Shown here piece after piece: positions 1-64,000 of a DNA stretch of 64,000 bases. Under the pieces are notes generated by a model. The model saw only the letters and a list, made by a program, of their open reading frames with translations. It was not told the DNA's origin and made no database searches. Made by a program: the position numbers and the translations under genes. The stretch spans positions 82,368,097 to 82,432,096 of the forward strand of contig CM037590.1 of the NCBI GenBank assembly GCA_021018995.1. The letters run 5' to 3'. Source of the DNA: Chloranthus sessilifolius (taxonomy: Eukaryota; Streptophyta; Magnoliopsida; Chloranthales; Chloranthaceae). Positions within the stretch are counted from its first letter, which is position 1. Each line of letters opens with the position of its first letter.

Positions 1-732
1 AAGAAGACGTTCTGGTGGAATGGTTTAAAATGCGACGTAGCAAAATATGTTGCAAAGTGTTTAATCTGTCAGCAAGTAAAGGTTGAGCACAAACACTCCT
101 ACTGGTCTGTTGCAGCCACTACCTATTCCAGAGTGGAAATGGGAAAATATTTCCATGGATTTTATTCTCGGTTTACCACCCCATACTCAGAGGGTTACAA
201 TGCGATTTGGGTAATTGTTGATCGTCTCACCAAATCGGCGCATTTCTTACCCTATAATACTTGATATACAACGTTGAAATTGGCTAAAATATATCTGCGA
301 GAGATTGTACGATTACATGGAATACCCGTCAGTATTGTGTCAGATCGCGACCCTTTATATACCTCGCGATTTTGGCAGAGTTTCCAAGACGGTATGGGTT
401 CCAAGTTAGACTTCAATATTGCATTTCATCCTCAGACCGACGGGTAGACGGAGAGGGTAAATCAGGTGATAGAAGATATGTTAAGGGCCTGTATGCTAGA
501 TTTTCAAGGATCATGGGATAAACACTTACCCCTGATCGAATTTGCATACAATAACAGCTTCCAATCAAGCATCGGTCTGGCACCATTCGAGGCATTATAT
601 GGACGCCGATGTAAATCTCCGATTAACTGGAAAGAAGCTGGAGAGCGTTTGATTTTAGGCCCTAATTTGATCGAAAGCACAAATGCAGTTGTTCACGTTA
701 TTCGGGAACGATTGAAGAGTGCTCAGAGTTGA
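1..732 (+). pseudogene. Element A integrase, zinc-binding end and catalytic core (fossil)
   Basis: Translation shows the end of the zinc-binding domain ([11 protein letters not shown]), then the core with MDFILGLP-type, [15 protein letters not shown] and FHPQTDG motifs, then EFAYNNSFQSSIGLAPFEALYGRRC, here shortened to APFEALYGRRC. These are the standard landmarks of Ty3/gypsy integrases, which insert the DNA copy into chromosomes. The first aspartate is visible in MDFILG. The region is broken. It runs directly into the C-terminal domain and chromodomain at 894-1262. Confidence 0.88.
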
Positions 733-893
733 CAGAAGAGTTATGCCGATCTTAAAAGAATGAGTGTTGATTTTCAGGTGAGACCTGACACTAATAAGTC
801 TTTTCCAAATTTACTAAAATTATAGTATCAATCTGATTAAATGATATACAGATTGGCGAACACGTCTTTATTAAAATCTCTCTGACAAAAGGC

Positions 894-1262
894 ATGATGC
901 GATTTGGGAAACGAGGCCAGTTGAGTCCTCATTATGTTGGACCATTCCCTATATTAGGCAGAGTAGGAGAGGTCGCGTATCGACTCGCTTTACCTTTGCA
1001 CCTAGCAGACATTCATGACATATTTCATGTATCGATGCAAAGAAAGTATGTTAGCGATCCAACACATGTGTTGGATTATCAACCGTTAGATATTCAGGAA
1101 AATTTAACAGTAACCGAAGAATCAGGCCAGATTTTGGACCGCAGAGACCAAATTTTGTAAACAAAGTGAATTCCACTCGTTTTGATCCAGTGGAAGAATC
1201 ATAAATCGCGTGAGGCTACCTGGGAACGCGAAGCTGATATTCGTGCTCAGTACCCTCTATTA
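894..1262 (+). pseudogene. Element A integrase C-terminal domain and chromodomain (fossil)
   Basis: Readable as RFGKRGQLSPHYVGPFPIL (GPF/Y-type module), FHVSMQRKYVSDPTHVL, then a tail ending EATWEREADIRAQYPLLF. The EATWERE...YP.LF signature is the chromodomain of plant chromoviruses, which in this family binds histone marks and steers integration to heterochromatin. It is the best evidence for placing A in the Tekay/Del clade. Broken copy. Confidence 0.85.
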
Positions 1263-1846
1263 TTTACATAAGGTACGTACTTAAAATCCACTTACAATAT
1301 AATTACACTTCGTCACATGAATACTTCTAGAACTAAATTACTGCATTTATCAATTTATTTTAATAATTGTTGATACACCCTGCACCAGTATACAAGGAAT
1401 CACATCCCATGGAATATATTACTTAAGTTTTATGGACCTTGAAAATAGCATCAGTTTATTTTAGCACTCAAATACAATTGTTTAATCAATTAAAATTTTT
1501 AGAAATTGTGAAAAATAATTTGGAAAATAAATATGGAGAATAAATAAAGAGTCAAATATGTTCATAAGTGACACCGAAGTAAGGACATATCCCAGCATAC
1601 CGCCACATGTCCCAATTGCACAAAACAAGGCCATCTATGGGCCGACATGATATTTTTCCACGAAATATACTGCAAGATGGATCAAAATTTCATCAAAGTA
1701 AAATTATTTAACATAGCAATCTACATAAAAAAGGTCAACAATTATTTTTCTACAACCCCTGTATATGCTAAGAACACCCAGGTACCAAAATATTTTATAA
1801 AAAACTTAAAGGGCCTTGAAATCCAGGCCAGCCAAATCTGGACCTC
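1263..1846 (+). other. Element A spacer between pol and the additional ORF
   Basis: AT-rich non-coding sequence. No recognisable gene, RNA or terminal-repeat signature. It separates the chromodomain end from the motif array at 1847-1943. The short open frame here does not resemble a known family. Confidence 0.6.
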
Positions 1847-1943
1847 CTTGCCGCGGCAAGGAACAGTGCTGGTTGCGGCAAGTCACTTGCCGCGGCAAGC
1901 CTTTAGTGTTGCCGCGACAAGCCTTTAGTGTTGCCGCGGCAAC
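1847..1943. promoter_or_regulatory. Array of TTGCCGCGGCAA palindromes upstream of the element A aORF
   Basis: Within about 100 bp there are two perfect CTTGCCGCGGCAAG palindromes, a variant ttgccgcgacaagc and a ttgccgcggcaacc, plus a half-site ggttgcggcaag. The same family motif recurs in the A LTR at 5126-5192. The array sits about 260 bp before the aORF start codon at 2204, so I infer a control region. No strong TATA box was found between array and ORF. Binding factor unknown. Confidence 0.6.
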
Positions 1944-2203
1944 CATGTAGGGATTTTGTGGGTCCGAAAACCCATTTTTGGTTAGTTTTCTATTGTGGGT
2001 TCTTGTTCTTTTACCTTCCACGCCATTTTCCCTGCATGCATCCCTCCAGATCACGCCAAAAGCAGCTGCATGCCACTGATTTCTTCTTAGCAGCTCTCTA
2101 TTTCCTGTTATCTCACTAATTCCTGCACATTTGGTGTCTTATGAGGTAAAAATCAGAATCCCAGCTCAAGTTTTTTTCTTCTTTATCTTTGAAATTCTTT
2201 AGA

Positions 2204-3547
2204 ATGCCTCCTAAGAAAATCGGGCCATCAAAACCCCCAAAAGCTTCAGCTCAAGCAAAGGGCAAGGGCCTTGCTCCTTCCCATGAACCAATAGATCCAC
2301 TCGTTGAGCACGAATAGCCCATCCCATGGTGGGCTGCGAAGGCTATGGAACCCGAGTGGATCATTGATGATCGCCTACTGACACCGAACGACCAGAATGC
2401 ATGGTCTATTCGGTATATAGAACATGCGATGTTAGACGCCTTATATCAACCATTCCATACCCAGTTTTATCCGCGTCTCGTCCATCTCTTTTATCAAAAT
2501 CTCAAAGTACCACCAACAGTTGGTCAGTTAGAGACTGACATTGATAATAGGAAGTTTTATTTTAATCTACAACACATAGCCCAAGCTATGGATTGTAGTC
2601 ACAATTTTGACGTAAGTTTAGGACTGCAAATGCCAAGGCAAAGAGATGTGAAGTTCCATCACATCATTACTAAAATGACTGATGGGCAGACCTCTTCTGC
2701 TCGTAGCCTGGCAATCCGTCGGAGCCAACTACCACAGAAAATGTAGTTTTTAGATTATATATTTCACTGCAATTTGTACCCAATGCAGCATGAGAGAGAG
2801 CGCAGAGATACACTCTTACAAGCTCTCTTCGCTGTCTATGAAAACTGATGGTTAAATGCCCCGAGGGTAGTATGGGAAGGCATTAAATATGCCAACATCT
2901 ATTTACAAAGCACTGTCTCAAATCCCATGCTATCATGTCCCTATCCTCGCCTGATTACTCGTCTTTTAGAAGGACATTTTGATAGTGTTAATGAAACCCC
3001 GTATCAAGTCCCGTTGGGTGAAGAGGTCCGCACCGATAATATGTGGGTCTTTAGCCCAGCCATATGGAGAAATGTCTGTCAAAGGTCCTCTCAAGCGGTG
3101 AGCAACCGCCAAGCCAAACAAATCTGTCATTCTCCCCAATCTCAACAAGAAATACCTTCAGCTCCAACCCATGACATTCCTTTTCCCCCTCAATCACAAA
3201 CCGAATCAGTTCCTCTGGCACAAGGAACATATACTAATGCTGATTTGGTCCTGCTCATGCGTGAAAACCATGAGCAAACTCTCCTCCAATTCGATAATTT
3301 GTATCGAAACCATTATATGCTCCATCAACGCATAGATTATATTGAAGAAGCAACCAACATCATGATGGAGCATACATTTCAAATCGCTGCAAACCCTTAC
3401 ATTGGACGGGCACGCAATGATGTCTCCCAATATACTGGCAATGCAGCGTTACTGGTTCCAGAGTTCTAGCAAGATTTTCAACAACAGGAAGCTGGTCCTT
3501 CCTCAGCAAGCCAACAACAACCAAATCCTCAGCCTGGTAAAATATAA
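2204..3547 (+). pseudogene. Element A additional ORF (aORF), plant-transposon-protein type (fossil)
   Basis: Starts MPPKKIGPSKPPKASAQAKG, a basic N-terminus. A central region contains YPRLVHLFYQNL and a later block with FLDYIFHCNLYP. It then has a Gln/Pro/Ser-rich stretch and a Met/His-rich helical tail. The YPRLV..FY.NL motif is the kind seen in the 'putative plant transposon protein' domain (Pfam Transposase_32-like), assigned from memory without a search. Element E's aORF has YPRLVKLWYQNL, identical at 10 of 12 positions. Function unknown. It lies between pol and the 3' LTR, an unusual place for an ORF in a Tekay/Del element. Broken. Confidence 0.65.
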
Positions 3548-3850
3548 CCTCACAAGCTTGTAGTTTATATATTACATTTTAATTTTGCATTAACTTGAAT
3601 TCATCTCTAACAAGATTGTCTATTTGTAGTTAATTGTGTCATATATATCACTCATGTCTCGACTTGATACTTGATGTGTTTTATGTAGATTTTAATTGCA
3701 ATTCTATTGGTTTCGTTTAAATTTGGTTGATTATTTGAGGTGTAAATATATACTTTTCTTTTTATTATGTGCCACATATGGTATGGACTAAACTCGTGAT
3801 TGTTAGCTATTAAGGTATGACCTACTGCCCATCATCGTCTCGGTTTATTT
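3548..3850 (+). other. Element A non-coding 3' segment before the PPT
   Basis: AT-rich sequence between the aORF and the polypurine tract. No further gene or repeat is visible. Confidence 0.55.
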
Positions 3851-3882
3851 TCGAGGACGAAAATTCCTTAAATAGGGGAGAA
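3851..3882 (+). other. Element A polypurine tract region
   Basis: The sequence tcgaggacgaaaattcc and then taaataggggagaa lies directly before the LTR start TATAACGATTCTC (presumably derived from TGTAACGA). In Tekay/Del elements this is the plus-strand primer that marks the internal edge of the 3' LTR. Confidence 0.75.
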
Positions 3883-4936
3883 TATAACGATTCTCAGATT
3901 TGACACAGTGGAAATAAGAGTCCGGTTAGGTCAAACATGTTATCTGACGAAAATATATCCCTATAAAAAAATTTATATCCATATCTATATACATTGATAT
4001 ACACTTAGCTACACTGAGCTACACTGAGCTAGATATAGCCACAATAACTTGATAATCCCTGTTTATGGTTTACGTGTAAAAGAGGTACACTTCTCTGATC
4101 TCAAGGTATCAAATAATATGGTATAAATAAAGATGCCTTATACTGGATATATCATCCCAGAAACTTGGTATAGTATAATAGCTTGGCACAGAACTAAAAC
4201 CCTGTTTTAATTTATACATAAGTACAAAGAAGTTAAGTTTAGTACAATAACCTTACACACTAGTCAATTGCTGTTTTAACTTATATACATGACATTTTAA
4301 CTTATACACAAAGACCCTATGTTTAAGTTATATACAAGAGATATTCTTGTTTTGTTTTTTTTTCTGCAACACACTACCTAAGTAGTGGTGACTTACATGG
4401 GAATTTAACTTAGAGTAGCTTATAAGTTACTTGCATGGAAGATTTATTACACGACTCGATGAGTCATGTTATGTGCTCATGCATGCAAGGTGCAGCTCGA
4501 GTTATATAAGGTAGAAGAACCACCTTCTTCCTCCTCCGACCTACTCCCTTAGTAAAAATGGAGCAATTAGCAAATTCAAACAAAACCTTTGGTACATATC
4601 CGAACTCGTGATCCTTAGAACTTGAGTTCACAAAGTGACCTGCCATTGATCATTGACAATCTTTGTTTCAATAAGCTTCGCCTATCTCCGCAGTTGAAAA
4701 CGCACTTGGCAAACACGAGGTTACTCCACGGTTGGTACCACCTTTGAAAAAGCAAGTCTATCAACAGGTACACAAACGAATGTATCAGAATTTATAGAGT
4801 ACTTGATCTGTGGTGTCGAGCATTTACGATCGCATCGACAACACAGATGGGAGTTGCACAAAGGATATAGCATGTTGAAATCCTTTATTCATGCACTTCG
4901 GAGTCTTCGTTGAAGATTTGTAAATGGAAAAAAGTA

Positions 4937-4961
4937 TATATATATATATATATATATATAA
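4937..4961. repeat. (TA)n microsatellite
   Basis: About twelve uninterrupted TA dinucleotides, followed by further degenerate TATATA stretches up to about 5050. Lies inside the A LTR. Confidence 0.9.
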
Positions 4962-5125
4962 ATGCTATGCTCTAAATTTATACATGTATATATATATCTA
5001 CATATAAATATATATCTATATTTTATATAGATATAGATCTATATTGAATATATACAGCAAAACAAGGGAACAACAAGAAGACACCAAAGCCTGAGAAGCC
5101 AAACTGAACCACAGCAAGCTTAGCT

Positions 5126-5192
5126 TGCCACGGCAACCTCAAAGGGTTGCCGTGGCAAGACACTCTGCTGAGTGGCTTGTCGCGGCAACCTC
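5126..5192. promoter_or_regulatory. TTGCC-CGGCAA palindrome array in the A LTR
   Basis: cttgccacggcaacc, gggttgccgtggcaag and cttgtcgcggcaacc occur within 70 bp. The first and second also pair with each other as a longer inverted repeat around ctcaaa. Same family motif as at 1847-1943. Position within the LTR fits a U3-type control region, inferred. Confidence 0.6.
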
Positions 5193-5900
5193 TATCAGAT
5201 GAAGATGTGGGTTGTGTTTTTGTGCATTTCGGACCTTGGATCCATGAAGGGTTTAAGGGATTACATCTTTGGGTTTTAGGCATACAGTGAGCCATCTTTT
5301 GCATGCTAGTGTTTAATATAAAAATATTTTATCATCAATAGGTGCAACATGGTGCACATATCTAGTTCACGCAATTTAGACAAGGGTGATGGTCTTTGAC
5401 GCATGTGCTCCCATCTGATCGAAGCGAATCAGGTAGGGAATATATGGTTGTTTATATAAAATTGAATCATTTGTCATATTCTCATAAGGATGCCAATTAA
5501 TCCTCTTAGAGCAAAACTAATGATGGTAATGAATTACTAATAAACATGCTTCGAGTAACATGTAGACCTCTGAGTGTGATAAACCGAATCAGATAGGATA
5601 GTAAGGAACGAGATTATCAGTTGGTTTGATGAAACTCACATATTAGTTGACCACATGATCAGTACAATTATATTTATGAATATATGTTTGGAAATCCATG
5701 TTTGTCAGAACAGTTTACCAATGGTGCAATTTCAATTGGATAGGACAAAGTATAAGTTGTGCCTAGTCGTTTTATACTGTGATAATGAGATAGAAATGAC
5801 TAGTTGGAAGTAAGCATACCCCTTCTTTGAATTCATACATTGATCATTTTTAAATCTTGTTATCTGTAGTCTCCTTTATATGTTGTTGCTCCATCTGTGT

Positions 5901-5970
5901 CAAGTGATCCCGCTAACTCGGGAGCTTGAGTTATTCTGGTCCAAGTGATCCCGCTAACTCGGGAGCTTGA
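5901..5970 (+). repeat. 29-bp direct repeat with internal hairpin in the A LTR
   Basis: caagtgatcccgctaactcg followed by ggagcttga occurs twice exactly (5901-5929 and 5942-5970), spaced 41 bp start to start. Each unit contains a small TCCCG/CGGGA stem. Role unknown. Confidence 0.85.
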
Positions 5971-6200
5971 CCTTGTTGACTCCCTATTTTCGTCTGCATG
6001 TATATCTTGTTTCAGCTTGATTTCTCATACCTATCGCATCGTGCATAAATTCAGTACATCAGCATGTTATAATAATCATATGCTTTAATTCAGTTATGCT
6101 TCTACATGTGAATGTGATAAAATATCAATGTATGTGAACAAGATAATATTCTCTATTGAGCTTTGATGATATCTCATTCCACGACTTAAATGTCTTAGCT

Positions 6201-6308
6201 GCAGAGCCTGATTCGAAGCATGCTGCAGATCCTACGTACGTGCCCGATGAGGAAGAGGGAGAAGACGACGAGGAAGACGATTTCGCCGAAGAGTTCTTCC
6301 CAAAATAG
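6201..6308 (+). other. Short acidic reading frame inside the A LTR, possible old exon end
   Basis: A 35-codon open frame ends in a strongly acidic tail (PDEEEGEDDEEDDFAEEFFP) and a stop codon. It is preceded by a pyrimidine-poor tract ending in tgcag, which could be a splice acceptor but is weak. Codon composition looks protein-like, unlike its surroundings. It could be the terminal exon of a transcript crossing the LTR, a captured host fragment, or chance. Unproven. Confidence 0.3.
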
Positions 6309-6674
6309 GTTTGTGGCTTGGGAATGTGAGGAAAGGTAGAGAGAGAAGGGGAGAGATAAATTTTAGACAGGTATAAATGATATATGGTAGTTTTAGATAG
6401 ATGTTGGGATGTATAGGTTTCCTTTCCACTGTTTAGATGACGGGTGGCCGTCATTAGTGGAAAGCTATACATCTGATCTTTTATTATGTTTATATTGTTG
6501 CTAGTTTTCCATCAGTTATTTTCCATATTACCTATTGTCAGAGTTAGCACATTGCTTCCTTAATTGCGTCACTTTAAAACAAAGAAATAACCCCTTTGAT
6601 GAAAGGATCATGTCAGGTGATCCGATGGCGCGACCTTTCTCAGTATAGAGACAGGAAAACGTCGGGTTGTCACA

Positions 6675-9391
6675 TTTACAGTCCTATCATTAATTTCTGT
6701 ATGTAACCCTCCGAGTTCAGAACCAGTCCTTAATCATACGATCTGATTTTCTGATTTCGGACCCGAATTCAGTCCTAAAAGTTTTTTTTTAATTTCAATT
6801 TCTTAGTTTAATACCTCCAAAAAACCAAAAAAATATTAATTTTAGTTTTCATAATTCTAGCCATAATTCAATTCACTCCTATTGGTTCGAAATCAACTCT
6901 GAAAAGCCTAAAAATATTACTTTACCATCCAAAATTCAATTTTTTTTTCTTTTTAATCTCAGCCACCCGATTTGCCTAAGAGAGCTTACGGAGGGTACTT
7001 GGGAACGAGGCCAATCCTCCTTAGCATAGTGGGCCCAAACCTTTTTTTTTTATATTTTTTTATAGAATTAATAAATTACTTTAATTAGTTTATATGTTGA
7101 CATAATTGATTATTCGCATTAATTAGGCTTTGATATAATTATTAGTGTTAAATCAAAATTTCCTTTCCATTAGTTAATTGATTATTTCAAATCCGAATTC
7201 TAGGAAATTTAGTTTATTCATGATTAGTTATATTTCACCATCATAAATCCGTCAATAATTAGGGTCGTAGATTAATCAGTCCTTTTGTTTCTATTGATAT
7301 TATAATAGAAAATTAAATTTATTGCTTTAATTAGGCCAGTAGAAAAAAATCAATCTTTTTATTTCAATTAAAATTATAGTAGAATTATTACGAGTGCTTT
7401 AATTAGAATTATAGTAGAATTACTACAATTTCTTTAATTAGAATCCCAGTACAATTAGCATGCTTAATTTTAATTAGAATATTATTGGAACTGACATATG
7501 CACTCCTAGTACCAATAGGAGATTGAAACCGATTGGACTTTTAGTAATATCAGAACCTTAATGCTCACTAGACTCTTGACAGCATCAGAACACTAATATA
7601 ACTCACCTTAATAACCCTACACAACCAGAGCATAATAATAATAGAATTGGGAAATCTAAACTGATCGGAATTATAATTACAGAGGGAAATAAGAGGAGAA
7701 TTAAACTAACTAAATTAAAGAGAAGCATTGCTGCTGACGTTCGCAGGCGGATGATTCAGTATAGAAGTAACCCACACCTGCTTTACAGTATGATCACTGA
7801 CGTGTTGCAGCATCGTTAAATATCTGCAGCTGGCAATCGCAATCAAACTAGGAACCTTCCTAGAAAAATCCCCCCTTTTATATATGTATTTTGTCATTCC
7901 AAATACCGCATCGCTAGAGTCCATCTGGACAGAATTGGAGCCATTGATTCAACAGGATCGGAGAGGAGCCCAGAAAAAGCGCGCACCAACACAACGGTGG
8001 TCGATTGTTTATTGATGAAAGTCCGAAAATTCGGTCACTTAGGCTATACCACGTATAGTGGATAGATCTTGAAAACCCTATCGAAATTGATTTTGAAAAG
8101 CGTGATTTTTGTAAAATTGATTTCTGAAAAGAAAAGGATTTGAAAAATATAATCATTCTCGAAAATTTAAGTTTGATCGGATGGCTCTCCAAGCCAACCT
8201 AAATTTGTTAGATAAAATGATACCCGGCTAATGGGGTAGTATCGACAAGCGACTCATGCTGATTAAATCAATAGAAAGAACCCAAAATAAGACCTCGATG
8301 GATCTAGGACTAACCTAAAATCATCCTGGACCGAGACCCGAAATATATGGCATGAGATGGACCACCAGGTGTACCCCATCGATGGCCCAAATCTGTAGGC
8401 CTTGCAGCCCACAACAGTTTGCTCTCAGACGAGAGAACAAAATAAATTGAAATAAATTCTAAAAAATTCCTGAAAAAATTGTTAAGTTAACGGGTTCCCA
8501 ATACCCAGTTAAATATTCAGACCTTGACTCGACGTGTTTTGAAAGTTACGACACTCGGAGCACAAGGCAACGAATCAGCCCTGTTGCACAAGAAATAAGA
8601 GCCCTCGTAGAGCTATGATTTCCGTGATCAAGACCTCTTCAAAAAAATTTGGGATAAATCAAGGTAAAACCTTGACCTGTCCCTAGGACTTGGGTAAAAT
8701 TTCACGTGATAATTCTGTCAGGATTATCGGCTGAAAAATTTGGAACATTGTGATGCAAAACTATGTTTCATGCCACCCAGTCAGTAACCAAACTTGACCT
8801 TTGATCAGATGGACCTGATTCCATCATGATACTTTGACTTTTGACCACCCAAATATAAAAAGAAACATTAGATAACTATCTGAGCTTTTCAGAAAGTCGC
8901 TGAATGTCCGATTGCGATATCGACACTAAGAGTTAGAAACTTGACACTACGGCCAAATAAATATCCCCCAATAACCTGACAAAGGAGGACAAATCTCAGC
9001 AATTTGTCGACCATGATCAATTATGATCATATTTTTGAGTGCCACCACCTGGGAAGGATTCGGTTACCGACCCTCTTTCACCCAATTTTTGTAGGACTCA
9101 AAAATTAGATCGGAGTTAAAAATGGAGAGCAATTTTCGCAAGGTGTTCGACACACTTGTGGAGAAATCTACAATTTGAAGATTTTAGTCAAAACTTTGAC
9201 TTCACCCCGAGACCCGTGAACATCTGGGTAATACCAGATCATAGTAGTTACTGTGAGAACAATATGTGATGGGACCTATGTTGACTTGGTTAACTGAGTC
9301 ATTGGACCGAACCCTTAGAAGGCCCCAAAGGCCTAAATACTAAGTAGTTGGTAAATAAAATTTTGTTAAGGCTCGACTACCCGACCATGGA
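6675..9391. repeat. Element G, left part: old LTR-like sequence split by element C
   Basis: No coding capacity recognised. From about 7990 to 9391 it aligns loosely by eye with 14340-15400 of element D: shared order of phrases such as gatggaccacca, ggcccaaa, atgcagccca/tgcagccca, atgatca and gacccgtga. It is a diverged relative of the D LTR. It stops at the TSD of element C and appears to resume at 24543. AT-rich from 6675 to 7700 with nothing recognisable. Confidence 0.5.
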
Positions 9392-10832
9392 TGATCATTT
9401 ATAAATAGAAACCTTTCAAGTGCACAAGTTTGGATGTACTAAGGTAAGTACAAGGGTGTCGAACTATAAGAATTTGTTGTTTACCTGATATAACTTTTAT
9501 TTTATTCTAATATAAATGTATTAAATTAAGTTTCCTAAATAAAATAAAATAAAATAAAAAGAAAACCTAAAATAGTTTTGAAATAAGAGAGGAGAAGGCA
9601 GTATGGGATCTCTCTTGGATCTCAGACTCGTATATAATAAATCCTATTTCTCTTCTATTAATGAATCCTAGGTACCCCCGCTCCAAGCTACAAGCTCTGT
9701 CGCATCGTATATGGATTACGCAAGTCTAATCGTCAAGGCATCATTGCACGTAACCAACTAAAACTACCCTACAAGGCTTAGTTCGTCGGTGAATATCCTA
9801 TCTAGTCTAACCCCAATCCCTACAAGGCCACTGAGAATAATCCAAACAAAATTACAACGTTACCATCGCGTTCTCAATATATTCGAAACCTCCAACATGC
9901 AATTGAACCATAAATGGAATTCAAAAATAGAAAAAAAATAGAACTTTATTATATACTTATCCGAAATTTACAAGAGATCCCAACCTGAGCACGTTTAGCC
10001 TTGCATCGATCCAGAGACTTTCATCATTGCTGAATCGGTCTTTGATCGATGATTACAGTCAATCTCCCTCTATCTCATAGATAAACTAACCTAAACTACG
10101 AATACTCACGCCAGAAACTCTCTAGAAAAGTCTGTCGTGGGAATTCCCTAAAACATAACCCTAGGGACCTTATTTATAGAGTATAAGGAGCCTAGAAAAA
10201 TTATACACGACAAGTTTCTCTCCACAATCCCTAAAAATCAGTTGGAGGAAGAAGAATCTGGAAGGAAACTGAAACGCCAGAGTAAATCTAGCTGGAAGGC
10301 TGATTTTTCATGTAAAAACTCTGTTGTAACCGGTCAAACTAGATTCTCGACCGGTCAGACTTCAGATTAATTCTTCAGGTCACATGTGCTTCGCAGGTCT
10401 TCAGATTTGTTTGACTTCTTGACCGGTCAAACTGGTTGTGACCGATCAACTTTATAAGCTGATGTATTTCTCTTATGTTTGCTTTGGTTTTGACCGGTTG
10501 ATTTTATGTTTCTGAAGCTTCTGAGAGAGCTGACCGTTGAAATTGCTATTTTGACCGGTCCATTTAGGTCCTTTATTTCTTCTCTATTTTCCTCCTAAAC
10601 AGTTCTCTACTGCGTGTTCTTAACTGGTCAAGTTTGCAATCTCAACCGGTTAAAGGGACCTTTCTGGGCATTCCTTCAACCGATTTCTTCTTGGATTTTT
10701 TCCAAAGCTTCGGGTTTCATCTTAACTTTGCTCTTTTAACACAACACTAACTAAAAGCGTCCATTAGTAGTTAAATGGGAGCTAACAAGGCAGAGATTTT
10801 GGTCAAAAGTACTCCATTTTAGAGGCCGATCA
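9392..10832 (-). repeat. Element C 3' LTR
   Basis: Ends TGATC at both edges and is adjacent to a PPT on its right. It carries the ACCGGTCAA motif array at 10328-10685 and, on the minus strand, a TATA-like CTATAAATAAGG near 10171-10182. It matches 23111-24542 along its length by eye. A short (AAAAT)n run is near 9540. Confidence 0.82.
10328..10685. promoter_or_regulatory. TTGACCGGTCAA motif array, C 3' LTR
   Basis: At least eight full or half sites: aaccggtcaaac, cgaccggtcag, ttgaccggtcaaac, tgaccgatcaac, ttgaccggttgat, ttgaccggtcc, actggtcaag and aaccggttaaag. They are spaced tens of bases apart in either orientation. The same motif recurs in the other C LTR and upstream of the C aORF. Confidence 0.65.
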
Positions 10833-10850
10833 TACCCCCAAACCTCAACT
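10833..10850 (-). other. Element C polypurine tract
   Basis: On the minus strand, gaggtttgggggta directly precedes the LTR start TGATCGGCC. Elements B and E have closely similar PPTs (attgggggta, ggtttgggggtg), supporting a shared Athila-type origin. Confidence 0.75.
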
Positions 10851-12245
10851 TTGCTAGTCCTCGAGCAGAGATAAAATTTAAAAAACATAACCCAGAAGTA
10901 AAACTAACCTAATATTATACAAACTACTCTAAAAAGTGAAAACCACTTTCGTAGGGAGCATGATTGCATGTAGCATATGCAACAAACCGTTAAACCCTAG
11001 GTGATCTCTAGTGGAGGAGATGTGTCTAATAATGGTTTTCAGTGGAAACACCCACAAACTTTTAAAATAGTTTCAAAACCATCGATAAAAGAGTTTTCAA
11101 AATCGGTTTTCATAATATATATACTTTTAAAATAAAAAACCTGTAATTGTTTCAACATGCAAATTTTCGTTCTCAAATACCGTAGCTATGTCAATTCTAC
11201 TGTTGCCTATTCCAACTAACCCAATGTTCCGATCCTTAGACAAATCTTTCATTCATGTCTAGAGTGTCGTGTGTGCATGAGCCAATGCTTAAATCGTTCT
11301 ATTGCTGGAGTAATCCAAACAGGGAATCATCAGATCTCAAGTCTCGACTCAATCCTCATGTGAGAAGGAGTTACAGTGCAATTTAAAAAGTCTCACATGA
11401 TATAAGAAATGAGGTGCATCAAAGAATTTAAAAAGAATTTCATAAAGAAAGATGTTTATCTCCTAAGCATGTTATATCAAAACACCATAGTCATTTCATT
11501 ATCACTCTCCACAAGGCATCTACCAATCGAGATTGGATCAAGAAGGTATTTTTTTAGGGTTGTAATGGGGCTCAAGTAAGGGTTAAGAAAGAAAGGGAAG
11601 TTAGGGATCAAATTTCTCTGATAAATTGGAAAAAAATACTTTTGAGTTCCTAATTTTCCCACTTTTTATTTTTCTAATCTCTAAGAATATTTCTTTTTCT
11701 TTTTCTCAACTCTCTTTTCTTCTTACCTCATTTTTTTTTTTTTTTTGAACTCTCCTCATAATTTTTATTTTTCATTTTCTACCTTTTCCTCTCTTTTTTT
11801 TCTTTCCCTTTTTCCATATTTTTCTGCCATATGTTCTCAGTAAACACTACTCACATGCCTCTCAACGTACTCTCATCCCTTGTTCCCAATTTCTCAAAGA
11901 TTGAAGGTAAAACTTAAATTTTCAGAAATTGTGTCGGGGTATGGTTAATATGGCTGAACAAGAAATATTTTAACGCAAAATTTTTATTAAGACTCAAACG
12001 GGTGCTAAAAGGTAAATCAGTATGAGGTGGGGCATTTTAAGTTCAAACAAGCTAAAGACGGCCTTCGATCATTTCCTCACAAGGTGATAACCATGTGAAT
12101 GATATAAAAGAATGAAAAGTAAACAAACCGAGATAAAATATATGAGATTTAAACAAGTAAGTATAAATTCCAAAGATACTCCAAATTTTTTTAGCACTCA
12201 TCAAGAACGAGGAAAAAATTCTAAAGCTCACCGGATTTAGTCTTT
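10851..12245 (-). other. Element C 3' noncoding block
   Basis: No ORF. Contains a block conserved with elements B (26099-26260) and E (52250-52397): in E orientation cctccacta(g)ggatcacctagg, gctccctacgaaagtgg and gactagcaaag. CT- and T-rich tracts occupy 11690-11820. Sequence near 12220 (agctcaccgga) parallels B near 27558 and E near 51040. Likely 3' UTR or packaging or replication sequence rather than a gene. Confidence 0.6.
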
Positions 12246-15200
12246 TCTAGGATCCTAAAATTTCAGATTTTAGTATTTAGATATTAGGATATTGCAAATC
12301 TTTAGCAAATCCTAGCCCTTGGTCCATTTGACCAAGATTTGACCCATCGTGCACCACATATTTTCCTTGGGAAAATCTAGGGTGTAAGATGTACCCATGC
12401 GCATGCATTACAAGATTTGTAAGACTTTAGAATTTCACAAAATTGAAGGGTCTTGAAGACCACAAAAGATAAGAGGTGGATATGATGTGTGGAGGAGAGA
12501 GGAGAGAGAGGGAATACTTTCGAAAGAGAAGAGATGCCTTAGGAAGAAATGGTGTGACACATAACACAAAAATGCAGCCCATGTCTGCCCCAACCCTTGC
12601 AAATTTCGAATTCCTTAGGGGGAGGGTTTCATTCCATCATTTTCATCTTCTTCTCCACTTGAAATCTCCATTAGAGCTTCATTGAAGCCCCTTGCTACTT
12701 TGAATTTTCCCTTTCACCCTAGCCATTAAAACTTTAAGCCACCACCACCAATCAACTCCACTTCTCCTCTAGTCTCACATATATCAATTTGGGTTCATTT
12801 CCAGCCCTTTTCACCATTCAACTTCAGGCAAAACAGCCAGGAGAAGAAGCCTAGCTAAGGTAAAGACTTATACTAGCTTTTGTCTAAATTCCTAGGCTAC
12901 TTGTATCAAAATTTTCCATAAAAGATATTGTGTTTTCTTGTTTGGATGGCTAAAAATTCTAGAATGATCATGTTCCCATTTGAGACCAGAACATAATAGT
13001 TAATGGTTGTGATCTTTAGGATTATTTCAAAGTCATCCAATGGTCCATGATGACCACATAAGCCTAGACCACTAGATTCTTGTATTTTATGGATTTTCTT
13101 ATAGATTTACATGGTTTGATTTGATTTTTCTTTAGTATAATGAATAAATTCTATGATAAAGTTTGGACCTGAGGTATGGGTGATCATGCATGTGATTTTT
13201 ACATCCATGCAAGGCCATCCAATGGTCCCAAATGACCAACAAAGTCAAACTAAGTCATCTATGTAATATGGCTAGAATATTTTGTATTTTTGATAATGTA
13301 AAATGAAATTTAGCATGCAATTTCTTTGATATTCTATAATGAGACATGGACCTGAGTCAAGTGGACTCATGCATATAATCTTTGTACACATGCAAGCCCA
13401 TCTAATTGCTTAGATTGACCAAGAGGGTCAAATTTTGGAAATTAGGATTTTTCCTTGGGTTTCTTAGTACAATAAATGGTTTTAAAAATATAGAATTTCA
13501 AAATTTCTGGTCACGCATGGCACTAGTGACCTGAGATGTTAATCTTGTAGTCTAGGTGAACACACAAGACCATCCTACGATCAAGATATGGTTAACTTTG
13601 ACCACTCTTCACTCAAGTGTAGAAAATTTTGGATTTTTAAATTTTCTTGATCATGCAATGCAATTTGAGATAAATAATTCTTGTAGATGAGTAATATAAG
13701 CACAGTAGGTTCTGTTTATAAGTTTTTCATCTCTATGATTCATATTTTATTTCACGGATTTCTATGTCAAAGATTGGTAAAAACTACTTCTTTTATTATG
13801 AATAGTGTAGAATTGATAAATGGTGATTCCTTGCATTGTTTAATTATATAAATTATTCTTTAATGTTTAATGCAATTTCTGGAATATTCATGTGAGATTT
13901 CATATTCTTATTTTTCATGTATTGATTTGATCATTCTTGATATGTGTGGCTCTTGATCGGTTAAATTTTAAAATAAGATGTATGTGATCTAGCATGGAAT
14001 GTTGCCTTATTTTTATGGGATTAAAAATAGATTTTTAGTATAATTTGCTGGCTGAAATAAAGTAAGCTTTACATGGTAATATCCCAAAAAAATTTAGTCC
14101 ATAATGATAGACATGTAATCGGATGGTCCCGATTAATTGATTGGATAAAATTTGCTTGATTGGCTAAGAATTCTTGACGAGGAAGCCTCGAAATATCTTG
14201 ATTTAATCATAGAATGATGATGACTTGATGAACTTAAATAAGTTTAAAATTTTGAAAAATTATATGTTTGATGTTGACTTGATCATCGGCATTTTCAACG
14301 GTGTTAGATGCATGGATAGGAATAGATGAGTGGTTAGGCTATAAGTGATATCGAAAATAAAGTTAGAATTCGTCAAATGAGTATTTTTAAATGGGATTTT
14401 TGTATAAAAGATCTTCAAAAAGAAAACGAAATTTGAAGATATAAATCTGCCCGATACGTTAGGCCCGATCGGAAGGCTTCCAAAGCCTGATCCGATAACT
14501 TTAGATAAATCAACACTGGTGACTAGGAATGTATCGGTAACCTATTATCGTTAATTGAATGGATATGAGGACCCAGAACTAAATCTAGATAGACCTGGGA
14601 TTAGTTTGGGAATATCCCGTATCGAGACCCAAAAATTGCGGTATTAGATGGACCACTAAGTGGACGCCATCTAAGGCCCAAAATTGTGGACCATGCAGCC
14701 CATAGAAAATCAATCCTGGAATAGTAGATAGAATAAATAGAAATAAAAGTTAGAAAAAAATCCCTAAAAATTATGGGATATAGTTGACTGAGTTTCTGAT
14801 ACTCGATAAAAATTTTAGACCTGAAACGCATACGGTTTGAAAGTTACGGACCCGACACCAAGGCCCAATAATTGTGGCCCGAAATCCTGATAAAATAGAA
14901 CGAATCTCGATGATCTGTCTACTATGATCAGAATTGATTTGGATGCCACTACTTGGGAAAGATGCCTTCATCAGTCATCTTGTCTACAGTTTTAGAAGTA
15001 TTCCAAAATTCGATCGGACCCAAAAATGGTGGCCGATTTACTGTAGGCGATCCACCACATCTTCGAAAATTCTGAATATATAAAATGAAGCTTAGCATTC
15101 AGACCTTGACCTAAGACCCGTGACTAATATATGATAAAACCCATGATGAATTGGTCAACCAAGTCAAAGGCCCGACTTTGACGACCCGATAAGACCCAAG

Positions 15201-15782
15201 TCCTAACCCTTAGTGAATAAGATAGGTGAAGAAAATAAGAGCCTTGTTAAAAGACCCGTCCCATCGCTCGACCAATCTAAACTAATCCCTAAAGATACGA
15301 GCCCAACCCAAGACATGTTGATCAAGGCCCATGAAGACTAAACATACATGGCCCGGACCTTGGAAAGGCCCGTACCTCTAGTTTTAGATCTAGTAAAGGC
15401 CTGAATCGCCTAGGAAATGGCCTAATGGATCCATTGGACCTATAACCCATTGGACCCATAACTTATTGAACTTGTTGGACTCTTTAGACCCATAAAACCA
15501 TCAGACCTTTCTAGACCCATGACCCTTTTGATCCACGACCCATACCTGAAATTATAGGATAAGTCAGAAAATTGACCCATCTTGGAATAGTTAGTTAACC
15601 TGAAATATAGGATTTCTAGAAACAGATACTTTGACGCCTCAAATCTTGTTAGAGACAACCGATTTTTTATCGATGATGATAAACACAAGTCCCCCTTTGG
15701 ACTTTAAACTGAGGTAGCACTTGATATAAGTGTAAGCCGACAAGATCCTCCATTAGGGGGAAGTCATTTAAAACTCGAACTT

Positions 15783-16380
15783 GACTTCTGCTTGAACTTG
15801 ATATCTTTTGAATTAGAACTGGTACTTGAACTCATGCTTGAACTAGAACTTGTACTTGAATTTGAATTCATGCTTGACCTAGAACTCGTATTTGAACTGG
15901 AACTTGGTCTTGATTTTGAACTTGAACTTGATTTTGAATTGGAACTCGAACTTGACTTTGAACTGAAACTTGAACTTGAATTCCTGTTGGTACTAGAACT
16001 AGAACTTGAATTTGATTTAGAACTAGTATTTGAACTGAAACTCGAACTTGATTTAGAACTTGTATTTGAACTTGAAATTTGAACATGATTTTGAATTGGT
16101 ATTCAAACTTGAACTCGAACTGGAACTCAAACTTGTATTTGAGCTGGAACTTGAACTTGTATTTGATCTTGTATTTGAACTAGTATTTGATTTGGAACTT
16201 GAACTGGTATTTGAACTAGTACTTGAACTTCAACTCATACCTGAACTCGAACTAGAACTTAAACTTGTACATGAACTTGAAATTGCGCTTGAATCTTGAA
16301 TTTGAACTGGTATTTGAGCTTGAATTAGAACTAGCACTTAACTTGAACTAGAAATTATGCTTACTTGACTTGAACTCATG
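15783..16380. repeat. CTTGAACT-type minisatellite (6/12/18-bp units)
   Basis: About 600 bp built from ttgaact, ttgaatt and ttgtattt hexamer-based units. Because the unit length is a multiple of three and lacks stops, long frames arise on both strands (Leu/Glu-rich on +, Val/Gln-rich on -). These are low-complexity artefacts rather than genes. Confidence 0.9.
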
Positions 16381-16579
16381 TTTGATCTAAAACGTGTGCT
16401 TGACTAAAACTCTTGCTTGATCTAGAACTTGTATTTGTGCTTGAACTCATGCTTGAATGAGAATGTGTACTTGAGCTTGATCTTGAACTCGGAAGCGAAC
16501 TCGAGTACGTGAACACTTGAATGCTTGAGTACTTAAATACTTGAACATTTGAATACTTGAATACTTGAACACTTGAATA

Positions 16580-16817
16580 CTTGAATCTTGAACCCGAAAT
16601 GGGTATTTGAATACTTGAATCTTGAACCCGAAAGGGGTACTTGAATACTTGAATATTGAACCTGAAATGAGTGCTTGAATACTTGAATCTTGAACCCAAA
16701 ATGGGTACTTGAATACTTGAATCTTGAACCCAAAATATGTATTTGAATACTTGAGTCTTGAACCCGAAAGGGGCACTTGAATACTTGAAACTTGAACCCG
16801 GTATGAGAACTTGAACT
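16580..16817. repeat. 34-bp tandem repeat, seven units
   Basis: Unit starts cttgaatcttgaacccgaaa and ends in a (t/g)gggtacttgaata variant. Unit starts fall at 16580, 16614, 16648, 16682, 16716, 16750 and 16784 (last one partial). 34 is not a multiple of three, so overlapping minus-strand frames here are by-products. The unit seems to have grown from the neighbouring ttgaa hexamers. Confidence 0.92.
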
Positions 16818-18175
16818 TGAACTTCTAGAAAAGAGTATACTTGAACTTGAATATGGAAATCCTGAATACACTGAACCTTGAACATTAATTACTTAATAAC
16901 GAATCCTGAAATCTTAAAAGTGGAAAGAGATACTATCTTAAACTTGAAAGCCTCTCATAGCTGATCACTGTTCTCATGGACAGACTCATATGAGCACCTT
17001 GTACTTGAAAGGATTCTTGAAATGTCTGCTGAGGATTGTGTCTAGTTAGACCAACATGGTCATTGATCCTTGCCTAGATTGGCTAAACGGCAAAGAGTGC
17101 CGGCCTTTGTTCGCGCAAATATTGGCATCTTGAATCGTGAATCTTGAATCTTCGCCCTGGGTGGTGTTCTGGTATCGACACCGAATTAATTAAAAGACAC
17201 TAATAATAAAGAAATACCCTAAATAAATAAGCAAGATGTAAAAGAGCTTATAAACTTTAATGTCACTTGTAAATATTATTAGTAGTTAACCTGTGAAATA
17301 ATTTTTCATACTTAGTTAATAATGTTGCATGTTAATGCGTATGTTTGTGTTGAATTGTGAATATTTGCCTTCATGTCAGATAGTGATTGTCAATGTCTTC
17401 ATACTTAAAATTTCTGGATATTGTTAGTTTAATCTTGATTATTTCCATGTTATCACAACTGCTGGAAACCCCACATGGACTTGCATCTATGAAATATTTT
17501 ATAACACTTGCTCTAGAAATTTATGACAATGCTAACTAAGACTTTATTGAGATTCATCGCTTATAGTCGTTTCATGACCCAAGAATTTCAGAGGCCAGCC
17601 AACAGCCACTTAGCCAGAGTTTGAGGAGCTGGACAAAGAAGGATTTTGGAGAAATCACGAGCTAATAGTTGAGCTCATCTTGCCTATAGAGCTACTAGCA
17701 CTGCAAACTTGATATGATAGGATCTTTTTCTTTATCTTGTTTTGGTTTTAAATCCAGTACTTTTGACAAAAATAGTTGATGTATCTTTGTATTGAAACTT
17801 TAAAGTATATTGGCTTTTTAAGGCTTTACCTTTGGAAAATCTTTTGAATTACTTTTTTTATTTATTTCTACACTTAGTAGAATTGATTATGCTAAAGTCG
17901 TAAATCCGAACTTACCCGATCATGTTAACGAAAATGGGAAGTTAAATCGACAGTGTTTAATTAAAAGTTTTCGTGACTACTTTGATATTTGAGACTAATT
18001 GCTTTCGCAATTTAAAACATTTTTTGTGATATTTTAGAAAAAAAAAATGTGGCAATTTTCATGAAAAAGAAAATGACTCAGGAACTTGAAAATATGAAAG
18101 CCGTGTGTGTCGCGCTCCTGCCTCGTCGCTGCCGTCAGATATTGCGTGAGGCCAGGGAGGAGCGTGACAAACTAA

Positions 18176-19291
18176 TCTTTTGATTTTCGAACCTAAGCAT
18201 GGTAAAAGTATAAAAATTTTGTAAACATAAAATTCATACCGATCTTTAAATGTTCATATTAGAATTAATTATCCTAAACAACAGTAGTCTTAACGTAGCA
18301 TGAATATTTAAAAATTAGAACCTACATGCATCATCGATTACAATTTGAAAACTACGTGAATACAAAGCATATGATGGTTTTTCAAAACTATATAAAAAAA
18401 AAACTAAAAAAATTGTGTTGAAGGTGTATTTAAAACAATGCTCCACAAGATACAAAAATGAAAGAATATGAACCATGCATTAAGTACAACACCCCAAAAC
18501 CTAAGTGGTGCTATGCCCTCATTGCACAAAATAGGCAAGATGCATAACAGCAAAAGGGCCAGAATAAAAGGTGCAGATCAGCCATCAAAGAAGGACTGTA
18601 GCCTGACCAAATCGAGGCCTAAAATTCCCCATGGATGGAGCAGCTAACCCATTTGGACATGCAGGGATAGTACCAAAAATATAAACAAGAAATTCTAGGG
18701 GTAAAAAGGTGCAGTGTGCCTCCCCCAACCCTGTCAAGAACTAAATCCACACCACCATAGAAATTAAGCAACCACAATATGTTAAAAAGAAAAAATAAAT
18801 AAAGGAACTATTCAATTTATATTCAATATGTAAAATTTACAAAGATTAAAGTAGACACTTTTGTACAAAAAGTGGAAACCTAGGAAAAATCTAGACACGC
18901 CCAGACACTGACAGCGACCCGGAGACACAACAAGATACGCATTGAAACATTCCCATCGTCTTCCAAAATTCAATCCACCAAAAAGATTTCGCTCTTCCCA
19001 GCCCGGGATACCCTCCAGGTGCATCCAATAGAAGAGGAAAAATAGCCCAGGCCGGAAAGAGGAATTAGGGAGAAGCGGAGGTGGGGGAGGAGAGGGTGGA
19101 TGAGGCTTATGGCGTTTTGAAGGAGGCAGTGAAGGAGGGTCGAATGATTCAGCCTCCAATGCAAGTAGGAGCAGTTGCTCCCAAATTCGCTTCTCAACGC
19201 GGGGGGGGGGGGGGGGGCATCTCAGTACCGTTCCACTAGATATGATTTTCAATAGCCTGCTGGATCTCTGACCAGCTAGCATCGTCGGCCA
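18176..19291 (-). pseudogene. Element C additional ORF region (remnant)
   Basis: On the minus strand a start at about 19291 reads MADDASWSEIQQAIENH, followed by proline-rich sequence. This is preceded by a TATA box and the family motif array, the same layout as the aORFs of A, B and E. Further down the reading is lost, so this is an eroded remnant. There is a run of 17 G at 19201-19217. Product unknown, and the assignment as aORF rests on position rather than similarity. Confidence 0.4.
19201..19217. repeat. G17 homopolymer
   Basis: Seventeen consecutive G on the + strand, unstable and prone to sequencing error. It lies within the C aORF remnant. Confidence 0.95.
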
Positions 19292-19504
19292 TGACGGAAA
19301 GGGTTCAAGAAAAAGGGTGGAAGGGAACATAAATTGGATGAAATGGGCAAGATGGGCACTGAGTTTATAATGAAAACAGGTGGGGAAGGTGAGGGGTCGT
19401 GTTTAATGGGGGAGGTGAGAGGTTGGAAGGTGAAAGGTCACGCCAAAAATTTAAACAAAAATGACGCTCGGGGTTCAAGGAAGAAGAAGACGTGAAAACT
19501 AGGG

Positions 19505-19815
19505 CAAGACCAGTCGAAATGAGATTTTGGTCGGTCAAAGGGCTTTATATAGTCCTCAGCCCGTGGAATTCGATTGATCGAAACCGTTTGACTGGTCACA
19601 CAATGAGAGAAATTTTAATTCTCCAAAAGGGCTTTTGTTTTGAAGAAAAGGTCCCCCATCTCGATCGATTGAAATCTATTTCGGCTAGTTAGAACACAGC
19701 AAAATAATAACATAAACTCTGGTTTCTGCTGTATTCTATAATTCGACCGGTTGACACAAACTTGACCAATCGAAATCCGCTGCATTTCTTCCTTCTTGAT
19801 TCCATCGGTCAAAAT
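19505..19815 (-). promoter_or_regulatory. ACCGGTCAA motif array and TATA box upstream of the C aORF
   Basis: Sites include accagtcgaaat, ggtcggtcaaag, gattgatcgaaacc, gtttgactggtcac, gatcgattgaaa, cgaccggttgac, ttgaccaatcgaaa and atcggtcaaa. On the minus strand TATATAAAG (19543-19551) lies about 255 bp before the putative start at 19291. The motif is the one found in C's LTRs, so this looks like a second copy of the LTR control module. Confidence 0.6.
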
Positions 19816-19894
19816 CTTGTAGAGAACTCAGTTCTCAGCCCAGATTTATCTACACAAACCTAAGGACTTCTAAAAACAAACAAACTTAAATTAA

Positions 19895-20071
19895 TAATTT
19901 ACATGGGGCTTGGGTTGCCTCCCAAGAAGCGCTACAGATGCGTCGGTAGCTCGACAAGGTCAAAGTGCTCATCAGGGCACCAGCGGGTCATAGGAAGACG
20001 AAGTCTCCCTAGCCATTGCTTGACCTTTTGGATTAGTTACCGATTGAGACGATAACTAGGCCTCTTCTCTC
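19895..20071 (-). pseudogene. Element C possible pol 3'-end remnant
   Basis: On the minus strand gcgcttcttgggaggcaacc occurs, a phrase I recall following integrase in Athila-type elements, preceded by a short readable stretch DEHFDLVELPT. It suggests that a pol end once lay here. No catalytic domain is visible. Confidence 0.35.
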
Positions 20072-20734
20072 TTATTCAAAGCAGTGCCCAATTTGGGTTC
20101 CTAGAGCCATCGTGGAATGCATGGGAGTGTGGAGTAAACGTTCTTGGTGGCAGCCTTGTTGCTGGCAGTTTTGGATTGCCAGCAACACAGCTTCCTCCGA
20201 AGTATTATTCCAACGAGGCCTATAGTATTGCTGTCCCGAAGAGGGTGAAAAAGATTGTGAAGCGTTCATTAGCCAAGGAGGCCGATTGTTTCTCTGCATC
20301 GGGTTGGTCTGTCAGGACAGATTTGGATGGTTCCTCCAACTTGGATTGTATATATTTACGCAACCAAAATTATTATCCAAGCGTTGGAAGGAACCAGTTG
20401 CAGATGACTGTTCTTGAGTCCATGTGGGGTATAAAGGGGCAACAGGGTGCTTAGAAACATCTTGAGTAGGGCTATGGTTGATGCCATAAACCTCACCTCT
20501 TGGAGATGTTGGGTGCGATTTTATACCCAACATGGACTGAAATTTTATCTTCCAAAGCTTCAACTTTGGAAGAAAGTCCATCTTTGATTTCAAGTTGTAC
20601 AACCCTCCTCGCTTAGTAGGTGCACTTCTCATATTCTCAGGATCAGTCCTTCTCGATGCAGTGTGTTGCACCAATTCCCCACTGAGGGTCTTAAAAAGTG
20701 TTCCCACGCATCTATTGCGGTCAGTGTGAGAAAC
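20072..20734 (-). pseudogene. Element C gag, C-terminal part (fossil)
   Basis: Minus-strand frames contain IYNPSWRNHPNLS, the Athila gag hallmark (Y.P.WRNHPN.S), and downstream SPSSGQQYYRPRW-like Pro/Gln-rich sequence. It continues the gag at 22158-22829, the two parts being separated by solo LTR B'. Gag forms the virus-like particle. Broken. Confidence 0.75.
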
Positions 20735-22152
20735 TGATCAGTGCTACTAATGAGATGTTAATTTACTATTTTATCACCCTTAACTTAGTGATGTTAGACC
20801 CCAGTTTGCTACTAATGAGATGTTAATATGTAGATATTAAGAACATATAGCAGAATAGAGCCAAAGTGCTCATATTCGTCAAAATGAACTTAAAAAATAG
20901 TAAGAAACACGATCATACCCAAATACGATATGACCCCAATCCGTAAGTTGAAAGAAAGAAGAATTACGATCCACCGTATGACCAATCGTAATCTCGATGG
21001 AGCGAAAGAAGCCAAAAGAAGAGAAATGGTATTTATGATTCCTCAGAAGATGCTAAAGGCTGGAGGACACGAACTAAACAATACAATCAATCGAATTGAG
21101 AAATCCAACTATGAAGAAGAGAACAATCGTAATTATGATTGTATAAAAGATAAAGCCTCTGCTACTGCTGATCATGTGAGAACTACACCGCCATGCACAA
21201 AATTAGAAGATCACTTGAATTAGAAGTCTGGCAACCCATGGATCCGAGAAGATTGAAAGAATCCTACAAATCTCTGCTACTGAAATAAGGAAAAAAGTCA
21301 TGCGCGCATCTACCATCCAAAGCAAGGAGAACTAGGATTAAAAGTTTTAGTTATATTAGGAACATTTTATTCTTAGTAGTTTTCTTTTGTTAGAATTCGA
21401 ATAATGTAAACCAACCTCTTATGATCTATAAATAAAAGGACTTGGCATAGGAGAAAAGTTATCCAAGGAATTTTCAGCATCAATTAACAACTGAGGTTGA
21501 AATTCTGGAAGATCACCCTAGAGTAGTTTTTTATCAAGTAAAATCATCCACATATTTTTGAAAGTCTTGCCTGACAATCAAGATCAAAGATTCTGAAAGA
21601 TTGACCCTTTGGATGGTTCTATTTTGCTTTCTAGTTTAGATTTATTTTATGCAATTTACTGCTTTGTAAACATCCAATGCTTCTTGATTTTAGCTGATGC
21701 CTAGGAGTGAAAATTTGAGGATATTAGTGTAACGATTTTTTATTTTTCATCTTCAGTTTTCTTGAGTTTGATTGATATCCAAATTTCAGGAAGATTGTTG
21801 ATTAGTATAAATCTATGTTGAGGAAATCTAGTTTTTGATTGACCCCCAAATTCTAGAGGACTGAGATACGGTGTAACGATACTTTACTTTTGTAACCATC
21901 TGAGATCTGAAGGATTGTGATTGATGACCATAATTTGGAAGGAGGAGGATTTAGATTTACTTTTATTGCTTATAGTTTAAATAATCATTCTTTAATTCTT
22001 ATTTCTCTAGTAGATTAGATTTTTAAAAGACAAATAAAAGCTCACACATATGAAATTTTGACCTTCCCTCTAGGAACGATCCTATACTAGTGCTGCAATT
22101 TCCGTTGTGCGCTTGCAATAGGTTAAGGCCAAGTACAATAATAGCCACATTA
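20735..22152 (+). mobile_element. Solo LTR B' (family of element B) inserted in C gag
   Basis: 1418-bp LTR beginning TGATCAGTGC, flanked by GAAAC on both sides (20730-20734 and 22153-22157). Gag sequence of element C lies on both flanks in the same strand, which supports the insertion point independently. It matches the B LTR (24655-26076) in opposite orientation: shared atcacccttaacttagtgatg near its start and acaataatagcca near its end. It contains the B-family motif array at 20908-21142. Confidence 0.85.
20908..21142. promoter_or_regulatory. TACGAT/ATCGTA motif array in solo LTR B'
   Basis: Half-sites cacgatcat, atacgatatg, ttacgatcc, accgtatg, caatcgtaatc, caatcgtaat and atgattgta occur in both orientations. 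The same motif appears in the B LTR (25680-25925) and in B's internal region (62490-62710), where a nearly complete dyad tacgatcggtcgta is present. Confidence 0.55.
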
Positions 22153-22157
22153 GAAAC

Positions 22158-22829
22158 ATACCCTTACAAGTAACATCAATCATATACCGGGTTTATTCAT
22201 TTAAGCCTTCATAGAAATTGAGCACCATTTCCCAGCATGAGACCTCATAGTGAGGGCGCTTATGCAGAAGCTCGTTAAAGCGTTTCCAGTTCTCATGAAA
22301 AAACTCTTTCGGAGATTGATAAAACTCGGTAATTGCCTTCCAAAATCGACTCGTCTTACAAATTGGGAAGTAAATATGTTTTGTAACTCTTCCCAACTAG
22401 CAATCACTTCGTTGGACAAAGAGTTTAACCACTGCTTTGCCCTGTCTCTAAGTGAAAATGAAAACAACCTCAAACGAGTGGCATCTTCCAAAAGTTTTTA
22501 ATTTTAAAAGTAGCATAGATTTCTATAAAGCACGTTAGATGCATATGGGGATCTTCATTACCATGCCCATGAAAAATAGCAAGTAGTTGAAGCAAGTTGG
22601 GCTTGATCTCGAAAACCCCATTACCGGTGGTTGTAGGTACACGAATACACGAGGGACGTGCTAAAGTAGCCAGTGTGTAATACTCCCTCAACGTCATAGC
22701 CACTTGTTCTTCTCCCTCCAGTTTGAATCTGAATGGAAGCAGGGCAGGACGGCTAGAACGTTCAAAACTTTTGACTTTGTGAGAAGAATAGGAGCTAGCG
22801 TGAATATGCCCGCATGTTCTCTCAAGCAC
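22158..22829 (-). pseudogene. Element C gag, N-terminal and capsid part (fossil)
   Basis: Minus strand: FEIKPNLLQLLAIFHGHGNEDPHMHL, here abbreviated FEIKPNLLQLL...EDPHMHL, then TRLRLFSFSLRDRAKQWLNS. These are the diagnostic Athila gag phrases (N.E.KP.L..L…EDP..H; RLFPFSL.D.AK.WL). Start assigned at 22829 but uncertain. Broken. Confidence 0.8.
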
Positions 22830-23110
22830 AAGGTCTAGTCGCTCTAGAGAAGAGAATTGCTACTTCAACCTTGGTACGAACAAAAAAATAAACAAAAATA
22901 AAATATGAAACTTAACTAATGGAAACCGAAAACACGTACCTTAGCCTCTCGCAGCGTATCGTGATAAGCCTTCTGTAAGTTAAAGCCTTTGATTTCTCAA
23001 GTCTAAAGTAAAAAGAAAAACAAACTAGGGTTAGCAGCTAATACACAAATAAACTAATAAAATAGAAATTAAATTAAATAAAGCTGAAATCCTTGGAGGC
23101 TCTAAAAGCT
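22830..23110 (-). other. Element C 5' leader with eroded primer-binding site
   Basis: Between the 5' LTR edge (23111) and gag. On the minus strand ttttagagcc…aaggattt (23086-23108) resembles a worn tRNA-Asp-complementary site, whose intact form in Athila elements is ttttggcgccgttgccgggg. No other feature seen. Confidence 0.4.
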
Positions 23111-24542
23111 TGATCGATTATAAATAGAAACCTTGCAAGTGCACAAGTTCGAAAGTACTAGGGCAAGTACAAGGGTGTTGAACCATAGAGATTTGTTGTT
23201 TATCTAATCTAACTTCTATTTTATTCTAATATAAATGTGTGAAATTAAGTTTCCAAAATAAAATAAAATAAAAAGAAAACCTAAAATAGTTTTGAAATAA
23301 GAGAGAAGGCAGTCTGGGATATCTCTTGGGTGTCAGACTCGTATATAATAAACCCTATTTCTTTTCTATTAGTGAATCCTAGCTACCTTGCTCCGGGCTA
23401 CAAGCTCTGTGACATCGTATATAAATTAGACAAGTCTAATTGTCAAGGCATCATTGCACGTAACCAACTAAAACTACCCTATAAGGCCAAATTCGTTGGT
23501 GAATATCTTATCTAGTCTAACCCCAATTCCCACAAGGCCATTGAGATTAATCCAAACAGAATTACAACATTACCATCGCATTTTTGATATATTCGAAACC
23601 TCAAACATGCAATCATACCATAAATAAAATTTAAAAATAGAAAAAAAAAGCTTTATTGTATACTTATCCAAATTTTACAAGAGATCCCAGCCTGAGCGCA
23701 TTTAGCCTCGCATCGATCTAGAGACCTTCATCATTGCTGAATCAGTCTTTGATCGACGATTACAGTCAATCTCCCTCTATCTCGGAACTAAACTAACCTA
23801 AACTATGAATACTCATGCCAGAAAGTCTCTAGAAAATCTGTCGTGGGAATTCCCTAAGGCCCTAGAACAATTATACACGATAAATATCTCTCCATAATCC
23901 CTAAAAATCAGTTGGAGGAAGAAGAATTGGAAGGAAACTGAAACCCCAGAGAAAATCCAACTGGAAGGCTGATTTTTCGTGCATAAACTCTATTGTGACC
24001 GGTATTATTGGATTCTCGACTGATCAGACTTCAGATTAATTCTTCAGGTCACATGCTATTCGCAAGTCTTCAGATATGTTTGACTTCTTGACCGGTCGAA
24101 CTGGTTGTGACCGATCAACTTTATAAGCTGATGTATTCTCTTCTGTTGGCTCTAGTTTTGACCGGTCAACTTTATGTTTCTCAAGCTTCTGAGAGAGCTG
24201 ACTGGTCGAAATAGCTATTTTGATCGGTCCATTTACGTCCTTTATTTCTTCTCTGTTTTCCTCCTAAACAACTCTCTACTGTGCGATCCTGACCGATCGA
24301 GTTTACAATCTTGACTGATGATCAAAGTGATCTTTTTGGGCATTCCTTCAATCAGTTTCTTCTTAGATTCTTGCCAAAACTTTGGGTTTCTTCTTAACTT
24401 TGCTATTTTAACTCACTTCTCATTTATCCGGCCATTGCACCTGTTGCAACATAACACGAACTAAAAACATCCATTAATAGTTAAATGGGAGCTAAAAAGG
24501 CCGGGATTTGGATCAAAAGTATACCATTTTAGAGGCCAATCA
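23111..24542 (-). repeat. Element C 5' LTR
   Basis: 1432 bp, TGATTGGCC...GATCA, paired with 9392-10832. It includes an ACCGGTCAA motif array at about 23995-24360. Flanked on the right by ATGGC, the TSD partner of ATGGA. Confidence 0.82.
23995..24360. promoter_or_regulatory. TTGACCGGTCAA motif array, C 5' LTR
   Basis: gaccggtatt, cgactgatcag, ttgaccggtcgaac, tgaccgatcaac, ttgaccggtcaac, tgactggtcgaa, ttgatcggtcc and tgaccgatcgag, matching site by site the array in the 3' LTR. Confidence 0.65.
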
Positions 24543-24654
24543 ATGGCCCATTAAGCCTTAGATTATTTTCCAACCTATGGACCAGCCCGAACCCCAAAAG
24601 TAATTTAAAAAAGAAAATTTTAAAGGCACACCTTGAATAATAATGACACCCCAT
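24543..24654. repeat. Element G, right part
   Basis: Short segment between the right edge of C and the left edge of the B LTR. Its phrase style (ggcccattaagcc, gaccagcccgaacc) continues that of G left of C. It presumably resumes beyond element B, outside the window. Confidence 0.4.
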
Positions 24655-26076
24655 TGTTCATGGCTATTATTGTTCTCAGCCTTAACCTATTACAAACGCA
24701 CAATAAAAATTGTAGCACTAGTATAGGATCGTTTCCACGAGAAAGGTCAAAATTTCGTACGTTTTGAAAACTTTTATTTATCTTTTAAGCATCTAATTTA
24801 CTGGAGAAATAAGAATAAAGAATGGTTATTTAAACTGATTGCAAGAAAAGTAAATCTAAATCCTCCTCCTTCCAGATTATGATAGTCAATCCCAATCCTT
24901 CAGTTCTCGGATGCTTACAAAAGTGAAGTACCATTACACAGTAAGTCAGTCCTCTAGAATTTGGGCGTTAATCAAACTCAAGATTTCCTTAATACAGATT
25001 TATACTAATCAACAATCTTCCCAAAATTTGGGCGTCAATCAAACTCAAGAAAATTGATGATGAAAAATAAAAATCATTACACAAATATTCTCAAACTCTC
25101 AATTTTAGGTGTCAATTAAAATCAAGAAGAATTGGATGTTTACAAAACGCTAAAGTACAATAAAATAAATCTAAATTAGAAAGCAAAAGTAGAACCATCC
25201 AAAGTGTCAATCTTTCAACTTCTTCGGTCTTGGTTGTCAAGCAAGACTTTTAAAGAACCATAGATGATTTTACTTGATAAAAATAACTATACGTTGATCT
25301 TCCAGAATTTCAACATCAATTGCCAATTGATGTTGAAAATTCCTTGGATGATCTTTCTCCTATGTCGAGCCCTCTTATTTATAGATCATAAGGGGTTGGT
25401 TTATATTGTTCTAAGAATATTACTAAAACAAATGTTTCCTAATATAACTCTAACTTCTAATTCTAATCTTCCTTGCTTTAGGATGATAGTTGCACACAAA
25501 ACTTTTTTCCGTGATTTCAGTAGCAGAGATCTTCAGGATTTTTCTTTTATATCTTCATCAATCTTCTCAGATCCGTGGGTTGTCAAACTTCTAATTCAAG
25601 TGATCTTCTAATTCTGTGCATGACGGTGTATATCTTACGTGATCAGTAGCAACAGAAGCTTTAATTTTTACCAATCTTAATTTATGATTGTTCTCTTCTT
25701 CAATAAATTTCTCCATTTCGATCGATCGTATTTCACCTTTTTGTCCTCCAGTCTTCAGCGTCTCTTTGAGGAATTGTAAGTATGATTGTTCTCTTTTATT
25801 GGCTTATTTCGTTCTAGCAAGCATATGATTGGTCATTTGATTGATCGTATCTCATCTTTTTTTCGGCTTATGGATTGGTTCTCGATACGATTAGTCATTC
25901 TTGCATACGATCATCTTTCTTACTGCATTTTGAGTTCACTTTGGTAAAGATTAACACTTTCGTTCTATTCTGCTATCTGTTCTGAATATCTATACTTAGA
26001 TATCTTATTAGTAGCAAACTAAAGTCTAGCATCACTAAGTTAAGGGTGATAAATTGGTAAATTATGTGATTAATCA
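24655..26076 (-). repeat. Element B 3' LTR
   Basis: 1422 bp, on the minus strand starting TGATTAATCAC directly after a PPT (attgggggta) and ending …atagccatgaaca. Homologous to solo LTR B' at 20735-22152. Contains the TACGAT motif array at about 25680-25925. Confidence 0.78.
25680..25925. promoter_or_regulatory. TACGAT/ATCGTA motif array in the B LTR
   Basis: cgatcgatcgtattt, attgatcgtatc, tcgatacgatta and catacgatcat occur within 250 bp in both orientations. Same motif as in B' and in B's internal region. Confidence 0.55.
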
Positions 26077-26098
26077 TACCCCCAATCTTAAGCTTTGC
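26077..26098 (-). other. Element B polypurine tract
   Basis: Minus-strand aagcttaagattgggggta next to the LTR start TGATTAATC. Parallels PPTs of C and E. Confidence 0.75.
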
Positions 26099-27880
26099 TA
26101 GTCCCTAGCAAACAAAAAAAAATAAACTATCCTAAAACTATAAATTTAAATGCCACTTTGGTAAGGAGCACAATTACATTTAACAGATGTAACAAGCCTT
26201 CAAACCTCTAGGTGATCCCTAGTGGAGGAATTATAGTCTCCCGAAGGTTTTCAGTAAAGTTACCTACAAACTTTAAATATTTTTAGATTTTTCAAAGATT
26301 TTTCTGAAACATAAATATAAATTCTATACTACCATTTACAATAACTAATTATCAATCAATCACTACATGGTTATTATGAATTTCAGAGATACGATTCCAT
26401 GCATACATGGCTTCTCATCCTAGTAGTTATCCTTGATCAAGGTCCCCAACAATTTCAATTCATGTAAAGCGTGGAGTGTGTGCGTATCATTGACAAATTT
26501 ATTCATCATATATTTTTCTAAATCACAGATTTATAAAATCTTTTCATCCGAACTCTCACTGAAGCATACTCTATGAAAGAAAATCAAAATTTTTTGGTTC
26601 TCTCAATATGATGTTTTGTGTGTTAATATTAAGGACAAATGGTTGATAAAGATATCTCATGTAAAAGATAATCTATTCTATTCATATGCTTATCAAAGTT
26701 CTCACAGTATGTATCATGCACATTTCTACTAGACTCATGTTGTTGCAAACCAATGATAAAAAAGGTCTTTCTCAGCTTGTAATGGGGCTATGGGTTAAGA
26801 GGTTCCAAAGAAGGGTAGAAAGGATTCAAAAGTTTTGATAATTCAGTTCATCTCTTTCCTATCTTCTTCTTCTCTTTCTTTCTTTTCTACTTTAGTAAGT
26901 GTCCAAAAGCTGGATAACTTCTTCCCGTTTACTTGTATTTTCTTTTCTTCTTCTTTTTCGATAAATCTCATTTTCTTCAGTTTATTTTATTTCAGGTATC
27001 CTCTTGAAATTTCCTTTGGAAGCGTTTTGCTTCTCTTTTTGTAGAATCGTATTTACGATTTCTCTTCTCTCTCATATTTTCAGAAATTTTATTTCTTTCA
27101 GTTGTACCCTTTTCTGGCTTATCCCTTATCTATTATTCCATACTCCTCTCACTCCTTATTTCTCCCTTCTGTTCTAAATTCTCAGAAAAAAATTGAGGGT
27201 AAAAGTTGAAAGCATTGGGTAGTACATATGGTTAAGGGTTTATATAGTTTTGGTGCAAAGAAGTTCGATTCAAGCTTCTAATATAGGTTCAAGGGATAAA
27301 TATTTTTTTGGGATATTGGCTTTATGGTTCAAACGAATTAAAGATGACCTTCTATCATTTCCAAAGTTGTTAAGAAGAATGCCATATTGCTTTGATGCAT
27401 ATAACACACAGTTATAGAAAAACTAACAACATAATCATAGAAATTTGATTGAACTAACAGCAACTAAGATTTTCATTGGAATGCACGTCTAAAAGTTTAA
27501 AAAAAATTTAGAATTGGATAACAGTAATCTCTCCATAGAAAGAATATTAGTTCAAAAGCTCACTGGGTATAAATTTTGTTGAAACTATTATCTAAATTCA
27601 GTAATTTAAAGCAATGTATAGTTTCAAACAGTCAGTTATGATACAGTGTACAGGAGAACTAGACATGAATATCAACTTCTTTATATCATTAATGTTTGAA
27701 ATTCTTCTATGATGATGGTTATGTAGATGGAATCTAACTTCATTTATCATAATTCACATGCAAGGGTTAGTTAAAGAAAATTTTAAAAATAAAACTAACC
27801 TAAAAGGAAATTCTAAAAATAAAATTAAGAACTATTTATTTATATGCAAAAAGCAAAAATAGTATACACAGAGAGTGTGT
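26099..27880 (-). other. Element B 3' noncoding block
   Basis: About 1.8 kb without a supported gene. The part next to the PPT is conserved with C and E (ctccactagggatcacctag, gctccttaccaaagtgg on the minus strand). The section 26840-27180 is CT-rich. Small open frames there are composition artefacts. Confidence 0.6.
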
Positions 27881-27915
27881 ACCCCCCCCCCCCCAACTTA
27901 AGTAGGACAATGTCC
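27881..27915 (-). other. Second PPT-like tract downstream of the B aORF
   Basis: On the minus strand ggacattgtcctacttaagt is followed by a run of about 14 G. Element E has the equivalent ggacactgtttagtttaggt and tgggggtatgg after its aORF. It lies roughly 1.8 kb upstream of the true PPT. Could prime internal plus-strand synthesis (central PPT), inferred. Confidence 0.45.
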
Positions 27916-27989
27916 TAATTGTTCGCAAAACAAGAGATACTAAAAAAATTTTATTTACCTGTGAGGATTCAATATAGAGAAATTAATTT

Positions 27990-28805
27990 TTACTCACTAA
28001 GTGATGATGGGTATGATACAATTGCCAACGATGGGGGTGCTGGTAGGGCAAGCAGTAGAGAAGGGCTGCTTGACAATTCCTCTTCAGACTCGGACAACCC
28101 ATCGGTAGAGCTTGTCTCGATTCTTTCTTCTTCAGGAGCAAGTTCATCATACAACTCATGCCTAATCTCTTTATAAAGAGCATCAGTACTCTCGTTATCT
28201 GTTATCAACATGTTATACTTTTCATTTAAGGCTTGCAGCTCCTCCTCAATTTTTTCTTTCATTTTCAAGTCGTCTTCTCGTTTACAAATCAGATTAAACT
28301 TTTCTTTGCCCTCAATTCTCAGCTTGTCTGCTTCTGCTTTCAATTTGTCCATTGTGATAATGCTATTGTTGATGATTGTGTGTATATGTTGCTTTTGGTC
28401 TTCACACATCCGGACTAGGGAGTTTTTATCATCTTGAAGCTTTAGTATCTTCCCTTCTGCTGCTGTAAATTGAAGAGTCATCTCATCTAGCTGGACATTG
28501 AGGGTATGTTGGTATTCCCGATGAGCTATTTCTCTTTCATTAGGGTCAACAATTAAGGATTTGATCCTATCTCTTAAATGTGTTGTTACCTCTTCATACT
28601 TTTTCTTTTCCTCCACCCATAATTGTTGCTTTCCTCCAACACTCTATTTTTCTCTTGAAGTATTGTCGTTGCTTCTTGGGATTTCTTTGTGGTCTCCGAT
28701 GTCCAATGTTCATGATGTTTCCTCATAGCCCTTTGCTTAAGATTGTCTACAATTTTTGTCCTTCCCTGACTGTCGATAGGACATTGAAGACTCTGTTTTT
28801 TACTC
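27990..28805 (-). pseudogene. Element B additional ORF, 3' part: long coiled coil with acidic tail (fossil)
   Basis: Minus-strand translation is strongly helical: EEKKKYEEVTTHLRDRIKS, QLDEMTLQFTAAEGKILKLQ, KMKEKIEEELQALNEKYN. It ends in an acidic, serine-rich tail (SESEEELSSSPSLLLALP). Coiled coil is evident from spaced Leu/Ile and charged residues. I do not recognise a family. Its position after gag and a motif array, before the 3' noncoding block, equals that of E's aORF, whose C-terminal half is also coiled coil. It is interrupted on its 5' side by the Tat insertion. It could be mistaken for a host gene. Confidence 0.6.
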
Positions 28806-29814
28806 TGTGCAATTGTGGGATTTGTGAGCATCCCGTCGTGGCGATGCGCTCGCTTGCAAAAAAAATATAGAGTCGCCACCCAGAGCTTTTGGTGTCCTGG
28901 GATACCTATACCATTTTTATAAGCACCAAAGTGTCACAAATATGACTCTGAATCCGGTCCACACCAAAGGCTCTTGGGTAGGGGCTTCGGTTATCGATCG
29001 AGAAGGTGTTAGGCACTCGATCAACCCGCTTAACGTGGTCTCTACTAATGGCCAAAACAAAAATAAAGTAAAAGAAAAGAAAATGGCTTTCTCTTGCCCA
29101 AATGGGCCTTAAATCCAATTTGTGCCCCTTCGTTCCTACCAAAAATTCGGCGGCGTAACGGCACAAATGGGAGGACGGGAGGAGCCAAAGAAGAGATAGG
29201 AGAATAAAGGGGAGAGCCGGAGCCCTTGGGCACTTGTAGCACTGTAGTGGAGCCTTGCTTGGCTTGCTTTGATGAGCTTTTGAAGGCTTGTATGGTATGC
29301 AATGGGGTTCTAACTCCTAAGGCTTGAAGCTAAGAGGTAGAGAAGGAAGGCTAGGGGATCACACACACCTAACCTAGAGGCTTTTCATGAAAGGCAAGGG
29401 TGGGGAAGAGGTTTTTGAATTTTGGTTTTTGTATGGAAAGTGTGCACCAAAGGGAGAAAGATCTTCTCACTTTAAGCTCTTTCTCTCTTAGGTAAAAATT
29501 CTCAACCCTTAAATCAAGGGGTGGGGGTCTCTATTTATAGGAAATGGGTGGATTAGGAGATCACTTAGGTGCTAATTGAGGTTAGCAATTAGGTAATCTC
29601 ACATCTAAGGATTCCTAGGGTTTTTAGAGCCTTGAAATGTGTGAGAAGGTCCTCCAATGGTAGATGATGGGGAGAGGCCTTAAGCCACTTAAAGGGTCGC
29701 AAATAGGTAGTGAATGGGTGCAACAGAACTAGCAAAACACAACCCAAGGATCAAGGTGGTCAACAAGTCAAACCCCAATCATAATTTTTGAGGCAAAATC
29801 CAGAGGTTACTGTT

Positions 29815-31917
29815 TGTTGATGTGATTGCCTTCCCTCAAATGAGGTCTAAAATCATCAATAAAACTAGGCAGACACACTCATACAGACCTGCAAGTATTC
29901 AGGATCTGTTGTAGCAAACTTTAAAAGAATGGTGAGTAAGGGAATGTCCACAGGGAGGTTGTTTAGAAATATGACAAATCTCTAGATCTGTGTCAGATCT
30001 ACCACCCTAGCTATTACTAATTTAGTTAAAAGACGGGAGTGGTTTGGAATGGGTTGTCACTTAAACTAAGCTACAATTAAACATAAGCTATCTTGGATCG
30101 AGTTTTGGAGCTTAGATCTTGCAGGGGAAGAGAGTAAAAATGCAGAAAATGGAGAAGAGTAGCTTGGAGGTTGGTTTTCACTGAAATCAGATTCAATTAA
30201 TCATGCTACAGAGATTCAGAGCACACAATTCCCTCGCTGGGCTATAAGCACAGCTGCAGGGTATAAATTCCACTCCAAATCACAGGATCCATCTGGTCTT
30301 AAGGCTATGATTTATCCACTTTAATGGTCACAGACCATCCTATAGACTTTATCGAATCCATGGATTACAGCAGATGAATCCAATTGAGGCCTGAGCTTAG
30401 ATTTATCTTAAGGTTATGATCTGTCCACTTTAATGGTCATAGACCATCCTAGGGATCTCCTACAAAGCCAGAGCCTCAATTAGAACAATTAAAACCACTA
30501 CAGATGCTGCAATTCCCAGGTCACAGACTCAAGGAATCACAGGAGCATCAGATTCAGGGAGATTAGTTGGTATCTAAGAGGTCTACCAGTTAAGTGGGTG
30601 AGCTGATCTACAACTCCTCTACACAAATTTGATCGATCACCAAATGGAACCAAAGAAAATTTAAATCTAATTAAAGCATTAAAAACAACATTATCATTGC
30701 AAACAAGGTTACTTTACAATGAAAATACTCTCAAATCTATAGTCTGTGCAACTAGGAACCTACAATAGCACTCTTAACCTCACCCAATTACATATCTAAC
30801 TTCGCTCCTCACTACTCCAAGGGACTTAGCCAACCATGGTTGGGCTAGAGGAGGGAAATGGAATTGCTCTGCAGGTGCTAATCTCTAAAATTTGGCTCAG
30901 ATCTCGATTCCCCCTCAATAGCAATTGGGGATCTCTATATATAGCTTTCTCCTCTATTTTTCCCGCCAAAAATTCCTTCTAGAAGGTCGTCAGAGTTCTG
31001 TTAAAGCACGTGGGTCGGTTAGGGCTTTTTAGGGCATCTTCTGGAATCGTCGTGTCGGTCACCAAGCGCCTCGGGTTACATGCAGCGGGTCACTAAAGTA
31101 CAACGTGTGCTCAGCTGAATTTATGAGAAGTTCTGCACACAATTTCGACAGGTTCAAGAAGCTTTCGATAGGTTGGAATCGAGCATTTTGGTCCTTCCGC
31201 TAGGTTCTCATATCCATTCGATAGGTTTCGATAGGATGAATCTTCGCTTGAGCCTTCTCAGTCCTTGGTTTGGAATATTCGACAGGTTGGAAAACCATTT
31301 CGACAAGTTCCGCTCTTCATTCTGCCATTTTGATAGGTTTGCTTTCAGTCTTACCGAAAGGCTCAATCACCCTTCGATAGATTCTGTTCCAGCATACTCA
31401 TCTCGATAGGTTAGAGAAACCATTCGATAGGTTCCTTTGACTCTTTAGGCAGGTTTTTAATAGGATGGTTTCTTCTTTCCTTTCAGTTGTTCGATAGGTT
31501 CTGAGATCCTATCAAACTCCTTAATCCACACGAATTCATCCTTCTTCTGCCTTCAGATCCTATCGAAGACCTCTTCAACTGTACGAATTCTTCCTTTCTT
31601 TACTTTTAGCTCCTATCGACGTCTTCAGGTGACCAATCGATAGGACGTTCTCAGCCTATTTTTACTTCCTTCGCTTTGCCTTGCTATAGCCATGCACTCC
31701 AAGGGTCCAGTGATGTGCTACCCTCTGGTGTGTTGTTGCTAGGTTTGTCCTGTTCTGAGAGATAGCTCCTTTTTAGACATTCTTGAGCGGTTTCTGCATT
31801 AGTACCTTCTTTTATTGCTGTCAACAAAATACACTTGACAAGAGCTTATTAGTGTGCTCACAGGTCTATCAATGGTCAGGTTATAGGATAAAAAGTGGTA
31901 TTTTTCACCACTTAACA
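29815..31917 (-). mobile_element. Solo LTR E' (family of element E) inside the Tat 3' LTR
   Basis: 2103 bp, TGTTGATG...CTTAACA on the + strand, flanked by CTGTT on both sides (29810-29814 and 31918-31922). It matches E's LTRs (2147 and 2119 bp) in reverse orientation, including the CCAACCATGGTTGG palindrome (30825-30848), the TATA box (30935-30944) and the CTATCGA motif array. The undisturbed counterpart of this site is seen in the Tat 5' LTR near 61520. Confidence 0.93.
31145..31650. promoter_or_regulatory. CCTATCGA/TCGATAGG motif array in solo LTR E'
   Basis: More than fifteen half-sites such as ttcgataggtt, cgacaggttg, gatcctatcgaag and cctatcgacg, first mainly in one and then in the other orientation. 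Same array as in both E LTRs and upstream of the E aORF. Confidence 0.65.
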
Positions 31918-31929
31918 CTGTTCACATGC

Positions 31930-32085
31930 CTTAGTTGCGCCAGGCAAATATACAGTAAAATAGTGCCTGGAAGTTGGTTCGCGAGGGTGGGCCCCACCTT
32001 TAACCTTAGTGCAACTAATAGTTATGCCAGGCTTAAAATCTGGGAGAATTGGCCTGGCGCAACTATTAGTTATGCTAGGCAAAAT
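31930..32085. promoter_or_regulatory. GCGCAAC...GTTGCGC motif array in the Tat 3' LTR
   Basis: ttagttgcgccagg, gtgcaactaatagttatgcc, tggcgcaactattagttatgc and similar. The ideal dyad is GCGCAACTAATAGTTGCGC. Equivalent arrays lie in the 5' LTR (61535-61740) and in the leader (59523-59695). Confidence 0.65.
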
Positions 32086-32516
32086 TATAAGCCAAATCCC
32101 TAGGGGGGCCCACATGAACTTACATTTCTGCCCTTCGGGCTTGGTTTCTCATATCTTTTGATGTATATCTCTGATTGGGGCGATTCTTGGACCGTTGGAA
32201 AGCTGATAACTTCTACTTTTTAATAGTATGAGATTTGATCATAGTAGATAGCCATAGCTAGTTTCGGTGCACCCCTCCTCATCCATGGCTTGATAAGGTT
32301 AGGTTTAGGCTCAAGACGGGTTCTAAGGGTCGGGATTGATTAAAGGTTTGGGGCAGGTTCCTAAGGGATCTAGGGTGATTCCTAAGGGTTTGGGAATGGT
32401 TCTTAAGGGTTCTAAGGTGGTTCCTAAAGGTTTCATACATACCATCAAAAGCTCAGAAGTGCACCTCTCTCGAAAGGTGTTTTGATTGGGCCTTAGGCCA
32501 AATTTGGGTGTCTACA

Positions 32517-32530
32517 GATGCCCCTCTTTG
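32517..32530 (-). other. Tat polypurine tract
   Basis: Minus-strand aaagaggggcatc immediately before TGTAGACACC, the classic PPT/LTR junction of Tat-lineage elements. Confidence 0.88.
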
Positions 32531-35500
32531 GTATCCGATTACTAATGATCGAATGCCAAAGAAAAGAGACATCAGAAGAGGCTCAAGGCATTACGGACGG
32601 GTCCATCGCATTCAAAATAAACTTTAAACATCAAATGAGTAACACGGTGAGAAAACGAAAGCCCTGGATGTCAGGCTAAACATTCGTTTCTCGAGGTAAT
32701 CGATTCCCAAGCGCTTAGCAACATTATTGGGCATAACCTAGGTGGAATGAGTTGTGAACTCCCTATAGTCGGGAAAGACATTCGCTTCTCAAGATGATTT
32801 TAAAGGTATTTGATGTTTAAAATTCATTCTGAATGCAACAACTTCATGAGTAAGAGGGGTGATCGACCCACATTCAAAGATAGGCGTGAAGTAAACATAC
32901 GCAAGGCTCCACAGTTTGCATCCAATCCTACGAGGTATTTGATGGCCCCATTGGACTATTCGCAGGTGCCCCTGCTGAATGCAGGGTTCCAGGTCTTTGG
33001 GCGAACCCATCGATCTCAAAGTTTATTTAGCATGACTGCCCGAGTGAAGTGAATAGACGTCACAATGCTTCTTAGGGAGGACATGCTATTTTTGGAAGCA
33101 TGCCCTAGATCAACAGACCTAGAGTATCCAGCTTCAACTACCTTGATCAGATCGAACCAAACATTGGGGTGTCTCCATAAAGGGACATCCAATCCTGGTC
33201 TCTGCTGACAATGATAATAAACATCAATCAACTATGTATAATCATGCACTCATCAGGGGAAATAAGCAACAACAAAGACGATGGAAGCCCCGACCTGGAC
33301 CCGCCCAAGTATAATTTACGGGGATAAACGACCATCATATGGATACCCAGACACATGGCGTACACTTTACAGAGATACCGCTGCCCATACAGGTTTTAAG
33401 CCTGTAGAAAATAAAAGGGAAAAGAATCCTTCTGAATGCATGGTTGCACATTGTTTGATTAATACATAATCTCATTCTCAACAGGTTGGCCTCAACCAAC
33501 GATTGACCTTTTTCAACGAAAAATCTAAAGCTTAAGACACTTAAGTTCATATGAATCCAAAACAGTGCGCTTATCGCACAGATTTAGCAGTGAAGTTGAC
33601 TCGATTGAAACATTGGATGTTGGACCGGGACTGACACCGTTGCTCCTATCTTAAACCAGAATCCAAATATCCGAGGTGAACCTCCGACTTAGGACTTTAA
33701 TATGGCACAACTGCATTGCTGATAAAATATTAATAATTTACTACCTTATGCTTGTGCATCTGTGCGGAAAAACACAAATTTATTCTTCTTCTCTTTTTTC
33801 CTTTTTTAAAGATTGCTTTTTCTATTTTTTTTTTAAACAAACATTATCTGGACCTCGAACCCCGGGAGGCGCACGCCCAGACAATGCATACCAAGAGCCC
33901 ATGCCTCCGCAATAGTTTGCGATGAAACTGAAGCCAACGTACTCAAGTTCATGTGATAGCGAAAAGACCGGGTTAGAATTGGGTGTCTACCAAAGGATAC
34001 TCAAATTTGGCCTCCGTCATCAATGAAGTTACAAATGAACAATTATGCATAAACATGCACCCATTAGGGGTGATAAGCAGCAAAGGCGATGGAAGCCCCG
34101 ACCCGGACCTGCTTGGGTATAATTTATGAGAACAGATGACCATCATATGAATACCCAGACGCATGGCATACACTTTACAAGGATACCGCTGCCAATTCAA
34201 GTTTTAAGCCTGCAGAAAAATAAAGGGAATGAGCCCTTTTGCATGTATGTTTCCACATAGTTGTCTAACGTAGTTTCGTATCTGACGTTGGAATCAATCC
34301 AACAGTGGATCTTTTAGAGGACGGAGTTATCCGGACCTCAAACCCCGTAGGGCGCTCGCCCGGATAGTGCAAACCAAGAGTCTACACCTCCGAAAATATC
34401 ACGTGACGAACTTGAAGTACAAGGCACTCAAGTTCACCTGAAACCAAAATATGGAGCGATCAGGGCGAAGATATAGCAGTGGAATCAATCTAATCCAAGC
34501 ATTAACTATTTGATTGAAATTGACACAGTCGCTCCTATTTTGAAATAGGATCCATGGATCCAAGGCGAACCTTAGACCTAGGACATTAATTTTGCACAGT
34601 TGCGTTGCCGGTAAAATATTGACATTTTACCGCATCGAAAATAGGCGAGTGTGTAGCTGTGCATAAAAAGTTCACAAATTTATAATTTTTTTTTTTTCAC
34701 AATGATTTTCTTTTTTCTTTCTCTCTTTTTTTTTAATAGACCTGATGTCGGTGGTGAGGTGCTTCATCTGATTTGTCCATCGCCGAGGGTTGATGGCTTC
34801 GAGGCTTCAGATCGTTTTGATGTTCCTGCACATTCTTAAGAAAATGTCAGTCTCTCTTTTTTTTTTTTTTTAAACATATATAAAGAAAATGTGTTCTAAA
34901 TAACAGAAGGAGAAGTAAATTTTTACCTACACTTTTTCAATTTCAAGATATTTTTGGATTTTTATTTTCGGAGATTTTTGTTATTTTTCTTCATTTTTGA
35001 GATTGAAATATGATGCTAGAAATATGTACATGGAAATGAGTAGAAATATATGCATATTTTTTGGTATTTGGATTTTTCTTGATTTTTTTTTTTTGGCTTT
35101 TTTTTTTTTTTAATGCCTTAACAGTGAGACGGAGTAATGAGTCCCATTTTAAGCATAGTCGAACTCTTTTATGCAGTCGAACCTGAGTGAGTTTTTAGAT
35201 TTTACCAAGGTCGAAACGTTAATCCCTTTGGATTGAGTCAAACCTTTCTCCTTACCTTGAGTCATACGTTTGACAAAGCAATTTCACAAAGACAATTCTG
35301 GTCAGGACCCGTCTTGAATTAACATGAGTAGCCCAGCCGAAAAAAGGGTATCAAAGAGAGTAACCAAGAGGGCTCCTCAAGCATCAATCTTCTCAATCAG
35401 TGCAAACCTTCCTTTTCTTTTTTTCTTCTTTCTCTTTTTTTTTCTCCCTTTTTACCTGTGGTTCTCCCTTTTTACCTGTGGCGCCCTTTCAGGTTTTCAC

Positions 35501-36240
35501 AAGGTCCATGGGTTTAGCTCTCTTACCCCAAGCGCCCTTTTGGATTATCACCTGGTCCGCATAAACTCGCTATTTTTACCCGCAGCGCCCTTTCGGGTTT
35601 TCACCACGTCCATCTTGCTTTGAGCTTATATTTTTTAATTATTTTTTCTTCTTTTTTTTTTAATTTTTTCTTCATTTCTTTTTTCAACAACCACGACATA
35701 GACGTCGATTCCATCATAGCCGGCTGGATGAGGATCTGGTGTCGTCTCACAACTCGTCTTGTGTTGATTTAACAGATATTATGGCTACTTGTAAACCTAA
35801 AAGAGGGCTTTCTTCAGGGTGTAGTTTGGCCATGGATTAGGTTAGGACTTGAAGGTATGCTAGGCTAAAAAGGGTTTCCTTGATACGGCTTTAGTTTTCT
35901 CAACATACTTTCTTTCTCGGGGATCTTACTGTACATGCCCCCATAATTTTTGTTCAGTTCGTTTTATTTCAGCTAATCTCTTTTTGAGGTTTTGCTTTTC
36001 TGATTTTTTTTGGATTTTAATGGTAATTTCACTTCTCTTTTTTTTTTTTATGTTCATGCACACATTTTTTTGGGGGGAAGGGGTTATTGAAAGAAAAAGG
36101 CTCAGGCTTAAATGAGGTAGCAAGAGATATCATCATTTTTGGGGATGCTTTTTGGCTACTGTGCTTGGAATGATGGCCTCTTTTGGGTGGTTCTTAAGCA
36201 GTCATGTATCTGTTTCATCAATACTTACCTTATCGCGATA
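32531..36240 (-). other. Tat noncoding region between integrase and 3' LTR, with diverged internal duplications
   Basis: No gene recognised in 3.7 kb. Modules recur: cgatggaagccccgacc through ttttaagcctg at 33278-33405 and 34093-34215; the block with gacctcgaaccccg at 33851-33915 and 34333-34400; and the block with ttgctcctat and aggactttaat at 33638-33745 and 34530-34640. Homopolymer T and CT tracts fill 34680-35110 and 35420-36070. A gcgcccttt-ttttcac unit of about 50 bp repeats three times at 35481-35605. Composition suggests untranslated or tandemly expanded sequence, common in this lineage. Confidence 0.6.
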
Positions 36241-36242
36241 GA

Positions 36243-37360
36243 CTAAGAGTAGAACTGTCGAATGTATCCAGCGTTGATGGGCTCAGGAAGGTGATCTCCG
36301 TCCATGGTGGCGAGGTGAATGGCGTATCCTGGCAGCACTTCTGGGATGACATAAGGTCCTTCCCAGTTTGGCTTAAACTTTCCTCTCGGATCGGCGTGGA
36401 GGGGCGGGAAGATCTTCTTCAATACAATGTCTCCTACCTTTAGATCTCGATCGCGGACACGTTTATTATAAGCGCGTGCGATTCGCCCCTGGTAAACTTG
36501 AGTGTGACACAAGGCCAGGAGTCTCTTCTCGTCCAATAAGTTTAATTGCTCGAAGCGAGATCTCTCTCTCTCTATGCTTCGGGTAAGCCTGATTCCATGA
36601 GAATTCGGAGCGAGGGTACTTCAACCTCAACCGGTAGGACGGCCTCAGTTCCATACACAAGGGAGAACGGTGTTGCCCCTGTAGCGGTACGAATCGATGT
36701 GCTGTAGGTCCACAAAGCAAACGATAGCATTTTGCTCCAATCTCGGTAGGTGATGACCATTTTCTCTAGGATGCGGATGACCGTCTTATTCGCAACTTCC
36801 ACGGATCCATTAGTTTGAGGCCGGTAAGGTGACGAGCGATGGTGCTTGATTTTGTATTGCTCGCAGAAGGCTCGGATGCGCTTATTTGCAAAATTTATAC
36901 CATTATCCATGATGATATCTTTGGGTACTCTAAATCGGCACACAATATTATTCTTGAGAAACTTCTCGACATGACTGGCTTTGATGTTGGCGTATGATGC
37001 TGCTTCTACCCACTTGATAAAGTATTCAATGGCGACGAGGATGAACCGATGCCCGTTTGATACTTTTGGCCTAATCATTCCGACGACGTCAATGCCCCAG
37101 GTAGCAAATGGTCAAGGAGTGGTCATGCAGTGTAGATCGATGGCAGGAGCGTGTATCAGACTGGAGTGTTCCTGACACTTGTAGCATTTTTGAACATGTT
37201 TGCAACAATCTAATTCCATAGTGGTCTAAAAGTATCCCTGTCGAAGAATTTTCTTAGCAAGCATGTGACTGCTGACATGGGCTTCGCATACTCTCTCATG
37301 GATCTCCTTCATGATATTGATCGCTTCACTTTCAGTAAGGTACCTGAGCAAAATATTATT
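36243..37360 (-). pseudogene. Tat integrase (fossil)
   Basis: Minus strand: zinc-binding remnant at about 37080-37360, core at 36572-37078 with FILVAIEYFIKWVEAASYAN, IIMDNGINF (second Asp) and HRSSPYRPQTNGSVEVANKT, whose Glu is the third catalytic residue. C-terminal part at 36243-36536 has RDLKVGDIVLKK and GKFKPNWEGPYVI. These are Ty3/gypsy integrase hallmarks, without a chromodomain, as expected for Tat. Broken. Confidence 0.9.
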
Positions 37361-37366
37361 GTAGGA

Positions 37367-38300
37367 TCAATTGTAAAGGCATTTCCCGTAAATGACGTAG
37401 CCTGCCGCTAAACGTTGAATGATTCGTCGATCCGTCTTGGACGTACCCTCAGGGAAAGTTAGTGTCTCGAGAAAATTGTTGATATCTGAGAACCAAGGTG
37501 GCTCATCATCAGGCCTTATAGGTTCCTCAATTTGGAGGCAAAAGGCCGGCTTATTCCTCTGCTCGATCATGATCGGCTTTATCTCAGCACCATACGGGAT
37601 TTCTATCATCGATGCTAATGTCGCTACTGCATCAGTGAAGCGATTCCTTATCCGAGAGACATATGAGAATGTCACGTCTTGAAAGCAAGCTATCAGATCC
37701 TCGAGGTGCTCATGGTAAGGGATTAGTTTCTCATCTTTCATCTTCCAATCTCCATTTATCTGGCATATATGATCAACTGTGAATCGCTAAACACTCGAAG
37801 ATGAGCTATATTTAGATCGAGAGTCGCCTGCAGACCAGCGGCACAAGCTTCGTACTCAGCCATGTTGTTAGTGCAAGGGAAGTTGAGCTTGATAGAGATA
37901 GGTACGTGGGATCCTTTCGGCGAGATCAGAATGATGCCAACTCCCTGGCCCTCGCCGTTTGCTGCCCCGTCAAAGTGCATTACCCATGACTCCTCTGCCT
38001 CCTCAGTATCGTCTTCCGTCATGAACAAGATATCTTCATCTAGGAACTCAGTTCTTAAAGGTTCATAATTTGGCAAAGGGTTGTCGGTAAGATGATCGAA
38101 AGTGCCTGCCCTTGATTGACTTCGAAAGTGATGCATGTGATGTCTGAACTCAGATAATAAAAGCATAGCAGGTCCATCCAAAGGAGGGCCTTCTCGAACA
38201 AGTATTTCAATGGATCCATTCAGGTTAAATGTAGAACGGCCTGAGATAGAAAGTAATGGCGGAGCCTCTGAGTAACCCATACGAGAGCCAGGCATGCTTT
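37367..38300 (-). pseudogene. Tat additional (archaeal-type) RNase H and linker (fossil)
   Basis: Minus-strand text WVMHFDGAANGEGQGVGIIL, NNMAEYEACAAGL and VFSDSQLI matches the second RNase H that characterises the Tat/Ogre lineage: D of HFDGA, E of AEYEA, D of SDSQL. The linker to integrase has the usual FLETLTFPEG and RRIIQRLAAGYVI phrases. Broken. Confidence 0.85.
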
Positions 38301-39625
38301 CTCCAGATGAGAATAGTGCGTTTCATAATCAGTAAACTTCTTGCTTAGATAGTAAATGGCTTGTTCTCTTCTTCCTGTCTCGTCATGCTGTCATAAGATA
38401 CATCCCATCGAGATTTTCGTCGTGGAGAGATACATCAAGAGTGGTCTCCCTGCCTTGGGTGGTACCAACACAGGTGGGTTAAGGAGGTAGCAATTTTATC
38501 GAACGTTGCCTGACAGTCATTATTCCACTCAACGGGCGAGTTCTTCCTTAGTAGTTTGAAGTTCGGCATGCAGATTGGAGTTAGCTATGTAATGAACCGA
38601 CTGATATATTGTATTCTGTCCAAAAACCCTCTAACTTCTTTCTCAGTAGATAGTGGTGGCATTTTTGTGATAACTTTAACTTTGACTAGGTCAACCTCGA
38701 TCCCTCTCCTGTTGACGATGAATCCTAGCAATTTTCTAGACATAGCGCCAAAAGTGCACTTCTGTGGATTCAGACATAACTTGTACTTTCTCAACCTCTC
38801 AAATAGCTTTTGAAGGTTTACCAAGTGATCGCCTCGCTCCGGTGACTTGGCTATCATGTCATCGATGTATACTTCAATCTCTCGGTGCATCATGTTGTGA
38901 AATAGTGCAGTCATAGCTCTTTAATACGTTGCACCGACATTCTTCAGTCCAAATGGCATGACTTGATAGCAAAAGGTTCCCCAGGGGGTAATGAACGCTG
39001 TCTTCTCGCGATCAACCTTGACCATCTTAATTTGATTATATCTTGAAAATCCATCCATGAAAGAAAGCATCCCGTGCTTAGCAGTATTATCGACCAAGAT
39101 GTCGATGTGTGGCAATGGGAAATCGTCTTTTGGGCTCGCTCTGTTCAAATTGTGAAAATTGATACACATGCGGACCTTTATATCTTTCGTTAGTACAGGC
39201 TCAATATTGGATAGCCACTGCGAGTATTTAGCTACCATGAGAAACCTTGCATCATATTGCTTGATGACCTCATCTTTGACTTTCAGCATCCATTCGGGTC
39301 GGAGACGCCTTAGCTTCTGCTTGACTGACTTTATATCAGGGTAGAGGGGCAACTCATGCTCGACCAAATCAGTATCTAGACCAGGCATGTCCTCATATGA
39401 CCAGGCAAAAATGTCTTGGTATGACCGAAGGAAGTCGATCATGCCTTTTCTTTCTTTGGGAGATAGTGACGTTTCGATCTTGGTCATTCTGGGAATCTCC
39501 TCAATCCCTAAATTGACATCTTCAGTTTCTTCGACGATCGGGTTAGGGCCATGCTCAAATTTGGAAAATCGATCAAGGAGCTCATTGGGGAGCTCCTCCA
39601 AGGTGATATCCTCGTCCAGACTCAT
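38301..39625 (-). pseudogene. Tat reverse transcriptase and first RNase H (fossil)
   Basis: Minus strand: RMCINFHNLNRASPKDDFPL, MDGFSRYNQIKM, FCYQVMPFGLKN and EVYIDDMIAKS, the RT fingers/palm motifs with the YIDD active site. Upstream, FAWSYEDMPGLD precedes RT as in Tat elements. Thumb/connection (TFGAMSRKLLGFIVNRRGIE) leads to RNase H remnants at about 38300-38580. RT copies the RNA genome to DNA. Broken. Confidence 0.9.
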
Positions 39626-40676
39626 AACTCCTACCTCTTCTTGTATTTCTATAAGGGGTCGGTTTTACGTGGGACGGGTATGTCGATTAAGGCATCCTTT
39701 TGTGGAACTTTTTCTGAAATTTTAAAAGATAATATTTTTGGGTTTTATAATTTTTCAATATTTTTGGGATTTTGTATTTTTTCAATGTTTTTGACATTTT
39801 TGTTTTCTTCAATGTTTTTGAGATTTTGTATTTCTTCGGAGGTGGACCCTTGACAGTGCAAGTCTATGTATATACAAGGTATTGCTTGGCAAGGACTTAT
39901 CTCACTTTTTATAGGTTGTTTTTTTTTAGGAAACAAGTGCCAAACTTTAGGCCACTCCCTACTTTCAGAGTTTGGGGCAAAGATACCTAATTGCGTACCT
40001 AAGGGGCCATTCCTTTACCTGTTGGGATGGAGGGTGCTGATTGATATGGCTCATTGGAGCCAGCCTCCATCATATTGATCCCCATTTCGTCTGAGATGAT
40101 GTCCTCAAATGATAACTCAGTTTTGTGGTGGTTTACCACCAGGGGAGTTTGTTCAGGTATCGACCGTCGTTCCTCGAAAAGGGACAATGCGGCCAAATCT
40201 ATCTCTAAGCTAGGAAGGGAGATTTGGGGATTGGTGGGATGTATTGGAGTTGTGGGTTTGTGTTGGGTCAAATGTGTTACCCCATTCCGGTCGATTTTGA
40301 CGACCCCTGCGCTGATAGAGGAATCCCTGATGTGCGGCCTAGGGCGAGGTTTCTCTTCTATGTTGATTCCTCGAGCTCTTGCCACTACGGTGACCCTGGC
40401 TTATTCTTTGGCCTCTTGGACCTCTTCCTCTGTGGGCTTGTACCTTAGCCCAAATCTTACTTTCTGTCTCTTAGCCACCATTGGCTCTCTTCTACCTTGT
40501 AATTTGGGCCTGAGTCCTCGGCCTTTCTGGTAGCCCCACTTTTAGAGCATAGCCACTGTTGTTACCATACCACCTCCCGTTTTAGGCATGATGCCCTCCA
40601 TGGACTCCGAGAGTATTGTCGATACCTCATATTCAAAACTGTGGAGGTCAACGTCCTCAGCAGTGTGCGGCACATC
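39626..40676 (-). pseudogene. Tat linker between protease and RT (fossil)
   Basis: Minus-strand reading includes EEKPRPRPHIRDSSISAGVV and ELSFEDIISDEMGINMME. Basic and proline-rich, then acidic. I recognise no enzyme. Ogre-lineage elements are known to have a long linker, sometimes with an intron, here. The stretch 39700-39850 is T-rich and repetitive (tttttcaatgtttttgg). Confidence 0.6.
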
Positions 40677-41363
40677 CTACATATTAGATTTTTCGACGCT
40701 ATTAGCGGCCTTTTCCTTCTCACTATGCCCCTCGCCACTGATCATGATGATCTTGTGCCCTGACGCAAACTTGAGTTTCTGGTGAAAAGTGGAAGGTATG
40801 GCTCCGACCTCGTGCAGCCACGGGTGCCCTAACAATAAATTGAACGAGGATTTAATATCCATTACTTGAAACAAGATGGAAAAGGTCATTGGCCCTATCA
40901 GTAGCTCAAGGTCAACTTCTCCCATTATTTCTCTGCTGATATTGTCAACTCCTCTAGCGCTGGTTCTGGTGGGCCTTAACATGCATGGATCGACCCCGAT
41001 CTTGGTGGCAGTTCTTAACGGGCATATGTTCAATGCGGACCCATTATCAATCAAAACCAGGGGAATGACCATATTTTCAAACTCAACGATTATGTTCTAA
41101 GACTTTGAGTGGCTACATCCTTCCTCAGGTAGATCAGCATTAGAAAATGAGATGGCATTCAGAGCCATCACTTGCCCAATTATCTGCCCGACTTCATTTG
41201 GGCTAACTTGGAGTGATACATGCACATTTTTTAACGCCCCCATTAATGCTTGAAAATAGAGTGGGGACTTTATCAACAGATCCCAGACGGTTATATGGGC
41301 GGACATTCTTCTCAGTTGAGTCTCTAGTATATGTTCTCGACTCATTTTTTCGAAGGGGTTCAC
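40677..41363 (-). pseudogene. Tat aspartic protease (fossil)
   Basis: Minus strand: VIPLVLIDNGSALNICPL corresponds to the retropepsin active site (usually DTGS/DSGS in LTR elements, DNGS in Tat). Later FNLLLGHPWLHEVGAIPSTF is the usual second landmark. It processes the polyprotein. Preceding LETQLRRMSAHITVWDLL is a typical Tat lead-in. Broken. Confidence 0.85.
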
Positions 41364-41785
41364 AACGCTATCTTTCTTCCCCTCTGGTTAGGTTTGTGCT
41401 ACTACCGGCGCTTCTGGCTGCTTCGATATCCTCCCTGACCTGGTAACAAAATCTACTGCCCCTTCTCTGATACTGCTGCTGACATTGATATTTTTTTACT
41501 TGTAGCTTAGCGAGACCTGATGAGGATCATAGGCTGGTCCCAAGAGTTGGAAAGGTATGGCTGCCAGTACTTTAGGCACTTGTATTGCAGATTCAAGAAG
41601 TTTGGGCAACACCTGATTTATTTTGATGGTAGTGGATTGGGTGGAAAAATTAGGCCAAATAGGGGTGGTGAAGCTTAAGGGTGGTGGTATTGGGGGGAAG
41701 GAAGAAAAAGTAGGCCACTGATAGCTGGTAGGTGCTGGTGGGAGATGGGGGGTTTGATGGACCGTTAGGTAACTGATCGGGGTGG
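41364..41785 (-). pseudogene. Tat gag-pro linker, proline-rich, left of element E
   Basis: Minus-strand translation is rich in Pro, Thr, Tyr and Gln (LPPAPTSYQWP, PPPLSFTTP). It continues the same composition found right of element E at 54542-54858, so the two are halves of one region separated by that insertion. The TSD base set TGGAG follows at 41786-41790. Confidence 0.7.
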
Positions 41786-41790
41786 TGGAG
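41786..41790. other. TSD of element E, left copy (TGGAG)
   Basis: Five bases identical to 54537-54541. The flanking Tat sequence reads in the same style on both sides. Confidence 0.93.
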
Positions 41791-42063
41791 TGTTAAGTGG
41801 TGAAAAGTGCCACTTTACACCCTTTAACCTAACCTTTCATGGACCTGTGAGCACACTAATAAGCCCTTGTTGAGTGCATTTTGTAGATAGCAAGGAAAGC
41901 TGGTAATAATGCAGCAAACCACTTAAGAATGCCCACAAAGAAGCCGTCTCTCAGCAAAGGATGAACTCAGCAATAGTACACCCAAGGGTAGCACATCATT
42001 GAACCCTTGGAGTGCATGGCTGCAGTAGGGCAAGGTGAAGAAAGTGAGAATAGGCGGAAAACG

Positions 42064-42615
42064 TCCTATCGATTGGTCACCTGAAGAGTTCGATAGGAGC
42101 TGAAAGCATTAAAAGGAAGGAATTTGTGCAGTTGAGAAGGTTTTGACAGGATCAAAAGGCAGAAAAAGGAAGAATTCGTGCAGAAGTGAAGAATTCGTGC
42201 AGAAGTGAAGAATTCGATAGGATCCAAGAACCTATCGAGCAGTTGAAAGAGAAAGCGAAACCATCCTATCGAAAGCCTACTTGAAGCGTAAAAGGAACCA
42301 ACCGAATGATGCTTGAACCTATCGAGATGAAAGTGCTGGAACATAACCTATTGAATGGTGATTGAGTCTTTCTATAGGAGTAAGAGCAATCCTATCGAAG
42401 GGATAGCATGCAAAAAGGAACCTATCGAAATGGTTCTCCAACCTGTCGAAGAGCCCTTTCAGCCTGTCGAATACTCCAAACCAAAGGATGAGAAGGCTGG
42501 AACTCTAAGTGAAGGCTCATCCTATTTAAACCTATCGAACAGTTTTGAGAACCTGTCGAAAGGAACTACAAGCTCACTTTTAACCTGTCAGAAGCTCCTC
42601 CAACCTGTCAAAATC
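42064..42615. promoter_or_regulatory. CCTATCGA/TCGATAGG motif array in the E 5' LTR
   Basis: About 15-20 half-sites of cctatcga, cctgtcga and tcgatagga across 550 bp, ending about 200 bp before the TATA box. CpG-containing in nearly every copy. Mirrored in the 3' LTR, the solo LTR E' and the internal region 47103-47455. Confidence 0.65.
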
Positions 42616-42820
42616 GTGTGTTGAACTTCTCAGAAACTATGCTATGCACACGTTGGGACTTGGTGACCTGCTGCATGCAAATCGAGGCACTTAGGTGACC
42701 GGCGCAACGTTCTAGAAGATGTCCTAGAAAGCCCTAACCGACCCACGGGCTTTAACAAAACCCTAACAAACTCTGACGACCTTCTAAAAGGGATTTTTGG
42801 CGGGAAAACCAAGGAGAAAG

Positions 42821-42830
42821 CTATATATAG
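42821..42830 (+). promoter_or_regulatory. TATA box of the E 5' LTR
   Basis: CTATATATAG, conserved exactly in the 3' LTR (53429-53438) and in solo LTR E' (30935-30944). Transcription is expected to start about 30 bp downstream, defining the U3/R boundary. Confidence 0.75.
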
Positions 42831-42915
42831 AGATCCCCAATTGCCATTGGGAGAAATCAAAATTCTGAGCAATTTTTCAGAGATCAGAGCTTGCAGCGAG
42901 ATTCCATTTCCCTCC

Positions 42916-42940
42916 TTTAGCCCAACCATGGTTGGCTAAA
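42916..42940. repeat. 25-bp palindrome centred on CCATGG in the E LTR
   Basis: A near-perfect dyad with core CCAACCATGGTTGG, arms TTTAGCC/GGCTAAA. Conserved in the 3' LTR (53524-53548) and in E' (30825-30848). It lies just downstream of the predicted transcription start, so it would form a hairpin at the 5' end of the RNA. Confidence 0.85.
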
Positions 42941-43294
42941 TCCCTAGGAGCAGCAAGGAGTGAGTTAGATTTTTAATTGGGTAAGGTTAAGAGTGTTGCT
43001 GGGGTTAATTGCTGCACAGACTATAGATCTGAGAGCATTCCATTATAAGAGTGACCTTGTTTACAATGTAAACATTGTTTTCAATGTTTTAATTAGATGT
43101 AAAGCTCTTTTGATTCCTTTTGGTGCTCGATCGGATTTGTGTAGAGGAGTTGCTTGATCAGCTCACCCACTTAATTGGTAGACCTCTTAGATATCATCTG
43201 AATTCCCTGTAATTTTTTGCGTTTGTGGCCTAGAAATTGCAGCATCTGTAGTGGTTCTAATTGTTCTAATTGAGGCTCTGGCTTTATAGGAGAT

Positions 43295-43452
43295 CTATAG
43301 GATGGTCTGTGACCATTAAAGTGGACAGATCATAACCTTAAGGTAAATCTGAGCTCAGGCCTCAATTGGATTCATTTGCTGTAAATCATGGATTCGATAA
43401 AGCCTATAGGATGGTCTGTGACCATTAAAGTGGACAGATCATAGCCTTAAGG
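43295..43452 (+). repeat. 49-bp direct repeat in the E LTR
   Basis: ctataggatggtctgtgacc…cataaccttaagg at 43295-43343 and again, with one or two changes, at 43404-43452. Both units are kept in the 3' LTR (about 53893-54050) and in E' (about 30298-30445). Confidence 0.85.
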
Positions 43453-43943
43453 CCAGGTGGATCCTGCGATTTGAAGTGGAATTTATTTCCTGCAGCTGTG
43501 CCTGTGGCCAGCCGAGGGACTTGTGTGCTTTTGAACCCCTATAATATGTTTAGCTCAACCTGATTACAGTGAAAACAACCTCCAAGCTATTCTTCTCCAT
43601 CTTTTGAGTTTTTAAACCTTCCATCTGCAAGATCTGAGGCTCCAGATTCGATCTAAGATAATATGTAATTTAATTGTAGTTAGTTTAAGTGACAACCCTA
43701 TCCAAACCTCTCCCTTGTCTTTTAACTAAAGTAGAGATAGCTAGGGTGCCAGATCTCTTACAGATCTAAAGATTTATCATATTTCTAACCAGCCTCCCTG
43801 TGGACATTCCCTTACTTACCATTCTTTTAAAGCTTGCTACAACATATCCTGAATACTTGCAGGTCTGTATGAGTATGTCTGCCTAGTTTTATTATTGATT
43901 TTAGACCCTCATTTGAGGGTAGGCAAACATCCCAACAAGTTTT

Positions 43944-43961
43944 TGGTGCCGCTGTCGGGGA
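43944..43961 (+). other. Element E primer-binding site (tRNA-Asp type)
   Basis: TGGTGCCGCTGTCGGGGA starts 6 bases after the LTR end and matches the complement of plant tRNA-Asp 3' end (TGGCGCCGTTGCCGGGGA) at 15 of 18 positions. Athila elements are known to use tRNA-Asp. Confidence 0.8.
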
Positions 43962-44248
43962 AGCAGTTTAGAAATTGATAGATCTAAGTTTTGATCATAG
44001 ATTTGTAGTTTTTGTTTGATTTTACTAACTGCATTTGTGAGTTTTTCTATTTTTTCAATATTTTTTGTGTCCAGTTCACCAGATCTGAGTACAGAGTGAG
44101 AGGAGAGCTGTGCTGAAGGCTACTCTATAGTTTGCATCCCTTCTCCCCTGTTTATTTTCAGATCTATTGATTTTTAGATTAGTTAATCAATTGTGTGTTC
44201 TTATTTGTTGTGTTGAGAATTTACTCTGCATTTCGTTGTGAGTGTTGT
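43962..44248 (+). other. Element E 5' leader
   Basis: T-rich untranslated sequence between PBS and the gag start at 44249. No other feature seen. Packaging signals usually lie here. Confidence 0.55.
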
Positions 44249-45710
44249 ATGTTTGGTAGGAGAACTCTACAACCTCAGATTATTCCACTAAATCCAGAGG
44301 TTGAAAGACTTCTCAGAACCAGACCAACTACATCCACAGCTGTTGAAATTGAATCTGTCGAAATGGGTGAGCAGCAGCAGCCTCAAACTCTCAAGGAATT
44401 AAATGCACCAGGGGTCTACAATTCCCCCTTCTGCATTCAGTTCCCTGCTGCTCAAGGAAACTATGAAATTAAATCTTCCATCATTCAAATGGTACCCTCA
44501 TTTCATGGCCTGACCAAGGAGGATCCCTAAAAGCATATAGATGAATTTTTAGGATTGTGCACCACCTTCAACATCACAGGTTTGGGGGAGGAGGCCACCA
44601 GGATGAGACTCTTTCCTTTTTCATTAAAGGACAGAGCCAGGACCTGATTATCTCTGCTTCCACCTAACAGTATTCAGTCCTGGAGTGATCTCCAATGTCA
44701 GTTTTTGGCCAAATTCTTTCCTATGTCAAAGACCAGTTAGTTGAGGAAGGGTATCATCTCTTTTACCCAAGATCCAACTGAAGACTTTCATCAATCCTGG
44801 GAGAGATTTAAGGAACTCCTCAAGAAATGCCCCCACCACCAAATCCCTGAATGGCAATTGGTTCAAAACGTTTATCAGGGAATTGATTCAAAGAGCAGGG
44901 ACATGGTAGATGCCTCTTGTGGAGGCACCTATCTCCATAAAACTGTTGAGGAGGCATGGGAGCTCTTTGACATCATCAGTGAGAACTCTATGCAAAGGGA
45001 AACCTTAGTAAGAGATCTAGGGCCTCCTAAATTGATTAAAGAGAACACCTCAAGAGGAAAGATATATGAAGTGAGTGTACCAAATGATTTAGAAAGGAAA
45101 GTGGACAGCCTGGCAGTGAAATTTGACAAGTTAATGGGAGCAATGCAGTCACCTGTGGCTGCTAGAGTGGAGGAGGCATGTGCTATATGCCAGTCCCCTG
45201 CTCACTCCCTAGATGAATTCCCATCAGCTGCCCAATTTCCTGATTTTGTAACAGAGCATGTGGCTGCAACTCAAGCCTATGGGCAGCAGCCTACTACTGG
45301 GTATTAATGGAAAAACCACCCCAATCTGAGGTGGAGAAAAGATGGATACCCCAGCCAACAGCAGCAGCAGCCCATGCCCTACAAAAATGCTCAACCCTAT
45401 CGAGAAGGTTATGCCCCAAGACCTCAATATCAGCAAACCATGGCCCCACCTGTAGCTCCTCCTGTGCAGCAAGCTGCACCTACTCCAGTTGTGAGAGCAC
45501 CATCTTTTGAGGAATAAGTTCTATCTTCATTACAGAACTTAAACACCTTAACCCAAACTGTGCACTCTCACAATCAGAGCATCAAAAAGATAGAGGACCA
45601 GCTTGGTCAGCTGTCTGATGCTTTGAGTAGGAGAGAAGGAGGAAGGTTACCTAGCCAGCCACAGGATAATCCACGAAGATAGTTTGTAGTAGGTGAAGTT
45701 TCCTCCACCT
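44249..45710 (+). pseudogene. Element E gag (Athila-type, fossil)
   Basis: Start chosen at MFGRRTLQPQIIPLNPEVER. Diagnostic phrases: NYEIKSSIIQMVPSFHGL, RMRLFPFSLKDRA, FHQSWERFKELLKKCPHH, QNVYQGIDSKSRDMVDASCG, and a zinc-knuckle-like CAICQSPAHSLDE. C-terminal QSIKKIEDQLGQLSDALSRR is the coiled segment that closes Athila gag. Gag would form the particle that packages the element's RNA. Slightly broken. Confidence 0.88.
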
Positions 45711-45753
45711 ATGAGGAAGCCAAATCTGTGACAACTTTGAGGAGTGGTGGCTA

Positions 45754-46842
45754 GTGGACAATCAGGTGGGATGTGAACCTGTGAGAAGTTTGAAGGAAGA
45801 GAATGGAAGGAGTTTTCCAAAAACACAACAAAGGCCACCAGTGGTGGACCTAACAGAACCACCCAGTGTCAATAAAGAGGATGATATGGATCCTCAAGGA
45901 AAAAAAAAAATTAAAAAGAAAGAAGCCCCATTGGCTAAGGCTGCAAGTGAGGGAGCACCCCCACACTTGCCATTTCCTAGGGCATTGCAAGGACCCTCCC
46001 CTTTTGACAAAGGGCAGGGCAAAATTGAGGAAATGATGAAGACTTTCAAACAAGTAAAGATTAATCTGCCTTTACTGGATGCCATCAAACAAGTTCCAAC
46101 CTACGCCAAATTTCTGAAGGAGTTATGCACCCATAAAAGACAGTCTAGGACATACTTGTCCAAGAAAGTCTTTTCAGCAGAGAAGGTAAAACACATTCTG
46201 TCCATTGCAACCCCCACCAAACTTCAAGACCCTAGAGTGCCCACTATCCCCTGCATCATTGGGGATCATAAAATTGAGAAGGCCCTATTGGACCTAGGAG
46301 CCAATGTGAACTTGCTACCCTCTGCAGTCTATGAAAAATTGGGCCTGGGAGACTTGAAGCCCACACCTGTGGTTTTGCAACTGGCTGACAGGTCCGAAAG
46401 GAAGCCTGTGGGAGTGATTGAGGATGTCCTGGTGGGAGTTGACAAATTTTTTTACCTCGCTGACTTTGTGGTATTAGATATGGAGCCAAGTAAAGGTCTT
46501 TCCTCCATGCCTGTGATTCTAGGCAGGCCCTTCTTGGCCACTGCCAAGGCCTGCATTCAGTGCAGATCCGGAATCATCGAGGTCTCCTTTGGCAACATGA
46601 AAGTAAAACTGCATATGTACAGCACCAGCTCTCAACCCCCTTTTGATGAAACCAGTTTTTCCATTGCAGGGCTAGAGGAGGCTCTGCATGATAATCCTCA
46701 ACAGCTGCTGCAGAACAATGATTGGCCTATAGAGACAAAATTGCAACCAGGGGTTGAACAATTGCTGAGGAATGGATCCAAAAAGGATGAAAAGTTCAAG
46801 GAACATGGGGAGGCCGTTAACCTTCCAGATCCTCCAGATTAG
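45754..46842 (+). pseudogene. Element E protease region (Athila-type)
   Basis: A 362-codon open frame. Residues about 75-130 hold LPFPRALQ and FKQVKINLPLLDAIKQVPTY, the standard Athila lead-in. Around residue 175, ALLDLGANVNLLPSAVYEKL is the active-site block (DLGA, the Athila equivalent of DTGA), and SSMPVILGRPFLATAKA is the ILGRPFL landmark. The frame ends in NLPDPPD without running into RT, unlike complete Athila pol. Part of a fossil, though this frame is long and clean. Confidence 0.85.
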
Positions 46843-47102
46843 CACCTGCAGTTGAGTATGTATCATATGTATATTTTGCTTCTGTTTTAGATTTTTTTTA
46901 CTTTGCATCTCTAGTAGAATTCTTTTGCAATAAATATGCCATGTTCTCTAGTGAGTCGCCTTTTCAAATTTGCCAGCTGCTCTAAGATAAGGGGAGCTCA
47001 TCCACATAAAAATCCAATCATAGGGCCGCACAACAACAGAGCCTGATAAGTGCTGAAGCTAAGGGTGCCCAGAAATGCAGCTTTATCTGGGTTTTAGAGC
47101 CT
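46843..47102 (+). other. Element E segment between protease and motif array
   Basis: Non-coding, no RT motif. The phrase gaataaatatgcc and a short A/T-rich stretch could act as a 3' end for the gag-pro transcript, but no clear signal is seen. Confidence 0.5.
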
Positions 47103-47475
47103 TCGATAGGCCTAATCTACATTTCGTTAGGTTTCATGGTGATTTCGACAGGATATCTAATGGTTTCGATGGGAACTGGATGTTTCGACAGGTAAAACCA
47201 ACTGCTCAACAGATTAAATAAGGGTAAATAAGGATTTCGATAGGTGCTGAGTACATATCGGGCACCTATCGAAAAGATGTTGTCTCTGCCGTTTAAACCT
47301 ATCGATAGGATGGTCTCACCTATCGAAATCCTTAAAAATCATCCCTTTTGAAAGCTTTGATGTCTAAGCTTTCGATAGGACGCATCAACCTATTAAAACC
47401 ATTCCATTCATCCTATCGAAATCGCATTTTCACCTATATATACATGTCGATAGGTCATTTGTGCTTCATTCCTTT
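47103..47475 (+). promoter_or_regulatory. Internal control region: CTATCGA array and TATA box upstream of the E aORF
   Basis: At least twelve sites (cttcgataggcc, tttcgacagg, tttcgataggtg, acctatcgaaaag, aacctatcgataggat, cacctatcgaaat, tttcgataggac, tcctatcgaaatc) end at CTATATATACA (47434-47444). That is followed by a cctctgaaaaaccctagctc-type 5' UTR sequence and the aORF start at 47755. One site, cctatcgatagg near 47298, is a complete dyad. The region copies the LTR logic without being an LTR copy by sequence. Confidence 0.7.
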
Positions 47476-47754
47476 CCCTCTGAAAAACCCTAGCTCTCTT
47501 CCTCATTTTTTTGCCTCCCTCTTCCTCTACTAAATCCTCACGGAATCTTTTGTTGTTTAGTGTGCCATCTTATCAATACATTCAGCTTGCGTAGAGGAGC
47601 ATTTTGCCCCTGATTCTAGAGAAATTGGAGCAGTGCATCGCTAGCTTTGTGAAACCCTAGGTACCTGGAGGTGATTTTCCTTCCTACCATCACTCTGTTG
47701 TCTTTCTAAGTTTTTCCATTCCAAGTTGGTGAGAAATTACTCCCTGAGATTACA

Positions 47755-50615
47755 ATGGATGAGCCTGAGGAAAGCAGCTAGCCATCTGTAAAATCAACTG
47801 CATCCACCCCTAAAACCTCCAAGAAAGCGCTACCTGCTACCAAACCACCTGTAAAGAGGAAGCTCGCTGAGGGGACACCCAGAAAGAGTCCTAAAGCTAA
47901 GAAAGCCAAAGCTGTTGAAATTCAGAAACCTGTGGTAGAAACACCCTTAGAGAGAGCTACCCCTGATAGGCCCATTGCTATAGAGCTTCCGACTATACTA
48001 ACCACCCCCAATGAATTTGTTGGCAAGTTAAACCTTGTCCCTGAGACCGAATTTGATCTGGCATATTTTGCCAACATTGGAGAGTGTCAGGAAACACTGA
48101 GCTATTTGAAGAAAGAAGGCTTGTTGCCCCTACTGTCGCCATTGAAGGAATCATTGTATCCCAGGCTGGTGAAGTTATGGTACCAAAATCTGAAGAAGAA
48201 GGCGGCACAGGGGACTGATGATGTATTAGAAATTCGATTGATGATTGGCAACTGACTATCGATCACAGAGACATAGGAATGGCTTTGGGGGTCCCATACC
48301 AATTTGACTCTAACCGCGCTGAGGGAGTACCTGTGGGAGCTACATTTAAGGATATGGCCAAGCAGCTAACCAATGGGATTGTGGGTTCTAGAGAATCACT
48401 GATGAGAAGAGACCTCCATCCTAGTCTCAGATTTATGGATACCATCTTAAGGAAAAATGTCTATGTTACAGGACATTTGCAGGAGAGAAGGTCCCCATTA
48501 GTGGATGCTTTATTTTATTGTTCCAAGGGGCAATTCGTGAATGCACCTAAGCTGATCTTTGAAACTATGGTGGACATAAATGACAAGGTGCTAAAAAGAT
48601 AGGCTTTTGCTAAGGGAGGAGGCCTACCCTTTAGGAGACTCATCACCTGTCTGCTCAAAGCTGGAAAGTATAGGATCAAGGAGGCTGAGCCAGTGGATAA
48701 AATGGCTCAGAAGGTTTTTGGAAAGAGGGCATGGTCTACAAGTTTAACCCTGATTCAAAAGACCAAGCCGGTTGAGGCAGAGAAGGAGGTGCCCACTACC
48801 TCAGCAGCAGATCATGCTGCTGACATTCCCCCATCCACCATTCCTCCTACATCACCCACTTTTCATCCACCTTACCTACACCATCACCTACACCTGGGAT
48901 CCTGGAACTCCCCACCTTCTCCGAGCCTGTCCCCACCATGTCTTCCCCACCCTCCCTCTAACCCCTTCCTGATTTTCCCCCTCCACCACTTCCTATACAT
49001 ACACAGGGTTTTGACCAGTTCACTTCTACTGGTTTCTCTGCCCCCATTTATTCAATTGTGGAGGATGTTGCTCATGAGTACACCCCACTTCCTGACTCCC
49101 CCCACACCACTCCTCATTTTACCCATGCCCCATCCTCTCCTTTCCATCCCATTCATTCACCCATCCCCTCTACTTCCACCCTGCCTGATACTTTCACCCA
49201 AATCCTCTCCCTCCTTCAGTCCATTCAGGCCCAAGTAGCCACTAACACTGACCACCAGGCCCTCATGAGCTCATGTCCCCAATCAATTCAATCCACCCTC
49301 ACTCCCCCCACTTCAGTCTCCCAACCTTTTCCCACTTCTCCTCCCTCCCCTGATCCCTCCCTTTTCCATTTCTCTCCTCCCTTTTCGCCTATGACCTCCC
49401 CCATCCCTACTGATATCCTTTTTGTAGAGTTAGCCGCTCTATCTTTACCCCCACCTTCCCCCCAACACCTGTTCTACCTTTATCCCCACCTGCACCTGTT
49501 TCTGCAGTTGCTGAGATACCCACCACCCATTTCCCCTTTTCCTCCCCACCTATTTTTCAGGATGCCTCCACCCAAACTGATCCATGGGCCCCTCCTCTTC
49601 ATTCACTCCACCCTTGTCCTTGCCTCTTGTCCCTCACCAATCCATGTACATTCCCCCCTACCTCACCCTCCTGTACACAATGAGAGACAACCCTTACATC
49701 CACAGGGATGTCTTGAGAGGTATGGCTGCACTTCGGGCTTCCCTTGAGGCCCCTTATGAGGAGAGGATTGCCAACATCGAATTAGAACATCGAATCCAGC
49801 TCCGCGATATCTCTCAAGGATGGTCTGAAATTCTGGTTCGATATAAGTCAGCAAAACAAGTGGCAGCGGCTGAGAGTCTCATTGCCAAATATGAGAAGAA
49901 GAATTTTGAGCTCCTCAAGAAAAAGTTAGCCAATGCTCAGGAGATCATCAAGGCCACCAAGGAGCTCTCAGATGCTAACCTCCTCTATGCTACAAAGAAG
50001 ATTGATATTTTAGATAAAAAAGTCGCGTCATTGTTGTCTCAACCCTTTGAGCCTACCCCTCTTGCTACAGCACCTCCTGCTGTGCCTCCCTCCCCTCCCC
50101 CATGTCCCCCCTCTACAACTATTCCTTCACACCCCACATGGATGTTCCCCCTCCCACGCCCTCCTCCAAAGACCTCCGCCTGCAACCCTCCCACCCCACC
50201 TGCGGAGGTTCCCCCTCCCCCACCTGCCGAAGTACCTCCATCGGACAAACCTATCCCTCCCAAACAGAAGCGGACTTCCTCCAAAAGAACCACCACAGCC
50301 AAGAGATCTGCTTCTTCTGCTCCTGCTATCAAAAAAGGAAAACAACCTGTTGCCCCATCCAAAGCAGCTAAGCCCACCAGGTCCTCCCCTCATTCTGACC
50401 CCCATGGCACCCTACTCACTAGGGATGAAAGAAGAAAGGCTACTGCAGCTCTAGGACTAGACCCCATGGCCCTTTTCCCTTCCGATTCAAATTCAGATCC
50501 TACGCCTGCGGTTGATCCTAAAGGCAAAAAGCCTGCTGCCCAGTCTGAGGAGGCACGCGCTAAACAACCTAAGCAATCCAAATCCAAGGGCAAAGCCCCT
50601 GCATCTAAGTGGTAG
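47755..50615 (+). pseudogene. Element E additional ORF (aORF): plant-transposon-protein-like, Pro-rich, coiled coil, basic tail
   Basis: Starts MDEPEESS in a basic Lys/Pro-rich N-terminus (TPRKSPKAKKAKAVE, nuclear-signal-like). Then a domain with YPRLVKLWYQNL and IDHRDIGMALGVPYQFDSN, resembling the 'putative plant transposon protein' domain (from memory). Next about 300 codons of Pro/Ser/His-rich low complexity, a coiled coil (EERIANIELEHRIQLRDISQ ... KKNFELLKKKLANAQEI), and a Pro/Lys-rich tail ending KGKAPASKW. Homologous to A's aORF by the YPRLV motif. It may be a nuclear or RNA-binding accessory protein, but function is unknown. A few breaks. Confidence 0.7.
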
Positions 50616-52397
50616 CTGGAACCAAGCTGTATATAACTGTGGCCATTTCAGTGTCTTTTTCATTTGTCTCTTGTATATATTTGACATTTTTGTTGTGTTA
50701 TTCTATAGATATCTTTTTAACCTGTCTCTCCCTTGATTGCATTTTCTCAAAACAATTGGGACACTGTTTAGTTTAGGTTTGGGGGTATGGCAGGTGTGCC
50801 AATGAAATAAGTTAATGTTTTGTGCAGCTATGTTGAAAAAGTTTTTGACAATAAAGTGATTTCCCACCTAATTTTTTTTGGAAAAGAGGAAATTAAAAAC
50901 TTTTTAAACTGAAATGAGCTGTAGTTTTAACATTTTTCATGAAGCAAATGTCAAGAATTTTCAGAAAATTGATGATTAGTGAACCTGAAATGAGAGAAAA
51001 CTGTGAGGATATCCCCCAGAATTTTGATGGAAGACCATACCCAGTGAGATTTGGGCCTGAAAATTTTTAATTTCTTTGAAGAGTGTCTGGGCAATTTCTT
51101 CTGCTCTAAGGACTGATGGGATCTAATTCTAATCACTAGAAGCTAGGCAATTCCAAGTTGAAACAGCTTGACAACATTCATGACATTGAAGACATGAAGT
51201 AAGGCCATCCCTTGGACAGTTTGAGCCTCAAATGCCCCACCTTTGAACTGCCCTTGATACACACCATTTGAGCCTTGAAATCATAATTTTCCTCGATAGA
51301 AACCAGAAATGCAAACCCAAAACTCTTTAACCTGATGCAGCCCGACCTCACTCTAAGATTTCAGAAGGTAAAGGTAAAGGAATGGGAGAAGGTAGAGCTG
51401 GTTTAAGAAGTGGGTACAAGAGGAGAAAAATACAGTTGGTGGCATTGTGGCATTCCAGCCTATAAAAAAATTAAAATTTTTTTTTTTTTTTAAAAATTTG
51501 GAGAAAAATACAAAAAAAGAAAAATAAAAAAGCAAAATAAAAGGTTGAGAAAGAGAAGTCATTTCATTGAAAGACTGAAAAGAGGATTAGAAACTGATCA
51601 CTTCAAATCTGAAAATTCAAGAAGTAGATGGAATTATGCTAAAATGAAGGAGGTATTGTCTAGACACCTTCTTACCTTTATTGATTTCTCAATTTTGAAT
51701 CCTATTTTACCCAGTTATTTCTTTAACAAATTTCACCCATAAGCCACATTACAACCCAATAAAAAGGCCCTACTGATCTGAAATGGATTGAGCTGTCATG
51801 TGGAGATGAGATTTTGCTTAATCTATGGTGAAAAGAGTTAGAAAATTTCAGAAATTAAAGCAATGCCTATGCTCCTGCTTGCAGTCCTATTTGAGGGCTG
51901 CAACTTCTCTTAAGCTGTGTGAAATTATGCACCCTTCGATTTTTGTTATGAGTGAACAGCCCCCGTATGATTTGGGTCTAAAATCAGAGATTTGGGGTGG
52001 TATCGGAACAAAATTCTTGAATTAAAGTCGAGCTCTGCATCAAAATTTTAAGCCCAATGCCTTGACATGAACTAATTGAGAATGAAGGGATTACAGCAGA
52101 ATTTCAGGTTTTGAATTGGTGATTTTTTCTGCTGAAAATCCTCCGGAATTGAATGGACATGGTGTGAAATTTATTTTATTTCACTTAAACTCTGTTTTAA
52201 CATGTTGCATGAGTATTAACTAAGTTGTATTAGAGAAGTTTGTGGGTACCTTCACTAAAAACCCCCAAGAGACTTTGCTCCTCCACTAAGGATCACCTAG
52301 GGGTTTAAAAGGCTTGTGCATGTGCTAAATGCATCTGTGCTCCCTACGAAAGTGGCATTTTATGTTCCTTTGAATTCTCCTTTGCCCAGGGACTAGT
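50616..52397 (+). other. Element E 3' noncoding block, with a second PPT-like tract at 50745-50792
   Basis: 1.8 kb without a gene. Near its start, aacaattgggacactgttta followed by gtttaggtttgggggtatgg is almost a copy of the real PPT (gcttaggtttgggggtgtg at 52401). Element B has a counterpart at 27881-27915. The last 150 bp (ctccactaaggatcacctag, gctccctacgaaagtgg) are conserved with B and C. A/T homopolymers lie around 51465-51545. Confidence 0.65.
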
Positions 52398-52417
52398 AAA
52401 GCTTAGGTTTGGGGGTG
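52398..52417 (+). other. Element E polypurine tract
   Basis: aaagcttaggtttgggggtg immediately upstream of the 3' LTR start TGTTAAGTGG. Confidence 0.85.
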
Positions 52418-54536
52418 TGTTAAGTGGTGAAAAATGCCACTTTGCACCCTTTAACCTGACCTTTCATGGACCTGTGAACACACTAATAAGCCCCTCTTGA
52501 GTGCAGTTTGTAGATAGCAGGGAAAGCTGGTAATAATGCAGCAAACCACTTAAGAATGCCCACAAAGAAGCCATCTCTCAGCAAAGGACGAACTCAGCAA
52601 TAGTACACCCAAGGGTAGCACATCATTGAACCCTTAGAGCGCATGGCTGCAGCAGGGAAAGGTGAAGAAAGTGAGAATAGGCAGAAAACTTCCATCGATT
52701 GGTCACCTGAAGAGTTCGATAGGAGATGAAAGCATTGAAAGGAAGGAATTCATGCAGTTGAGAAGGTTTCGACAGGATCAAAAGGCAGAAAAAGGAAGAA
52801 TTCGTGCAAAAGTGAAGAATTCGATGGAATCCAAGAACCTATCGAGTAGTTGAAAGAGAAAGCGAAACCATCCTATCGAAAGCGTACCTGAAGCGTAAAA
52901 GGAATCTATCGAATGATGCTTGAACTTATCGAGATGAAAGTACTGGAACATAACCTATCGAATGGTGATTGAGTCTTTCTATAGGAGTAAGAGCAATCCT
53001 ATCGAAGGGATAGCATGCAGAAAGGAACCTATCGAAATGGTTCTCCAACCTGTCCAAGAGCCCTTTCAACTTGTTGAATACTCTAAACCAAAGGCTGAGA
53101 AGGTTGGAACTCTAACTGAAGGCTCATCCTATTTGAACCTATCGAACAGTTCTGAGAACCTGTCGAAAGGAACTACAAGCTCACTTTTAACCTGTCGGAA
53201 GCTCTTCCAACCTGTCGAAATCGTGTGTTGAACTTCTCAGAAACTATGCTATGCACACACTGAGACTTGGTGACCTGCTACACGCAAACCGAGGCACTTA
53301 GGTGACCGGCGAGACATTCTAGAAAATACCCTAGAAAGCCCTAACCGACCCATGCGCTCTAACAGAACTCTAACAAACTCTGACGACCTTTTAGAAGGGA
53401 TTTTTGGTGGGAAAAATAGAGGAGAAAGCTATATATAGAGATCCCCAATTGCCATTGAGGGAAATTGAAATTCTGAGCAATTTTCCAGAGATTAGAACTT
53501 GCAGCGAGATTCCATTTCCCTCCTTTAGCCCAACCATGGTTGGCTAAATCCCTAGGAGCAACAAGGAGTAAGTTAGATCTATAATTGGGTAAGGTTCAGA
53601 GTGTTGCTGGGGTTAATTGCTGCACAGACTACAGATCTGAGAGCATTCCATTGTAAATGTTGTTTTCAATATTTTAATTAGATTTAAAGCTCTTTTGATT
53701 CCTTTTGGTGCTCGATCGGATTTGTGTAGAGGAGTTGCTTGATCAGCTCACCCACTTAACTGGTAGACCTCTTGGATATCATCTGAATTCCCTAGATTTG
53801 ATATCCCTGTAATTTCCTACGTCTGTGACCTAGAAATTGCAGCATCTATAGTGGTTCTAATTATTCTAATTGAGGCTCTGGCTGTATAGGAGATCTATAG
53901 GATGGTCTGTGAGCATTAAAGTGGACAGATCATAACCTTAAGGTAAATCTGAGCTCAGGCCTCAATTGGATTCATCTGCTGCAAACCATGGATTCGATAA
54001 AGCCTATAGGATGGTCTGTGACCATTAAATTAGACAGATCATAGCCTTAAGGCCAGGTAGATCCTGCGATTTGAAGTGGAATTTATACCCTGCAGCTGTG
54101 CCTGTGGCCAGCCGAGGGACTTGTGTGCTTTTGAACCCCTATAATATGCTTAGCTCAACCTGATTGCAATGAAAATAGCCTCCAAGCTATTCTTCTCCAT
54201 CTTTTGAGTTTTTAAACCTTCCATCTGCAAGATTTGCGGCTCCAGATTCGATCTAAGATAATCTGCATTTTAATTGTAATTAGTTTAAGTGACAACCCTA
54301 TCCAAACCTCTCTCTTGTCTTTAACTAAAGTAGAGATAGCTAGGGTGCCAGATCTCTTACAGATCTGGAGATTTATCATATTTCTAACCAACCTCCCTGT
54401 GGATATTCCCTTACTTACCATTCTTTTAAAACTTGTTACAACAAATCCTGAATACTTGCAGGTCTGTATGAGTATGTCTGCCTAGTTTTATTATTGATTT
54501 TAGACCCTCATTTGAGGGTAGGCAAACATCCCAACA
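52418..54536 (+). repeat. Element E 3' LTR
   Basis: 2119 bp, TGTTAAGTGGTG...CATCCCAACA, then TSD TGGAG (54537-54541). Carries the same motif array (about 52690-53222), TATA box (53429-53438) and CCATGG palindrome (53524-53548) as the 5' LTR. Confidence 0.93.
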
Positions 54537-54541
54537 TGGAG

Positions 54542-54858
54542 TCAATTGGTGGCTGAACTTGAGGTGAGGAGATGGGCGCAGGCCATTGATAATTGACGGT
54601 GCGGGTGTGGAATTAGGGGCCCGATAGTTTACTGGGTAATTGATGGGGGCGGTGGAGTTTAACGGTAGTTGAACTGGGGGAAATGGGTTGGGCACAGGCC
54701 ATTGATAACTGGGGAGTGCGGGTGTAGGATTGGGGGCCTGATGGCTTATTGGGTAATTGATGGGGGTGGTGGTGTATGGTTGGTAAGCATTAATATGTAC
54801 ATAATTGACGGGTGTGGTGGATGGAAAGTATGCCCTAAGATCTAAGGGTTCAATTTGC
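54542..54858 (-). pseudogene. Tat gag-pro linker, proline-rich, right of element E
   Basis: Minus strand: NAYQPYTTTPINYPI, PALPSYQWPVPNPFPPVQLP. It repeats a YQWP...PPVQLPL module twice (about 75-80 codons apart), which also occurs left of E. Internally repeated low-complexity linker. Confidence 0.7.
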
Positions 54859-54863
54859 GGGGT

Positions 54864-56119
54864 TGATCGATTTTAAATTAACCCTTGCAAGTGTACAAGA
54901 TCTGTTCTAGTAAGGCAAGAACAAGGGTGTCGAACCCACAGGGAAATCTGAAACTTTAATCAATTCTTCCTAGAGATTTAGAAAATATCCCCGAGGAAGT
55001 ACCAAGGGGCAGATTTAATTTTTACCAAAAATTAACACTTTTTCTAATTGCAAGAAAGAAAATAAATTAATCTAAAAATTATGTAATGAGAAATCTAAGA
55101 ACAAATTTTAAAAACAAGATCAAGGAATTTGCTACCCCAGATTTATACCCTTTTCTATTTTTAAACCCACAATTTTATTAACATCAAACGCACCATCATT
55201 CTAAGAGAAACATGACTAGTAATTAAGCATGATCATTAACCCGGCATACCCTATCTAAAAACAATGACTCAGCCTAATCGCGGTATGAATCATGTGAAAA
55301 GCATAGCGTATCTCATGGTATTTTAGATCAAAACAATAAAAACATGATCACTACACTTTGAGAAAAACGATTTGATGATGAAATTATCAAACTATGGCAT
55401 TAAACATAAAATATGGGTACTTATCTGGGGATCGCATCCTCCTTGATCTACAGCCTTTAGCCTCTCATCCTTGGTGCAAGATCTTCAATTTCATTCAAAA
55501 CCATTCCCAAAGTAAAGAGCAAAGAAGGTGTAAAATAAAATATGTTCTCGGAAAATCTCAACACTCTACAAAAGTCTCTCTCGGCAAATTATTACACAAA
55601 AATTTTCTAAGAATCAAAACTCTTCTCCAAAAGCCCCTCCATTCAAAAGCCGTAGCCTCTCTTTTATAATGGCCGAACACACCTAACCCTAATTGCCTCA
55701 ATCGATTGAGACAGAAGTCTCAATCGATTGACTTTGAGTTCGAATTCCCTTAGGGAACTTCTGCCTTCATGTCTCAATCGATTGAATTTCATGTCTCAAT
55801 CGATTGACTTTCTAGGGTTGAGTTTTACTCCATCTGTCAATCGATTGACAATAATGCCTCAATCGATTGACTCTTCAATGCAAAGTCTTCCCTTTCTTGA
55901 TGGAAGTTGATTCTCTTCATGGCTTTCAATGCTTCTTTGGACCTTTTTGTCCATAGCTCTTTTATAGCCTTTAATTTCCTTCTTTTATGCACTTGAACGA
56001 TCTAACTGTCAGAAACACCTGTAAACATCAAAACTTCACAACAGCCATCAAATACTTTCATCGAACTGCTAAGTGTAGGGTTTAAGGTATGAAATATAGT
56101 CATATTTCAGCACCGATCA
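54864..56119 (-). mobile_element. Solo LTR F inside Tat gag
   Basis: 1256 bp, TGATCGATTT...CACCGATCA, flanked by GGGGT at 54859-54863 and 56120-56124. Minus-strand start TGATCGGTGCTGAAATATG resembles the starts of C LTRs, so it is probably an Athila-type family of its own. The sequence near its left edge (cttgcaagtgtacaag, aagaacaagggtgtcgaac) closely parallels the C LTR end. Contains the CTCAATCGATTGAG array. Confidence 0.88.
55693..55875. promoter_or_regulatory. CTCAATCGATTGAG palindrome array in solo LTR F
   Basis: Seven copies within 180 bp: ctcaatcgattgag, ctcaatcgattgac (twice or more), ctcaatcgattgaat and gtcaatcgattgac. Nearly all are complete dyads centred on ATCGAT. Confidence 0.75.
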
Positions 56120-56124
56120 GGGGT

Positions 56125-57400
56125 CGGGTTGGGAAAATATTCTGACAAATTCAGGGGTTCAATTACCCCAATATTCCTCTCTTCAATGTTTCTTGACAAT
56201 GGTGCTATATAACTCTCCCAATCACTGATGTAATCGGATGGATCAAACTCAAACTCTTCATTTTCTATCATTTCGACGGTGGGTCTGGGACCTGCTCCTC
56301 TGATTGGATGTGGGGGTAGCAGCACCTGGTGAATATTTGTGTGCTGAGAAGGTGCAGGGGGAATGATTTTCCCGGCATCGATCAAATCTTGGATCGCGTG
56401 CTTCAATGGGAAGCAGCGATCAGCTGGGTGACCCGAACCCTGATGAAAATTACAATGTGTAATCAGGTCATAGTTCTTTGGGATTGGATGGGGAGGAGGT
56501 TGCGGTTGACGAATAGTGACTAATCCTTTTTCCACTAACAAAGGCAAAAGTACACTCAACGATTGCCCTAGGGGCGTGAAAACTCGATCGTAGCGGGTTC
56601 TGCTCTGCTCCGGAGTCATTTGTATTCCTTGCCCATTCCCTATTCTCTACATCTGCTCAGGCCTAGTTGGTGCTAGCGGGGCAACCTGAAATTGAAATGG
56701 GGTTGTATTTTTATTGGGCCTGGTATTGGCAATGTTTTGGACATCTGCCTTAGTTCTTTTATCGTTTCTTTGCTCTGAAAACCTCTTAACTCCACTGGGT
56801 CCACTTGGTATGTTCTTACTCATACGGCCCTCCCTGATGGCATCCTCACATCGGTTAGCATTTTTCACTAGCTCAGCAAAGCTGGACTGCTGTTGGTATA
56901 CCAAGAAGCTCGAGATCACTGACAAAGTATTCTTTGAGATCATCTCTATATGCTCATCATCAGGTATTCTGCTTCGACTGAGTCGCTAAGGCTCTCCAGC
57001 CCCAAGTAGTCGCCAAGGTCTCTGCTCGTTCTGCTTAAACGGGCTAAGTCTCGACTATATTGTAGACATATTGTTCTTAAAAGAGGTGCGTCAAGTCCCT
57101 CCACATTTTTATCATGGATGGTTCTAAAGATGTGAACCATCTCAAAGCCGGACCGATTAGACTCTTCTGAAAGACTTTTATTAGTAGTCTTTCATCCCCT
57201 CCGTATTGGCACATGTCCCCACAGTAGGACTTCAAGTGCGCAATAGGATTGCCAGTGCCATTATATTTGTCGAAGGCCAACATTTTAAATATGGGGGGTA
57301 GGGGGACCTTAGTGAACAGACATAAATCTGTGAAGTCTATGGCGTGGATTTCAGTACCACCTATTTTCATCAGCTACTTTTGTATTTTGTCCAACTGTTC
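56125..57400 (-). pseudogene. Tat gag: capsid core and zinc-knuckle end (fossil)
   Basis: Minus strand: FTDLCLFTKVPLPPIFKMLAF with FDKYNGTGNPIAHLKSYCGD, the Tat gag core (F.KYDG..NP..H...Y). Then SFAELVKNANRCEDAIREGR and the knuckle-like CNFHQGSGHPADRCFPLKHA with QDLIDAGKI. These are reliable Tat-lineage gag marks. Solo LTR F sits at the downstream edge. Broken. Confidence 0.85.
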
Positions 57401-59121
57401 TTTCAGCTGCTCTGACTCTTTCGATACAAGGGCTGCTTTCTCGACCGTTAGTTGAACTTCACTCTGGGCCACCAGGGGGTGGGCCATTATGAGAGGAGGG
57501 TTAAGGCTGGTCAATGCCCCAACATAGGCCCCGCTATTCCTAATCTCGTCCTCCTCATACTAATGGTTGGCATAATGTGCAGTGAGGGAGGGATTCTCTT
57601 ATTGTTGTTGTATGGGTTGGATGGGAATGGCGTGAGTGGGGGTTGGGTGAGCCCATTGAGGGTGAGGGAAGGTTTGTTAGGTGATGGGAATTTGGTTTTG
57701 GGGTGGGGCCTGATGGGGCCATTGGGTATGAGGGAAGGTTTGGAGATGGCCTTGGGGTGTGGGGCCATGGGAAAATTGGGTTTGGGGTATGACATGGGCT
57801 TGACCCGGCTGTGAAGGTTGGGTGAAATGTTGGGGGTATTGTGGAAGGTATGAGTGTGGGGTTTGGGTTTGGGCCATGAAGCCTTGGTCATTTTAGGCCA
57901 GGGACCACTGATGGGTTTGGGCCATGGGCCCTTGGTGGGTTTGGGCTATGGGCCCTGGGTAGGTTTGGACCATGGGCCCTTGGTGGGTTTGGGCTATGGG
58001 CCCTGGGTAAGTTTGGGCCATGGGCCCTTGATGGGTTTGGGCCAAGGGTCCTTAATGGGTTTGGGCTATGGGCCCTGAGTAGGTTTGGGCCATGGGCCCT
58101 TGGTGGGTCTGGGCTATGGGCCATGGGTAGGTTTGGGCCATGGGCCCTTGGTGGGTCTGGCCCAATGGGCCTTGAGATTGGGCCATTGGGCCTTGGGGTG
58201 TATGGGAAGTTGGTGGTTGGGCCATGAGGCCTTGGGGCATGTGGGTAATGAGGGTTTGGATGGTGTGGATTATGGAGGGTTGATGGGGGTCATAGGGAAG
58301 TGAGGCATGAAGATTGGCTAGGGTGTGAGATGGGTTTAGGGATATGGGGTGCGGAGGAGGGGGTGTTTTTGAAGCCTTCCACATGGAGTAGGCTTGGAAC
58401 ATCTCCTCCATCATGGTCATGGAAGGAGGATTGGATGTGGGTGGTGGAGAGGGAAAATTGGGCATGGCCCCGGTATGATCGGGCATGGCCATGGTAAGAG
58501 GTGGGATATGGGGTGGATTGGAGAGTTGAAGTGGGGTAAAGGATGAGGAGGGATTAGGAATGTTTAGGGATGGTGGTTGGTGGGGTGTGGATGTTTGGAA
58601 GAAATCGGGCATGGCCCCGGTAAAAATGGGCATGACTCGGGTAGATGGGAGGATTTGTGAGGGGTTGGATAGGGCGGAGGTGGTGTATGTGAATGTGGGT
58701 GGATCGGGCCTATAGGGGGAAGATGAGAAATGAGGCATAGCTGTGGATTGGGGAATGGGTTTGGGTTTTGTAGGGGTGTGGAAGGGAAATGAGTCGGATT
58801 TGGCATGGGTATGGTTTGGGCAAAAGATGGAGAATGGGGGGTTGGGCTTTGAATATTTTGGGAAGTGGTGATTGGGAAAATGGGGGCTCCAAATGGGCCG
58901 GTAACGGAAAAGGGGGGTTGGGTGAGGGGGATGGTGGAAAATACTTCTCCCGAATGGGAGTAAGTTGGAGAATGTGGCGGAGATGAGTCGGGATCGACAT
59001 AAGTCGGATCCACTACCCATGGCATTCTACGAGAATGGGTCAGGTAAGGGTGCCTTGGGTAAGGCCCAAAAATCCTTCTCTTTCTTCCTCTGCGGGACGA
59101 CAGAGGACAAGATGATGTCAT
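57401..59121 (-). pseudogene. Tat gag N-terminal proline-rich region (fossil)
   Basis: A start near 59121 (MTSSCPLSSRRGRKRRIFG, basic) precedes a long Pro/Ser/His/Thr-rich stretch (SPPHSPTYSHSGEVF, MPMPNPTH-like, TPPPPYPTPHKSSH) and the 24-bp repeat array at 57905-58165. Extreme G/T composition on the + strand reflects CCN and CAN codons. Disordered, function unclear. Broken. Confidence 0.7.
57905..58165 (-). repeat. 24-bp coding minisatellite in Tat gag
   Basis: About eleven units of gggtttgggccatgggccct plus tggt, two alternating variants (ggccat / ggctat). On the minus strand each unit encodes eight residues: GPMAQTHQ alternating with GPIAQTYP-like. A 48-bp higher-order period is visible. 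Unit length keeps frame. Confidence 0.9.
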
Positions 59122-60519
59122 TGTGCCGGCACCACCAACTATATATTTTTTGAGTTTTGATTTGCTTATTATATATATATTTTTTTATTTTTGGAAAAAG
59201 TTTAAAAAAAAAAACAAAAGGTTCCGAGGCCTTGGAATTCCCTTTTCGAGTGGCTCTCGTACCTTAATTCAAGACTTGCGGCGACGACTCCGACGCACTT
59301 CTGAAGAATCGAAGGAGAACCTTTGATCTATTAAAGGCACAAAAGTCAAGGCGAACAACCCTATCCCTCGAAATAAGCCAAAAAGAAGTTGCCCTCTCTT
59401 GACCGACAGGGGCGTATTGGGTGTTAGAGTTGGCGGAGCCCAAACAAGGCACTAAGCACACTAATCGGGGGACTCGGGAGGTGAACAGGGTCACTGATTC
59501 AGGCCGGTGCTGTGTAGAATAGACCTGGCGCAACTAATACATGCGCCCAGGTTGCAGGGACACTTTTTTACACTGGCGCAACTATTAGTTACGCCAAGGT
59601 AAAAAGTGGGATTTTAAAGTTGGTGCAAACTATTAGTTGCGCCAGTTATAAATTCCAGCTTTTTGTACTAGCGCAATTAATACTTGTGCCAGGCAAAAAG
59701 TGCTGCTCTAGATCTGATGATAGCAGGCACCAACACCCAAAATGAGTCTCTTTTTTTTTATTTTTGTGGAAGCTAGGCTTCCGAGAACTGAGCTTTTTTT
59801 TTTTAGTGATTGGTTCTCTCCTCACCACACCTAAAGGATTTGAGTGCGGTATAACTCGCTAGCGCGCTCCCCAAGGGTTTTAAGCTTTGGAATGGGAACC
59901 CACTAGATATACCTCCGGCACAAGCGCCTTCTCAGATACTAGGTGAGCTGAGACTTTTCTGGATCATCACCACTAAGGGCTGCCGCCATATTAAGACCCG
60001 GGTGGTTGTATGTGTGCCTAAACCCAACCCTTTGAAAATCTACCCTTAAAAAATAAATTGATTAAGCTCCCTAACTTGGTTCAATTTTATTTTTTTTCAA
60101 AGCTTTTCTTCTTTTTCTTTGGAAGTTTTTTTTAGTTCAAAGATCAGGGGTGATGATCCCGTGCCACCACTACGGGCCGGCATCCACTGTTGGGATATGA
60201 GTACACAAGTAGGCCTGTCAATCGGCTAAGGCACTTTAAATGACAGAAAATTAAATAAATTAAAAGATAATGCTCAAGTAGGCCCGTCGATCGGCTAAGG
60301 CACTTAAAATGACAGAAAAGTAAAAAAATTTAAAGACTATGCACAAGTAGGCCCGCCAGTCGGCTAAGGCTCGTAAATGACGTAAAAGTAGGGGTAAGTA
60401 AAGTGACTTAATCGGAGGGGTGAGTGAAAAAAATAGCAAAAATAAAAATAAAAAAATAGTAATAAAAGGTTAGGAAAATAAAAAAAAGGCCTAGTTCAAG
60501 GGGAAGCTCTACTAGCTAC
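59122..60519 (-). other. Tat 5' leader with motif array and 69-bp tandem repeat
   Basis: 1.4 kb between PBS and gag. No ORF. It contains GCGCAAC dyads at 59523-59695 and a 69-bp tandem repeat (60206-60274, 60275-60343, partial third to about 60395; unit begins caagtaggcccgtcgatcgg). Several T and A homopolymers. Confidence 0.65.
59523..59695. promoter_or_regulatory. GCGCAAC...GTTGCGC motif array in the Tat leader
   Basis: ctggcgcaactaatacatgcgcc, here as ggcgcaactaatacatgcgc, then tggcgcaactattagttacg, tgcaaactattagttgcgcc and agcgcaattaatacttgtgc. Four dyads in 170 bp. Same motif as in both Tat LTRs. Confidence 0.65.
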
Positions 60520-60537
60520 TCCCTAGCAGAGGCGCCA
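60520..60537 (-). other. Tat primer-binding site
   Basis: Minus-strand TGGCGCCTCTGCTAGGGA begins two bases after the 5' LTR end (TGTACA at 60540-60545). By family precedent it pairs with a tRNA 3' end, tRNA-Arg in Ogre, but I cannot confirm which tRNA here. Confidence 0.7.
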
Positions 60538-60539
60538 TC

Positions 60540-62158
60540 TGTACAACCGTGAGATTTTTTACGATCCCATCGCGGCGATGCGCTCGCTTGCAAAAAAAAT
60601 ATAGAGTCGCCACCCGGAGCTTTTGGTGTCCCGAGATACCTATATCATTTTTATAAGCACCGAAGTGCCACAAATATGACTTTGAATTTGGTCCACACCA
60701 AAGGCTCTTGGGTAGGGGCTTCGGTTATCGATCGAAAGGTGTTAGGCACCCGATAAACCCGCTTAACGCGGTCTCTACTAATGACCAAAACAAAAATAAA
60801 ATAAAATAGCTTTCTCTTGCCCAAATGGGCCTTAAATCTTATTCGTGCCCCTCCGTTCCTACAAAAAATTCGGCAGCATAACGACACAAATGGGAAGACG
60901 GGAGGAGCCAAAGAAGAGATAGGAGAGGAAATGGGAGAGTTGGAGCCCTCGGGCCCTTGTAGCACCGTAGAGGAGTCTTGCTTGGCTTTCTTTGATGAGC
61001 TTTTGAAGACTTGTATTGTATGGAATGGGCTAAGGCTTGAAGCTAAGAGGTAGAGAAGGAGGGCTAGGGGTCACACACACCTAACCTAGAGGCTTTTCAT
61101 GAAAGGCAAGGGTGGGAAAGAGGTTTTTGAATTATGGTTTTTGTATGGGGAGTGTGCACCAAAGGAAGAAAGATCTTCTCACTTTAAGCTCTTTCTCTCT
61201 TCGGTAAAAATTCTCAACCCTTAAACCAAGGGGTGGGGGTCTATTTATAGGAAATGGGTGGATTAGGAGACCACTTAGGTGATAATTGGAGTTAGCAATT
61301 AGGTAATCTCACATCTAAGGATTCCTAGGATTTTTGGAGCCTTGAAATGTGTGAGAAGGTCCTCCAATGGTGGATGATGGGGAGAGGCCTTAAGCCACTT
61401 AAAGGGTTGCAAATAGGTAGTGAATGGGTACAACAGAACTAGCAAAACACAACCCAAGGATCAAGGTGGTCAACAAATCAAACCCCAATCATGATTTTCG
61501 AGATAAAATCTAGAGGTTACTGTTCATATGTCTGGCGCAACTAAAAGTTGTGCCAGGCAAATATACAGTAAAACAGTTTTAAACAGTGCCTGAAAGTTGG
61601 TTCGCAAGGGTGGGTCTCACCTTTAACCTTGGCGCAACTAATAGTTACGCCAGGCTTAAAACCTGAGAGAATTGGCTTGGCGCAACTAATTGTTGCGCCA
61701 GACAAAATTATAATTGGCGCAACTATTAGTTACGCCAAATCCCTAGGGGGGCCCACATGAACTTACATTTCTGCCCTCTGAGCTCGGTTTGCCATATCAT
61801 TTCATGTATACCTCCGATTGGCATGATTCTTGGACCGTTGAAATGCTGATGACTTCTACTTTTTAATGGTATGAGATTCGATTATAGTAGATTGCTATAG
61901 CTAGTTTCGGTGCACCCCTCCTCATCCATAGCTTGATAAGGTTGGGTTTAGGCTCAGGACGGGTTCTAAGGGTCGGGATTGATTAAAGGTTCGGGGCAGG
62001 GTCCTAAGGGATCTAGGGTGATTCCTAAGGGTTTGGAAATAGTTCTTAAGGGTTCTAGGGTGGTTCCTAAAGGTTCCATACATGCCATCAAAAGCTTGTA
62101 AGTGCACCTCTCTCGAAAGGTGTTTCAATCGGGCCTTGGCCAAATTTGGATGTCTACA
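60540..62158 (-). repeat. Tat 5' LTR
   Basis: 1619 bp, + strand TGTACAACCG...GTGTCTACA, then TSD TACTC. Holds the GCGCAAC array at 61535-61740. Around 61520 it preserves the site (gaggttactgttca) into which solo LTR E' inserted in the other LTR. Confidence 0.92.
61535..61740. promoter_or_regulatory. GCGCAACTAATAGTTGCGC dyad array in the Tat 5' LTR
   Basis: tggcgcaactaaaagttgtg, tggcgcaactaatagttacg, tggcgcaactaattgttgcg and tggcgcaactattagttacg. Four dyads in about 200 bp, the third close to perfect. Confidence 0.7.
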
Positions 62159-62163
62159 TACTC

Positions 62164-62489
62164 TTTTAATTTCTTCAATCATCCCTCTCACTAGCCCTGG
62201 TACTGACATTAGTTGAGGGGAATGTGCACTCTACCATTTTTCTACTTCTAACAATCTCCTTTCCCATTCATTCTGTGTGTCCAATGACGTGGGGACTATT
62301 GTGGTGGATGGAAGGAAGAAGAGGAAGAAGGGGGTGATGGAGGATGAGGTGTAAGAGATTTTGAAAATTGGAGGGAAAGACGAAAGGTATATGGAGAGTT
62401 TGTGATTTGGGCAAATGCAGTCTCTCTCGGCTATGTAGGCCCTAATGTTAGTGATGACCTGTTGAACCAATCATCCCTTGTATTTGTAA
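62164..62489 (-). pseudogene. Element B additional ORF, 5' part (fossil)
   Basis: Minus-strand reading has NEWERRLLEVEKW and VPGLVRGMIEEIKRV, helical and charged like the coiled coil left of the Tat element (27990-28805). The Tat TSD marks the junction. Together they flank the Tat insertion and are two sides of one old ORF. Confidence 0.5.
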
Positions 62490-62710
62490 CCTAGAGTCGA
62501 CAATTCGACTCTAGCTTTTCAACAATCGAATTTACAAACTCTCGGGTAGCTAAAGTCGTAATCCCTATGCTTGGGCTGCCCATACTGTATAAGAGAAAAA
62601 AAAAACTCTCGAGTAATTGTAACTCCATACGACTATTCGTAACTAAAGAATATAAGAAAATGCATTACGATCGGTCGTATTTAGCTATGATTTGGCTCGT
62701 AATGTAATTC
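62490..62710. promoter_or_regulatory. TACGAT motif array upstream of the B aORF
   Basis: aaagtcgtaatcc, catacgactattcgtaact, ttacgatcggtcgtattt and gctcgtaatg. The third is nearly a full dyad. Same motif as in B's LTR and in solo LTR B'. Lies between gag and the aORF, as in C and E. On the minus strand, a weak cttatacagt at about 62584 could be a TATA element. Confidence 0.5.
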
Positions 62711-62870
62711 CTAAAACTTCATAACAAAAATAGTTTACATATTTTACAAAGGAAGCTACGGATGAGTTGGTAGCTTAATAGTCCATGAGGATTTCAATTC
62801 GGATTAGTTGTGGTAGATGTCTCCCCAGGAACACTTGTCCTCTTGGATTTTTAACTGGTTGTATTGGAAA

Positions 62871-64000
62871 TTAGCTGCTTTCTCTCTTTGCCACTTGTGA
62901 TGCTAGCTGGCCTATCTGGCACTCCAGCTTCGTAATAGATTGGGTATGTGAATGAAGTACTTGAGAGAATTGAGCTAGCTGAAATAAGTCTTTAAAATGT
63001 TGATGTGACTGCTGCTGCAAATCCCAAAGGATTTGAACAACTGTAGCATCAGGTGCATTGCTCGGTGGACCAAATTGTGATTGTACAACCGACATTTGAG
63101 GTCTTTGGTGAAAACTTGAGTCTAAGGAAATCAGAGTTGCACAATCGATGGTGCTAGTTGTGCCTCACTCATGGAACCATAGTTAAATCCTGGGTAATTC
63201 CCCCACGATGGGTTGCAGGTATTCCCGTAATCTTCCCTCTGAAAGGCCATACTTATTCTTTTTCCACCATTTCTAAGTAGGATGGCGTAGCTGGGCTCTC
63301 GGTTATGCAATAAGTTAAGTTCTGGCAATTTGAATAGGCTGCTATAAGCCTTTCCAGGGTGCTTGGTTTGGTAGCCATTAATGATGCTATTTGTTGTTCT
63401 AATGCTGCAACCTTAGCACTCATGTCATCCTCTTTTTTTACTTTGTCTTTGCTGACATCGTAAAGGCTACCCCTCACGAGCGGGGTGTGGCGAATCACAT
63501 CTGGGTTAGATCTTAGCAAAGCTTGTTTCTGCTTTAAATTGTTAGTCAGTTTCTCAAATAAGTTTCACGATTGCTGGCCATTCTAAGCCATGAAGGCTCC
63601 TCCACTTACGACGTTAACTGTAGATTGGTTGGTTTTAGTTAACCCTTGATAGGAACTTTGCACAATTGCCCAATTTGGTACGTCATGATGAGGACATTTT
63701 CTCAATAAATCCTTCATCCGTTCTCATCTCTCATGGAATAATTCTCCAGCCAATTGTCAGAAGTCCTGCATTGCCTAGTGAATCTGATTAGTTTTACCAA
63801 TCGGAAAGTACTCGTTTAAAAACTTGGACTACAGTCTGTCCCAAGTGGTAATACTTCTAGCGGGCAACGAGATTAGCCATGCTTTTGCTCTATCTTTGAG
63901 AGAAAAGGGAAATAATCATAATTTAATGGTCTCATCATTAGCTACTGTCAACTATAACATTGTGACAGCCCGGGCTTCCCTTACCATGAAAATCTGACCG
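62871..64000 (-). pseudogene. Element B gag (Athila-type, fossil, continues beyond the window)
   Basis: Minus strand: FPFSLKDRAKAWLISLPARS near 63870-63930, KDLLRKCPHHDVPNW near 63680-63720, NTCNPSWGNYPGFNYG near 63180-63220, and TKLECQIGQLASQVAKRES at the end. All are Athila gag landmarks in the right order. Broken. No protease text follows before the motif array. Confidence 0.8.

What the first reader, a model, noticed from the sequence alone, without database searches (positions are those of the whole stretch)
1847..61740. Six retroelement families each carry a different dyad-symmetric motif array in the LTR
Seen directly: TTGCCGCGGCAA (A), TACGATCGATCGTA-like (B), TTGACCGGTCAA (C), ACCTATCGATAGGT half-sites (E), CTCAATCGATTGAG (F) and GCGCAACTAATAGTTGCGC (Tat). 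Each is repeated about 3 to 20 times over 70-550 bp, and each contains CpG. Sequences are unrelated between families, including between close Athila-type relatives, while copy number, spacing and placement are alike. Inference: arrays of binding sites for a DNA-binding protein under rapid turnover, or RNA hairpins, or CG-methylation targets. A conserved plan with a non-conserved sequence points to a coevolving partner, either a family-specific element protein or a host repressor. I know of no standard annotation for this.
Basis: partly seen in the sequence, partly recalled or inferred. Interest (0 to 1): 0.88.

Follow-up and report, generated by a model that had tools for sequence, protein, structure and literature searches.

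The report
Retroelement families with private DNA-motif arrays
Families of jumping genes in this plant genome each carry their own short mirror-image DNA word, often repeated about two helix turns apart in the promoter region and again before an extra gene of their own, which suggests that each family may have its own DNA-reading protein.

Summary
The arrays are real. Four families have true dyads (A, C, F, T); B and E are mostly half-site arrays. Eight of nine LTR relatives of A, E, F and T found elsewhere also carry them. A's motif occurs 4891 times in the 2.17-Gb genome against 13 for the reversed control. Array A at 1848 is not in the LTR: it lies between pol and an accessory ORF; the LTR array is at 5125. 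A, C, E and T each carry their motif twice, in the LTR and inside the element. In A and E (and F elsewhere) the inner array precedes an accessory ORF of Pfam family PF20167. Sites of A, C, E and F often sit 20-22 bp apart (two helical turns) although motifs differ; an independent 200-kb sample shows the same. Upstream of 16 PF20167 ORFs the motif, where present, follows the ORF's clade. Best reading: binding-site arrays for a family-specific dsDNA-binding protein, most likely the PF20167 protein (inferred; no binding shown). Precedent: Sirevirus (Ty1/copia) repeated motifs of 2010, in LTRs and before the env-like gene. New here: Ty3/gypsy families, two-turn spacing, motif-ORF association.

The parts
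1848..1942 (+). A internal array, TTGCCGCGGCAA: 5 sites (3 perfect), spacings 22,17,22,22; between pol and accessory ORF
2204..3466 (+). A accessory ORF, PF20167-like, broken by in-frame stops
   Evidence: E 8.4e-8 with X at the stops, 32.7 bits, below the curated cut-off of 45
1..1157 (+). A pol 3' part: integrase zinc-binding piece (1-261) and Tf2-1-type SH3 piece (837-1157)
5125..5188 (+). A LTR array: 3 sites with 1 mismatch each, spacings 22 and 30
3887..6675 (+). A 3' LTR (both ends set by eye; purine tract before 3887)
   Evidence: by eye; relatives of its parts
10326..10653 (-). C 3' LTR array, TTGACCGGTCAA: 9 sites at up to 3 mismatches, spacings include 21,21,22
23995..24322 (-). C 5' LTR array (9 positions at up to 4 mismatches, 6 at up to 3)
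19506..19812 (-). C internal array (6 sites at up to 4 mismatches, 5 at up to 3), TATATAA at 19551
   Evidence: PF20167 not detected in the ORF that follows
20915..21140 (+). B LTR half-site array TACGAT/ATCGTA
25710..25920 (-). B LTR half-site array (inverted copy)
42065..42563 (+). E 5' LTR array, CCTATCGA half-sites, spacings include 21,21,20,21,21
52691..53222 (+). E 3' LTR array
31141..31644 (-). E array in a further, inverted E LTR copy at 29814-31919
47099..47454 (+). E internal array, same motif as the E LTR, TATATAT at 47435
47756..48599 (+). E accessory ORF pieces, PF20167 family
   Evidence: 4.5e-19 for piece 48222-48599 with a profile built from this genome's PF20167 copies; Pfam itself only 0.071
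55698..55870 (-). F LTR array, six perfect TCAATCGATTGA, spacings 22,54,22,41,22
61533..61737 (-). T LTR array, 23-nt dyad, 4 sites, spacings 37,48,97
32007..32077 (-). T array remnant in the other T LTR (2 sites)
59526..59691 (-). T internal array in the leader before a gag-like ORF, 4 sites, spacing 47-48

Best explanation
The arrays are cis-acting binding-site arrays for a sequence-specific double-stranded-DNA-binding protein. It probably binds as dimers or higher oligomers on one face of the helix, which would explain dyads or paired half-sites about two turns apart. Each element family keeps its own motif at two non-homologous places, the LTR promoter region and a spot inside the element. 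In the PF20167-bearing families seen here the inner spot is upstream of the accessory gene. The likeliest reader is that accessory protein, which would regulate its own element (activation or anti-silencing) in a family-specific way, as VANC proteins do for VANDAL transposons. Shown: arrays, repetition of the motif within elements, spacing rule, motif conservation without spacer conservation, linkage to PF20167 clades, purifying selection on the ORF.
For: Own-motif enrichment and family specificity. Genome-wide: TTGCCGCGGCAA 4891 against 13, ACGGACGTCCGT 9483 against 14 for the reversed controls. Spacing 20-22 bp in 14 of 40 neighbouring sites of A, C, E and F against 2.7 expected, with spacers in C and E about as alike as shuffled ones. 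Independent 200-kb sample: 37 of 90 spacings in palindromic clusters against 10 of 106 in other repeat clusters. Remaining window spacings phase at 10.5 bp (p 0.003-0.04) and not at 21 bp (p 0.78-0.94). Same motif in LTR and internal arrays: A, C, E, T in the window, A in 5 of 5 other copies that hold the ORF (in L007 the LTR has one site only), F in L032. Motif follows aORF clade upstream of PF20167 ORFs. In the ACGG clade 6 of 9 sites are exact in both L034 and L040, whose pS is 0.73 and whose motif-masked arrays give no BLAST hit. dN/dS of the domain 0.07-0.51 in 11 pairs, 10 of them at or below 0.32.
Against: No binding, expression or methylation data. T follows neither the 20-22-bp spacing nor the aORF rule (its inner array precedes a gag-like ORF). 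C's ORF gave no PF20167 match. Three of 16 PF20167 ORFs (L033, L035, L045) lack an array, two of them although a 98%-identical relative has one. Motif exactness is not uniform in the ACGG clade: 1 of 7 sites exact in L037 and 1 of 9 in L038, the rest within 2 mismatches, and some pairs do give short masked BLAST hits. A TATA box right after the inner array is not general: 5 of 17 against 17% at random points. One clade (L041) has a dyad without CpG. aORF similarity and motif similarity correlate only weakly across 7 clades (label permutation p 0.014, rank correlation 0.20). No DNA-binding fold could be assigned to PF20167. Motif-clade agreement inside a clade is partly shared descent.
Confidence: 0.55

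Rival explanations
1. Host transcription factors read the arrays: families have captured strong host binding sites (for example C contains W-box-like TTGACC, F an HD-ZIP-like CAAT..ATTG; both resemblances recalled) to be expressed under stress or in a tissue.
For: Tnd-1, listed among the Ty1/copia Sireviruses, carries ACAATCGATTGT, the same 10-bp core as F. B, E and F share ATCGAT. The Sirevirus paper's PLACE search mainly recovered stress-related sites.
Against: Many different motifs, two of them counted genome-wide with hundreds-fold excess over the reversed word; the motif follows the clade of an element gene; the inner copy stands before that gene in A, E and F.
Confidence: 0.25
2. Host silencing targets: CpG dyads attract or resist methylation, or a host repressor recognises them.
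For: CpG observed/expected is 0.61-1.40 in 13 arrays against 0.50 for the window outside them. Low-conservation LTR CpG islands in Del elements were proposed as a 'moving target' (passages read).
Against: The CpG measure is partly circular because the motifs contain CpG, and in two families the LTR array is not above the rest of its own LTR (C 0.73 against 0.82, A 0.61 against 0.64). A motif conserved over near-saturated divergence is not expected of a target under host attack. CpG is not obligatory (L041).
Confidence: 0.1
3. RNA hairpins in element RNA (packaging, or siRNA precursors as proposed for maize Sireviruses; that paper is recalled, not held).
For: Five of seven folded stretches (A, C, F, T LTR, T inner) fold better than all 200 shuffles each (z -4.0 to -8.4); the E inner array gives z -2.76, 1 of 200.
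Against: E LTR z -1.56, 12 of 200; E and B are half-site arrays. Two-turn and 10.5-bp phasing is not predicted, and a 21-nt register is not seen in the remaining spacings. Stable folding is automatic for palindromes.
Confidence: 0.07
4. Neutral expansion of short repeats by slippage or template switching.
For: Some A and F neighbours share identical or near-identical spacers.
Against: Dispersed repeat clusters in the unbiased sample are palindromic far more often than random positions (13 of 34 against 214 of 3716, p 3e-8). Motifs are kept while spacers are lost. The same motif stands at two non-homologous places.
Confidence: 0.03

Closest known systems
Sirevirus (Ty1/copia) repeated motifs, RM boxes (PMC2829016; passages and section 9 read)
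   Same: Palindromic, CpG-bearing, many copies in the LTR upstream of TATA, and additional copies upstream of the env-like gene in the elements that have one. Tnd-1's motif shares F's core.
   Different: Ours are in Ty3/gypsy-type elements; the window motifs lack the CGG-CCG core in the published arrangement; half-site versions exist; two-turn spacing and association with PF20167 clades were not in what I read.
VANC / VANDAL anti-silencing system (PMC5735166 passages; PMC10398659 abstract and outline)
   Same: Element-encoded protein, family-specific motif arrays in non-coding regions, rapid divergence between families, high local site density.
   Different: VANDALs are DNA transposons; the VANC21 motif YAGTATTAY is arrayed in one orientation; binding and loss of methylation were shown there, nothing comparable here.
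Accessory ORFs of Athila/Tekay/Retand elements (PMC11728184, PMC11963269, PMC7264820: passages)
   Same: Transposase_32 (PF20167) similarity of a sunflower Athila 3' accessory ORF with predicted nuclear localisation; Retand accessory proteins predicted to bind DNA.
   Different: No cis motif linked to them in the passages read. In A the PF20167 ORF sits 3' of pol in a chromovirus-like element, whereas the sunflower paper describes 5' accessory ORFs for Tekay.
Plastic 5' CpG islands in Del LTRs (PMC4029996; passages)
   Same: Variable, CpG-rich LTR region near the promoter in a chromovirus lineage.
   Different: No dyad arrays described in the passages seen; the word 'palindrom' does not occur in that paper's main text.

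Membership tests
Sirevirus RM boxes | Many dyad-symmetric copies in the LTR upstream of the TATA box | tested here: inconclusive
   Dyads or half-sites in LTRs: met. A TATA-like word follows the array in element orientation in C 3' LTR, the three E LTRs, F and T 5' LTR, and in B; for A several TATA words lie on both sides. Not tested against chance for LTRs
Sirevirus RM boxes | Extra copies upstream of the env-like/accessory gene | tested here: met
   A and E in the window, A in 5 of 5 fetched copies with the ORF, F in L032; T's inner array precedes a gag-like ORF instead
Sirevirus RM boxes | CGG-CCG core (12 of 13 published RMs) | tested here: not met
   Window motifs have other cores; ACGGACGTCCGT elsewhere does contain CGG..CCG
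Sirevirus RM boxes | Host element is a Ty1/copia Sirevirus | tested here: not met
   A: integrase H2C2 and Tf2-1 SH3 pieces; E and C: Retrotrans_gag pieces that match each other; lineage names beyond that are recalled. F and B have no coding part in the window
VANC-like self-encoded anti-silencing | Family-specific motif arrays in non-coding regions of the element | tested here: met
VANC-like self-encoded anti-silencing | Element-encoded protein binds the motif and removes methylation | not testable with these tools
   needs DAP-seq/EMSA and methylomes
VANC-like self-encoded anti-silencing | Sequence homology to VANC | not tested
   no VANC comparison was run
PF20167 (Transposase_32) | Pfam match of the A accessory ORF | tested here: inconclusive
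   E 8.4e-8 but 32.7 bits against a cut-off of 45, with X at stops; all 150 scored genome copies are above the cut-off
PF20167 (Transposase_32) | Match of the E accessory ORF | tested here: met
   4.5e-19 with a profile from 16 genome copies; Pfam's own model only 0.071, 13.4 bits
PF20167 (Transposase_32) | Match of the ORF after the C inner array | tested here: not met
   piece 18815-19402 has no match and is not among the hits

The most novel reading that the evidence does not exclude
Plant Ty3/gypsy LTR retrotransposons run private, self-encoded regulatory or anti-silencing systems. A PF20167 accessory protein under purifying selection reads a clade-specific dyad, as two-turn-spaced oligomers, at its own LTR and its own gene, and motif and protein switch together between clades, so that elements stop cross-activating one another. 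This would be an LTR-retrotransposon counterpart of VANC, and would give a function to a large uncharacterised plant protein family.
Probability: 0.42. Interest if true: 0.92.

Novelty: new variant of a known kind. Interest (0 to 1): 0.8.

Why it matters
It turns an open question into a bench test. [quoted passage not shown] Here several PF20167 clades come with a predicted DNA target, so a binding assay with swapped arrays can decide it. If right, it explains why LTR promoter regions of relatives look unrelated yet share a plan, and gives a candidate function to a protein family with 13,856 first-look candidates (150 scored) in this one genome.

Tried and rejected
Homologues of the A accessory ORF in the large protein set: piece 2849-3466, none of 43 candidates at E <= 0.001; X-marked whole ORF, none of 2226 at E <= 10. 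PDB by sequence: nothing convincing for A or for the 15-sequence profile (best E 1). AlphaFold2 of the E piece: mean pLDDT 36, not used for any claim, and no fold search made. Internal TATA promoter as a general rule: rejected, 5 of 17. Reading of decay between LTR partners: in C 15 of 15 differing columns in 7 sites have the consensus base in one LTR, but in E the partner explains only 1 of 23 mismatches (control 0.02), so 'once perfect' holds for C only. A motif code from aORF similarity: suggestive only. F pair pattern: 0 in viral contigs, 2 bacterial contigs in genome contigs, not followed. The genome search answered three times and otherwise gave no answer, so genome counts for B, C, E, F and T are missing. 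Literature: 9 full-text searches; their listings showed the Sirevirus and Del papers, and I saw none whose title, abstract start or opened passages join dyad arrays to PF20167 or report two-turn spacing in plant LTRs. I opened 9 papers in part only. The maize Sirevirus palindrome/siRNA paper is recalled; its DOI is not held.
Full report
What was claimed.

The observation. Exact words: TTGCCGCGGCAA 3, TTGACCGGTCAA 2, CAATCGATTG 6; three of the quoted words do not occur exactly. The window holds 22 perfect CG-containing palindromes of 10 bp or more; 12 of them are sites of A (3), C (2), E (1) and F (6). A blind scan of all 10-bp palindromes against 80 block-shuffled windows gives at most 6 per 400 bp for CG words; C and E reach 8, F only equals 6, T reaches 5, and A and B are not among the 60 words printed. 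Own-motif counts exceed all 200 dinucleotide shuffles in 14 of 15 stretches, B_LTRm being the exception (the script's header says 500, it ran 200). The cross-table shows each motif densest in its own family, with a background of single hits elsewhere. C's inner array also holds 3 F-like and 2 B-like sites.

Anatomy. LTR pairs are C 9392-10832/23111-24542, E 41783-43937/52410-54536 with a third inverted copy at 29814-31919, T 28804-32516/60538-62158, and inverted B copies. B, C and E share a short homologous stretch close to one LTR, so they are relatives. A's array at 1848 lies after integrase and SH3 pieces and before an ORF; a purine tract and LTR start follow near 3887 by eye, and a second A array lies at 5125. 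E has a gag and a protease piece, then a second array of its LTR motif at 47099-47454, then an ORF; no RT or integrase match was seen among the eight E pieces scanned. C has decayed sites at 19506-19812 before an ORF. T has a second array in the leader before a gag-like ORF. So in all four families whose interior is at least partly in the window, the LTR motif recurs inside the element; B and F are represented by LTRs only.

The accessory ORF. Pieces of the A and E ORFs match each other (E 1.8e-5 and 1.2e-4 in an all-against-all of 1185 pieces; one further pair of pieces gave no alignment). A, with X at its stops, matches PF20167 at 8.4e-8 but under the curated cut-off. A profile from 16 genome copies finds the E piece at 4.5e-19 and A pieces in the window and in L003, L004, L005, L007 and L008. 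The genome has 13,856 first-look candidates for PF20167; 150 were scored and all passed the cut-off; 0 of 14 control genomes ring. Domain dN/dS is 0.07-0.51 over 11 pairs (10 at or below 0.32); two further pairs were saturated.

Spacing. With sites of up to 3 mismatches, 14 of 40 neighbouring spacings in A, C, E and F are 20-22 bp against 2.7 expected from random placement; at up to 2 mismatches 7 of 25 against 1.4, at up to 4, 21 of 50 against 4.0. Spacers in C and E are about as alike as shuffled ones (C LTR 0.31 against 0.28 +- 0.02, E 0.27 against 0.26); some in A and F are identical or nearly so and reflect recent duplication. The other spacings phase at 10.5 bp (p 0.003-0.04 depending on the cut) and not at 21; at the 3-mismatch cut a 10.0-bp period scored better than 10.5. 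An earlier version with hand-dropped sites is; there single arrays were significant except C's inner one (p 0.13). T has 47-48 and 37 bp and does not fit.

Beyond the window. TTGCCGCGGCAA: 4891 places against 13 for the reversed word. ACGGACGTCCGT: 9483 against 14. Among the first 50 places listed, neighbours within 130 bp are 20-23 bp apart in 6 of 13 and 9 of 20 cases, and clusters follow each other at 1-10 kb 9 and 6 times against 0.19 and 1.64 expected from random scatter, a null that ignores clustering of elements. Ten stretches were taken because they hold the A motif; five contain the ORF, and in all five the order is pol, array, ORF, LTR site or sites (one site only in L007). In 20 stretches at fixed coordinates (200 kb), 13 of 20 hold a CG-dyad cluster of at least four sites after I set aside TA-repeat words by hand; 1 of 120 shuffled stretches does. 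Dispersed repeat clusters found without regard to symmetry are palindromic in 13 of 34 cases against 214 of 3716 random positions (p 3e-8); 20-22-bp spacing is found in 37 of 90 neighbours in these and 10 of 106 in the others (p 2e-7).

Motif and ORF clade. Upstream of 16 PF20167 ORFs that I picked from 150, 11 have a CG-dyad cluster of four or more (mean match at least 10.3 of 12) within 1.7 kb, against 15 of 100 random pieces. Seven share ACGGACGTCCGT (L034, L036-L040, L048) and three TCGATTAATCGA (L042, L044, L047). L046 and, below that cut, L043 have weaker CCTCGCGAGG-type arrays, and L041 has the CpG-free GTGGTTAACCAC at 22, 22, 22 bp. L033, L035 and L045 have none, although L033 and L035 are 98% identical in the domain to L036 and L034. 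L048 also holds four TCGATTAATCGA sites further upstream. Among the seven ACGG loci domain identity runs down to 58%; between clades it is 42% or less. Between L034 and L040 pS is 0.73, yet 6 of 9 sites are exact in each, while motif-masked arrays give no BLAST hit. In L037 and L038 only 1 of 7 and 1 of 9 sites are exact, the rest lie within 2 mismatches, and some other pairs give short masked hits, the best at 5.9e-8 (L039-L040). F motif and a PF20167-like ORF are joined in L032: sites 7392-7885, TATATAA at 7382, ORF 7206-6697 (6e-13), and an F-type LTR with sites at 2604-2680. Weak ORF matches in L021 (0.005) and L030 (0.009) also have arrays about 1 kb upstream.

Mechanism. Dyads or paired half-sites at two helical turns, kept as motifs while spacers drift, are the footprint of an oligomeric double-strand DNA-binding protein. 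That each family repeats its motif at two non-homologous places makes a trans-acting reader of one specificity per family the simplest cause. That the motif follows an element gene which it precedes makes this gene's product the best candidate. Whether it activates, represses or blocks silencing cannot be told from sequence. The internal TATA idea failed as a rule. RNA folding separates A, C, F and T from shuffles, the E inner array moderately, the E LTR array not.

Relation to what is known. Sirevirus repeated motifs (PMC2829016) have the same plan: dyads, CpG, upstream of TATA, and extra copies before the env-like gene in the elements that have one; the authors called them a Sirevirus-specific feature absent from the classic retrotransposons they compared. 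The present elements are Ty3/gypsy-type with other motifs, so this is a wider variant. VANC/VANDAL is the closest working model. A sunflower paper reports PF20167 similarity and a predicted nuclear location for an Athila accessory ORF. In the listings of my nine full-text searches and the passages I opened I saw no paper joining such ORFs to motif arrays; the library lacks most subscription journals and preprints.

Limits. One genome, unnamed; about 300 kb of it read; A copies ascertained on the motif; PF20167 loci hand-picked; relatives not independent; B and C not found elsewhere; no functional data.

Noticed in passing
window 57864-58196: 24-bp tandem array with GGGCCATGGGCCC; it lies in the T gag-like ORF and reads as a repeated GPMAQTHQ-type peptide, so it looks like a coding repeat and not a regulatory dyad array.
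   Followed up: partly
window 15772-16815: Long degenerate array of AACTTG/TACTTGAA units with a 34-bp higher-order repeat, inside the C interior; satellite-like.
   Followed up: no
window 19911-19924: TGGGAGGCAACCCA hairpin-like word (minus strand) between C gag and its inner array, the only copy in the window; recalled as common in related elements.
   Followed up: no
window 43938-52409: E interior has gag, protease and accessory ORF pieces but no RT or integrase match among the eight pieces scanned, so E looks non-autonomous.
   Followed up: partly
window 60204-60390: 69-bp tandem repeat (2.7 copies) in the T leader near the primer-binding end.
   Followed up: no
L001 3649-3682, L002 5233-5266 (GTDB bacterial contigs): A pair of TCAATCGATTGA with a 10-base spacer also occurs in an Acidobacteria MAG and in Geothrix rubra.
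   Followed up: no
L041 764-841 (element orientation): A PF20167 locus whose array GTGGTTAACCAC has exact 22-bp spacing but no CpG, arguing that CpG is not the essential feature.
   Followed up: partly
L014 4750-5094: GGGTTCGAACCC cluster of four sites in an unbiased stretch, element not identified.
   Followed up: no
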